This document shows, one piece after another, positions 1-64,000 of a stretch of 64,000 nucleotides of DNA (position 1 is its first letter; every line of letters starts with the position of its first letter). The position numbers and the translations under genes were made by a program. The stretch is from positions 19,780,501 through 19,844,500 of the forward strand of contig NC_135241.1 in NCBI RefSeq assembly GCF_947623445.1, in the 5' to 3' direction. Under the pieces are notes generated by a model. It was not told the origin of the DNA. It did no database searches and saw only the letters and a list, made by a program, of their open reading frames with translations. Origin of the DNA: Clavelina lepadiformis. Its lineage: Eukaryota; Chordata; Ascidiacea; Aplousobranchia; Clavelinidae.

Positions 1-716
1 TTTTTGCTATGTAGGAAGGAATGGTTCTGAATGGAAAATAGAATTACTTTCCTCTTTTTAGCTATCGTACTGTCATACCTATATCGTGATTCAATTGGCA
101 GTCAGATTGGTAACTAACTGATAAAAAACTAAAACTGGTAAAAACAGTAAAAAAGGAAATAATAAGACTATGATTAAAGTTTGCGATGCAGCGAAGGTTT
201 ATGCTACTTGCGTAAGCATCGAAGACAGATAGAACAACTATCATACAATGATATCAGATTGAAACAATTGTAATGTAATCAAACTGTATAGCATATAAGT
301 TGGAAAAGTTTCTCCTGATGCAAAGTACAGTTGAAGGATTCGCAGTCTAGTATTTATCAACCCCTGCTATAAAATATAGATTGATGATTAGACGTTTAAC
401 ATTGTTACGATGCTTGTGATTGCGATTTTCTTGTAGCGTAATACGTGATAGACTTTATAGAATGATTTTGGTAAACCTATATACGTCCTTGAAGGAAAAC
501 AACGCTTTCATCGGTTTTGGCATGTGGATGACAGGCCTACTCACTTGACGATTTTTTCAGATTGGATACTGAAATCGTTATGCATAAGTAGGCGATACAC
601 CTGAACAATTCATTGCCAGTTATACACTGATGTGCATGTCACAACAACATGTTCAATATGGTAATTATACCATCTACTTAATAACCAATAAAGGAAACAA
701 TAATCTTCCTTTAGCG
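1..716. other. Flank and start of repeat unit 1; no gene seen
   Basis: I see no supported gene here. From about 430 onward the sequence matches 38,300-38,600 (shared words such as CGTGATAGACTTTATA and GTGGATGACAGG), so unit 1 starts near 430. The first 430 bases have no counterpart in the window. Confidence 0.6.
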
Positions 717-1937
717 CAAGGGTCCCAAACACGCGGCCCGCGTACTGGATTTTCAAGTATTTGACAATTCAGATTTAAAAAGTTAAAATTCACTCTAAAA
801 TTGCTCCAAAAATTTGAAACTACTCATTAAACTTTTCTATCACATCACTTTCAAACTTTACCATTTATGCGGTGAAAGATCTGGTATTACGTCACCTTGC
901 ATATTCACTTTTGTACAGTTGTCACAATAACGTTAGAAATTGCGCCAATCAGGTGTTAGTGGAATTGGTCATAATGTTCAAATTGGTTGTCGAGGTGTAG
1001 GCTAGCCTAGTATTGAATAAATTGCTATAGTTTAAAAAGCTAAATTACACATGTCTTCTGCTTCGAAAAAAAGAAAAATCACAGACGAAAGGAGAGTTTT
1101 TCAAGATAAGTGGTAGGAGTTATATTTTATCACCGCGGTCAGAGATACTAGTTATTGCCTTATTTTCCAGCAAAAGATAGCTGTTATGAAGGAGTATAAC
1201 ATGCGTCGGCACTTCGAAACAATGCACCGCGATAAATATGATGCTTACCAGGGCAAAGTAAGAGAAGAAAAAGTTAAACAACTGAAATCAGCATTTTGCA
1301 AACAAAGAAGTTTCTTTGCCAATATTAATCAGTCCAACGAAGATTCTGCAAAAACGAGTTTTGTTATCAGTGAAAAGATAGCAAAGTCATCACGGCCTTT
1401 TACCTAGGGTTTGTTCATAAAAGAATGCCTTGTAAAAGCAAGTGACATTTTATGTCCAGGTAAAAAAACTGTTTGAAGGCATAAGCTTATCCCCAAATAC
1501 AGTTGCAAGTAGGGTCACAGATTTAGCTGCAAATGTGGAGAAACAATTAGTTGCAACGGTAAAAGACTTCGAAGCATTTTTGATTGCCCTTGATGAGAGC
1601 ACAGATGTGTCCGACACCGCACAATGTGCTGTGTTTGTCAGGGGTGTAGCCTGCATTCTAAATCTGACGGAAAGTCACGTATCATTGATGAACATCTGCA
1701 AAAAACTCTGAGATTGGTTTCTGCTGACAAGTTGAAGCCCAATATCGATGTCCTTGTCCATGAAAAACGCTGCCAGTTAAGTAGCCAGAACAAAAAATAA
1801 CTAGTTTAAATCATCAGCCCATTTGCTTTATCTTTTTTTGTGTTCTTGTTGGTTGACATTTCATTGTGAATTGCGGCCCTTGGGCATTATACACGTCCTC
1901 ATTTGGCCCCCAGAGCAATTTGAGTTTGAGACCCTTG
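717..1937 (+). mobile_element. hAT transposon, internally deleted, inserted in unit 1
   Basis: The ends are inverted: CAAGGGTCCCAAAC on the left and GTTTGAGACCCTTG on the right. The flanks CTTTAGCG (709-716) and GTTTAGCG (1940-1947) agree at 7 of 8 bases, as expected for the 8-bp hAT target duplication. Unit 3 lacks the insertion at the equivalent place (near 38,600, CTTTACCGTATTGC), giving an empty site. The ends are rich in GCGGCCCGC and CGGCCC words typical of the vertebrate Charlie/GTF2IRD2-like hAT group. The interior holds transposase remains on the plus strand. Confidence 0.85.
1051..1800 (+). pseudogene. hAT transposase remnant (GTF2IRD2/Charlie-like)
   Basis: The reading starts at ATG 1051 with a basic N-terminus and a BED-finger-like stretch ending in RRHFETMH (about 1207-1230). 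It continues through a region recalling the GTF2IRD2-type transposase (KVREEKVKQLK, SEKIAKSSRPFT) and the catalytic-core segment FLIALDESTDVSDTAQ near 1578-1625, where the first acidic residue of the hAT DDE core is expected. After about 1710 it jumps directly to the C-terminal tail (NIDVLVHEKRCQL, about 1742-1780), so most of the core and the hATC dimerisation region are deleted. In-frame stops follow KW near 1114 and PFT at 1405, and there is a frameshift near 1440-1470. The element cannot make an active transposase. The family call is from memory of the motif order. Confidence 0.8.
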
Positions 1938-1947
1938 CAGTTTAGCG

Positions 1948-2985
1948 TATTGCACTTTGCAGATCTAAATGATCAGCAGTCCATCAACATTTTGGTGCTA
2001 AATCTTGAAATATTCTTGGTTAAAGTACATACATTACAGCACATGTCGCCAAAGAATTACAAGTTTTTTAAAAACCCACCAAAAACAAGCTTCTTAGAAA
2101 AATCAACTCAAACAAACTAAGATGCTCTTTTTTTATGGATACTGCCTCAGTTTCGTTTTATTCCCTAGTTTCGGGAACATCTGCGACTTTTTTTCGTTCA
2201 CAAAGAGAGTGTATACTGAAATAAATTTTTCTCTAAAAGAACTCGTGCGGGACAGCAAACAAAGCAAGTTTTGAAATCTCTAAAACGTTTCTTGTTGGTA
2301 GAAACAGTATTTTTGTTTGTTTTGACTTCAAATAGCAGTTGCCTTCGCTCGAGTCTTACTGTATTTACCAAATAACAAAACTTGACTCCAGTCATTTTTT
2401 TCTGAAAGACTCAACGTGACTTGCGATGGAAGCTTAATTAGCTGCACATGATTACGATTCCGATTGTATTAGTTATAAAATTCTGCATTGTTTTTTATTC
2501 GTTTATCGATTGTTTGTGAGATGCTTTTGTTGTATTAAATCAAAACAAAGAGACCATTATACTTAACGTTCCCCACAATTATCGGTGAAAATAAACGATA
2601 CATTTTTTGAGATGTGTAATTTAAGTTATGAAATTTTATAAAGCTAGAACATGCTTATTCGATTTACGCTGGTAAAAAAATCCTCAACGGGATTTTACAA
2701 ATTACTGTTTTAAGTAATTTTACTCTATAATGACATAAACAAAGAAATTGGCGTTCATTATATATTTTTGCTTCCCTATTTGTTACCAGTGGTTAATATT
2801 AGTTCGCTACCTCATTACGGATGTTGTGTTATTGTATACGCAGCAGATTTTTATCGGGTGGTAGGTCAGCCTATCAAGCGCAACAGCCAACACGGTTAAA
2901 CCACAGGTGACAAAAAAACTTTTTGGTTAACCACATAACGAAACTTCATTTCTGTTTTATGAGAATTAGGCTCCGAAGCACGAAT
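1948..2985. other. Non-coding part of unit 1, duplicated in unit 3
   Basis: No supported gene. The stretch aligns throughout with 38,610-39,590 in unit 3 (shared words such as CTAAAACGTTTCTTGTTGG and GACTCCAGTCATTTTTTTC). It is absent from the starts of units 2, 4 and 5, which begin at the equivalent of about 2,850. It therefore marks the left edge of a larger two-unit block. Confidence 0.6.
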
Positions 2986-3159
2986 ATGGCGAAAACACCA
3001 AGACTAAAGAACATAAAATCTCAGAAAAATAGTCATTCACAAACAGTAATAATAATCAGAAGTAGACTCAACAGGAGATTTCGGAAAAGGTTTAACAAAT
3101 TATTTAATAGTGCACTTAGAAATAAGGTACCTGCAGCAAGTATAAAGTCCGGAAAGTAA
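2986..3159 (+). CDS. Possible 57-residue basic protein, function unknown
   Basis: An ATG-initiated frame of 57 codons starts MAKTPRLKN and contains the basic core RSRLNRRFRKRFNK. It has about 17 Lys/Arg and no acidic residue. Its stop overlaps an AATAAA polyadenylation-type word. The same frame is open at full length in unit 4 (52,724-52,897) with several amino-acid changes. It is broken in unit 2 (start codon lost, early stop near 23,510), unit 3 (frameshift near 39,660 and a transposon insertion at 39,740) and unit 5 (one-base deletion near 59,650). It could be a small nuclear or nucleic-acid-binding protein, or chance. I do not recognise the family, and survival in only two of five copies argues for caution. 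Confidence 0.25.
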   Translation: MAKTPRLKNIKSQKNSHSQTVIIIRSRLNRRFRKRFNKLFNSALRNKVPAASIKSGK

Positions 3160-3933
3160 TAAAGCAGATCTTTTATACATTTATAATTCATTCAAAGCAG
3201 GGTAAATTGTCACTGTATTTCATGTTGGAAAGCGAAGTAAAATCACACTTAATCATGCTCTTTCGGCTGTTTTTACCCGGTAGTTTTGGGGAGAGATGGC
3301 AATGAAGCTTCACTGGAGGTGACTGGCACTTTTTATCAAACGTTGCATTGTCTGTATTTCAATTTGCAATAGCTGAATTTGAAATAGTTATTTTCGGAAA
3401 TTATGGTAATTTGTGATAAATTTAACCCTTCTAGAATTGAAAACATGAAATTATTTGTGACAGCGTTTTTAGCGTAGGCTATAACTTTTTTATAGCCTTG
3501 TTTGGGTAAGCATAACAAATGATGGTAATAAGGTCTGTTAGGTATGTATATCTAAATCTCTAAAGTTGCTAAACTAAGTTTTCTAAGATGTGAAATGCTC
3601 AAAAAATTGAGAATATATTCTGGGTGCATGTAGTAGGCCAATTTCTTTGTGAGTTGCAAAACACGAGTTTGCATTAATAAAACATTGTCTCCCACGTTAT
3701 GAGCATTTTGACAAGTCCAACACAAAAAAAAGTCATTTTCAAGCATTGTTTAGGGCTATGCAGTTTTATACACTAACTAATATTAATAAAACTGAAAATA
3801 GTATACTGTGAATGGAGTCAGGGCCCTATACCCTATCAAACAATCATATATGGCTTGAATATATTGAATATTTATGGAGTTCGCACATTTCAAAATTAGC
3901 GCGATCAGTAAGCTGCAGGTATCTTATATTCAA
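3160..3933. other. 3' flank of A1; no gene seen
   Basis: This lies downstream of A1 in its transcription direction. It is repeated at 23,640-25,230 (interrupted by an insertion), 41,030-42,250 (interrupted) and 59,820-60,388 (cut short). Only scattered short frames are present, and they are not kept between copies. Confidence 0.5.
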
Positions 3934-6560
3934 TCAATTAAGCTTTTTCTTCTCAAGTTCCATTATACGATTCATGCGAGCTTCACCTATTGTTTGAGTC
4001 AGATCAGTTGAAAGCTGGCTCCATATCCAGCCCTATACATCCAATGGATTCTGTTAATTAGAGTAACATCCTAAAAGAAACCTTAGCGCGTTCAGTAAAC
4101 TTTACTGATAGTTAACAAATAAAATAAAACTTGCTTCAATTGCGTGTTTCCAATATCCATGAGTCCATCTTGCTTTGCCTATTGTTGCCAACCACGACTT
4201 GCAGTATGTTTCAGGTGAGGGCATTTTTTGCAATTCCTCATAATTTTTTGTTATGTTAGTCAGAACTGTTCCTGACATGCAACTCTGCAGAAATAATGTT
4301 TCAATTCTCAATCCATTGCATTGGTTTTGCTTTCAACAGTCTTTCGGTAAAATAAATTGCTAAAACGCAAGAAAAAGTAATCTTAGGAGTGATGAAATGC
4401 TTTGACTGTTTTACAAAGTAAACACTTTGCTCCGATAATATTTACCTGAATTGTAACTCCTTTGCTTTCATATTCGTAACTCAGTGCTTGGGCAAAGCAG
4501 TCAACAAATCTTTTTGTTGCCGAGTACATGGCGTACTTTTTGACTGGTTTAACAGCCGCAAATGAAGACAGGTTTAAAACGAGTCCACGTTTTCGTTTAA
4601 CCATTCCAGGAAGCACAACTTGCGTCATCTACGAAATAACAAAAATGACAGAAAACGTTGAGCATTCTCAAAAATTTATTCCAAATGTCGGTTGCTGTTA
4701 TGTGGACATTGTTGATTACAATCATGATTGAAGACAAAACAATGTTTGAAAATATAAAATTAATGACGTTTGTCGTGTATTTTGAGTTAGTATGTCATTG
4801 CGCAGTTTGTCATTTGTTGTTGATCATTGAGAGCAACATATAGTGTATTGATTTGTGCTTGAAAAATAAGTCATAGTTTGAATTGTATGAACTTATTTTG
4901 GAGATTTATAAACAGCGTGTTTGATTCTTGTGCTGCAGAACGGAGGCAAAACATTTATTACCTACAATACAGTTCACAAAAAATTCATATGACGCACACA
5001 GTCCACAAAGCGCACATATTCTAGTTACTGCATTTAGGCTACGTATAGATTAGTGGACATAGTCAACGTATGGCACGTAACGCACCTGGCGCACATAATT
5101 CACGCAGACCACGTAATCCATGGGCATATTTTAGACGTACACGACCATATCCGCAAAATTTTTATCGCAAAAATTTGTATCCTATATCGCAAAAACGTGC
5201 ATCATCAAAGCTGTAAAACCTATAGCGCATAGGAAGTTTCGGTGACAGCTACAGCGGTTTTCTAAGACGCTCATATGATGCTGAGCCAACTGGTTTTGAA
5301 TCGGTGGGTCACAATTTCCTACAGCGTCTTATGCACACAAAAGCCACTTATGCGACTGCCGATAATGAGAAACTGAGCATTAGGTATCCTGATTGTACAA
5401 TTTGTGCAAATACTTGCGAAACCAAAGAGCACTATTGTTCAATTTAAAGGCCGTAGATTGCCGACTATTGCTATTGCGGAGCAAGTACAATCGTGCATAT
5501 AATACTCGGACTGGTAACATTTGGCCGGTTAATAGCTGCTAGCGGCTAAGAGCTCTTTGCGACTAAGGATTTTGTTAGCCATGAGCCGCAAACTTACATG
5601 TAGAAGAAGATATGGAGCAAAATTTTTGGTAATTCATTGACAAACGAAAGTTTGCTACTTTGTGAATTAATTCAAAGCCTCTAAATGCTATGTCTTCCTG
5701 ATAAACTTTGTGGGCTAGCTTGGTAGAAAGTGCTTATACAACATTTTCCATAGCGTTCCTAAAGAATAAATAGAATATTGCCTGCAATTAACAATGTGAA
5801 TTGACGATTAGCGGCTATGGCAACTAACCTGCAGCTAACAGCTAATTCCATTCGGCTGATGGCTAAATTCCCAACCCTAGATAATCACCTTTATAACTGA
5901 TATTACGTTGAGGCGTATTATATCTCTAAGGAACTTTGAAAGATTTGGGTGTTCATGAAAGCAAGAAATTTCCTGAGCAATTCCAATTGTGTGACATTGT
6001 GTTTGCTCTCTGCAAATACATATGTTTCAGTTTAAAACCATCCAAGCTTTGTCAAGAGTAGAGTATTTAAGTGTTAGTGCACTTCTGTAGAATTTTAAAA
6101 TAAGCTATACTAGCATAAGGTACAGTATACTCACCGATTTCATTCGCCACATTTCTCAATTTTTCTTCACTTCGGCTTATTAAGACTATGTTTTGACCAC
6201 GTGAAGCCAGCTGCAGTAGTACATATTACAATTTACATGGCTACCATAAACTGCTGTCATTTATCCTGTTTCTTACAAAACAGTTCCTACCTGAATAGCA
6301 GTTTCTTTTCCTATGCCATCGGTCGCCCCGGTTACAACTGGAAAATAGAAATTAGAAATACTATTTGCGTTATTGCGCTTTTAGTCTTATGGTCAAATAA
6401 CCCAGAATTGTTTTATACATGACCACTTGCCATATTTGCTGAAATTCGGATAAGTCAAGAAGATGTACTAACGACTGCCTTCTATTATCGTCAGTACAAT
6501 CGTGACGATGAAATACAGGGAAGTAAAAATGCCAATATACTGAAAAACTGAACAATCCAT
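3934..6560 (-). pseudogene. A1: broken HSD17B12-like SDR gene
   Basis: Seven exons can be placed by comparison with A2: 6419-6560, 6291-6337, 6135-6210, 5889-6009, 4446-4628, 4135-4284 and 3934-4032. Exon 2 has the cofactor motif TGATDGIG. Exon 5 is open and has the catalytic Ser and Tyr-x-x-x-Lys (YSATK). Exon 7 ends KKKLN. The gene is nevertheless broken. Exon 1 has an in-frame TAG (after EGSR), and its last base is changed, weakening the donor. Exon 4 is 121 bases instead of 218; the 97-base deletion removes the NNVG motif and shifts the frame. The intron after exon 6 would use a GC donor (GCAAGT). The family is an ER-bound reductase of fatty acyl-CoA or steroid substrates, but this copy should make no working enzyme. 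Confidence 0.85.
4925..5888. repeat. Motif-array elements inside A1 intron 4
   Basis: Intron 4 of A genes is long because of repetitive DNA. About 4,985-5,170 holds degenerate 16-18-base units built on CAC-GTAA-CGCAC and CACATAATTCACGCA. About 5,510-5,880 has AGCGGCTAA-type words near its left side (5,535-5,590) and inverted or related words near its right side (5,805-5,870, ending CCCAACCCTAG), like a subterminal-repeat transposon. The same tract is at 26,280-27,195 (A2) and 43,195-44,060 (A3), so it predates the duplication. No coding sequence is evident. Confidence 0.5.
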
Positions 6561-8070
6561 TTCGAAGATGCTTTTATATTTTGCAAAATGCGCAACACGA
6601 TTTATAAAGCTATAGCCACCTAGATGTATCTTGCTCCTGGGACGTATGGTTCATTAACACTCGTAAATCATTAAGAATCCATTCTTTTATCACTAAATAA
6701 TTTGATCAAGCTGTAGGGGAGCGTTGTAAAAAGAAGTTAAGTGTTGCATCGCCTGAACCGAACGGTCTTTACAGTTTGTGTTCAAAGTACAATCAACTAA
6801 AAGCCGTACACGCGTTCGTTTACTCTCGTTGCTGACTACATGGGGCGGAAAGGGTGCTAAGGTAATCAATAACCGAACAGGTGCCGAACACAAGCTCTAA
6901 AATTTGGTACGAACGTCTCAAATTTTAAGTGCTCTCACGGACCCGACGTTCACTCCTGGGTTTATGGGAACATTAAGTATTTTGCAATTAAGTTTATAGG
7001 TCTAAGATCTACAGCTTATGTGCGAATATGATGGTATTCTAATTTATGTTCCTGAAAGATGAATCACATGATTTGTGTCCGTCAGGTGGCTTCTTTTTAT
7101 AATTTTATTGTAAAACACAATGAACATATAAACTGGACTCAACCTGACATACTCTACGCGACCATATACCGAAAACGCGTACCCTACAAAGAAATCGAAA
7201 AACCCGCTTGGAGTACATTAACTTTTACCACAATTTGTTCATTGCTTGTTAATATGATATCATTTTTTACTCAATTCAAGCAATTCATAAATAAATTAAC
7301 TTCCAAAAATAAAAAACTTAGTTTAGCTAAAAAGTCAAAATTTAATGAAAAAATAATATCAACGAAATTCTTATAAATGAAAAATAGCCTTAAAAGTCAT
7401 ACTTAACGATAAAGAAAATTCCATGCCGGGCTGGAATCTCTCTTAATAATTATGGTATAATGTTTAGCAGCTCACGTCTGCATCTTTCTATGACTGTTGA
7501 ACTATTATATCGCTACTTCTCACACACAACACTAATCTTCGCTTTGCCTACTTACTCACTTGCCAGCTTACTTATTTACATTTATAAATTTGCTTTAAAC
7601 CTACTTGACATTACAAAATTCAAAATTTGTTAGTTCCAAATATCAGCTGAATTTACTTATAATACAGCCATTACACTGAGTCAGCTTTTATGCTATAGGC
7701 ATACACCCAGCTAGCCTTGTTCCTACTTGAGATCTGTATTTCCTACTTTTCCTCGAGCAAACAAAACGACTTTAGATCAGAGCAGCATGTGTTCTCAACT
7801 TATTGGTCAGAGAAGATCGCGAATCAAATGTGGGACACAAAAAAATATTAAGCGACCCAGTTTTTTTTTATTATTTACCAAGTTTTGACTACTTGGTACA
7901 TGGTTGAAACTGCAAATAACCCTTTGTTAGTCATCAAGATTAAAGAAACCAGGAAATCAATAACGATTATTAAACAATGAGTTAACCCTTTTAATAGAAA
8001 TTTGTTTTGACATATTATTCGTTCATATGTTAAAACACCAAAAACCACGCTCCTTTAGTCAAATTGGCGC
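6561..8070. other. Spacer between A1 and B1; no gene seen
   Basis: The tract upstream of A1 matches 27,970-29,510 (unit 2) and 44,833-46,640 (unit 3). A 105-codon frame at 7,059-7,376 is not kept in the other copies, which carry frame-changing indels, so I do not call it a gene. The A promoter should lie just above 6,560, but I see no clear TATA box. Confidence 0.5.
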
Positions 8071-8074
8071 AATC

Positions 8075-8300
8075 AAATAGGTCAAAATGTGTCAAACTCC
8101 TGGCCGGCGGGCCAAATGTGTTCTGTCACGTCACTTCATGTGGCTCGGCAAATTTTAACTGTTGTAGTGTTTATAGACTCGGTTTCAGCGGTCTGGCATC
8201 AGGATAAGATTGTTACGTATTATTATCCGATGTTTTATTTGCAACACATTATGGCGTCGTGTATTAAGGCTTCGCGAGTTTTAGTGCTGCAGGAGTAAAT
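8075..8300. mobile_element. hAT-end-like remnant
   Basis: The stretch opens with GTGTCAAACTCCTGGCCGG and CGGGCCAAATGTG, then CACGTCACTTCATGTGGCTC. These resemble the common hAT non-autonomous terminus 'TGTCAAACTCATGGCCCGCGGGCC'. The matching right terminus is not evident. The remnant is shared at about 29,515-29,730 and, with an internal deletion, at 46,635-46,795. It is therefore older than the unit duplication. Confidence 0.45.
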
Positions 8301-9265
8301 TTTCTTTAGTGTTTACGAAATCACGATTCTTACAGTTTGTTGATTGCAAAGGGTTAGATCGCGAGTGTCGAACACGCTGATCCATCACGCTCTAAAAACT
8401 TGGTTCGCGTTAATAAAACTTGCAAACCTCTGCCTTGGAACTTGATGTGCGCAAAACTGGAAATGCGCAGTAAGTGGCTGAGAACCATGTCATAGATCTA
8501 AGACCTTGGCACTACGTGTTGGGCTTCAAGAAAGCGCTGGTTTTTTAAAGCGTTTAATATTTGTTTTTGCACAATATTTATTCCAAAATTTGATAATAAC
8601 TTTTACTTATCCAAGTTAAACATCTCAAAGCGTGTACTATTTTGCTATACCGATAACAGTTGAAATAAAAACTTATAATGATACTACAGTAAATAAACAT
8701 TTGTATAGTCGGTATTTTATTGCGCTTTCCATTGATAAATTAAGTCAACTTGCTCAAAAACTTATCTATCAAACATTTTCTTTTGTCTTTTTCATTCTGT
8801 CTCTACGAGTTGCAGGATTTGAACATACACTAAGACAGCCCTATAAAACAACTTATTCTCGTACACACTAAAACGACTGACAATTATATAACCACCAAAA
8901 ATAATGCGTTAATTTTATGTCACTTCAGGAATATAATTGCATTTTACGACAAGCAGAGTTATTTAATAATCTAGAAATTTCTAGAAAAATGTCAGGTTTT
9001 TCTGGAATAAATGTTTGCGTTAAAACATAAGCGGTTGTCGAAGAAATGATAAAACACAAGATATTCCTATTAATAAAAGTGTTCCGACTCTTCGGTTAAC
9101 AAAACTTTACGTTTTTAGTTTTATACGTTTTGTTTAAACACACAAGAAAAATCAGACACGTCTTATTAAGCATCGCTAACATGGATCCAAATGCACAAAC
9201 AAATATAACACATAAATCCAATTAAATACCTTATCATTTTTGTCTAACTATTTTACTGGCCGTAT
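8301..9265. other. Spacer downstream of B1; no gene seen
   Basis: This is repeated in all five units (about 29,730-30,708; 46,795-47,870; 52,955-53,930; 60,415-60,845), with conserved tracts such as AATCTAGAAATTTCTAGAAA. I see no coding potential that survives between copies. Confidence 0.5.
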
Positions 9266-9775
9266 TATAACCAAGATTTTTCTTGGCCAGGAAACCTCCC
9301 GCTTTTATGGCTAGTCGATTAGCCGGTTTCTGCTCTCCTATCTTTTATGAGCATTCCTTTAATAAAAACACACGTCTTTCTTATTTTAAAACCAAATGTA
9401 GACTGAATCAACTCTTCTCCAACAAACCACAGAGGTAATCAATTAATTATCATTAGGGTGTGAGATTGGAAATTGCGGGCAGCGTAACATACCTCGGGAG
9501 GAGTTGTGGGTAAAGGTGTAAACCGTGTACATGTGTAGAAAACTTAATCACAATAAAAGCAGTCACAAGTGACATATCGATGAATTACTAATACTATATA
9601 AAAACGCAGTCACACATTATGGCCACAATAATACGGGTGAAATAAATCTAAAAACACATCCTGGAATATACATCTAACTATACAACTAAAAACGTATCAA
9701 TGTGTAGTGCTACATTAACACGCGTGTCAGTATGGTTAATATACAAAGAATTCCCGAACGTGAAATTTGGTGACA
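9266..9775 (-). mobile_element. Solo LTR-like repeat (510 bp)
   Basis: Read on the minus strand it starts TGTCACC and ends GGTTATA. GTAT flanks it on both sides (9262-9265 and 9776-9779), a 4-bp target duplication. Units 3, 4 and 5 lack it at the equivalent place (for example GGCCTTATAGC near 60,845), while unit 2 has it (30,709-31,231). Related copies lie at 41,102-41,545 and from 20,968. No internal retroelement genes accompany it. I read it as a fossil solo LTR. Confidence 0.65.
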
Positions 9776-9882
9776 GTATAGCAATAATTTCAAGACGATA
9801 CAGGTTACAACGTTATATGTACTGTACATTGAACAAATGTTTCAGTTTTAGCTGGTTGCTTCCGTTCTAAAAGGCATTCGCT

Positions 9883-12364
9883 TCATTTCTTTTTCTCTAA
9901 TTCTTTCATTATTTTCGCTCCAGGTTCCATATAAAAATAGTCCGCCAGTTTTTGTACTAAACCAGTTGGAATTTTCTCCCAAACCCAGGCCTGTAAAAAT
10001 AGTTGGCACAAGAATCACAAACTGAACTGTGTCACATTTTTAGCATGTTGATAGATAAAGATATATAACTTAGAGGAAATGTCAGACATTTTACCTCAAC
10101 TGCGTGTTGCCAGTGACCATGAGTCCATCTTGCCTTGTCTACTGTTGCCAACCATGACGCACAATAGTCTTTAGGGCTGGTCATTTTTTCTAAATCGCCA
10201 AATTGTTGTGACAGTTTAGTCCCAACTGCACCAGGTCTGCAACTCTGTGAGAAATGACATCGATTTTAGTCCCAAACTATTCTCATCGGACTATAAAAGC
10301 ACTAGGATTGATATTTCTCTGGTAACACCCGCTGATATAGCGGACAAAACCTCCATGAGTATGTATCTGATAAATGTATCAAACTTGACAATACTATACT
10401 TTTTAACGAAAATCGACTCACAATATTGCAATTATGTACACGTAACACAAGAATTCAATCACACACAGCAAAAACCAAAACTACGACGCTTACGAAACAC
10501 ACATGTGTTGTGTCAGGCAACCCAAAACATCCCTTAATTAAAGTGATGCAAACAATAAGCAGACACTTCTGCCACCTGTTGACCAAGATTTTGCTGAATA
10601 ATATGTCTAAGCTACTTGTCTTGGTTGACATTATAAAGCAAAGTACTTTGAATATATGATTACAGTAGGACTTTCATATCGGCTTCAGCTTTCATCTTCA
10701 CAAAATCCCGCGAACGGCATGGAGAGAAAATGTATAGTACGCCTATGGCAAACGTTTTCAATATTTGGCCGACACCTGTCTGTATCATAAGCAAAACTAA
10801 CACCTTAACAAAGAAACAATTATCCTATTTACTCTAGGCTAAGATTTTTGAAGAAATAAAATATACTTGAATGGTAATGCCTTCGCTTTCATATTCATAA
10901 CTTAGTGCTTGAGAAAATAAGTTGATAAATGATTTTGTTGCATTCGTTATTGCAAATTTTCCAATTGGATGAAGAATTGTAAATGCAGATAAATTTAAAA
11001 TAAGTCCTCGTTTTCGTTCCACCATTCCAGGGAGCACAATTTGTGTCATCTGCGGAAAAATAATTAACTTTCAATTACTATGTATATCTGTCGATGTCAA
11101 CTTGACAATGAACAACTCGTTATTTATAAACGTTATTTTAACTATGCTAAAATTTAGTAAAACTCATCTTTTATGTAATACTTGGTGCGTTTGCGCTCTA
11201 TGCAATACAAGTTGCTTGTAAGTGTAAGGAATATAAATGGTATAACCAGTGATATTTTTTAGTATATATACTTTTTTTGATATATAGGATATACCATTTT
11301 GAATGACACTTTTTTAACTTTTCTCCTTTATCGAAAGCTATTATATTGTGTATAACTGTATACGGACTACTGTTAACTTCTTAATACCATTTTTAACCAA
11401 AATCGTTTTGGATTTTTCATTTTAATTCACTATATATCAATTCCCAAGGTAACCTAAACAATGCATTGCGTGTATCTTGTTATACTCACAAATATATCTT
11501 CGGTACTCACCTTTAGAATTGACATTATGTGCACTCGAACCAGATTTCTAATAATCAGTGAAAGATTGGATTGTTCAAGAAAGCGAACAAGTTCTTGGTC
11601 CGTTCCAACATTATTAACTAGCGTCCCAATATCGAGACCTTGCAAGAAATCAGCTATTTTGTTGTATATTTCCTCGTCGCCACTAAAATCTATCGCCAGA
11701 CACTTGGTTTGGACATTGTGTTCGCTCTCTTTAAAAAAGTATTCAAAATGACTTCCGATATTCTTAGCATTAGCGTGCGTTCAGATTTTAGTACATACTC
11801 AACTGCAAAAGTGTCAACAATTTGTAACAATAATAAAATAATGATTAATTGAGTAACTACTAAGTATAGTTTACCAATTTTTTTTGCCACGTTTTTCAGC
11901 CGTTCCCTATTCCTGCTAATCAGTGCAATGTTTTGACCACGTGAAGCAAGCTGTGTTTAACGAGATTATTTAATCCTGCTTTACAAATTATTTGAAAACG
12001 TTTGATGACGATGCATTTTCAATTATATCGTGCTTTAACGCAACATGTTACCTGAAATGCGGTCTCTTTTCCAATGCCATCTGTAGCTCCCGTAATCACT
12101 GTGAATATAAACGTATAACAATAACGCATGAATGCTTCCCATATCAACTAATTTATCTAGAAGATAAGGCAAATCAATTGATAATTATTTATAAACACTG
12201 TCAATAAAGATCAATTAAAGCTATTGCTTACCTGACCATTTTCCATATTTATTAAAATCCGGGTAAGTTCTGAAAAAATATAAGTAAGCGCCTTGTGCCA
12301 GGTAGTATACAAGCTTAATGGCCAAGTATGTTGTAGTTGCAATGCCAATCCATTGAAAAACCAT
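9883..12364 (-). CDS. B1: HSD17B12-like SDR lacking catalytic Ser and Tyr
   Basis: Seven exons: 12232-12364, 12052-12098, 11875-11950, 11511-11728, 10867-11049, 10095-10244 and 9883-9990. They join with matching phases and GT-AG sites into 304 codons plus TGA. Residues 1-40 carry a hydrophobic membrane anchor (TYLAIKLVYYLAQGAYLYFF). TGATDGIG at 47-54 binds the dinucleotide. LISR after the second beta strand suggests NADP(H). NNVG is at 124-127. Relatives reduce 3-oxoacyl-CoA or 17-keto steroids at the ER. Here three of the four catalytic positions have changed: Asn to His (152), Ser to Ala (180) and Tyr to Thr (193); Lys197 stays. The C-terminus is EKKK. The frame is intact, so a non-catalytic role is inferred. 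HSDL1, an inactive relative, is a precedent. Confidence 0.85.
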
Positions 12365-14070
12365 TTTTAAATCTGATTCTATCTCGCTTACTAAAGCATT
12401 AAACCATGAACAAGTGCTTCAAGCCTAAAGCAATTCTGTGAAATATTAATGGACGCATAATAACATATTGACCGTCATGCAATGATGATGTTCTTGGCCG
12501 GTGGCGCTTATGTTTACCATAATGCTTCCTGTATAAGGAGGAAGTTAAAACGGTGACAGCAGCTTAGTAAGCCGAGTCGGACTTTCCGGGTCGTGCTTAA
12601 GTTCTAACAAAAAACAAATCGAGCCAAATTCGGGCCCGAATTTATACCTACTTATTTATAGCCACAGCCTCGACCGCTATGCGTCGTAATTCCACTTTCT
12701 TTACATTACATGAATGTGCATGCGCGTGGAGTGCTAAAACCCTCCCGTACAGCGCAACTTAGAAAATGATGACAGTTCATAAATGGCATCAAACGATGAC
12801 TTTGATTAATTCAGTAAAATTACCTGTCGGGGCCCAATTCCGGCTTCAAATAAATTATATCGGCTTCGCGTCCTGTTCAGGCTTATATTTTCAGTTTTAG
12901 TTTAACAACATAAGGCCGGTTTACAACCCTGAGTCAAAGTTCAAATGGACAAATTATTCTATCTTTAAAACCAAAGCTTAACACAAGTACAACAACGCCA
13001 AAGGCATAATCTCTCGTAATCTATCACTCAACTATATTAAGCCGAACATTCAACTGCATTGCAACAGAAATTTATTTTACACGACCTTACGAAAAACATT
13101 AAGATTACTGATAAACTTTTACCGACAAATTGCGATAAAAAATATAACCTTGGAGCGGTATAAACTTTGAGCTAGGCGCGTCTGTTTAATTTTAATTTCT
13201 TTTAATTAGTTATTAACAAGCAGTTAGCCAAATTGAGGCCCATTATTTTCACCTTCAAACGGGTTTATAGTCTATGTGTTTTTATAAATTCCCGGCCAGC
13301 TCGATATTTCCAGTTGGCGCTGATGTTAGTCGACGGTCTTGTCCATGTTTAATACATTGCTTGCTGTACAGTTTATATAAAGGAAGTTAAAATACTTTGC
13401 TATACCGTATGATTTAATTATGGCATAAGCCTGCAGCTGACAACCGCTTTTGTAAATTACTTATGTTCTAAAATCGAACTTAACTGTATAGGAAGGAAAT
13501 TCCTTACCTAGTTGTACCATCCGTTAATAATTACGATTTAAAGTTCAGACCTCTTCATCTGTTCACTTCATCAGACTGCTGAAATATTTTTACGGTCCGT
13601 CTTACACACAATGCTAATCTTTGCTTTGCTGTGGGTTTCTTTGGCTCACCTGCTTACTTCTTACCTATACATAAATTTACTTCAAACGTATTAGAGTCGG
13701 TTTGATGTTAAACGCCCAGTTCAACCTCATCTTGATTTGAGGATTTTTTTACCTCATTACTGTTGGAGTTTTGCAGAATTGCACTGAAGTACACAGAAGT
13801 CAGCTTTGCTGGTGAAGTGGTTATAGTTCGAGCGCTGGGCTGAAAATGTACAAACCGTGTCCGATACACCCAGCAACGCTACCGTTGTAATGCCCTTGAG
13901 CAACGAATTAACGATGCATGCTATTGTTCAGTGGTACAAATGAACAATTCCAAGTTCGGACAATACAATATAAAAAATGCTTCAGGTGTCACCGTTTACC
14001 CAAAACCTGTCACTATAAGCTTGAGTTATAAAAATGTAGAACACCGATGTTTAATGGCTCCGAGATACAC
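12365..14070. other. Upstream region of B1 and right end of unit 1
   Basis: This should contain the B1 promoter. It matches 35,089-35,523 (cut by a transposon), 50,784-52,545 and 57,566-59,440. A palindromic CGGGCCCGAATT-type word (near 12,635) and the GGGGCCCAATTCCGGCTTC segment (12,829-12,850) recur in each complete copy. I see no coding sequence and no confident TATA box. Confidence 0.5.
12391..12407 (-). promoter_or_regulatory. Two overlapping minimal upstream ORFs before B1
   Basis: About 27 bases upstream of the B1 start, the minus strand reads ATGGTTTAATGCTTTAG. That is two two-codon frames, ATG-GTT-TAA and ATG-CTT-TAG, overlapping at TAATG. The same 17 bases stand before B2 (35,115-35,131), B3 (50,810-50,826) and B4 (57,592-57,608). 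If they lie in the mature 5' UTR they could lower translation. If the leader is trimmed by splicing or trans-splicing they would be absent. Confidence 0.4.
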
Positions 14071-15588
14071 AAATTTATATTAATTATAAAATTGGAAAGA
14101 TTGTAAACTCAACACTTAAAAGTATGTTCTAACGTCGTTCTTAACGATGAAACAAATTCTTTGCCGAGTTGAAGTCCTTGTACATAGTTACAGCCTAAAG
14201 TTCAGACGTCTGCATCTGTTTATGACAGCTGAAATACTTTAACCTTATACGTTCTTCACGCAACACTAACCTTGCGGAATCTACTTATATCCCTAGGTTG
14301 GCAGTACCGCGGTATTATAGTGTTATCGAATTACTGTCCTCTTTCCAACCGTAAAATCGCTTTCTGTTTAACTGCGGCAACAAGCGAGGAAATCGGACAC
14401 ACAGGAGCCTTACTTCTGCCGGCAAAGCAAAATCACCAGGCAAGCACTGTTGCGACATTGCCAATTTCAAACCACACACTCATGTGACGTCATAATTTCC
14501 GATCTGATTTCCTATGAGATACATAGGCTAGATTCTAGCCATTAGAACTAGATCAGAGGTTCCCAAACTGGGGTCCGGGGACCAACTAGGGTCCGTAAAG
14601 TAGTTTCAGAGGGTGCGCAATGAGAATTAGTCTTTAAAGCTTTAAAGCAGTTTCAGAGGGTGGATGTAGTGCTCGACATGAGAGTTGCGCTATCCAAAAC
14701 CAAACCAAACATTGATGAGTTAATTGCAGCAAAACAAGTGCACCCATCCCATTAAACGCTTGCCGTATTTGGTAGTTTTTGGTTTTTCTTTCATTGGTGT
14801 GGTTTTTGCATTTTTCCTATAGCATTCTTTGATTTTTATAGGGCCGTAAAATATCAAAATAATTGCAAAGGGTCCACTAGGCAAAATTTTTAGAAAAATT
14901 TGGGAACCGCTGAACTAGATAGTTGTGAATATGCGATGTGCACGCGAATTTAATTACGCAACGATGTAGCTTACTTCCTGACAGCGCTTAACAAAAACAA
15001 TAAGCATTGAAAATAAACACGCTAACGTAATGTTTGAAGGTTTATGGTTGGGCGTTGAATTTTTTAAAGTGGCTATTTCGCCGTACGTACAGTTATATTA
15101 TGTCGCCTGTTATTAAAGATTGACGCCTTAGTGGGGAAAATTGACAAGGTACCAATGATATTACTTTAATCAAAGGGAAGTGACAAAGACGCTTTGGAAC
15201 ACAGCGGATGAACACACAACGCGCTGTATGTGGATTAGCTGAAAAATTAATGGACTCTTTTTAGCAAAGGAAGGTTCCATCCAGAGAATGGCAGACAATC
15301 TAGTTTATATATATTTTATATGTGTGTGTGTTAGAGAGAGATTTAACTAGTTTGTACACCACAAACCAGAAATGATTTATAACGGCGGGGTCAAGAAACT
15401 CTGAACTTTCACTTTCAAAGTATGTTCTAATGTCGTTCTTAACGATAAAAGAAATTATTTGCCGATTTGAAGTCTTTGTACACGTCTGCATCTGTTGCTC
15501 ACAGCTGAAATACAGTAACTTGATACGTTCTTCACGCAACACTAACCTTACGTAATCTGCTTATATCCATAGGTTGGCAGTATTATAG
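14070..15588. repeat. Block with its own internal ~1 kb repeat, between units 1 and 2
   Basis: Unit 1 stops near 14,070 (after TTTAATGGCTCCGAGATAC) and unit-like sequence resumes near 23,190. In between, 14,090-14,330 is repeated at 15,400-15,588 (CTTCACGCAACACTAACCTT is in both), and 14,338-14,545 plus 14,913-15,215 are repeated at 22,050-22,440. No gene is evident. A short TATATATATTTTATATGTGTGTGTG tract lies near 15,305. Confidence 0.55.
14554..14912. mobile_element. Non-autonomous hAT element (359 bp) with perfect 8-bp target duplication
   Basis: The termini are CAGAGGTTCCCAAA and TTTGGGAACCGCTG. AACTAGAT flanks both sides (14546-14553 and 14913-14920). The paralogous sequence at 22,279-22,286 has a single AACTAGAT, followed by the same AGTTGTGAATATGCGATG flank, which is a clean empty site. 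The element has no coding capacity. Confidence 0.9.
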
Positions 15589-15801
15589 TGTTACCGGCCT
15601 CTTACTAGTGCTGGTTCGAAGAGACCTGCAGTTAACTATAAGACTGTATTTCAAAACGGTAAAAACTAGGCACGTCTGCACAGCAGTACTGGTCTCGGTA
15701 GAATGTCATCATCACTGTTTGTAGCAACGGACAAGGCGCAGCCAAATCGACAAGCGCTTCCGGAATGACAAATGACAAATCAAGCGTAAAACAACGTAAC
15801 A
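15589..15801 (-). repeat. 3' LTR of the Gypsy element
   Basis: The LTR is 213 bp with TG...CA ends (TGTTACC at left, CGTAACA at right on the plus strand). It is a near-copy of 20,600-20,827. It is bordered inside by a GGGGGGG-rich polypurine tract on the minus strand (about 15,802-15,813), as expected next to a 3' LTR. Confidence 0.9.
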
Positions 15802-17814
15802 CTCCCCCCCTTCAATAAATTTCGCTCTGGCATTGTTTGAACATCAATCAGCATAACAAGCTATAGGCTAACTATATGGTAAATACAACGACAAACTTCA
15901 ATATAATCATGAAGCAACCGCCATTACTTTTGTTTCCCAGATGAATTTGTGAATTTTGAAGGAAACTTTTTCGACTACTAATGCTATAGTGGGCCACATA
16001 AAAAAGGTTTACAAAAACGATTCTTTAAACACAGCAAAATGGTGCACTAGTGACAGAAATTATGATTATCACATCAATCAAAAATAAACGAATATTAAGG
16101 TACAGCATTTCTATGCAAATAATGTAAACACAAACATTACACTACCCAAAATTTAAAATGACTTATTAAAAAAGAAGTTTAATCATATGATGACTATACC
16201 AACACAATAGCACAAACACAATAAAAAGTATCGGTGGGCTATAAATCACGCTTCATGCTAATATCACCACAAAAGGTATAAAAACGTGAGATTGATAGCT
16301 GCTGTAAAATAGGACGTATATAAACAGGTCCGACATAATATACCATCATACTTGATATTGTGGTATATAAAACGAAAATCATAGGAAAGTAGTCAACAAG
16401 ATAAAACTAAGCATCACACAAATAAACAATTAATACGTTTCGACGTCTGTGTAACGAGTAGGCTCTGGCGAAATCGACCGTTATTTCGGGAGTTACTAAA
16501 GTTATTAAAATTGTTACTCTCGTGACGATTTGCATTTGATCGGTTATTAAAAAAGTAAGCTTCAGTCAAGGGCATGTCCAATTGTTGGGGGACATCTTCT
16601 TGGAGACTAGCTTGATTATAGAAAGAGATCCCTGTATGATGATCTCTTCTGCTTAGCTTTAGCCTATTAAAATGCACTCTTAACATCCGTTGGTGATTGC
16701 GAATGAGATAATTTACAGGCGGCAAAGCCACAACAACTTTGTAGAGACCTGAATACGAGAGGTGAAAATTTCGCTTTTCATCTTTTGATATGACAGTTTT
16801 TTTGCGACATGATCTTGTCTCCTACTTAAAACTACGATTTTCTCGATACCGACTTGTCGTAACGTGCTTTCATGGATTTCCGACGTTGGTTGAGTCTTGT
16901 TTGTACGACTTCGTGGACAAGCCGCATACAATCTTGTAAATCGAACATTGCCGACGATGATTTGATGACTTGAAGACTGTCCAGTCATCAAGTCTGCTGA
17001 TAACTTCAATTCTCGTCCTGTCAGAAGGAAATGTGGAGAAACACCTGTCTCTTCCTGTCGACTGGCGTTATAGGTCGCACAAATTGAGGAGACGGATTTA
17101 TCCCAGGACAGTGGCTCGCGCAGGACATAATTCTGCATGATGGAAAGGATTGTTCTGTTGGCCCTTTCAACCGCTCCGTTCCCAGAAGGATGGTATGCTT
17201 TGGTTCTTGATTTCTTGCAGCCGAGAAGATCAATAAGCTCTTTAAACAACTGGCTCTCAAAGTTTCCTCCTCGGCCGCTCTGAATACGCTCCGGAACACT
17301 ATGAATGGTCATTCAGTTATGATAGAGAACAAATGCCGTTTCTTGGGCTGTCTGTGATGGGTCGATGTGTCAATGTGTTTTCCAGACAGCGGTGCAAGCA
17401 CTGGTGTATTAAAAAAAACTTTCCAAACAAAGACCAGTAATGTCGACCGTCACTGCTCAATTTCTTAATTTTCTTAAAAGGGGGTCTTGTGCCGGCTCTA
17501 ATCCAACCTAGTACTATGCAAAGATGTTCGTCGGACTTTTGAGCTTGTGAAATTTGATAAGGAGTCCAACCAAAAACCTCACGAAGATCAATACTTAAAA
17601 CACTTTCTGTCGAGTTCTTACTGGCTTTAAAGTTTTCTTCAACTGCAAACGGATACTTGTCAAGATTCAATTCGACACTACTAGAATCATTTCTTTTTCT
17701 GCTCTGTGGCCTTCTAAGTGCGTCTGCATTGGAGTGCTTTGATCCAGAGTGATGTATTAGCTTAAAATCAAAATCAGCCAATATTTCAAACCAGCGCGCA
17801 CATTGAACGTGTGA

Positions 17815-18290
17815 TAATATTATAAGTTTATAACTAATGTAACATTTACAATTCTCATCTTTGAATATCGAATCAGCGAAGCATAACACTGCGTGACGTA
17901 ATCGATTACTTCCTGCTTAATGTGCGTGCAGTGTGAGTTATTCATTCTTCTTTTCTTGCTATTACGATGAACGCCGCAACATGTACGTCTTTATGCCATA
18001 GTTGCTGTACCAATGTTTTATCTAAATGTATTCGTTCAAAGAAGCTTCAATATAATCAGTTTATGCAGTTATCATTCTTGTGTAACAATTGTGAATTCAA
18101 TTTGAAGAAGTTCAGCTTCACAAGACAATAATTCGTTAAGGTGAACAATTAATTCTAAGATTGAGAAAAGCAGACAACGACCTTCGAAGACTCATAACAT
18201 CGAGCGCAATAAACAATTCAACTGACAAACATTGTAGTGAAGTGGTCAACCTTACAGGTTAAGGTAAAATAAACAACCATTTCATTACAA
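17815..18290. mobile_element. Unidentified insertion within the Gypsy element
   Basis: About 480 bases with no similarity to retroelement coding sequence separate the RNase H and integrase regions. I find no clear terminal repeats or target duplication, so the boundaries are approximate and the origin is unknown. Confidence 0.5.
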
Positions 18291-20599
18291 ACGTATGTTT
18301 CTTTTGCTGTCCACAGCCACCGTAACGAAGCGTGGTTCGTGCGAAAAAGAAAAGGTGTGCCAAGATAACAACGAAATTTCTGTACTCCATAAACTATTGC
18401 CAGGAGTTCCTTCGTCGTGGTGGAATAATTTCTTTCTGCTTTCGTTAGAGACCTACTTGCGTATGAAACTGGGTGCTCTTCACCATATACAATCTGTGAC
18501 AAAACACAGCCAAGCGAAGAGTTTGAAGCAGCTGTATCGAGGATGAACTGCTGCGTAATGTCCGGGTATCTCAATACCGGGTTTGTTACGAGTGCGTCTT
18601 TCAACAAGTTGAATGAGTGTAAAGATTTACCATTCCAGCAGAACTGTTTTTGAGACTTCGTCAAATGGTACAGTGGGGCCGCAATTTTGGTAAAATATCT
18701 GACAAACTCGTGATAGTATGATGCGAGTCCCAAGAAACTGCCTTACATCCTTTATCGACGACGCCGCAGGCCAATTAGAAACCGCAGAGATTTTTTCCGG
18801 ATCGCACGATATACCCGATTTTAAAACTACATGACCCAAGAATCTAACAAATTGCATTTAGACGGTATAAGTTTGAGGCCACCTGCAACCAATCGGCAAA
18901 GCTCGTTGTCCAAGTTGTGCAGATGATCTTGAAAGGTGCGTGCATATATGATGATGTCATCCAGGTAAGCCAACTATGCACCATTCCATTCAACCCCATC
19001 GAGCACTATCCGCATTAAATGCTGAAACGTGGTAGGTGCGTTTGTTAGTCCAAAAGGCATAACATTAAAATTGAATAACCCTCGATGGCACATAAACGCT
19101 GTCTTTTCACGGTCGTCTTCACTCATCGGTATTTGCCAGTAACCAGTGTGGTTCAGTTTGGTGAAATATTTGCACCCCGAGAGTTGATCCAAATTGTCAT
19201 CAATCCGTGGCAAAGGAAAACTGTGCTTCTTAGCGCAATCGTTGACATCCCTGTTAGCCAATGCAAAACGTCACATTACCGTCCTTCTTTTTTACCAACA
19301 CAACTGGGCTAGACCAAGGCGACTGTGAGTGACTAATAACATTATCATTTAACATATCCTTTAGCAACTCATCTACCTTTCGTTTGTTTTCTTCTGACAT
19401 TCTTCTCGGGTGTTGGCGTATCACTGCAGTACTCTCCCGTGTCAATACTGTGAGTAAGAATATTGGCTTTGCCAAGATCACCTTAAGAGAGTGAAAAATC
19501 AGGTTGCCGTCTTCGAATCATTTCGATTACAACTTCCCGCTCAACATCTGACAAATTAAGATCATTTAGATGCAGTTGTTCATTGAGAGACAACACGTCA
19601 TCATCGGTCGTTGGCTCCTCAGCAACCTCTTCCGATATTCAATATAATGAGTAGGCGTTAATGTACGAAACGTTCTCTTCAACAATTGGTATTAAATCTG
19701 CAACAGTTGTCCCAGCCGGAATGTATTTGCTTTTATTCGTACAATTGGCAAGTCTAACTGGCACCAAATTGTTCTTGGTTTTTGTTACGTAATTCGCGCC
19801 TAAAATTTCGTATTTCTCTAGCAGGCTTGCAGATCTCTGTAAAAAACGTCGTTAGACTTGGACTTCGTCGGGCATTTAACATTACAGGGCAACACAACCT
19901 CAGTAAACGGGGGGATAAGCAGTGACTCAATTAATGCAATCGGGAAACTGTGCAAAATACTTGGTTCTTTCAATAGCGGTAATGTTCCTCCACCAGCCTT
20001 GAGTGTCATCACATCATAGTCAACGATGCAACCTTAGATTTTTGACAGCATCTAAAAACTTTGAACACTGTACCTCCATGTTGCACGTGACCAACCTTTC
20101 TGCTCCATGTTTGTTACGCAGGCCAGCTATCGAAGCGTTATACAAGACGTCATTCTTCGTGCCTTTATCTTCCGGTTTCGGGTATGCAATTGCTCCTAAA
20201 TTGACAAGGGCGTTGACGTAACTTCGATTCGTTTCACCAAAAGCTTGGGTTCTTTGTATAAGCTGTTCTTTGGCCTTGTTACATCGAAGTGAGACAAAAG
20301 CAACTTCCTCAGCTTTGGACTTTAGTTCTACATAATTCTTGGTGCCTACCTCTGCGCCGTTGCATTTCATTTCCAGCTTAACCTCTTCCGGTAAACTCAG
20401 CATAAAAGCATGTTTTCGAGCGGCTGCTGTTGCGTCCACACTGTCGCAGAAACTTTCAAACTTGGATAAATACGAGCTAAAACTTTCTCCAAGTACAAAG
20501 TTCGGAGGAGGGCAAAAAAATTCATCACAGATAAAATCTGGTCCAGATCACTTTCTTTATACAAGTTTTGAAACTGCAGGTCCTGCCGTGCTCGCCAAA

Positions 20600-20827
20600 T
20601 GTTACCAGCCTTTATCTAGTGCTGATTCGAAGAGACCTGCAGTTAACTATAAGATTGTATTTCAAAACGGTAAAAACTAGGCACGTCTACACAGCAGTAC
20701 TGGTCTCGGTAGAATGTCATCATCACTGTTTGTAGCAACGGACAAGGCGCAGCCAAATCGACAAGCGCTTCCGCCTGGAGGCAGACAAGACTGCGGAATG
20801 ACAAAACAAGAGTAAAACAACGTAACA
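20600..20827 (-). repeat. 5' LTR of the Gypsy element
   Basis: The LTR is 228 bp and pairs with 15,589-15,801. The length difference comes mainly from one indel near its right side (around GCCTGGAGGCAGACAAGAC). The ends are TG...CA. Confidence 0.9.
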
Positions 20828-20831
20828 ATAG

Positions 20832-20967
20832 TACCGAATTATTGTGCCGCGGGACTTTTTCAGTACTGATACCGGTATCGTCGGTACTTTGGAAAAAATG
20901 TACCGAATCTCTGTACCAAAATACTTTTTTCAAGAAATTTAGTTCGGTCCCGGTACTCGGTACTTTT
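20832..20967. repeat. GTACCG-rich palindromic repeat
   Basis: The segment is dense in GTACCG, CGGTAC and GGTACTTT in both orientations. This resembles widespread MITEs made of 'GGTACCGGTACTTT' words. It sits directly against the Gypsy right flank and the LTR fragment that starts at 20,968. Its boundaries are approximate. Confidence 0.5.
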
Positions 20968-21240
20968 TGTAACCAGGATGTTCCTTAGCAAGGAAACTTC
21001 CCGCGTTTGTAGCTAGTCAATTAGCTCCTTTTGCTTTTATAATTTTTAATAGCATTTCTTCGATAAAAACAACCATTTTTCTTCTAAAAAGTCCAAACGT
21101 AGACTGACATCAACACTCCTCCGCACTTCTGAGCCGAGCGCAACACCTCACCAACACAGATTCCACCGTTGTCACGCAATGATAAAATAAACGTCTTTTC
21201 TGCCCATTTTCGAAAACTAGTTGCATTCGCATTTTGTATT
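20968..21240 (-). mobile_element. Partial LTR-like repeat, same family as 9,266-9,775
   Basis: It starts TGTAACCAGGATGTTCC and continues through CCTTAGCAAGGAAACTTCCCG, AGCTAGTCAATTAGC and AATAAAAACA. These match, with divergence, the plus-strand left part of the solo LTR at 9,266. The other end is not recognisable. It is a fossil fragment. Confidence 0.5.
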
Positions 21241-23190
21241 GCAAAATTTGTTTCTAATTGTACTGTAAATAATCATCATTACTTCTATTGAGATTTTCAG
21301 AAGCAGCTCAAGTAGGTCACTTTGGCGGACGCGGTTGTAAATTGTCTTAGGTCAAGTAAATTTTGTTTAAAGTATTTTTCTGGAATCACGAATTTATGCG
21401 TCATTTAATCATCGGGTTTATGTCTTACTTTTGCAAGGTACTGTACAACACTTTGTTGCAGCCCTTTTACATGAAAGAAAACACGCAGCGTATAAGCGGC
21501 TACCATGCGGCAAGTCACGAATTTCCCAGTAAATTTAGTAATCACTAATCAGCAATACCATCGGATTGAAATCTAAATTTTACATGAAACTTGACATCAG
21601 TAATGATAAACGTTGCATCAGCAGATCAAGGATTAAAAAATGAACATTTTTCAATGAAAGCTCAATTTCTACTGTACTGTTTGCATGTTCCATCTATACA
21701 TGTACATCTCCGTGAGTGTACAGTCAGTGTGTGAGTCACAAGCCGGAAATACTTTTTAACAGTGGGGTCTAGAAACGCCAAATTTTTATAGAAGGTGCGA
21801 CTCATTACCGGAAAGACTATAATGTCCTTTGATTTTGGTTTAGCCTACCGGGGAGCGCGCCAGTGTCGAAACAACCTGCCCCAGGACTTTTCTCTCCGGC
21901 CGCTATTGAGAGAAAACGAGGGAAAAAAGTACGTGTATGCTTGCGGATCCAACACGAAAACCAGCGTGAAATTTGTTGAACTTTTCACTATTACTCGACG
22001 TATGTTGGGTCGATTTCGACAATTAAAACACTTCTAAAACGGAGAGACGTTCCTCTTTCCAACCGTGGAATCGTTTTTTGTTTAATTGCTGCAAAAAGCG
22101 AGGAAATCGGACAAATAGGAGCCTTACTCCGGCCGGCAAAGCAAAATCAGCAGGCAAGCACTGTTTTGACGATACAAATTTCAAACCACACGCTCTTGTG
22201 ACGTCACAATTTCCAATCTGACTTCATAAAAGATGTATAGGCTAGTCTAGAATCTAACCGCTAGATTCTAGCCATTAGAACTAGATAGTTGTGAATATGC
22301 GATGGGTACGCGAATTTGCGTACGTACAGTTACATAATGTCGCCTGTTATTAAAGATTGACGCCTTAGTGGGGAGAATTGACAACGTACCAACTATATTA
22401 CTTTAATCAGCGGGAAGTGACAAAGACGCTTTGGAACACAGCGGATGAACGGAAGTATGTATGTCACACATTTGTACACGTTTAGTCTTTAAATAAAGGT
22501 GGTGAGTCCACCCTATGTGTGAATTCAAATGTAACAAAATGTTTATGATGTAACAAAAGCTTTGTTTGACTTGAATGGTGAATGGTGTAATAATGCCTGG
22601 CATCTAGTTTTGATGGCAGGCCCTAGGATTGTAAACGTTCAATTTATTTGCTTAGTAAATATGTATGTAAGTAGTTAAAAGAAAAGCCAATACAAGGTTC
22701 GAAAGGGGAATGTCCTGCCGTATCAGAAATGTTTTAGTTGTCAAAATTGACCCATCGTACGTCGAGTAATTGTAAAAATGTCAGGCTAATTTCAGTGTTG
22801 GTTTTGCTAGCGTGTATGTGCTTTTTTCCTCGCTTCTCAAATGAATAGTAAATTGGAAACACTGGCCTAAAAGTTCACTCAAGGTGCAACTCATAACCGG
22901 AAACATTATAACGCCCTTTGATTTTTGATTGACACCCCGTGGGCCGCTCCGGGATGAAAAATCGGCCCCAGGACCCCTTCTCTCCGATGTGAAGTGGTAA
23001 CAACGTCCAGCAGGGTTTCGGTAGCCAGTAATTCACAGTGCATACAACTGATACAAGTCCGTGTATGCAACGCGGGAAACGTATTGCCGTTCGCACTTTA
23101 ACTAATGGGACGTGTTATATATTATTATTGTTTCATCTCTGATTTCTGTGGAGAGTCATGGGCCATGGGTCTTATCCATAGATAACCTAT
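21240..23190. other. Repeat-rich block before unit 2; no gene seen
   Basis: Positions 22,050-22,440 repeat 14,338-15,215. Positions 21,794-21,900 and 22,880-22,990 are diverged copies of each other (CTCATTACCGGAAAGACTAT versus CTCATAACCGGAAACATTAT, both then leading into CCCCAGGACTTTTCTCTCCG-like text). Moderate frames at 21,795-22,037 (plus) and 22,875-23,096 (minus) fall in this repeat pair on opposite strands and are not kept between the two copies, so I do not call genes. Confidence 0.45.
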
Positions 23191-24013
23191 ACTGAAGTAC
23201 ACACAAGTCAGTTTTGCTGGTGAAGTGGTTATAGTTCGTGCGCTGGGCTGTAAAATGTATAAACTGTGTCCATTGTTTTATGGGATATTAATGGTCTTAT
23301 CACGCCTTCCAATTTATATCGTTCGGGCGGTACGTCAGCCTCTCAAGCGCAACAGCCAACACAAGTAAACCACAGGTGACAAAAAAACTTTTTGGTTAAC
23401 CACATAACGAAACTTCACTTCTGTTTTATGAGAATTAGGCACTGAAGCACGAATAAGGCGAAAACACCAAGACTAAAAGTAAATAGGCCTAACACAGAAT
23501 CTCAGTAAAATAGTCATTCACAAACAGTAATAATAATAAGAAGTAGACTCAACAGGAGATTTCGGAAAAGGTTTAACAAATTATTTAATAGTGCACTTAG
23601 AAATAAGGTACCTGCAGCAAGTATAAAGTCCGAAAAGTAATAAAGAAAATCTCTTATACATTTATAATTCATTCAAAGCAGGGTAAATTTTCACTGTATT
23701 TCATGTTAGAAAGCGAAATAAAATCACACTTATTCATGCTCTTTCGGCTGTTTTTGTCGAGTAGTTTTGGAAAGAGATGGCAATGAAGCTTCACTGGAGG
23801 TGACTGGCACTTTTTGATCAAACGTTGCATTGTCTGTGTTTCAATTTGCAATAGCTTAATTTGACATAGTTATTTTCGGAAATTATGGTAATTTGTGATA
23901 AATTTAACCCTTTTAGAAAAGAAAACATGAAATTATTTGTGACAGAGTTTTTAGCGTAGGCTATAACTTTTTTATCGCCTACTTTGGGTAAGCATAGCAA
24001 ATGATGGTAATAA
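23191..24013. repeat. Start of repeat unit 2
   Basis: This matches the unit-1/unit-2-type junction (GCTGGTGAAGTGGTTATAG, then GGTCTTATCACGCCTT and GGTACGTCAGCCTCTCAAGC). It then follows 2,870-3,530 of unit 1. The copy of the 57-codon basic frame here (about 23,455-23,640) has lost its ATG and carries an early stop. Confidence 0.6.
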
Positions 24014-24819
24014 CTTATCATCTTCTGTATTCTGCAAGCACCAATGGGTTGAGCAATAAATAATGGTTCGTAGGTATTCTGTTTGACTTACCATACGTCC
24101 CGTTTTAGCCTGGACAGTCCTGCTTTTTAAGGCTTTGTCACGGCGTCCCGCTCATGAGTCAACCCAAAGTCCCGCTTTGGCATTTAGTCAGCCAGCATTG
24201 CCCCACACCACTTGAATATTAGCTTGCTGTTTTTTAGGTCTGCTTAGACAACTTGCTGAATGCTCGATGCGTGTTCTTGTTTCGTTGTGTTAAATGTAAA
24301 AGTAATTGTTACGTCATTGCAGCGAGTAATTGGTCCAGTAGTGAGTTTATTGTTAGCGCATTCGCTAGTTCAGTAATAGCGGGCTAGAAGGAGGAGATGA
24401 TATTTTTGCAGTTAGGTTATGGAAAGAACTGAATTCGTTCCGGTACTAATTAATTGCATTTCCTTCTACAAAACCATTTCAATGTGAAAGCCCTTACCAC
24501 CTGCAAAATTAACACTGACTTTTCCTGCTGTAATTTTTATGAGAGAATAAAGTCGAATAAAGAGTTCTTGAAGAAAGTATTTTCTACAGAAAAGTATGAT
24601 TGGACGATTATGTAAATTTACAAATGCTAGAACATTGTTTTGTTTTTTAGTAAAATGAATTAATTTAGTTTTTCTTGGTATCTTACTACTTTAGTTGTCA
24701 ATGACGATAGGAATCCAAAATAATAGCATACTTCTAGTAAAATATGAACCACATTTATCTGATAAGGTTCGTTGTTCTGAAGCGTCCCACTTTTCAATCA
24801 CAAAAATATAGTATGCCTT
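24014..24819. mobile_element. DNA-transposon-like insertion (806 bp) in unit 2
   Basis: GTAATAA flanks both sides (24007-24013 and 24820-24826), and unit 1 shows the uninterrupted sequence near 3,525. From about 24,091 the text CCATACGTCCCG...GGACAGTCCTGC resembles the right terminus of the hAT element at 35,524-38,087 read in reverse. It is probably a non-autonomous or rearranged relative. The outermost 75 bases on the left are unexplained. Confidence 0.6.
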
Positions 24820-25233
24820 GTAATAAGGTCTGTTAGGTATGTATATCTAAAGTTGCTAAATTAAGTTTTCTAAGATGTTAAATGCTCAAAAAATTGAGAT
24901 TATAAGTTATTCTGGGTGCATGTAGTAGGCCAATTTTTTCGTGAGTCGCAAAACGAGAGTTTGTATTAATGAAAACATTGTCTCCCACGACTCACGTTAT
25001 GAACATTCTGACAAGTCTAACACAAAACAAAGTCATTTTCAAGCATTGTTTAGGGCTATGCAGTTCTATGCACTAGCTAATATTAACAAATCAGAAAATA
25101 GTATACTGTGAAAGGTGGCCGGGCCCTATACCCTATCAAACTATCATATATGGCTTGAATATATTGAATATTTATGGAGTTCGCGCATTTCAAAATTAGT
25201 GCGATCAGTAAGCTGCAGGTATCTTATATTCAA

Positions 25234-27966
25234 TCAATTAAGCTTTTTCTTCTCAAGTTCCATTGCACGATTCATGCGAGCTTCACCTATTGTTTGAGTT
25301 AAATCAGTTGAAAGCTGGCTCCATATCCAGCCCTATATACATGCAATAGATTCTGTTAATTAGAGTAACATCCTAAAAGAAACCTTAGCGCGTTCAGTAA
25401 ACTTCACTAAAACTTAACAAATGAAACAAAACTTGCGTCAATTGCGTGTTTCCAGTATCCATGAGTCCATCTTGCTTTGCCTATTGTTGCCAACCACGAC
25501 TTGCAGTATGTTTCAGGTGAGGGCATTTTTTGGAATTCCCCATACTTTTTTGTTATGTTAGTCAGAACTGTTCCTGGCATGCAACTCTGCAGAAATAAAG
25601 TTTTAATTTTCAATCCATTGCATTGGTTTTGCTTTCAACAGTATTTCGGTAAAATAAAGTGCTAAAACGCAAGTAAAAATAATCTTACGAGTGATGAAAT
25701 GCTTTGACTGTTTTACAAAGTAAACACTTTGCTCCGGTAATATTTACCTGAATAGTAATTCCTTTGCTTTCATATTCGTAACTCAGTGCTTGGGCAAAGT
25801 AGTCAACAAATGTTTTCGTTGCCGAGTACATGGCGTAGTTTTTTACTGGTTTAACAGCCGCAAATGAAGACAGGTTTAAAACGAGTCCACGTTTTCGTTT
25901 AACCATTCCAGGAAGCACAACTTGCGTCATCTATGAAATAATTAGAAATGACAGAAAGTGTAAAGCGTTGTCAAAAATATATTCTAAATGTCTGTTGCTG
26001 TTATGTGGACATTCTTGATTACAATCATGATTGAAGACAAAACGATGTTTGAAAATATAAAAATGATGACGTTTGTCGTGTATTTTGAGTTAGTATAGCA
26101 ATGCGCAGTTTGTCATTTGTTATTGATGATTGAAAACAACATATAGTGTATTGATTTCTGCTTGAAAAAAATCATAGTTCCGAATTGTATGAATTTCTAT
26201 TGGTGATTTGTAAACAGCGTGTTTGATTCTTGTGCAGCAGAACGGGGGCAAACATTTATTACCTACAATACATTTCGAATAAAGTTCATATGACGCACAC
26301 AGTCCACAAAGCGTATATAGTCTAGTAAACTCTAGTTACTGCATTTAGGCAACGTATAGATTAGCGCACATAGTCAACGTATGGCACGTAACGCACTTGG
26401 CACACAAACATTCACGCAGAACACGTAATCCATGGGCATATTTTAGACGTACAAGACCATATCCGTAAATTTTTATCTCAAAAATTTGTATCCTATGTCG
26501 CAAAAACGCGCATCATCAAAGCTGTGAAACCTATAGCGCATAGGAAGCGTCGGTCACCGCTACAGCGGTTTTCTAAGACGCTCATATGATGCCGGGCCAA
26601 CTCGTTCTGAATCGGTGGGTCACAATCTCCTACAAGGCCTTATGCACACAAAAGCCACGTCACTTGCGCGACTGCCGATAATCAGAAACTGAGCTTTGGG
26701 CATCCTGATTGTACAATCTGCGCTAATACTTCCAAAACTAAAGGGAACTATTGTTCTATTAAAAGGCCGTAGATTGCCGACTATTGCTATTGCGGAGCAA
26801 GTACAATCGTGCATATAATACTCGGGCTGGTAACATTTGGCCGAGTAATAGCTGCTGGCGGCTAAGATTTCTTAGCGACTAAGGATTTTGTTAGCCATGA
26901 GCCGCAAACTTACATGTAGAAGAAGATATGGAGCAAAATTTTTGGTAATCCATTGACTAATGAAAATTTGCTGCTTTGTTAATTAATTCAATGCCTAAAT
27001 GCTATGTCTTCCTGGTAAATTTTGTGGGTTAGCTTGGTAGAAAGTGCTTATACAACACTTTCCATAGCGTTCCTAAAGAATAAATAGAATATTGCCTGCA
27101 ATTAACAATGTGAATTGACGATTAGCGGCTATGGCAACTAACCTGCAGCTAACAGCTAATGCCATTCGGCTAACAGCTAAATTCCCAACCCTAGATAGTC
27201 ACCTTTATAACTGATATTACGTTGAGGCGTATTATATCTCTAAGAAACTTTGAAAGATTTGGGTGTTCATGAAAGCAAGAAATTTCCTGAGCAATTCCAA
27301 CATTATTAACCAGTGTTCCAACATCAAGACCTTGCAAGAAATCAGCTATTTTGTTGTATATTTCCTCGTCATCACTAAAATCTATCGTCAGACACTTGGT
27401 TTGGACGTTGTGTTTGCTCTCTGCAAATACATATGTTTTAGTTTAAAACCATGAAAGCTTTGTCAAGAGTAGAGTATTTAAGTGTTAGTGCACTTCTGTA
27501 GAGTTTTTTTGAAATAAGCTATACTAGCATAAGGTATACTCACCGATTTCATTTGCCACATTTCTCAATTTTTCTTCACTTCGGCTTATTAAGACTATGT
27601 TTTGACCACGTGAAGCCAGCTGCAGTAGTACATATTACAATTTACATGGCTAACATAAACTGCTGTCGTTTATCCTGTTTCTTACAAAACGGTTCCTACC
27701 TGAATAGCAGTTTCTTTTCCTATGCCATCGGTCGACCCGGTTACAACTGGAAAATAGAAAATAGAAATACTATTTGTGTTATTGCGCTTTTAGTATGGTC
27801 ACATAAACCAGATATTTTTTATACCTGACCACTTGCCATATTTGCTGAAGTTCGGATAAGTCGAGAAGATGTACAAACGACTGCCTTCTATTACCTTCAG
27901 TACAATCTTGACGATGAAATACAGGGAGGTAAAAATACCAATATACTGAAAAACTGAACAATCCAT
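25234..27966 (-). CDS. A2: intact HSD17B12-like ER short-chain reductase
   Basis: Seven exons: 27825-27966, 27700-27746, 27544-27619, 27203-27420, 25748-25930, 25437-25586 and 25234-25332. They give 304 codons plus stop with phases identical to the B genes. The N-terminus is hydrophobic (IFTSLYFIVKIVL), fitting an ER anchor. TGSTDGIG (50-57) and LISR bind NADP(H). NNVG is at 127-130. The catalytic tetrad is complete: Asn155, Ser183, Tyr196 and Lys200 (YSATK). The end, KKLN, fits a KKxx ER-retrieval signal. HSD17B12 relatives reduce very-long-chain 3-oxoacyl-CoA or keto steroids; the exact substrate here is unknown. The last intron needs a GC donor (GAC|GCAAGT). This is the only A copy without a break, so it is the best candidate for the functional enzyme of the array. 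Confidence 0.88.
26280..27195. repeat. Motif-array elements inside A2 intron 4
   Basis: This is the counterpart of 4,925-5,888. It holds degenerate units on CACGTAACGCACTTGGCACAC and CACGTAATCCATG near 26,290-26,440, then the AGCGGCTAA-type array near 26,840-26,900 and 27,120-27,190. It makes intron 4 about 1.27 kb long. Confidence 0.5.
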
Positions 27967-30708
27967 TTCGAAGATGCTTTTATATTTTGCAAAATGCGCA
28001 ATACGATTTATAAAGCTATAGCTACCTAGATGTATCTTACTCCTGTGACGTATGGTTCATTAACACTCGTAAATCATTAAGCTTCCATTCTTTTATCACT
28101 AAATAAATTGATCAAGCTGCAGGGGAGCGTTGTACAAAGAAGTTAAGTGTTACATCGCCTGAACCGAACAGTCTTTACAGTTTGTGAGCAAAGTACAATG
28201 AACGAAAAGGCGTACACGCGTTCGTTTACTTTCGCCGCTGATTATATGGGGCAGAAAGGGTGCTAAGTTAATCAATAAACAAGCAGGTGCCGAACACAAG
28301 CTCAAATTCTTGGTACGAACGTTTCAAATTGTAAGTGCTCTCACGTACCCGACGTTCACTCCTGGGTTTATGGGAACATTAAGTTTTTTGCAATTAAGTT
28401 TATACGCTTAAGGTCTACAACTTATGCGCGAATATGATGGTATTCTAATTTATGTTCCTGAAAGATGAATCACATGATTTGTGTCCGTCAGGTAGCTTCT
28501 GTTTATACTTTCATTGTAAAAACACAAAGAACATATAAACTGGACTCTACCTGATATACTCTATTTGTACGCGACCATATACCGAAAACGCGTACCCTAC
28601 AAAGAAATAGAAAATCGCGCTTGGAGTGCAATAACTTTTACCACAAATTGTTCATTGCTTGTTAATATGATATCATTTTTTACTCAATTCAAGCAGTTCA
28701 TAAATAAATTAACTTCCGAAAGTAAAATAATTTAGTTAAGCTAAAAAGTCAAAACTTAATGAAAAAATAAAATCAACGAAATTTTTATAAATGAAAGATA
28801 GCCTTAAAAGTCATACTTAACGATGAAGAAAATTCCATGCTGGGCTGAAATCTCTCTTAATAAGTATGGTATAATGTTTAGCAGTTCACCTCTGCGTCTT
28901 TCTATGACTGTTGAACTATTATATCGCAACTTCTCACACACACCACTAATCTTCGCTTTACCAACTTACTTACTGGTCTAGTTATCAACTTACGTAGTTA
29001 CATTTATAAATTTGCTTTAAACCTACTTGACATTACAAAATTCAAAATTTGTTAGTTCCAAACATCAGCTGAATTTACTTATAATACAGCCATTACACTG
29101 AGCCAGCTTTTATGCTATAGGCCTACACCCAGCTAGCATTGTTCCTACTTGAGATCTGTTTCACCTACTTTTCTGCAAGGGCTTCACAAAACGGCTTTAG
29201 ATTAGAGCAGCATGGATTCTCAACTTATTGGTCAGAGAAGATCGCGAATCAAATGTAGGACACAAATAAAGATTAAGCGACCCAATTTTTCTTGATTATT
29301 TTCCAAGTTTCGACTACATGGTACATGGTTGAAACTGCAAATAACCGTTTGTTAGTCATCAAGATTAAAGAAACCAGGAAATCAATAACGATTATTAAAC
29401 AATGTGTTAACCCTTTGAATAGAAATTTGTTTTGACATAATATTCATTTACTGTATATGTTAAAACACCAAAAACGACGCTCCTTTAGTCAAAGTTGGCG
29501 CAATCAAATAGGTCAAATGTGTCAAACTCCTGGCCGGCGGGCCAATTAAATGTGTCCTGTCACGTTACTTCATGTGACTCTGCAAATTTTAACTGTTGTA
29601 GTGTTTATAGACTCGGTTTCAGCGGTCTGGCATCAGGATAAGATTGTTACGTATTATTATCCGATGTTTTATTTGCAACACATTATGACGTCGTCTATTA
29701 AGGATTCGCGAGTTTTAGTGCTGCAGGGGTAAATTTTCTTTAGTGTTTACGAAATCACGATTCTTACAGTTTGTTGATTGCAAAGGGTTGGATCGCGAGT
29801 GTCCAACACGATGATCCAGCACGCTCTAAAAGCTTGGTTCGCGTTAATAAAAAACTTGCAAACCTCTGCCTTGGAACTTGATGTGCGCAAAACGGGAAAT
29901 GCGCAGTAAGTGGCTGAGAGGCATGTCATAGATCTAAGACCTTGGCACTACGTGTTGGGCTTCAAGAAAGCGCTGGTTTTATTTAAATGCATTTAATATT
30001 TGTTATTGCTCAATATTTATTCCAAAATTTGATAATAACTTTTACTTATCCAAGTTAAACATCTCAAAGCGTGTACTATTTTGCTATACCGATAACAGTT
30101 TAAATAAAAATAGAACTTATAATGATACTACAGTAAATAAACATTTGTATAGTCAGTGTTTTACTGCGCTTTTCATTGATAAATTAAGTTAATTTACTCA
30201 AAAATCTATCTATTACACATTTTCTATAACTTAGTCTTTTTCACTCTGTCTCTACGAGTTGCAGGGTTTGAACATACACTATAAAGACAGACCTATAAAA
30301 CCAACTTATTCTCATACACACTAAAACGACTGACAAATATATAACCACCAAAAATAATGTGTTAATTTTATGTCACTTCAGGAATATAATTGCATTTTAC
30401 GACAAACAGAGTTATTTAATAATCTAGAAATTTCTAGAAAAAAATCAGGGTTTTTTGGAATGTTTTCGTTAAAACACAAGCGGTTGTCGAGGAAATGATA
30501 AAACATAAGAAATTTCTATTAATAAAAGTATTCCGATTCTTCGGTTAACAAAACCTTGCGTTTTTAGTTTTATACGTTTTGTTTAAACACACAAGAGAAA
30601 TCAGACACGTCTTATTAAGCATCACTAACATGGCTTAAAATGCATAAACAAATATAACACATAAATACAATTAAACACTTTTTTGTCTAACTATTTTACT
30701 GGCCGTAT
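27967..30708. other. Spacer between A2 and B2; no gene seen
   Basis: This is collinear with 6,561-9,265 of unit 1, including the hAT-end-like remnant (about 29,515-29,730). Frames seen in unit 1 are not preserved here. No gene is called. Confidence 0.5.
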
Positions 30709-31231
30709 TATAACCAAGATTTTCCTTGGCCAGGAAACCTCCCGCTTTTACGGCTAGTCGATTAGCCGGTTTCTGCTCTCCTATCTTTTATTAGCATTCC
30801 TTTAATAAAAACACACGTCTTTCTTGTATGAAAACCAAATGTATACTGAATCAACTCTTCTCCAACAAACCACAGCATAATTAATTAATTAATTATAATC
30901 ATTAGGGTGTGAGATTGGAAATTGCGGGCAGCGTAACATACATCGAGGGGAGTTGTGGGTAAAGGTGTAAACCGTGTACATGTGTAGAAAACTTAATAAC
31001 AATAAAAGCAGTCACAAGTGACATATCGATGAATTACTAATACTACATAAAAATGCAGTCACACATTATGGCCACAACAATACGGGTGAGATATAAATCT
31101 AAAAACACATTGTGGAATATACATGTAACTACTGTATATCACTAAAAACGTATCAATGTGTAGTGCTACATTAAGACGCGTGTCAGTATGGTTAATATAC
31201 AAAGAATTACCAAACGTAAAATTTGGTGACA
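30709..31231 (-). mobile_element. Solo LTR-like repeat, unit-2 copy
   Basis: This is the counterpart of 9,266-9,775, with the same left junction (GGCCGTAT then TATAACCAAG) and the same right end (GGTGACA). The right flank GTAT is itself split by a GGCCTA micro-insertion (31,235-31,240). Sharing by units 1 and 2 only means it entered before those units separated, or was spread by conversion. Confidence 0.65.
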
Positions 31232-31342
31232 GTAGGCCTATAGCAATAATCAAGACGATACAGGTTACAACGTTATATGTACTGTACATTGAACAAATGT
31301 TTCAATTTTAACTGGTTGCTTGTTTGCAGAAACGCATTCGCT

Positions 31343-34300
31343 TCATTTCTTTTTCTCTAATTCTTTCATTATTTTCGCTCCAGGTTCAAAATAAAAATAG
31401 TCTGACAGTTTTTGTACTAAAGCAGTTGGAATTTTTTCCCACACCCAGGCCTGTAAAAATGGTTGACACAAGAATCACAAACTGAACTGTATCACATTTG
31501 TAGCGTGTTGTTAGATAAAGATATATGGTTTGGTGACACTTACTCACGCGACACTTAATCACGAGACACATAGTCACTTGGACATTTAATCACGCGACAC
31601 ATAATCACTTGGACAGTTAATCAAGGGACATTTAATCACACATTTACAGTATCGAAAATTGCAAGTCTACACATGGGAAATGTGAGCAACTGCACGAAGA
31701 TAAACTAAAATTTCACTTGACAGATAACGGTCAACTGTGTTTTGCACGCGCAGTTTCAGTGCCTTGTAGCGCTTTGGAATATAAGGTTGAGTAGCCCCGG
31801 CTCAGCCATCTTTCCAATCGAAAGTTGGAATCGAAGCTGTGGCAGGTTGCAAGGAATGGCTGGTACTCAACCTTCTATTCCAAAGCGGTACAAGGCACTG
31901 AAACTGCGCATGCAAAATACAGTTGACAGTTATCTGTCAAGTGAAATTTTAGTTTATCTTCATGCAGTTGCTGACATTGCCCATGTGTGGTTAAATGTCG
32001 CGTGATTAACTGTCCAAGTGATTATGTGTCGGTGATTAAGTGTCGCGTGATTATGTGTCTGTACACCAGATATATAACTTAGAGGAAAAGTCAGACATTT
32101 TACCTCAACTGCGTGTTGCCAGTGACCATGAGTCCATCTTGCCTTATCTACTGTTGCCAACCATGACGTACAATAGTCTTTAGGGCTGGTCATTTTTTCT
32201 AAATCGCCAAATTGTTGTGACAGTTTAGTCCCAACTGCACCAGGTCTGCAACTCTGTGAGAAATGACGTCAATTTTAATCCCAAACTATTCTCGTCGGAC
32301 TATAAAGCACTAGGATTGATATTTCTCTGGTAACACCCGTTGATATAGAGCAGCGTGGTCCAACTTCTTTTCATCGCGGGCCAAAATCAGAAATTTTTTT
32401 TATCTTGCGGGCCAATGTTTTTAAATTAGAACTGAAAAAAGTTCTCTTTTTTAATTAAAACTGAAATTAGAATAGTTCAAAATTTAGCTATTAAATGCTG
32501 ATCAATGTGACATCTGCGGTCGAGGTTCTTCGTCGACAATAGCGTTGGTATCCACGGGAATCGCAGTTGTGGCCATGCGAAGGCAAGCCTGAAGAGCCTC
32601 GTTTCCAAGTTGATTTCGATTTTTTGTTTTAATATTGTTCATTGCTGAAAACGTACATTCACAAATGTATGTACCTACTTCCAAACATAGAGTACAGCTT
32701 CATAGCATCATCTTTTGAAAGGGGAAACCTCCCTTTGAGACAAACTTGCGGCCCGCGGGCCTGTAGTTGGACCACGCTGGGCTAGGACAACAAGGCGTGT
32801 AACTAAAACCTAAGAGAACTTTTTGGACAAAGTGGTATTGTTACGCATTACAAAGAATCATTCACAAAGTTTTTGTCAATAACAATATTATTACACAATA
32901 ACAAAGAAACAAAAATTGAAGTTATGTTGCCAGATTGAATCAAAGCTTACTATCAGTTCACGGGCCAAAAATCGGTGCTCGCGGGCCAACTTTGGCCCGC
33001 GTGCCTGCAGTTGGACCACGCTGATATAGAGGACAAAACCTCCATGAGTATGTATCTGATAAATGTATCAAACCTGGCACTACTATATCGTTTTACGAAA
33101 ATCGACTCACAATATTGCAATTATGTGCACGTAACACAAAAAGTCAATCACACACAGCAAAATCCAAAACTACGACGCTCACGAAACACATGTGTTGCGT
33201 CAGGCAACCGAAAACATCCCTTAATAAAAGCGATGCAAACAATAAGCAGATATTTCTGCTACCTGTTGACCAAGGTTTTGCTGAATAATATGTATAAGCT
33301 ACTTGTCTTGGTTGACATTATAAAGCAAAATACTTTGAATAATTGATTACAGTAGGACTTTCATATCGGCTTCAACCTTCATCTTTACAAAATCCCGCGA
33401 ACGACATGGAGAGAAATTGTATAGTACGCCTATGACAAACGTTTTCAATATTTGTCTGTATTTGTCAATATTTGCCGACACCTGTCTCTATCATAACTTT
33501 TCATAAGCAAAACTAACACCTTAAAAAAGAAACAATTATCCTATTTACTCTATAGGTTATGAATTGTGAAGAAATAAAATATACTTGAATAGTAATGCCT
33601 TCGCTTTCATATTCATAACTTAGTGCTTGAGAAAATAGGTTGATAAATGATTTTGTTGCATTCGTTATTGCAAATTTTCCGATTGGATGAAGAATTGTAA
33701 ATGCAGACAAATTTAAAATAAGTCCTCGTTTTCGTTCCACCATTCCAGGGAGCACAATTTGTGTCATCTGCGGAAAAATAATTAACTTTCAATTACTATG
33801 TATATCTGTCGATGTCAACTTGACAATGAAAAACTCGTCATTTATGAACGTTATTTTAATTATGTTAAAATTTAATAAAACTCATCTTTTATGTAATGAT
33901 TGGTGCGTTTGCGCTCCATGCAATACAAGTTGTTTGCAAGTATAAGGAATATAAATGGTATAAGCAATGATATTTTTTAGTATTTATCCTTCTTTGATAT
34001 ATAGGATATATCATTTTGAATGACACTTTTATCACATTTCTCCTTTATCACATTTCTCCTTTATCTAAAACTCTTATATTGTGTGTAACTGTATACAGCC
34101 TAATCTAAACTTCTTAATACCATTTTTAACCAAAATTGTTTTGGATTTTTCATTTTAATTCACTATATATCAATTCCCAAGGTAACCTAAAACAATGTAT
34201 TGTGTATATCTTGTTATGTTCAGAAATATATCTCCTGTACTCACCTTTAGAATTGACATTATGTGCACTCGAACCAGATTTCTAATAATCAGTGAAAGAT

Positions 34301-35088
34301 TGGATTGTTCAAGAAAGCGAACAAGTTCTTGGTCCGTTCCAACATTATTAACAAGCGTCCCAATATCGAGACCTTGCAAGAAATCAGCTATTTTTTCGTA
34401 TATTTCCTCATCATCACTAAAATCTATCGTCAGACACTTGGTTTGAACGTTGTGTTTGTTCTCTTTAAAAAAGGTATTTAAGATGACTTCCGATATGATT
34501 GGCATTAGCGTGCGTTCAGATTTTCTCAACTGTGAAAGTGTCAACAATTTGTAACAATAAAAAATAATGATTAATTGAGTAACAACTAAGTATAATTACC
34601 AATTTCTTTTGCCACGTTTTTCAGCCGTTCCGTATTCCTGCTAATCAGTGCAATGTTTTGTCCACGTGAAGCAAGCTGAGTTCAACAAGAGTATTTACTC
34701 CTGCTTTACAAATTATTTGAAAATGTTTGATGAAAATACACTTTCAATTGTATCCTAGTTTAACGCAACATGTTACCTGAAATGCGGTCTCTTTTCCAAT
34801 GCCATCTGTAGCTCCCGTAATCACTGTGAAGATAAACGTATAACAAATATGCATGAATGCTTTCCATATCAACTAATTTATCAAGAAGATAGGAAAATTA
34901 ATTGATAATTATTTATAAACACTGTCAATAAAGATCAAGTAAAGCTATTGCTTACCTGACCATTTTCCATATTTATTAAAATCTGGGTAAGTTCTGAAAA
35001 AATATAAGTAAGCGCCTTGCACCAGGTAGTATACAAGCTTAATGACCAAGTATGTTGTAGTTGCAATTCCAATCCATTGAAAAACCAT
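31343..35088 (-). CDS. B2: HSD17B12-like SDR lacking catalytic Ser and Tyr
   Basis: Seven exons: 34956-35088, 34777-34823, 34600-34675, 34245-34462, 33585-33767, 32104-32253 and 31343-31450. Together they give 304 codons plus stop. The motifs match B1: TGATDGIG, NNVG, then His at the catalytic Asn position (RVHIMS), Ala for Ser (LNLSAF), Thr for Tyr (ITNATK), with Lys kept. Exon 7 reads AWVWEKIPTALVQKLSDYFY and ends EKKK. The introns are enlarged by two recent insertions: a 541-bp fold-back element in intron 6 and a 673-bp hAT element in intron 5. Both lie clear of splice sites, so the gene may still be spliced. The same doubt about catalysis applies as for B1. Confidence 0.85.
31527..32067. 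mobile_element. Fold-back element with ~15-bp terminal motif arrays, in B2 intron 6
   Basis: AGATATAT flanks both ends (31519-31526 and 32068-32075), and units 1 and 5 have one copy at the empty site (AAAGATATATAACTT). The left end is an array of ~15-16-base units such as GACACTTAATCACGC, GACACATAATCACTTG and GACATTTAATCAC. The right end carries the same words inverted. Inside, a long imperfect inverted repeat pairs about 31,695-31,790 with about 31,870-31,965 (CAGTTTCAGTGCCTTGTA against TACAAGGCACTGAAACTG). No coding sequence is seen. Confidence 0.85.
32351..33023 (-). mobile_element. hAT element (673 bp) in B2 intron 5, with transposase C-terminal scrap
   Basis: The ends are CAGCGTGGTCCAACTTC and GTTGGACCACGCTG. 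ATATAGAG flanks both sides (32343-32350 and 33024-33031), and B1, B3 and B4 show one uninterrupted GATATAG-type site. A second, internal right end (GTTGGACCACGCTG, ending 32,779) suggests a tandem or composite structure. On the minus strand 32,502-32,684 encodes ECTFSAMNNIKTKNRNQLG and LRMATTAIPVD, matching the hATC C-terminal region of GTF2IRD2-like transposases. The rest of the transposase is absent. Confidence 0.85.
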
Positions 35089-35523
35089 TTTTAAATCTGA
35101 TTCTATCTCGCTTACTAAAGCATTAAACCATGAACAAGTCCTTCAAGCCTAAAGGATTTCTGTGAAGTATTAATGGACGCATAATAGCATATTGACCGTC
35201 AAGAAGTGATGATGTTCTTGGCCGGTCGTGCTTATGTTTACCATAACGCTTCCTAAATAAGGAGGAAGTCAAAACAATGACTGCAGCGTAGTAAGTCGAG
35301 TCGGGCTTTCCAGGTCGTGCTTAAGTTTGAACAAAAAACAAATCGAGCCAGATTCGGGTCCGAATTTATACTTACAGTCTGTCACAACCTCGGCGGCTAT
35401 GCGTTGTAACTCCACTTTCTTTACATTACATGAATGTGCATGCGTGCAGAGTGCTAAAAACCTCCCTTAGAGCGGAACGCGCAACTTAGAAAAGGATGAC
35501 AGTTCATAAATGGCATCAAAAGA
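35089..35523. other. B2 upstream region, truncated at 35,523
   Basis: This should hold the B2 promoter. It follows 12,365-12,800 of unit 1 until AAATGGCATCAAAAGA and then meets the hAT element at 35,524. The sequence expected next (ACTTTGATTCATTCAG) is missing on the far side at 38,088, so the transposon also marks a rearrangement junction. Confidence 0.55.
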
Positions 35524-38087
35524 TAGGCTTGCCATTTTTTAGAAATGCAAATCCATATTGAAAACTGCAAATGAACTTATTGTAGCCCTAATACAAAAGA
35601 TTTTAATGAAACTAATTAATTAATAACGGCAAATTACCAATATATGGAGGCCTATTTCACCAACGAGACAAAAGAACTTAATAATATTTATGAGCAAATG
35701 AATCAGGCCTAATGATACTTTTCTGTGCTAAGAACCTTTTTCAAAAGTACGGTGATTGATTTTATCTTTTCATAACATTCACTACATGTCAGGTCAACAT
35801 TAAGTTTGCAAGTGAGCAGAGCTTTGACATTCTGTTCTAGCATTTGGCCTCTGTCATCAGACCACATATTTTTCATAATGGAAAAAATTCACTCAACCCG
35901 ATGCTGATATTCCAGGCATACAAAGCACAAACTCGACAAGTTTTTGAAAGTTTGGAATGCTTATGTTTTTGTTGATAAAAGTTTGGAACAATTGAATCCA
36001 CTTTTGTTCAAGAGATGTCGTTGTATTTTGCCACGATTCTTTCCTCTAATTCTCAGACATGTATTTCTTTATCAAAACATGCTCATCGAAAAGGAAGTCG
36101 ATGTTGATCATTTGCTTCTAAAACATATTGTTGATATTTTCCGCACACCCGTGTACAAGTGGCCAGGATAAGTCTTCACTCAAGTTCATCAAAAGATGAG
36201 GTATCCCATCTCTATAGGCATCGCTATAACCATTCAGATATGATTCACATTTCTCGTAAAAATCTCGAACTTCTGTAATAAACACCCTTGCATCTATTTC
36301 TCCTTCTCTCTCAAGCTTTTCCAAAAGACACTTTGCTTGGTATGGGTCAAAGTTATTACCTTCTCTTCATGTAAGTTTAACTTCAACTCCATGAAAAAAT
36401 TTGCCACATCTACAGCACTAGTCTTTTGCCTTTCCATCTTTAACAAAATCTTATTAAAGTTTTTCAACTCTCCATGCACAAATGTGAGATAGAGTTCTTG
36501 GGCTGGTTCCTCAAAACATTGACTAATGATGGTTGGGCAACGATCTTGTGATTTAAAATAGTTCTTCAATGCTTCAAACATTTCAAGAACCCGTTTTTTA
36601 TAGCAGGTAGTAAGGATAAAAACCTGGCGTTGCCATGTTGAAAAACTCTTTTGTACTCACCATCAACAAATTTGCAAAACGATTTAAGTTCCGAAACTGG
36701 AACAGTATCAATGTAAAAGAATTTTTAAATTTAAAAAATGAGGCTTTCGACGCACACTGGCAAAGTATCAACAACATGCTGAAGGCAGTTGTGGACGATA
36801 TGAACTGCATATCTAATGCCGACAAGATTTCTGTTTGAGGTTTTCCCTAACTTTAAAAAAAACATTATTTTGTCTTCTTCTTTTAATACCTCCAAAATTC
36901 GTATTGTAGTTGTCCGCTCAAAACCAAATCAGTTTCTCCTTGAGTGCTGTACGGTCAAGAACCGAGAGCAGGTATTCACTTAGTATTGCAGCAGTTTCTC
37001 TAGAGGTAGATTTGATTTGTAACAGCTTCACTTTAACGCCAGTTTCAGGTAGAAAGTAGCAAACTACAATGGGAACAAGTTTTACTTCTTTCCTGTTGAA
37101 GGCATCAATTGTAACAGTAACGAAGTTAACTTGATCCAACTCCTGGAGAAGTTCGTCAGTGGACATGGGGGCAACAACGTTAACAACTATAGATTAACAC
37201 TTTGTTTTGCGTAAGGAAAATTTAGGCTCAAACAGTTTTGAAACCCACTTTGAAGCGCAATCTGAACTTTTAGCACTTTGCCCATGAGTAGCGGTATGAT
37301 AAGCAAAAGTTGCCTCTAATGCATCTATAGCCAGCGCAGCACTGGTGCCAGTAGTTGCGAAGAAAGATGTCACACAAGATGAGGATGCAGCTGCTTCAAC
37401 AGAAGCTTTGTGCTTTTTGGTAACTAAATGGTCTTTAACATCAGAACGTCCACCATGGTTGATTGAAAACACGGATAGACAACTAGCCTACTGCAAAGCA
37501 ATTTACCATTGCCTTTGTCTTTTAAATACAGAAATTCTTGCTGTGGATCATCTGTAAACTTACATTTTCTTTCGGGCATAATCCTAAAAATTACAAAATA
37601 ATTTTGTTACACTAATATTGATTCAAATTTCTGTTCAAAATATACAGCAGACAATCAATCACTCAGCCTCAGTATATTGAAGATATACGCAGTAAGCTTA
37701 CTCCTAACAAAATCAATTTCTAACAAACACATCACTCCACTAAATTTTGTCTTTTTATGCATCTTTTTTCTTTTTATGATCTCTAGCCTTCCTTATTCCA
37801 TCTAAACTTAGCACACTCCCATCACTGCTCCAATCATAAAAACTCATCTTCTCCTTTTGTGGTTTTTCTTTACAGGTCATCCAAAATTTATTTCCAGCTG
37901 TTACATTTATTTAGTTTTGAGAAAGAATTGCTAAAATGGCTAACTCAAGATTTTAACACTTTTTCAAATTTTTTTTGCAAATCTCAAATTGAAAATTCCA
38001 GGACAAACTGGTTAACCGGGCGGGACGACGGGACAAGGCCTTAAACTCAGGACTGTCCTAGCTTAACCGTGAAGTATGGCAAGCCTA
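35524..38087 (-). mobile_element. hAT transposon (2.56 kb), inactivated
   Basis: The termini are inverted: TAGGCTTGCCAT at left and ATGGCAAGCCTA at right. The flanks (TCAAAAGA, ACAAAAAA) agree at only 6 of 8 bases, so a target duplication is uncertain. The interior is filled by transposase remains on the minus strand. A related terminus occurs near 24,091. Judging by its broken frame and several indels, it is older than the small hAT MITEs. Confidence 0.8.
35709..37579 (-). pseudogene. hAT transposase pseudogene with BED finger
   Basis: The reading begins at the ATG at 37,577-37,579 (MPERKCKF). It includes a BED-like finger with SINHGGRSDVKDHLVTKKHK (about 37,470-37,405), the first acidic catalytic segment TVTIDAFNRKEVKLVPIVV (about 37,110-37,055), mid-protein segments at 36,294-36,581 and 36,118-36,324, and the hATC tail ERIFSIMKNMWSDDRG with a stop at 35,709-35,711. 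The frame changes repeatedly (for example near 37,480, 37,190, 36,900, 36,600, 36,310 and 35,900), so no intact product is possible. The length of about 620 codons is normal for hAT. The family call rests on motif order from memory. Confidence 0.8.
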
Positions 38088-39739
38088 ACAAAAAAGAAAG
38101 AATAATCAAAAACAAAGCAAGTATGACCTTTTGCAAAAATATCGCCGTAAATAACAGATACATAATTATAAAATCACAACTTGAAAGGCAATAATAACAG
38201 CGTCTTCCACCCCTTTAAAGACTAAAATCACCCCCTAACTCCAAAAATTGTCACAATTGCTTCCTTGATGGACAATATTGCCCTTTATAACCCTGATATA
38301 GAAGGATTCGCGTTTTATATGGTCATACGTGATAGACTTTATAAAATGCTTTTAAGAAAACCTATATATATCTTATTGAAAACATCGTTGGCATCGATTT
38401 TGACTTGTGGATGACAGGTCTACTCACTTGACGATTTTCCCAGTTTGGATACTATAAATAAACGTTATGCACATGTAGGCTATACACCTGAACAATTCAT
38501 TTCAATTATACATTGTGTATGTCATAATAAAATGTTTAATATGGTACTTACACCATCTACTTAACAACCAATAGAGGAAATAACAATCTTCCTTTACCGT
38601 ATTGCAATTATCTGACCAAAAACTTTTAGTAGTCAATAAACATTTAGTGCTAAATTTTGAAATATGCTTCGTTAAAATATATAGCCTACAATTTCAGCAC
38701 AAAAATCAACTTGAAAAACTAAGATGCTCTTTTTGTAAAGATACTGCTTCAGTTTCGTTTTAGCCTAATTCCCTAGTCTCGGGAGCATTTGCGACTTTTT
38801 TCTTGTCGTTCACAAAGAGAGTGTATACTGAAATGAATTTTTCTCTATAAGAACTCGTACATGACAGCAAACAGAGCAAAATTTCAAATCTCTAAAACGT
38901 TTCTTGTTGGTAGAAACAGTATTTCTTTTTGTTTTGACTTCAAATATCAGTTGCCTTCACTCGAGTCTTAGGCTACTGTATTTACCAAATGACAGAACTT
39001 GACTCCAGTCATTTTTTTCTGGAAGACTCAACGTGACTTGCGATTGAAGCTTAATTAGCTGTACATGATTACGATTCCGATTGTAATATTTACAACACTC
39101 TGCATCACCTTTTATTTATTGTTTGTGAGATGCATTTGTTGTATTATGCCAAAACAAAGAGACCATTATACTTAACGTTCCCCATAAGTATCAGTGAAAA
39201 CAAACGATACAATTTTTCAGTTATGTAATTTAAGTTATGAAATTTTATAAAGCTAAAACATGCTTATTCGATATACGCAGGTAAAAAAATCTTAAGCGGG
39301 ATTTTACAAATTACTGTTTTAAGTAATTTTACTCTATAAGGACATAAACAAAGAAATTGGAGTTTTTTATATATGTTTGCTTCCCTATTTGTTACCAGTG
39401 GTTGATATTAGTTCAGTACCTCATTACGGGTGTTGTGTTATTGTAAACGCAGCAGAATTTTATCGGGTGGTAGGTCAGCCTATCAAGCGCAACGGCCAAC
39501 ACGGTTAAACCACAGGTGACAAAAACACTTTTTGGTTAACCACACAACGAAACTTCATTTCTGTTTTATGAGAATTAGGCACTGAAGCACGAATATGGCA
39601 AAAACACCAAGACTAAAGAACATGAAATCTCAGAAAAATAGTCATGCACAAACAGTAATATAATTAATCAGAAGTAGACTCAACAGCCGATTTTGGAGAA
39701 AGTTTAACAAATTATTTAATAGTGCAGTTAGAAATAAGG
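38088..39739. repeat. Start of repeat unit 3; no gene seen
   Basis: Positions 38,088-38,290 have no counterpart in the window. From about 38,300 the sequence follows 430-3,130 of unit 1 without the 717-1937 hAT insertion. The copy of the 57-codon basic frame (from ATG near 39,595) has a frameshift near 39,660 and is then split by the element at 39,740. Two TA-scar micro-insertions (38,761-38,767 and 38,969-38,975) distinguish it from unit 1. Confidence 0.6.
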
Positions 39740-41000
39740 GCATCCAGGCAGGATAGCGACTGTCAAAACAGCGACTGTCATAATGGCGACTTCATAATAG
39801 CGACGTAATCAAGTGAGCGACATTCCAAACAGCGATTGTCTAAATGCCGACCGCATTAAAACAGCGACTGTTATGATAGCGACTTAACTAGGCTTTCCAT
39901 TTTTCCAAATTTTTTTGTTGTTTATCATTGCTTTTTGAAATAGGCTTGAACATTTGCTTAATTGCCTATTGTGATGGGACAATACAAAAGCTTATTGAAA
40001 TTTATCACCCGCAGGGAAGGCCTATTGTGATACACTAGATTGCGGATTATACGAGAAGACAGCTGGATACAGTGAAAATGTAACATATGATTTTATCATA
40101 TAAATTTATTAGCGTGTTTTTGTAAAAGAAATAAAAACAAAAATTACATTTAAAACTTCTAATATCTCTCTGACTTTGGTAAATAAATAAACGTACCCAA
40201 AGTTACATCGAAGTGCAAGAGTGTTCATAAAAGAGTGAAAAAAATATAATACTGTACATACAAGGATCGTGAAAGCGAGATAAATTTACAATTTGCAAAA
40301 AAAATAATGTTTAGTAAAATGCAGAGCTGTAATGGGGCCTTATATTTTTAACCCAAAACCGGCCCAAAAGTAAAAATACAAGTCCGAACTGGAAAAGTTA
40401 ATTTTAAGTCCGAGTTAGGCCCGAAAATTAAGTTTACCGATTGAATCAACGTCGTCTTATGATGTCATCCTTTTCTAAGTCGCGCTTTACTCTCTGCGGG
40501 TTTTTTAGCATCTAATCTCATCTAAAGTCCGTCATTTACTGTCAAATTGCAACAGAATTTTTTCACGGGATACAGCAAAATCGAGGCCAGTATGATCTGC
40601 GGCAGTTCCTTCGAGCCCTTGCTCGCAATTTAGAAATAAACGTGTCTTGATTTTTATTGCATTTTTATTTTATTTTATTGCTTTTTAAATCATGTGACTA
40701 TGGATAGTCCAAATAAAATGTTGTTTTAAAGTCCCTTTTGGTTTCAATCTTTCACTACGCAGTATTTGCCTGTTTCTGCGTGCATACGTGTGTAGAGAGG
40801 TGTGGGGGATGAAAGTGCGTGTGCGCGTAAGCCTTGGATTTAATAAAAGAAGTGAGGTCGCTGTTGTGGCAGTCGCTGTTTTAAATGAATCGCTGTCGTG
40901 TAGTCGCTCTATTGACAGTCGCTGTTTTAAATGAATCGCTGTCGTGTGGTCGCTCTATTGATAGTCGCTGTTCTGACAGTCGCTATTTGGAACCCGAGCC
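39740..41000. mobile_element. Fold-back DNA element with AGCGACTGTC motif arrays (1.26 kb)
   Basis: AGAAATAAGG flanks both ends (39730-39739 and 41001-41010), and units 1, 4 and 5 have it once. The 10-bp duplication recalls Mutator-like elements. The left end is a run of ~15-base units (AGCGACTGTCAAAAC, AGCGACTGTCATAATG, AGCGACGTAATCAAGTG, AGCGACATTCCAAAC). The right end carries the inverted set (GACAGTCGCTGTTTTAAATG and so on). The two arms align as ATAGCGACTGTCA-AACAGCGACT. The middle has no transposase. It includes a reverse-complement match (about 40,465-40,520) to the B-gene upstream region (12,730-12,775 type). Confidence 0.85.
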
Positions 41001-41101
41001 AGAAATAAGGTACCTGCAGCAAGTAAAGTCCGGAAAGTTATAAAGCAGATCTCATATACATTTATATTTCATTCAAAGCAAGGTAAATTTTCAATGTATT
41101 T

Positions 41102-41545
41102 TGTCAGCAGAATATCTTTACGCATTTGTTTTTAGAAGTACTGCATTTTAATGTTATAGCCTACAATCCATTTTTTTAAGGCACTAGTTTGCGGTATAGG
41201 TTGTTATTGTGTATTAATATTTTACCATTGTGGCACTTGTGACCCTTTTTATCGTTTTTAGGAAATTGTAGTTGTAGATACACGTACACATTTTACTTTG
41301 TTCCCTACAACTCTTCCCCGAAGCATGTCACGCTACCCGCGAATCCTTTTTCTCGTTGATTAATGATGGTGGATGGTACGATAGTTTGGTGACCAAGAGT
41401 TGATTGAGTCTACATTTGGATTTAATAGAAGAAAGATAATTGTTTTTATCAAAGAAATGCTAATGAAAGTTTGAAAATTAGAACCCGGCTAATCGAATAG
41501 CCGTAAAAGCGGGAAATTTCTTGGCTAAGGAAAATCTTGGTTACA
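41102..41545 (+). mobile_element. Solo LTR-like repeat (444 bp) in unit 3
   Basis: It starts TGTCAGC and ends GGTTACA, with ATTT on both sides (41098-41101 and 41546-41549). Units 1, 2 and 5 have the uninterrupted GTATTTCATGTTGGAAAGC-like or GTATTTAATGTTGG sequence. Its right half is the reverse complement of the left half of the 9,266 repeat, so it is the same family as an independent insertion. Confidence 0.7.
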
Positions 41546-42254
41546 ATTTCATGTTGGAAAGCGAAGTAAAATCACACTTATTCATGCTGTTTCGGCGGTT
41601 TTTGTCGAGTAGTTCTGGAAAGAGATGGCAATGAAGCTTCACTGGAGGTGACTGGCACTTTTTATCAAACGTTGCATTGTCTGTATCTCAATTTGCAATA
41701 GCTTAATTTGAAGTAGTTATTTTCGGGAATTATGGTAATTTGTGATAAATTTAACCCTTTTGGAAAATAAAATATGTAATTATTTGTGACAGAATTATTA
41801 GCATAGGCCATAGGCTATAACTTTTTTATAGCCTTGTTTTAGTAAGCATAAAAATTGATGGTAATAAAGTCTCTTAGGGATTTTTATCTAAATCTCTTAA
41901 AGTGCTAAATTAGGTTTTCTAAGATGTTAAATTCTCAAAATAATGAGAATATATTCTGGGTGCATGTAGTAAGCCAATTTCTTTGTGAGTCTCAAAACGA
42001 AAGTTTGCATTAATAAAAACATTGTCTCCCATGTTATGAACCTTCTAACAAAGCTAATACAAAACAAAGTCATTTTCAACCATTGTTTAGGGCTATGCAG
42101 CTCAATGCACTAGCTAATATTAACAAATCTGAAAATAGTATACTGTGAATGGAGTCAGGGCCATATACCCTTTCAAACTATCATATATGGCTTGAATATA
42201 TTGAATAATTATGGATTTGGGCGCATTAGTTAATTAGCCCGCCAAGCAATCTAT

Positions 42255-44832
42255 TTACCTCATATTCATCTCATTAAACTTTGCCTTCTCTATTTCCATT
42301 GCACGATCCATGCGAGCTTCAAGTATGGTTTGAGTTAAATCAGTTGAAAGCTGGCTCCATATCCAGCCCTATACATGCAATGGATTGTGTTAGTTAGAGT
42401 AACATCCTAAAGGAAACCTTAGCACATTCAGAAAACTTCACTAATAGTTAACAAATAAAACAAAACTTGCGTCAATTGCATGTTTCCAATATCCATGGGT
42501 CCATCTTGCTTTGCCTATTGTTGCCAACCACGACTTGCAGTATGTTTCAGGTGAGGGCATTTTTTGCAATTCCTCATAATTTTTTGTTATGTTAGTCAGA
42601 ACTGTTCCTGGCATGCAGCTCTACAGAAATAACGTTTTAATTCTCAATCCGTTGCATTGGTTTTGCTTTCAACATTCTATCCGTAAAATAAAGTGCTAAA
42701 ACGCAAGTAAAAGTAATCTCAGGAGTGATGACATGTTTTGACCGTTACTGACCGAGTACTTGGCGTAGTTTTTACTGGTTTAACAGCCGCAAATGAAGAC
42801 AGGTTTAAAACGAGTCCACGTTTTCGTTTAACCATTCCAGGAAGCACAACTTGCGTTATCTACGAAATAATAAAATATGACAGAAAATGTTGAGCATTAT
42901 CTAAGATTTATTCCAAATGTCAGTTGCTGTTATGTGGACATTCTTGATTACAATCATGATTGAACGAAAAAACGATGTTTGGAGATATGAAAGTGGTGAC
43001 GTTGGTAGTGTATTTTAAGCTAGTATTTGTTATTGATGATTGAGAACAATATATAGTGTATTTGTTTCTGCTTGAAAAATAAGTCATAATTTTGAATTAT
43101 ATGATTTTGTTTTGGTGATTTATAAACAGCGTGTTTAATTCTTGTGCGGCAAATCGGGGTCAAAACATTTATCACCTACAAAACAGTTCACAAAAAATTC
43201 ATCTGACGCACACAGTCCACAAAGTGTACATAGACTAGTTAATGCATTTATGCTACTTATAGATTAGCACACATAGTCCAAGTATGGCACATATCGCACT
43301 TGGCGCACATAATTCACGCAGACCACGTAATCCATGTGCATATTTTAAATGTACGCGCCAATATCCTTAAAATTTGAACGCACATCATCAAAGCTGTGAA
43401 ACCTATAGCGCATAGGAAGTGGCGGTCACCGCTACAGCGGTTTTCTAAGGCGATCATATGATGCCGAGCCAACTGGTTCTGAATCGGTGGGTCACAATCT
43501 CCTACAGCGCCTTATGCACACAAATTGAGCCACTTATGCGACTGCCAATAATGAGAAACTGAGCTTTAGGCATCCTGATTGTACAATCTGTGGTAATACT
43601 TCCAAAACCGAAGTGCACTATTGTTCAATTTAAAGGCCGTAGATTGCCGACTATTGCTATTGTGGAGCAAATACAATAGTGCATATATTACTCGGGCTGG
43701 TAAAATTTGGCCGAGTAATAGCTACTGGCAGCTAAGAGCTTTTAGCAACTAAGGATTTTGTTAGCCTTTTGCCGAATACGTAAATGTAGAAGAAGATATG
43801 TAGCAAAATGTTTGGTAATCCATTTACTAATGAAAGTTTGCTACTTTGTTAATTAATTCAATGCTTAATTGCTATGTCTTCCTGATAAACTTTGTGGGTT
43901 AGCTTGGCAGAAAGTGCTTAGGCTATACAACACTTTCCATAGCGTTCCTAAAGAATAAATAGAATATTGCCTGCAATTAACAATGTGAATTGACGATTAG
44001 CGGCTATGGCAACTAACCTGCAGGTAACAGGTATTGACATCCGGCTAACGGCTAAATTCCCAACCTTTATAACTGATATTACGCTGAGGCGTATTATATC
44101 TCTAAAAAACTTTGAAAGATTTGGGTGTTCATGAAAGCAAGAAATTTCATGAGCAATTCCAACATTATTAGCCAGTGTTCCAATATCGAGACCTTGCAAG
44201 AAATCAGCTATTTTGTTGTATATTTCCTCGTCATCACTAAAATCTATCGTCAGACACTTGGTTTGGACGTTGTGTTTGCTCTCTGCAAATAGATACGTGT
44301 CAATTTAAAACCATCAAAACTTTGTCAAGAGTAGAGTATTTAAGTGTTAGTGCACTTCTGTAGAGTTTTGAAATAAGCTATACTAGCAAAAGGTATACTC
44401 ACCGATTTCATTCGCCACATTTCTCAATTTTTCTTCATTTCGGCTTATTAAGACTATGTTTTGACCACGTGAAACCAGCTGTAACTTAATAGTACAAATT
44501 ACAATTTACTTGGCTACCATAAACTGCTGTAGTTTATCCTGTTTCTTACAAAACAATTCCTACCTGAATGGAAGTTTTTTCCCTATGCCATCGGTCGACC
44601 CGGTTACAACTGGAAAATAGAAATTAGAAATACTATTTGTGTCATTGCGCTTTTTGTCTTATAGTCACATAAACCAGATATTTTTTATACCTGACCACTT
44701 GCCATATTTGCTGAAATCCGGATAAGTCGAGAAGATATACAAACGACTGCCTTCTATTATATCCAGTGCAATCTTGACGATGAAATACAAAGAAGTAAAA
44801 ATGCCAATATATTGAAAAACTGAACAATCCAT
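42255..44832 (-). pseudogene. A3: broken HSD17B12-like SDR gene
   Basis: Exon remains: 44691-44832, 44564-44609, 44403-44478, 44065-44282, about 42746-42859, 42471-42620 and 42255-42368. Exon 2 is 46 bases instead of 47, shifting the frame just after TGSTDGIGK. Exon 5 has lost about 130 bases, removing its 3' half, the splice donor and the Lys-side helix after the active site. It also has a one-base deletion near the Tyr codon, and its first codon is ATA. Exon 4 is open, but the catalytic Asn is Ser (RLSVIS). Exon 7 has drifted to a longer tail ending EMNMR instead of KKLN. Exon 6 is followed by the same GC donor as A1 and A2. This is a pseudogene. Confidence 0.85.
43195..44060. repeat. Motif-array elements inside A3 intron 4
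   Basis: This is the counterpart of 4,925-5,888 and 26,280-27,195, somewhat shortened. A TAGGCTA micro-insertion at 43,919-43,925 interrupts the otherwise shared GTGCTTATACAACAC. Confidence 0.5.
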
Positions 44833-45257
44833 TTCGAGGATGCTTATAAATTTTGCAAAATACGCAACACCATTTATAAGCTATAGCCACCTAGATATAT
44901 CTTGTTCCTGAGACGTATGGTTCATAAACACTCGTAAATCATTAAGCTTCCATATTTTTATCACTAAATAAATCGATCAAGCTTCAGGAGAGCCTTGTAC
45001 AAAGAAGTTAAGTGTTACGTCGCCTGAACCGAATAGTCTTTACAGTTTGTGAGCAAAGTGCAATGAACGAAAAGGCGTACACGCGTTCGTTTGCTTTCGC
45101 CGCTGACCATATGGGGCAGAAAGGGTGTTAAGGTAGGCAACAAAGAAACAGGGACCGAACACCAGCTCTAAAGCTTGGTACGAACGTCTCAAAATGTTAG
45201 TGCTCTCACGTACCCGACGTTCACTCCTGGGTTTATTGGAACGTTAAATTTTTTGCA

Positions 45258-45665
45258 ATTACACAAGAATTATAAATGTTGCCGAGAAGTCGGTACTTAT
45301 TTCCTTAGCTTGTGGCACGAAGCGATGACGTACGGGAAAAAATATGAAATAGTAGCAAGTTTACATAATAAATAGCAAATAACGTCGATTTTAACTAATA
45401 CAGCAATTGAAGAAAGAGTTTATACGAGTTATACTTGAGCATTGTGTTACCTATACGTGGTAGAAAAAATGCGATACTTGTCTAACTTAATTAAAGAACC
45501 CTTAATCAAAACATCGCCCTTAATCAAACACATCCAGCAGTTGTTTCACTAAAAGAAGCGTTCATTTGTTTCATATTATGCTTGCGGCAGTTGTTTGTAC
45601 ACTCGCTGTAGATTCCCCGTTTTGCCAATCATAGTTGATACTGAGACAACCTTTTGCTTGGTTTG
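45258..45665. other. Unit-3-specific insertion of about 400 bp
   Basis: Unit 1 reads TTTGCAATTAAGTTTATAGG here. Unit 3 instead has about 400 bases with no match elsewhere in the window before GAGATCTACAG resumes. No terminal repeats or clear target duplication are visible. Confidence 0.4.
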
Positions 45666-47153
45666 AGATCTACAGCTAATGCTCAAATATGATGGTATTC
45701 TAATTTATGTTCCTGAAAGATGAATCACATGATTTGTGTCCGTCAGATGGTTTCTGTTTTTACTTTCATTGTAAAAACACAAAGAACATATAAACTGGAC
45801 TCAACCTGATATACTCTATTTGTACGCGACCATATACCGAAAACGAGTATGTTAACTTCCGAAAATAAAACAACTTAGTTAAGCTAAAAAGCCAAAACTT
45901 AATCAAAAAACAAAATTAACATAATTTTTATAAATGAAAAATAGCCTTAAAATTCATACTTAACGATGATGAAAATTCCATGCCGATCTGGAATCTCTTA
46001 AAAATTATGGTATAATGTTCAGCAGCTCACGTCTGCATCTTTCTATGACTGTTGAACTATTATATCGCAACTTCTCACACACAACACTAATCTTGCCTTT
46101 GCCTACTTATCTTTTTACATTTATAAATTTGCTTTAAATCTACTTGACATTACAAAATTCAAAATTTTTTAGTTCCAAACATCAGTCGAAGTTACTTATA
46201 ATAGAGCTATTACACTGAGTCAGCTGTTATGCTATAGGCCTACACCAAGCTAGCCTTGTTCCTACTTGAGATCTGTTTCACCTACTTTTCTGCAAGGGCT
46301 TCACAAAACGGCTTTAGATTAGAGCAGCATGGATTCTCAACTTATTGGTCAGAGAAGATCGCGAATCAAATGTGCGACACAAAAAAAAGATTAAGCGACC
46401 CAGTTTTACTGGATTAGGCCTATATCTACCAAGTTTTGACTACTTGGTACATGGTTGAAACTGCAAATAACCGTTTGTTAGTCATCAAGATTAAAGAAAC
46501 CAGGAAACCAATAACGATTATTAAACAATGAGTTAACCCTTTTAATAGGAATTTGTTTTGACATAATATTCGTTCATATGTTAAAACACCAAAAGCGACG
46601 CTCCTTTCATCAAAATTGGTGCAATCAAATAGGTCAAATGTGTCAAACTCCTTGCCGGCGGACCAAATGTGTCCTGTCACGTTACTTCATGTGGCTCGGC
46701 AAATTACGTATTATTGTCCAATATGTTTTACTTGCAGCACATTATGGCGTCATTTGTTAAGCCTTTGCGAGTTTTAGTGTTGCAGAGGTAAATTTTATTT
46801 AATGTTTACGAAGTCACGATTCTTACAGTTTGTTGATAGCAAAGGGTTAGATCGCGAGCATCCAACACGTAAAAGCTTGGTTCGCATTAATATAAAACTT
46901 GCAAACCTCTGCCTTGGAACTTGATGTGCGCAAAACGGGAAATGCGCAGTAAGTGGCTGAGAGGCATGTCATAGATCTAAGACCTTGGCACTACGTGTTG
47001 GGCTTCAAGAAAGAGCTGGTTTATTTAAATGCATTTAATATTTGTTTTTGTTCAATATTTATTCTTAGATTTTACAATAACTTTTATTTACCCACAAAGT
47101 AAAACATACTAAACATCACATCACAAACATCAAAGCGTAAACATCACAAAGCG

Positions 47154-47255
47154 TGTTAAGCCAAGAAGGCCTGAAGACCCCTGACGAAAAAGGGAAGAAA
47201 TGGCTGCAATTTGTAGCTGAATATACTTTAGCAGACCTCATACGAAAGTAGAAGT
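47154..47255 (+). pseudogene. Unrecognised coding-like fragment (~33 codons)
   Basis: Within an insertion found only in unit 3, one plus-strand frame reads VLSQEGLKTPDEKGKK then WLQFVAEYTLADLIRK and a TAG stop. It has protein-like composition and locally higher GC than the AT-rich surroundings. There is no start codon, and the left side is made of CATCACA-type repeats. I cannot name a family. It may be the 3' end of a foreign gene or of a transposon protein captured during rearrangement. Confidence 0.25.
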
Positions 47256-47971
47256 TTAGTTAAAAATAGAACTTATAATGATACTACAGTAAATAAACAT
47301 TTGTATAGACGGTATGTTATTGCGCTTTCCATTGATAAATTAAGTTAATTTGCTCGAAAACTTATCCATCAAACATTTTCTTTAGTCTTTTTCACTCTGT
47401 CTCTACGAGCTGCAGGGTTTGAAAATACACTAAGACAGACCTATAAAACCAACTTATTCTCATACACTCGAAAGTGACTGACAATTATATAAACACAAAA
47501 AATAATCCGTTAATTTTATGCCAATCCTGGAATATAATTGCACTCTACCATATAAAAGGTAAGATATTAATCTAGAAATTTCTAGAAAAAAAGTCAGGGT
47601 TTTCTGAAATAAATATTTGCGTTAAAGCATAAGTGTTTGTCAAAGAAATGATAAAACACAAGACAACCCTATTAATAAAAGTATTCTAACTCTTCGGCAA
47701 ACAAAACTTTACGTTTTTAGTTTTATACGTGTTTGTTTAAAATCACAAGAAAAATCAGACACGTCTTATTAAGCATCACTAACATAGTTTAAAATGCATA
47801 AACAAATATAACACATAAATCCAATTAAATACCTTATAATTTTTGTCTAACTATTTTCCTGGCCTTATGGCAATAATTTCAAGACCACACAGGTTACAAC
47901 GTTATATGTACTGTACATTGAACAAATGTTTCAATTTTAGCTGGTTTCTTGTTTGCAGAAACGCATTCGCT

Positions 47972-50783
47972 TCATTTCTTTTTCTCTAATTCTTTCATTA
48001 TTTTCGCTCCAGGTTCCATATAAAAATAGTCTGACAGTTTTTGTACTAAAGCAGTTGGAATTTTTTCCCACACCCAGGCCTGTAAAAATGGTTGACACAA
48101 GAATCACAAACTGAACAGTATCATATTTTTAGCGTGTTGTTAGATAACGATATATAACTTACAGGAAACGTTTGAAATTTTACCTCAACTGCGTGTTGCC
48201 AGTGACCATGAGTCCATCTTGCCTTGTCTACTGTTGCCAACCATGACGCACAATAGTCTTTAGGGCTGGTCATTTTTTCTAAATCGCCAAATTGTTGTGA
48301 CAGTTTAGTCCCAACTGCACCAGGTCTGCAACTCTGTGAGAAATGACATCGATTTTAATCCCAAACTATTATGGTCAGACTATAAAGCACTAGGATTGAT
48401 ATTTCTCTGGTAACACCCGCTGATATAGAGGACAAAACCTCCACGAGTATGTATCTGATAAATGTATCAAACTGGAAATTACTGTACTGTTTTACGAAAG
48501 TCGACTCACAATATTGCAATTATGTGCACGTAACACAAGAATTCAATCACACACAGCAAAAACAAAAACTACGACGCTCACGAAACACACATGTGTTGTG
48601 TCAGGCAACCGAAAACATCCCTTAATAAAAGCGATGCAAACAATAAGCAGACACTTCTGCCACCTGCTGACCAAGATTTTGCTGAATAATATGTATAAGC
48701 TACTTGTCTTGGTTGACATTATAAAGCAAAATACTTTGAATAATTGATTAGAGTAGGACTTTCATATCGGCTTCAGCCTTCATCTTTACAAAATCCCGCG
48801 AACGACATGGAGAGAAAATGTATAGTACGCCTATGGCAAACGTTTTCAATATTTGGCCGACACCTGTCTGTATCATAAGCAAAACTAACACCTTAACAAG
48901 GAAACAATTATACCATTTACTCCAGGTTAAAAATAAAACATACTTGAATGGTAATGCCTTCGCTTTCATATTCATAACTTAGTGCTCGAGAAAATAAGTC
49001 GACAAATGATTTTGTTGCATTCGTTATTGCAAATTTTCCGACTGGTTGAAGAATTGTAAATGCAGACAAATTTAAAATAAGTCCTCGTTTTCGTTCCACC
49101 ATTCCAGGGAGCACAATTTGTGTCATCTGCGGAAAAATAATTAACTTTCAATTACTATGTATATCTGTCGATGTCAACTTGACAATGAAAAACTCGCTAT
49201 TTACGAACGTTATTTTAATTATGTTAAAATTTACTAAAACTCATCTTTTATGTAATGATTGGTGCGTTTGCAATCTATGCAATACAAGTTGCTTGTAAGT
49301 ATAAGGAATATAAATGGTATAACCAGTGATATTTTTTAGTATATATCCTTTATTTGATATAACGATATATCATTTTAAATGACAGTTTTATCACATTTCT
49401 CCTAAGTTATCTAAAACTCTTATATTGTGTATAACTGTATATAATCCAAACCTCCTAGTACCATTTTTAACAAAAATGGTTTTAGATTTTTCATTTTTTA
49501 TTCACTATAGTGTATATCAATTCCCAAGATAAACTAAAGTTTCTAAATTAAGTTAAATTTTTATGTTTGTTTAATTAAACTAAAATTACGGGAATTATAG
49601 ATGAATAATAATTTTTGCATTGCTACCCCAGATATAATGTAGGATTATTAGTTATTACTGTATACATTACAGCAAAAGCATTACTGACCATCTCTACAAC
49701 AAAACTACGCACTAACGAATTTATAAATTTTGGAAACTTTCATTCCCGACACCGACTTTCACATTATCTGACTTTCCATGTCCAGGATAACCAGGATACA
49801 GCTTCCAAACACAATGTAACATGGTGCGTGATTTTCACGCGGCAGTACATTTGCAAAGAGTTTTGCGGCTTGAACAGTGTATTGTGTATATCTTGTTATG
49901 TTCACAAACATATATCTGCTGTACTCACCTTCAGAGTTGGCATTATGTTCACTCGAACCAGATTTCTAATAATCAGTGAAAGATTGGATTGTTCAAGAAA
50001 TCGAACAAGTTTTTGGTCCGTTCCAACATTATTAACAAGCGTCCCAATATCGAGACCTTGCAAGAAATCAGCTATTTTGTCGTATATTTCCTCGTCCCCA
50101 CTAAAATCTATCGCCAGACACTTGGTTTGGACGTTGTGTTTGCTCTCTTTAAAAAAGATATTTTAGATGACTTCCGATATTCTTAGCATTAGCGTGCGTT
50201 CAGATTTTAGTACATACTCAGCTGCAAAAGTGTCAACAATTTGTAACAATAATAAAATAATGATTAATTGAGTAACAACTAAGTATAATTTACCAATTTC
50301 TTTTGCCACGTTTTTCAGTCGTTCCGTATTCCTGCTAATCAGTGCAATGTTTTGTCCACGTGAAGCAAGCTGTGTTTAACGAGATTTATTTACTCTTGCT
50401 TTACAAATTATTTAAAAATGTTTGATGAAAATACATTTTCAATCATATCGTGTTTTAACGCAACATGTTACCTGAAATGCGGTCTCTTTTCCAATGCCAT
50501 CTGTAACCCCCGTAATCACTGTGAAGATAAATGCATTACAATAACGCTTGAATGCTTCCCATGTCACGTATAACAATAACGCATGAGGTAAATTAATTGA
50601 TAATTATTTATAAACACTGTCAATAAAGATCAAGTAAAGCTATTGCTTACCTGACCATTTTCCATATTTATTAAAATCCGGGTAAGTTCTGAAAAAATAT
50701 AAGTAAGCGCCTTGCGCCAGGTAGTATACAAGCTTAATGACCAAGTATGTTGTAGTTGCAATTCCAATCCATTGAAAAACCAT
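47972..50783 (-). CDS. B3: HSD17B12-like SDR lacking catalytic Ser and Tyr
   Basis: Seven exons: 50651-50783, 50472-50518, 50294-50369, 49929-50146, 48944-49126, 48184-48333 and 47972-48079. They give 304 codons plus stop. The cofactor motif is TGVTDGIG, and NNVG is present. The catalytic Asn is kept (RVNIMPTLK), but Ser is Ala (LNLSAFTILQP) and Tyr is Thr (ITNATK); Lys is kept. Exon 4 contains GTDQKLVRF where other copies have GTDQELVRF. Intron 4 holds the ~300-bp tract shared only by B3, B4 and B5. As with B1, open frames and good splice sites sit alongside a dead active site. Confidence 0.85.
49545..49880. repeat. Tract in intron 4 shared by B3, B4 and B5 only
   Basis: The segment (TTTCTAAATTAAGTTAAATT to GTGCGTGATTTTCACGCGGC) is also at 55,566-56,650 (interrupted) and 63,130-63,410, but is absent from B1 and B2, where TAACCTAAA joins directly to CAATG. 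It contains a GCGTGATTTTCACGC palindrome. It groups units 3-5 against units 1-2. Confidence 0.6.
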
Positions 50784-52545
50784 TTTTAAATCTGATTCCA
50801 ACTCGTTTACTAAAGCATTAAACCATGAACAAGTGCTTCAAGCCTAAAGCAATTATTTGAAGTAATTATATGGACGCAAAATCGCATATGGACAGTCATG
50901 CAGTGATGATATTATTGGCCGGTCGTGCTTATGTTTACCATAATGCTTCCTGTAAAAGGAGGAAGTCAAAACAGTGACAGCAGCGTAGTAAGTTGGATCG
51001 GGCTGTTCGAGTCGTGCTTAAGTTTGAACAAAAAACAAATCGAGCCAGATTCGAGCTCGAATTTTGCTTACAGTCTGCCACAGCCACGACGACTATGCGT
51101 TGTAATTCCACTTTCTTTACATTACATGAATGTGCATGCTGTAGAGTGCTAAAAACTCCCGTAGATCGCAACTTAGAAAATGATGACAGTTCATAAATGG
51201 CATCAAAAAATGACTTTGATTCATTCAGTAAAATTACCTGTCGGGGCCCAATTCCGGCTTCAAATAAATTATATCGGCTTCGCGTCCCGTTCGGGCTTAT
51301 ATTTTCAGTTTTAGTTTAACAATATAAGGCCGGCTTACAACCCTAAGTCAAAGTTCAAATGGACAAATTATTCTATCTTTAAAACCTATAAAAGCTTCAC
51401 AAAACTGCAGTAACACCAAAGGCATAATCTCTCGTAATCTATCACTCAACTATATTATCTATTAAGGCGAACATTCAACTGCATTCCAACAGAAATTTAC
51501 TGTACCCGACCTTACCAAAAGCATTAAGATGATAAACATTTACCGACAAATTACGAGAAAAATTATAACTTTGGAGCGGTATAAACTATGAGCTAGGCGC
51601 GACTGTTTAATTTTAATTTATTTTGTTAGTTTTTAACAAACATTTCGCCAAATTGAGGCCTATTATTTTCACTTTCAAACGGGTTTACAGTCTGTATGTT
51701 TTTATAAATTCCCGGCTAGCTCGATGTTTCCAGTTTGCGCTGGTGTTATTCGAGGTTCATGTTGATGTTTAATAGGTTGCTTCCTGTATAGTTTATACGG
51801 AGGAAGTTAAAATACTTTGCTTTACTATATAGTTATATTATGGTATAAGCCTGCTGCTGACAACCGCTTTTGTAAATTACTTATGTTCTAAAATCGAACT
51901 TAACTGTATAGGAAGGAAATTCCTTACCTAGTTGTACCATCCTTTAATAATTACGATTTAAAGTTCAGACCTCTGCATCTGTTCACTTCATCAGACTGCT
52001 GAAATACTTTCACGTTACGTCTTACACACAATGCTAATCTTTGCTTTGCTGTGGGTTTCTTTGGCTCACCTGCTTACTTCTTACCTACACATAAATTTAC
52101 TTCAAACGTATTAGAGTTGGTTTTATGCTGAACGCCCAGTTCAACCTCATCTTGATTTGGGGATGTTTTTTACCTCATCACTGTTGGAGTTTTGCAGAAT
52201 TGCACTGAAGTACGCAGAAGTCAGCTTTGCTGGTGAAGTGGTTATAGTTCGAGAGCTGGGCTGAAAAATGTACAAACCGTGTCCGATACACCCAGCAACG
52301 CTACCGTTGTAATGCCCTTGAGCAACGAATTAACGATGCATGCTCCTGTTCAGTACGTGGTCCAGATAAACAACTCCAAGTTCGGACAATGCAATATAAA
52401 AAAATGCTTCAGTTATCACCGTTTACCCAAAACCGATCGTAAGCTTGTGTTATAAAAATATGGAAAATGTATAAAAATGTTATAAAATGTTATAAAAATG
52501 TAGAACACCGATGTTTAATGGCTCCGAGATTTACCATTTTTATTG
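50784..52545. other. B3 upstream region and right end of unit 3
   Basis: This matches 12,365-14,070 and 57,566-59,440. It contains the B3 uORF pair (50,810-50,826) and presumably the promoter. Near 52,450-52,500 a short tandem run of ATGTTATAAA-type words is shared with 59,355-59,395. No gene is seen. Confidence 0.5.
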
Positions 52546-54033
52546 TTTTATAGGATATCTATGGTCTTATCACGCCTTTTAATTTATATCTTTCGGGTGG
52601 TACGTCAGCCTCTCAAGCACAACAGCCAAAACGACTAAACAACAGGTGAAAAAAAGCTTTTTGGTTAATGACATAACGAAAATTCATTTCTGTTTTATGA
52701 GAATAAGGCACTGAAGCACGAAAATGGCCAAAACACCAAGACTAAATAACATAGAATCTCAGAAAAATAGTCATTCACAAACAGTAATATTAATCAGAAG
52801 TAGACTCAACAGCAGATTTTGGAAAAGGTTTAACAAATCATTTAATAGTGCACTTAGAAATAAGGTACCTGCAGCAAGTACAAAGTCTGGAAAATAATAA
52901 ACCAGATCTCATATACATTTATATTTCATTCAAAGCCTAGGGAGTTTTCGGGAAGCAGGGGTAAATTTTCTTCAGAGTTTATGAAAGAACGATTCCTACA
53001 GTTTATTGATTGCAAAAGGTTAGATCGCGAGCATCCAACATATAAAAGATTGGTCTACGTTAATAAAAAAACTTGCAAACCTCTTCCTTGGAACTTGATA
53101 TGCGCAAAACTGGAAATACGCAGTAATTTGCTGAGAACCATGTCATAGATCTAAGACTTTAGCACAACGTGCTGGGCTTCAAGGAAGCGCTGTTTTTTTT
53201 TAAATGCGTTTAATATTTGTTTTTGTTCAATATGTATTCCTAAATTTAATAATAACTTTTATTTACCCGAGTTAAACATCTCAAAGCGTGAACTATTTCA
53301 TTTAACCGATAACAGTTTAATTAAAAATAGAACTTAAAATGATACAACAGTAAATCAACATTTGTGTGGTCAGTATTTTACTACGCTTTCCATTGATAAA
53401 TTAAGTTAATTTGCTCGAAAAATTTATCTATCAAACATTTTCTTTAGTCTTTTTCACTCTGTCTCTACGAGTTGCAGGGTTTGAACATACACTAAGACAG
53501 ACCTTTAAAACCAACTTATTCTCATACACTCCAAAGCGACTGACAATTATATAAACACTAAAAGCAATGCGTTAATTTGATGTCAATTCTGGAATGTAAT
53601 TGCACTCTACCATAAACAAAGTAATATGTTAATCTAGAAATTTCAAGAAAAAAAGTCAGGGATTTCTGGAATAAATATTTGCGTTAAAAAATAAACGGTT
53701 GTCGAAGAAATGATAAAACACAAGAAATTCCTATTAATAAAAGTATTCCAACTCTTCGGTTAACAAAATTTCACGGTTTTAGTTTTATACGTTTTTGTTT
53801 AAAACACACAAGAAAAATCAAACAAGTCTTATTAAGCATCACTAACATGGATCCAAATGCATAAACAAATATAACACATAAATACAATTAAACACCTCAT
53901 CATTTCTGTTTCACTATTTTATTGGCTAATAGCAGTAGTTTCAAGGCGATACAGGTTACAACGTTATATGTACTGTACGATGAACAAATGTTTCAATTTT
54001 AACTGGTTGCTTGCGTCCATAAAGGCATTAGCT
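52546..54033. repeat. Start of unit 4, with the A gene deleted
   Basis: The unit starts as unit 2 does (GGTCTTATCACGCCTT). It follows the A 3' flank to TTTCATTCAAAGC (52,937), then after about 15 filler bases (CTAGGGAGTTTTCGGG) resumes at GGGGTAAATTTTCTTC, equivalent to about 8,292 of unit 1. The whole A gene is missing, and the break differs from that in unit 5. Confidence 0.7.
52724..52897 (+). CDS. Possible 57-residue basic protein, unit-4 copy
   Basis: This frame is full-length relative to 2,986-3,159 (MAKTPRLNN...; RSRLNSRFWKRFNK). It has about seven amino-acid replacements and no indels, and again ends at an AATAAA word. Two open copies with replacements, but three broken ones, leave it uncertain whether the peptide is made. 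Confidence 0.25.
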   Translation: MAKTPRLNNIESQKNSHSQTVILIRSRLNSRFWKRFNKSFNSALRNKVPAASTKSGK

Positions 54034-57000
54034 TCATTTCTTTTTCTCTATATCTTGCAGCGCTTTCTCGCCAGGTTCAAAATAAAAAAATTCTGACAGT
54101 TTTTGTACTAAAGCAGTTGGAATTTTCTCCCACACCCAGGCCTGTAAAAATGGTGGACACAACAATCACAAACTGAACTGTATCATATTTTTTAGCGTGT
54201 TGTTAGAAAAAGAAATATAAATTAGAGGAAATGTCATAAATTTTACCTCAACTGCGTGTTGCCAGTGACCATGAGTCCATCTTGCCTTGTCTACTGTTGC
54301 CAACCATGACGTACAATAGTCTTTAGGGCTGGTCATTTTTTCTAAATCGCCAAATTGTTGTGACGATTTAGTCCCAACTGCACCAGGTCTGCAGCTCTGG
54401 GAGAAAAGACATCGATTTTAGTTCCAAATTATTCTCGTCGTACTATAAAAGATCTAGGATTGATATTTCTCTGGTAACACCCGCTGATGTAGAAGACAAA
54501 ACCTCCACGAGCAAGTATCTGATAAATCTATCGAACTTGACAATACTATATCGATTTTACGAAAATCGACTCACAATACTGCAATTATGTACACGTAACA
54601 CAATAATTCAATCACCCACAGCAAAAACCAAAACTACGTCGGTGATTAAAAGTGATGCAAACAATAAGCAGACACTTCTGCCACCTGTTGACCAAGATTT
54701 TGCTGAATAATATATATAGGTTACTTGTCTTGGTTGACATTATAAAGCAAAATACTTTGAATAATTGATTACAGTAGGACTTTCATATCGGCTTTAGTTG
54801 TCAGCTTTACTAAATCCAGCAAACGGCATTGAGAGAAAATGTATAGTACGCCTATGGCAAACGTTTTCAATATTTGGCCGACACCTGTCTGTATCATAAG
54901 CAAAACTAACACCTTAACAAGGAAACAACTATCCTATTTACTCTAAGCTAAGAATTTTGAAGAAATAAAATATACTTGAATGGTAATGCCTTCGCTTTCA
55001 TATTCATAACTTAGTGCTCGAGAAAATAGGTCGACAAATGATTTTGTTGCATTCATTATTGCATATTTTCCTATTGGATGAAGAATTGGAAATGCAGACA
55101 AATTCAAAATGAGTCCTCGTTTTTGTTCCACCATTCCCGGGAGCACAATTTGTGTCATCTGCGGAAAAATAATTAACTTTCAATTGCTATGTATATCTGT
55201 CGATGTCAACTTGACAATAAAAAACTCGTTATTTATGAACATTATTTTAACTATTCTAAAATTTAATAAAACATATCTTTTATGCAGTGATTGGTGCGTT
55301 TGCAATCTATGCAATACAAGTTGCTTGCAAGTATAAGGAATATAAATGGTATAACCAGTGATATTTTTTAGGATACATACTCTTTTGATATATAGGATAT
55401 ACCATTTTGAATGACACTTTAATCACATTTCTCCTTTATCTAAAACGTTTACATTGTGTATAACTGTATATAACCCAAAGTTCTTAATACCATGCATTTT
55501 TAACCAAAATCGTTTTGGATTTTTCATCTTTATTCACTATATATCAATTCCCAAAGTATCCTAAAGTTTCTAAATTAAATTAAAATTTTATGTTTATTTA
55601 ATTAAACCAAAAAAACGAGAATTATAGATAAATAGTAATTTTTGCATTGCTACCTCCGATGTAAAGTAGTATTATTACTGTATACATTACGGCAAAAGCA
55701 CTACTGACGATACTTACTACAAAACGTACACACTACGCAATCTATAAATTTTGGAAAGTTTCACACCGACTTTCACATTACCTGACTTTCCATGTCCAGG
55801 ATAACTACAGTACACAGCTTATCCGCCTACCAAAGAGTGTTGCGTGCGTTTCTACCTAACTCTGTAAACTACAAACCTAGGGAGTGGCAAGCACTGCAGT
55901 ATGGGAATATGACTCGGAGGTGGGGCGTGGTGCTACATACCGCAGAACTCAATTTCGTAGCTGTTTGTCGGGACCATTAAGTTATGCCTCATTAGAATGG
56001 ACGAAGATTGGCGTTTTATTTTTATCTTGCTTTAGAGTGTAATATGCTAAATTTTAAGCCTTAGTTAGGATTGCGTTGAAGAGAGGAATAAAAAGGTTTT
56101 GTAATCTTTTCCCCCAGAAACTGCTTATAAACACCTCGCGATTAATTTTCATATTTAGACGTAGCCTACGGGAAATTTCATAAAGGTACTTTTCTCTATA
56201 CGTCGTATACAACAACTTTGCAACGCCCTTTTACTCGCTTATCGTGAGATTTGCAGTGATCAATCAAGTCTTCCGATGAAATAGAACAAGTTAGCAACGT
56301 TACATTTAATGCTTGATTGAGTGGTGGACCCGTTTTGACTCAGGGCCCAATTTCAAAAAATCGGTGAAATCGGTCAAAAAACCTCCTTGGAAGAGCAAAC
56401 CCGCAGACGATGTTATTATGTTCAATCTACAATTCAAGACATACAAGTTTTGTATGACACGTCCATATATCCTTGGACTCTATTGTTGGACTGTTGCCCG
56501 GTTTTTAGTCCTGGCAGGAAAGCACCATCACGCTCACACGAAAAAGATTACGGTACTTATCATAGCTATATTTTTACGCGTCCCAGTCGAAACACAATCT
56601 TACATGGTGCGTGATTTTCACGCGGCAGTACATTTGCAAAGAGTTTTGTGGCTTGAACAATGCATTGTGTGTATGTTGTTATGTTCACAAATATATATCT
56701 GCTGCACCCACCTTTAGAATTGACATTATGTTCAGTCGAACCAGATTTCTAATAATCAGTGAAAGATTGGATTGTTCAAGAAAGCGAGCAATTTCTTGGT
56801 CCGTTCCTACATTATTAACGAGCGTCCCAATATCGAGACCTTGCAAGAAATCAGCAATTTTGTCGTATATTTCCTCATCATCACTAAAATCTATCGTCAG
56901 ACACTTGGTTTGGACGTTGTGTTTGCTCTCTTTAAAAAAGGTATTTAAGATGACTTCCGATATGCTTAGCATTAGCGTGCGTTCAGATTTTAGTACATAC

Positions 57001-57565
57001 TCAGCTGCAAAAGTGTCAACAATTTAATAATAAATAAAGTAATGATTAATTGAGTAAAGACTAAGTGTAGTTTACCAATTTCTTTTGCCACGTTTTTCAG
57101 CCGTTCCGTATTCCTGCTAATCAGTGCAATGTTTTGACCACGTGATGCAAGCTGTGTTTAACGAGATTATTTACTCCTGCTTTACAAATTATTTGAAAAC
57201 GTTTGATGACGATGCGTTTTCAATTATATCGTGCTTTAACGCAACATGTTACCTGAAATGCGGTCTCTTTTCCAATGCCATCTGTAGCTCCCGTAATCAC
57301 TGCAGAGATAAACATATAACAATAACGCACGAATGCTTCCCATATCAACTAATTTATCAAGAAGATACGGAAAATCAATTGATTAGTATTTATAAACACT
57401 GTCAATAAAGATCGAATAAAGGTATTGCTTACCTGACCATTTTCCATATTTATTAAAATCCGGGTAAGTTCTGAAAAAATATAAGTAAGCGCCTTGTGCC
57501 AGGTAGTATACGAGCTTAATGGCCAAGTATGTTGTAGTTGCAATGCCAATCCATTGAAAAACCAT
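54034..57565 (-). CDS. B4: HSD17B12-like SDR lacking catalytic Ser and Tyr
   Basis: Seven exons: 57433-57565, 57253-57299, 57076-57151, 56712-56929, 54976-55158, 54247-54396 and 54034-54141. They give 304 codons plus stop. TGATDGIG and NNVG are kept, and the catalytic Asn is present (RLNIMS). Ser is Ala (LNLSAFPILHP) and Tyr is Met (AIMNATK); Lys is kept. The C-terminal exon has diverged more (EPGEKALQDIEKKK). Intron 4 is 1.55 kb because of an extra insertion (about 55,821-56,585). The substitution at the Tyr position differs from the Thr of B1-B3, so the site is drifting freely or under new constraints. Confidence 0.85.
55821..56585. other. Unit-4-specific insertion (~765 bp) in B4 intron 4
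   Basis: B3 and B5 read CAGCTTCCAAACACAAT here. B4 has about 765 extra bases between CAGCTT and AAACACAATC. Moderate frames exist (55,792-55,980; 56,313-56,717; 56,387-56,614, all plus), but they overlap each other or cross the insertion edge, and I recognise none. No terminal repeats are seen. Confidence 0.45.
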
Positions 57566-59440
57566 TTTTAAATCTGATTCCAACTCGTTTACTAAAGCAT
57601 TAAACCATGAACAAATACTTCAAGCCTAAAGCAATTATGTGAAGTATTTATGGGCGTAAAATCGCATATGGACCGTCATGCAGTGATGATTTTATTGGCC
57701 GGTCGTGCTTATGTTTACCATAACGCTTCCTGTATATTTTATATAAGGAGGAAGTCAAAACAGTGACAGCAGCGTAGTAAGTTGGGTCGAGCTTTCCGGC
57801 TCGTGCTTAAATTTGAACAAAAAACAAATCGAGCCAGACTCGGGCCCGAATTTATACTTACAGTCTACCACAGCCACGACGACTATGCGTCGTAACTCCA
57901 CTTTCTTTACATTACATCAGGCATGTGCAACCTTTTTCACTGGAGGGCCAAATACAAAATTTTGAATGACAACGCGGGCCACATGATTTTTTCAGAAAAA
58001 ATTAGTATCGTAAAACGACTTTCCTATGCAGTTTATGTAGTTAAGAAATAGATTTAATGCAGTCCACGACACACTTGTGAGACAATTTATTGAAAAACTG
58101 TGAATAATTGTCGATGGAAGATGAGGAAACTAAATTCAGTCAAGCGTATTTAATCACAGTTCTAACATTTTGCTGAGCACCGCGCGGGCCGCACGGAACA
58201 ACCTGGCGGGCCGCAGTGCGGCCCGCGGGCCACTGGTTGCACATGTCTGCATTACATGAACGCAGAGTGCTAAAAACCTCCCGTAGAGCGGAACGCGCAA
58301 CAAAATGATGACAGTTCATAAATGGCATCAAAAGATAACTTTGATTCATTCAGTAAAATTACATATCGGGGCCCAATTCGGGCTTCAAATAAATTATCTC
58401 GGCTTCACGGCCCGCTCGGGTTTATATTTTCAGTTTTGGTTTAATAATATAAGGCCAGTTTACAACCCTAAGTCAAAGTTCAAATTATTCTATCTTTAAA
58501 ACCTATAAAAACTTCACAAAACTGCAACAAAGCCAAAGTTATAATCTCTCGTAATCTAACACTCAGCTATATTATCCTTCATACGGATTTATAGTTAATA
58601 ACTTAAATGTTTTTATAATTTGCCGACTAATTCGATATGTCTAGTTTGCGCTGGTGTTATTCGACGGCCGTGACCATGTTTAATACATTGCTTCCTGTAT
58701 AATTTATACGGAGGAAGTTAAAATACTTTGCTATACCGTATGGTTTAATTATGGTATAAGCCTGCAGCTGACAATCGTTTTGTAAATGACGTATGTTCGA
58801 AATTATCTATGAAGGAAATTCCTTACCTAGTTGTACCATCCGTTAATAATTACGATTTAAAGTTCCAACCTCTGCATCTGTTCATGACTGCTGAAATATT
58901 TTTACGGTCCGTCTTACACACAATGTTAATCTTTGCTTTGCTGTGGGTTTCTTTGGCTAACCTGCTTACTTCTTACCTATACATAAATTTACTTCAAACG
59001 TATTAGAGTTGGTTTGATGCTAAACGCCCAGTTCAACCTCATCTTGATTTGAGGATATTTTTTTACCTCATCACTGTTGGAGTTTTGCAGAATTGCACTG
59101 AAGTACACAGAAGTCAGCTTTGCTGGTGAAGTGGTTATAGTTCGAGCGCTGGGCTGAAAATGTACAAACCGTGTCCGATACACGCAGCAACGCTACCGTT
59201 GTAATGCCCTTGAGCAACGAATTAACGATGCATGCTCCTGTTCAGTACGTGGTCCAGATAAACAACTCCAAGTTCGGACAATACAATATAAAAATATGCT
59301 TCAGTTATCACCGTTTACCCAAAACCGATCACTATAAGCTTGAGTTATAAAAATATGGAAAATGTATAAAAATGTTATAAAATGTTATAAAAATGTAGAA
59401 CACCGATGTTTAATGGCTCCGAGATTTACCATTTTTATTG
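57566..59440. other. B4 upstream region and right end of unit 4
   Basis: This is the counterpart of 12,365-14,070, with a deletion near 58,575 and the hAT MITE at 57,918. It carries the B4 uORF pair (57,592-57,608). No gene is seen. Confidence 0.5.
57918..58249. mobile_element. Non-autonomous hAT element (332 bp) with perfect 8-bp target duplication
   Basis: The termini are CAGGCATGTGCAACC and GGTTGCACATGTCTG, with GGGCCGCACGG and GCGGCCCGCGGGCC inside. CATTACAT flanks both sides (57910-57917 and 58250-58257). Empty sites with one CATTACAT are at 12,704-12,711 (unit 1) and in the matching places of units 2 and 3. It has no coding capacity and inserted after unit 4 formed. Confidence 0.9.
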
Positions 59441-60956
59441 TTTTATAGGATATCTATGGTCTTATCACGCCTTTTAATTTATATCTTTCGGGTGGTACGT
59501 CAGGCTATCAAGCACAACAGCCAAAACGATTAAACAACAGGTGAAAAAAAAGCTTTTTGGTCAATCACATAACGAAAATTCATTTCTGTTTTATGAGAAT
59601 TAGGCACTGAAGCACGAATATGGCGAAAACACCAAGACTAAATAACATAAATCTCAGAAAAATAGTCATTCACAAACAGTACTAATAATCATAAGTAGAC
59701 TCAACAGCAGATTTTGGAAAAGGTTTAACAAACCATTTAGTAGTGGACTTAGGGACTTAGAAATAAGGTACCTGCAGCAAGTACAAAGTCTGGAAAATAA
59801 TAAACCAGATCTCATATACATTTATATTTCATTCAAAGCAGGGTAAATTTTCACTGTATTTAATGTTGGAAAGCGAAGTAAAATCACATTTATTTATACA
59901 CTTTCGGCTGTTTTTATCAAGTAGTTCTGAGAGAGATGACAATGAAGCTTCACTGAAGGTGACTGGAACTATTTTATCAAACGTTGCAATGTCTGTATTT
60001 CAATTTGCAATAGCTTAATTTGAAATAGATAATTTCGGAAATTAGGGTAATTTGTGATAAATTTAACCCTTCTAGATAAGAAAACATGAAATTATTTGTG
60101 ACAGAATTGTTAGTGTAGGCTATAACTTTATTATAGCCTAGTTTGGGTCAGCATAGCAAATGATACTAATAAGATCTGTTAGGTATGGATATCTAAAGTT
60201 GCTAAATTAAGTTTTCTAAGATGTTTAAATGCTCAAAAAATTGAGAATATAGTCTGGTTGCATGTAGTAGACCAATTTTTTGGGAGTCGCAAAACGAAAG
60301 TTTGTATTAATGAAAACATTGTCTTCCACCTAATGAACATTCTAACAAGTCTAACACAAAACAAAGTCTTTTTCAAGCATTGTTTAGGGCAGTGGTTCCC
60401 AAACTTTTTCAGCTTTTCAGGAGTATAATTGCATTCTACCATAAACAGAATTTTTGAGAGTTAAATTTATAGTTATATAATAATCTAGAGTAAATAACGA
60501 TGATAATATCTATATAATATCTATATAACATCTATATAATAATGAGAGTTATATAATAATCTAGAAATTTCTAGAAAAAAAGTCAGAGTTTTCTGGAATA
60601 AATGTTTGCGAACATAAGCGGTGGTCGAAGAAATGATAAAACACAAGAAAATCTTATTAAAAAAGTATTCCGACTCTTCGAATAGCAAAACTTTACTATT
60701 TTAGTTTGATACGTTTTTGTTTAAACACACAAGAAAAATCAAACACGCCTTATTAAGCATCACTAACATGGTTTAAAATGCATAAACAAATATAACACAA
60801 AAATCCAATTAAATACCTTATCATATCTATCTAACTATTTTATTGGCCTTATAGCAATAATTTCAAGGCGATACAGGTTACAACGTTATATGTACTGTAC
60901 ATTGAACAAATGTTTCAGATTTTAGCTGGTTGCTTGCTTCCAGAAACGCTTTCGCT
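59441..60956. repeat. Start of unit 5, with the A gene deleted at a hAT scar
   Basis: The unit begins as units 2 and 4 do and follows the A 3' flank to CATTGTTTAGGG (60,388). It then has CAGTGGTTCCCAAACTTTTT (60,391-60,410), a typical hAT terminus, and resumes at AGTATAATTGCATTCTACC, equivalent to about 8,930 of unit 1. The A gene and the spacer are missing. The 57-codon basic frame copy has a one-base deletion near 59,650. A short ATCTATATAA repeat lies near 60,505-60,545. Confidence 0.7.
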
Positions 60957-63905
60957 TCACTTGTTTTTCTCTAAATCTTGCATCGCTTTCGCTCCAGGTT
61001 CAATATAAAAATAGTCTGCCAGTTTTTGTATTAAGGCAGTTGGAATTTTGTGCCACACCCAGGCCTGTAAAAATGGTTGACACAAAAATCACAAACTGAA
61101 CTGTATCACATTTTTAGCGTGTTGTTAGATAAAGATATATAACTTAAAGGAAATGTTAGAAATTTTACCTCAACTGCGTGTTGCCAGTGACCATGAGTCC
61201 ATCTTGCCTTGTCTACTGTTGCCAACCATGATGTGCAATAGTCTTTAGTGCTGATCATTTTTTCTAAATCGCCGTATGGTTGTGCCGTTTTAGTCGCAAC
61301 TGCACCAGGTCTGCAACTCTGTGAGAAATGACATCGATTTTAGTCCCAGACAAGGATCGATTCGTCAGTTTATAAATGGACTAGGATTGATATTTCTCTG
61401 GTAACATCTGCTGATATAAAGGACAAAACTTTCACGAGTATGTATCTGATAAATGTATCAAACTTAACAATATTATATCTTTTTTACGAAAACCGACTCA
61501 CAATATTGCAATTATGGACACGTAACACAAGAATTCAATCACACACAGCAAAAACCAAAACTACGACGCTCACGAAACACACATGTGTTGGGTCAGGCAA
61601 CACAAAGCATCCCTTAATAAAAGTGATGTAAATGTTACACTTGTTTTTGCCCTGTATCTATTGCGTTTCTCCCTTGCGGCCGATTGCGCTTTTTCGTGGT
61701 TAATTAAGCACATGTGTCTTTTATCGTCTTGTGTCCGACAGGTAGTTGCAAGGGCAGTTTTATATTGGAGCTCCTGAAATGAGCTTGGTCAATGGAACTT
61801 GACTAAACTGTTTTTAAATAAAAGATGTGCCTGTAAATGTGTAAATCTAAGAGTGAGGACAACAAAACATAACGCAAACAATAAGCAGACACTTCTGCCA
61901 CCTGTTGACCAAGATTTTGCTGAATAATATGTATAGGCCACTTGTCTTGGTTGACATTATAAAGCGAAATACTTTGATTAAATGATTACATTAGGACCTT
62001 CTTATCAGCTTCAGATTTACTAAATCCCGCGAACGGGATGGAGAGAAAATGTATAGTACGTCTATGGCACACATTTTCAATGTTTGGCCGACACCTGTCT
62101 GTTTCATAAGCAAAATTAACACCTTAACAAAGAAACAATTATCCTATATAAAATAACTTCAACAAAGATGGTGACAAATTTCGACAGTGGAGATAAAAAG
62201 ATGAAAAAATAATTTGGTGCACTAACAAATGATAAAACCAAAGGACAAAAAGAAAATGGTAACAATATTGGTTTATTCATAATCTGAAAATATTTCTAGC
62301 TGGTTAAAGCATTTACTTTTTTAGATTTGATAATACATGACGTAGCCTAATTGGAGGTTTTGGCTGTTACCAGTAAGAGTTTCTATCGGAATTGTTCTAT
62401 CCTCATATGCTTTAACAGCGTTTGGTTTTTTGCTTAAAATAAACTGAATTTTGATGTCGATTACTCCAACACAGGTAACATATCAACAAAAAAATAACTG
62501 AAAAATTATTTTCTAAATTGTCCTTTGTTACACTCTAAGCTAAGAATTTTGGGGAAATAAAACATACTTGAATGGTAATGCCTTCGCTTTCATATTCATA
62601 ACTTAGTGCTCGAGAAAATAAGTCGACAAATGATTTTATTGGAGTGGTTGATGCAAGTTTCCTTATTGGAAAAGGAATTGGCATTCCAGACAAATTTAAA
62701 ATAAGTCCTCGTTTTCGTTTCACCATTCCAGGGAGAACAATTTGTGTCATCTGTGGAAAAATATTTAATTTTCAATTACTATGTATATCTGTCGATGTCA
62801 ACTTGACAATAAACAACTCGTTATTTATGAACGTTATTTTAACTATGCTAAAGTTTAATAAAACTCATCTTTTATGTAATGATTGGTGCGTTTGCAATCT
62901 ATGCAATACAAGTTGCTTGTAAGTATAAGGAATATAAATGGTATAACCAGTGATTTTTTTACCATACTAATACAATTTTGAATGACACTTTTATCACATT
63001 TCTCCTTTGTCTAGAGCTGTTATATTGTGTATATAACTCTATATAATCCAAACTCTCTATTACCATTTTAACAAATATCGTATTGGATTTTTCTTTTTTA
63101 TTCACTAAATATCAATCCCCACGCTAACTTAAAGTTTCTAAATTATCTAAAAATGTGGGAATTCTCTATGAGTAGTAATTTTTGCATTACTACCCCCGAT
63201 GTAAAGTAGGATTATTATTGTATGCTTTACGGAAAACACATTGTTGACGAGCCCCACTACCAAACTACACAATTCCCAAATTTTGGAAAGTTTTATTCCC
63301 GACTCTGACTTTCCATGTCCAGGATGACCAGGGTACAGCTTCCAAACACAATCTTACACGATGCGTGATTTTCACGCAGCAGCACATTTGCAAAGAGTTT
63401 TGTGGCTTAAACAATGTATTGTGTATATCTTGTTATGTTCACAAATATATATCTGCTGCACCCACCTTTAGAATTGACAAAGCGTCCACTCGAACCAGAT
63501 TTCTAATAGTCAGTGAAAGATTGGATTGTTCAAGAAAACGAACAAGTTCTTGGTCCGTTCCTACATTATTAACGAGCGTCCCAATATCGAGACCTTGCAA
63601 GAAATCAGCTATTTTGTCGTATATTTCCTCGTCGTCACTAAAATCTATCGTCAGACACTTGGTTTGGACATTGTGTTTGCTCTCTTTAAAAAAGGTATTT
63701 AAGATGACTTCCGATATGCTTAGCATTAGCGTGCGTTCAGATTTTAGTGCATACTCAGCTGCGAAAGTGTCAACAATTTCTAAAAATAATAAATAATGAT
63801 TAATTGAGTAACAACTAAATATAATTTACCAATTTCTTTTGCCACGTTTTTCAGTCGTTCCGTATTCCTGCTAATCAGTGCAATATTTTGACCACGTGAA
63901 GCAAG
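60957..63905 (-). CDS. B5: HSD17B12-like SDR lacking catalytic Ser and Tyr (partial, runs off window)
   Basis: Exons 3-7 are in view: 63830-63905, 63466-63683, 62568-62750, 61169-61318 and 60957-61064. Exons 1-2 should lie beyond 64,000. All visible exons are open with normal lengths. This is the most diverged active site of the five: Asn to Asp (RVDALS), Ser to Gly (LNLSGMPIP) and Tyr to Thr (ASTTPIK), with Lys still kept. The tail is EPGAKAMQDLEKNK. Introns 5 and upstream carry two unit-specific insertions (61,631-61,872 and 62,152-62,530), both away from splice sites. Confidence 0.8.
61631..61872 (+). other. Unit-5-specific insertion (~240 bp), retrocopy-like
   Basis: Other units read AAGCGATGCAAACAATAAGC here. 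B5 intron 5 has about 240 extra bases ending in TTTTTAAATAAAAGATGTG, with an AATAAA word near the end. Base composition is higher in GC than the surroundings (TTGCGGCCGATTGCGC). It could be a SINE or a retrocopied transcript end. A target duplication is not clear. Confidence 0.4.
62152..62530. other. Unit-5-specific insertion (~380 bp) with coding-like content
   Basis: In B1 and B4 TATCCTATTTACTCTA is continuous. B5 has about 380 extra bases between TATCCTAT and CACTCTAAGC. Within it a 53-codon minus-strand frame looks protein-like and is listed separately. No terminal repeats were found. Confidence 0.5.
62321..62483 (-). pseudogene. Unrecognised coding-like fragment (53 codons)
   Basis: The minus strand reads YVTCVGVIDIKIQFILSKK, then PNAVKAYEDRTIPIETLTG and NSQNLQLGYVMYYQI with a TAA stop. 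The composition is that of a real protein C-terminus, with alternating hydrophobic residues and few low-complexity runs. It is bounded upstream by a stop, has no ATG, and occurs once in the window. I recognise no family. It may be a captured exon or the end of a mobile-element protein. Confidence 0.3.
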
Positions 63906-64000
63906 CTGTGTTTAATGAGATTTATTTACTCTTGCTTACAAATTATTTGAAAACGTTTGATGACGAGGCATTTTCAATTATATCGTGCTTTAACGTAACA
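63906..64000. other. B5 intron 2, cut by window end
   Basis: This matches 11,951-12,045 of B1, up to just before the exon 2 donor. B5 exon 2 should begin within about 10 bases beyond the window. Confidence 0.7.

Follow-up and report, generated by a model that had tools for sequence, protein, structure and literature searches.

Human HSD17B12 (SDR12C1, the 3-ketoacyl-CoA reductase KAR) combines an N-terminal hydrophobic segment with the motifs TGxTDGIG and NNVG, features that we read directly in the genes described below. A second SDR12C protein, HSDL1 (SDR12C3), is encoded by a single gene, has Phe at the Tyr position with Ser kept, and is reportedly, by the title of Meier 2009, an inactive but conserved enzyme. 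To our knowledge, dead SDR paralogs are described singly, as HSDL1 is, and no array of them appeared by title among the matches listed from the openly licensed PMC literature on SDR pseudoenzymes, HSDL1, Ciona HSD17B12 and gene families of Clavelina. For human KAR, the available text of one study gives N161-S189-Y202-K206 as the catalytic residues and reports that N161A, S189A and Y202A/K206A leave little activity, with S189A the lowest among the mutants tested (PMC4086937). In the same text, ELOVL6 activity in proteoliposomes rises about 3-fold with S189A KAR, and likewise with KAR in the absence of NADPH, and a direct ELOVL–KAR interaction is presumed there, not proven (PMC4086937). Excerpts from other work state that full ELOVL activity requires KAR (PMC10864336) and that HSD17B12 Y201A-K205A still regulates PD-L1 (PMC12843542). 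Invertebrate orthologues of families including SDR12C have, in the part of the source at hand, the same catalytic tetrad as their human counterparts (PMC9859523), a conservation against which the clade described here stands out.

The locus lies in the 209 Mb genome of the ascidian Clavelina lepadiformis, in a window (the whole stretch of DNA analysed, 64,000 nucleotides) at C2:19780501-19844500. Its SDR genes are on the minus strand, with seven coding exons common to all. In transcription order the array on C2 runs A6f (a fragment), B5, B4, B3, A3 (broken), B2, A2, B1, A1 (broken), A4, B6f (a fragment) and A5, followed by the more divergent G3, G2 and G1; gene counts in this inventory are lower bounds from an exon search (Table 1). 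The earlier note had counted four complete copies stripped of catalytic residues, B1 to B4, and these do have 304 codons and intact splice sites, but B5, extended past the window, is a complete 304-codon gene as well, which makes the window copies complete in five of five cases. With the unlinked B7, complete B genes number at least six, located on two chromosomes, and the clade also includes one fragment. Each of the six has 304 codons and zero stops, and the introns are bounded by GT-AG in 36 of 36 cases. For the fragment B6f, the 5.1 kb searched held no convincing trace of exons 1-3, and of exon 4 it retains just the second part.

Catalytic-type (A) copies in the array are intact in three of six cases (A2, A4 and A5) and broken or partial in the other three (A1, A3 and A6f). 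A1 has a stop in exon 1, has lost the exon 1 donor and is damaged in exon 4, and A3 has a frameshift near the end of exon 2 and an exon 5 that is cut short. The full Asn-Ser-Tyr-Lys set previously attributed to A2 was read here too. An expanded dead clade beside a catalytic paralog is a fair description, but the paralog is not one gene: A4 and A5 are intact too, and G1-G3 read Ser and Tyr in models without the last codon (no last exon turned up for G2, G3 or the relative on C3, and the G1 model ends before its stop). Further paralogs are this relative on C3, which has Ser and Tyr, another relative on C1, and, elsewhere on C2, an open frame that lacks introns and carries both residues. The intronless frame is possibly an active retrocopy, and it may be the better counterpart of HSD17B12.

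Along the array, 54 shared direct segments measure 900 bases or more. The longest pair (window 5993-10066 and 27404-31526) is 92% identical and spans an A copy into the adjoining B copy, and such long shared segments show block duplication of B-A units. The intron 6 donor is GC (GCAAG) in nine of the nine A and G copies read (A1-A5, A6f and G1-G3; A2 intron 6 at window 25436-25333) and GT in the B copies; G3 has GC at its exon 5 donor too. At the C-terminus, inspected for a di-lysine signal, the A copies finish with KKLN (a reading that takes in the last exon plus the bases downstream of it) and the B copies with EKKK or EKNK. Remnants of a Gypsy-like retrotransposon occupy window positions 16713-18742 on the minus strand, where frame 18218-18739 matches the RNase H-like domain of reverse transcriptase at 106.6 bits and frame 16713-17309 resembles an integrase weakly, with a score under the cut-off.

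Table 1. Positions of the SDR genes and related features. Positions refer to the window unless a chromosome is given.
Feature	Position	Strand	Basis
B1, complete 7-exon gene of a putative SDR pseudoenzyme, 304 codons	9883..12364	-	direct reading, exon search, splice/frame check
B1 exon 5; tetrad H-A-T-K	11049-10867	-	exon search, splice/frame check
B2, complete; tetrad H-A-T-K; exon 5 at 33767-33585	31343..35088	-	exon search, splice/frame check
B3, complete; tetrad N-A-T-K; exon 5 at 49126-48944	47972..50783	-	exon search, splice/frame check
B4, complete; tetrad N-A-M-K; exon 5 at 55158-54976	54034..57565	-	exon search, splice/frame check
B5 exons 3-7; tetrad D-G-T-K; exon 5 at 62750-62568	60957..63905	-	exon search, splice/frame check
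B5 exons 1-2, beyond the window	window-equivalent 64319-64188 + 64054-64007 (C2:19844819-19844507)	-	exon search
B6f, truncated B copy outside the window	C2:19771494-19769688		exon search, splice/frame check
B7, complete unlinked B copy; Ala/Met at Ser/Tyr	C4:19119128-19122950		exon search, splice/frame check
A2, intact catalytic paralog; N-S-Y-K; exon 5 at 25930-25748	25234..27966	-	exon search, splice/frame check
A1, broken catalytic-type copy, just outside the B1-B5 span	3943..6551	-	exon search, splice/frame check
A3, broken catalytic-type copy inside the B1-B5 span	42279..44823	-	exon search, splice/frame check
Intronless open frame, 317 codons from stop to stop, both Ser and Tyr present	C2:4641349-4642302		
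ELO-family (fatty acid elongase) exon match cluster	C9:10636683-10665546		

Catalytic Ser and Tyr are absent from all six complete B proteins. In the order B1-B5, B7, the Ser position (B1 180) reads A/A/A/A/G/A, the Tyr position (B1 193) T/T/T/M/T/M and the Asn position (B1 152) H/H/N/N/D/N, leaving three of the six without Asn; the catalytic Lys (K197) is retained in every one, as are TG[AV]TDGIG and NNVG. Direct reading and alignments thus agree with the residues and cofactor motif that the earlier note gave for B1-B5, and its observation is confirmed and was understated. The Asn-Ser-Tyr-Lys spacing in B is 28/13/4, and the two phmmer alignments of B1 displayed against solved SDRs match A180 to the catalytic Ser and T193 to the catalytic Tyr. 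Pfam adh_short matches B1 at 115.2 bits and A2 at 147.9 bits (cut-off 26.6). The label HSD17B12/HSD17B3-like, given previously, is consistent with the motif spacing of KAR. Among solved sequences, no SDR12C protein was named in the best 60 of 387 matches to B1 or the best 60 of 210 to the paralog C2b. The best 25 of 198 NCBIfam matches were bacterial SDR families, each below its own cut-off. Viral contigs searched with B1 gave pattern matches in 7 stretches and no relative by tblastn.

Eight paralogs with Ser and Tyr (A2, A4, A5, G1-G3, the C3 relative and C2b, with at least seven having a residue at the column) define 86 invariant positions, of which 73 are unchanged in all six B proteins and 13 are altered in at least one. 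Three of the four tetrad positions fall among the 13, which would exceed chance (hypergeometric p about 0.01). The B copies form one clade with support 100, within which the branching is not settled, at a dS (NG86) of 0.85-1.07 from A2, A4 and A5. Since the loss of Ser and Tyr is common to all B copies and these are monophyletic, the simplest reading is a single event that predates the B duplications. The closest relatives of B in the genome (the A, G and C3 copies) carry both residues, which makes the loss derived inside a catalytic family. Taken together, the sequences support reading the B clade as pseudoenzymes.

Selection was estimated with a codon branch model (GY94, F3x4) implemented for this analysis, whose one-ratio log-likelihood of -5603.0 comes near the -5597.3 that IQ-TREE reached on its own tree. 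The model gave dN/dS values of 0.233 for the background branches, 0.401 for the stem of B, and 0.512 and 0.356 for the B and A crowns. For the B crown a value of 1 was rejected (2dlnL 16.4), and no difference from the intact A crown was found (2dlnL 1.6). A star topology returned 0.512 (2dlnL 18.3 against 1), and a topology with B7 basal, whose fit exceeds that of the main topology by 4.3 log units, returned 0.476 (2dlnL 20.7). Pairwise NG86 values within B are 0.055-0.147 for dS and 0.23-0.70 for dN/dS, and introns diverge between B copies by 9-15% on average (introns 1-3 by 9-14%). By region, on the main topology and with seven region sets tested, so that each p stands as a single test, B crown dN/dS was 0.18 in exons 1-3 (p 6e-5), which hold the N-terminal segment, TGxTDGIG and SRN, 0.46 in exon 4 (p 0.01; exons 1-4 0.34), 0.53 in exon 5 (p 0.07), 0.66 in exon 6 (p 0.35) and 1.1 in exon 7 (p 0.8). 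A dN/dS near 1, which the earlier note would have read, with transcripts absent, as a sign of young pseudogenes, is not found for the B protein as a whole (0.51); in exons 5-7 the joint value of 0.69 (p 0.1) is not separable from neutral. B looks to be selected as a protein, mainly in its N-terminal, nucleotide-binding half.

The rival that survives best is decay, in which the B genes are young, relaxed tandem duplicates without a function of their own, held by short age and gene conversion. We consider this unlikely, though it has to be reckoned with. It would account for the near-neutral exons 5-7, and the array does contain one truncated B copy and broken A copies. Branches to the three broken A copies have a dN/dS of 0.65, near the B value and not separable from 1 (p 0.16), so the dN/dS margin between B and recently dead copies is modest. 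Nearest neighbours also differ from exon to exon; this mosaic is consistent with exchange or gene conversion between copies, which can mask decay and would help to keep the frames alike. Against decay stand the whole-protein dN/dS and the low value in exons 1-3, the loss of Ser and Tyr common to all B, and the intact B7 on another chromosome. The complete genes themselves weigh more heavily: neutral simulation along the fitted B crown, in a model that excludes indels and gene conversion, left a mean of 5.25 of six genes with a stop, and 0 of 2000 runs left none broken, whereas 0 of the six complete B genes are broken. We regard these intact frames as stronger evidence for the retention of B than dN/dS.

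On the B stem the pattern is different. There dN/dS reaches 1.01 in exon 5 (0.14 for the background, p 8e-4) and 0.93 in exons 4-5 taken together (0.18 for the background, p 1e-4), and exons 1-3 show no difference (p 0.53). Such a loss of constraint in exon 5 is as expected if catalysis was dropped; the catalytic exon would have been released at the origin of the B lineage and the nucleotide-binding half not. Fast change in exon 5 could also mark a changed enzyme, one that runs another reaction through the remaining Lys and the cofactor or through other acid/base residues, and the retained TGxTDGIG, NNVG and active-site Lys would suit it. We think this quite improbable: the Tyr position holds Thr or Met and the Asn position His, Asn or Asp within the clade, unlike a new fixed catalytic set, and human KAR mutants at Asn161, Ser189 or Tyr202 plus Lys206 keep little activity in the available account (PMC4086937).

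The slope of constraint along the protein invites a further reading, in which the N-terminal half alone matters, with B exons 1-4 spliced to downstream A exons or ending early and exons 5-7 carried as passengers. Constraint is indeed concentrated in exons 1-4 and weak in exons 5-7, A and B alike join exons 4 and 5 in phase 0, and a B copy next to an A copy is a repeated arrangement in the array. Yet dN/dS rises likewise in the catalytic A copies, from 0.16 in exons 1-3 to 0.79 in exons 5-7, and exons 5-7 of the six complete B genes are free of stops with intact splice sites, which makes this very unlikely. Scarcely credible is orthology of B to HSDL1 with no separate loss, as its title-reported inactivity might suggest, given the Ser and Tyr of B's closest relatives in the genome and the Phe and retained Ser of HSDL1 itself.

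Upstream of the B genes, 500 bases are largely alignable, by eye no better than the introns. A block lies about 150-185 bases upstream of the ATG in B1-B5 and B7 (in B1 near window 12546-12510). Within it, CTTCCTCC and AGGAAGC form an inverted pair in six of six genes, with an insert between them in B4. GTAAACA, which we take to be forkhead-like, then follows in five of six, and B5 differs.

In our judgement the chances are roughly even that B is a lineage of SDR12C-type pseudoenzymes acting as a non-catalytic, NADP(H)-binding partner protein. Because the corresponding motifs and exons are the conserved part, the B proteins would still sit at the membrane through their N-terminal segment and would still bind NADP(H), and they presumably cannot perform the hydride and proton transfer of an SDR. 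Their action would most likely be by contact, as partners of active membrane SDRs (the A copies or the HSD17B12-like gene) or, alternatively, of the fatty acid elongase complex, where they may tune the activity of that complex or compete for a position within it. The identity of the partner is the least certain step of this proposal; ELO-family genes are present in the genome, partly clustered on C9, which is not the chromosome of the array. Besides the near-neutral exons 5-7, the modest dN/dS margin, the similar B and A crowns and the exon mosaic, two further findings count against it: the seven B copies found include a truncated one, and hydrophobicity is lower in the N-terminal segment of B1 than in that of A2 (Kyte-Doolittle maximum over 19 residues in the N-terminal exon 1.35, against 1.89 in A2 and 1.89 in C2b). 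By analogy with the KAR mutant, the B proteins might be natural dead ketoacyl-CoA reductases of the S189A type, serving as NADP(H)-sensing activators or brakes of a membrane elongation complex and duplicated with A as B-A units, with dead and active subunits side by side and maybe in mixed dimers; this bolder version we hold to be rather doubtful.

Among known systems, HSCARG/NMRAL1 (NmrA-like) has an SDR fold that lacks the catalytic Tyr, but it is soluble and belongs to a different, atypical SDR subfamily; the accessible part of its literature names it an NADPH sensor with regulatory roles. HSDL1 is closer, as a retained SDR12C protein reported by title as inactive but conserved. B differs from it in being a multi-copy clade with both Ser and Tyr gone and with close family members that are catalytic. 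HSD17B12/KAR has the same tetrad spacing as B in the source text available (28/13/4; PMC4086937); unlike B, it has the full N-S-Y-K set and is an enzyme, whereas B is without Ser and Tyr and in three of six genes without Asn. By this analogy a non-enzymatic role may be suggested for B, perhaps in fat metabolism. The role of a catalysis-free SDR becomes testable in a chordate with a chromosome-level genome and deposited RNA-seq (run ERR10908613, according to the portion of the genome note at hand; PMC10884593). The laboratory mutant S189A makes the same Ser-to-Ala change that five of the six complete B genes carry, and a dead clade of several copies, apparently maintained by selection next to its catalytic sisters, amounts to a natural replicate of the KAR S189A experiment.
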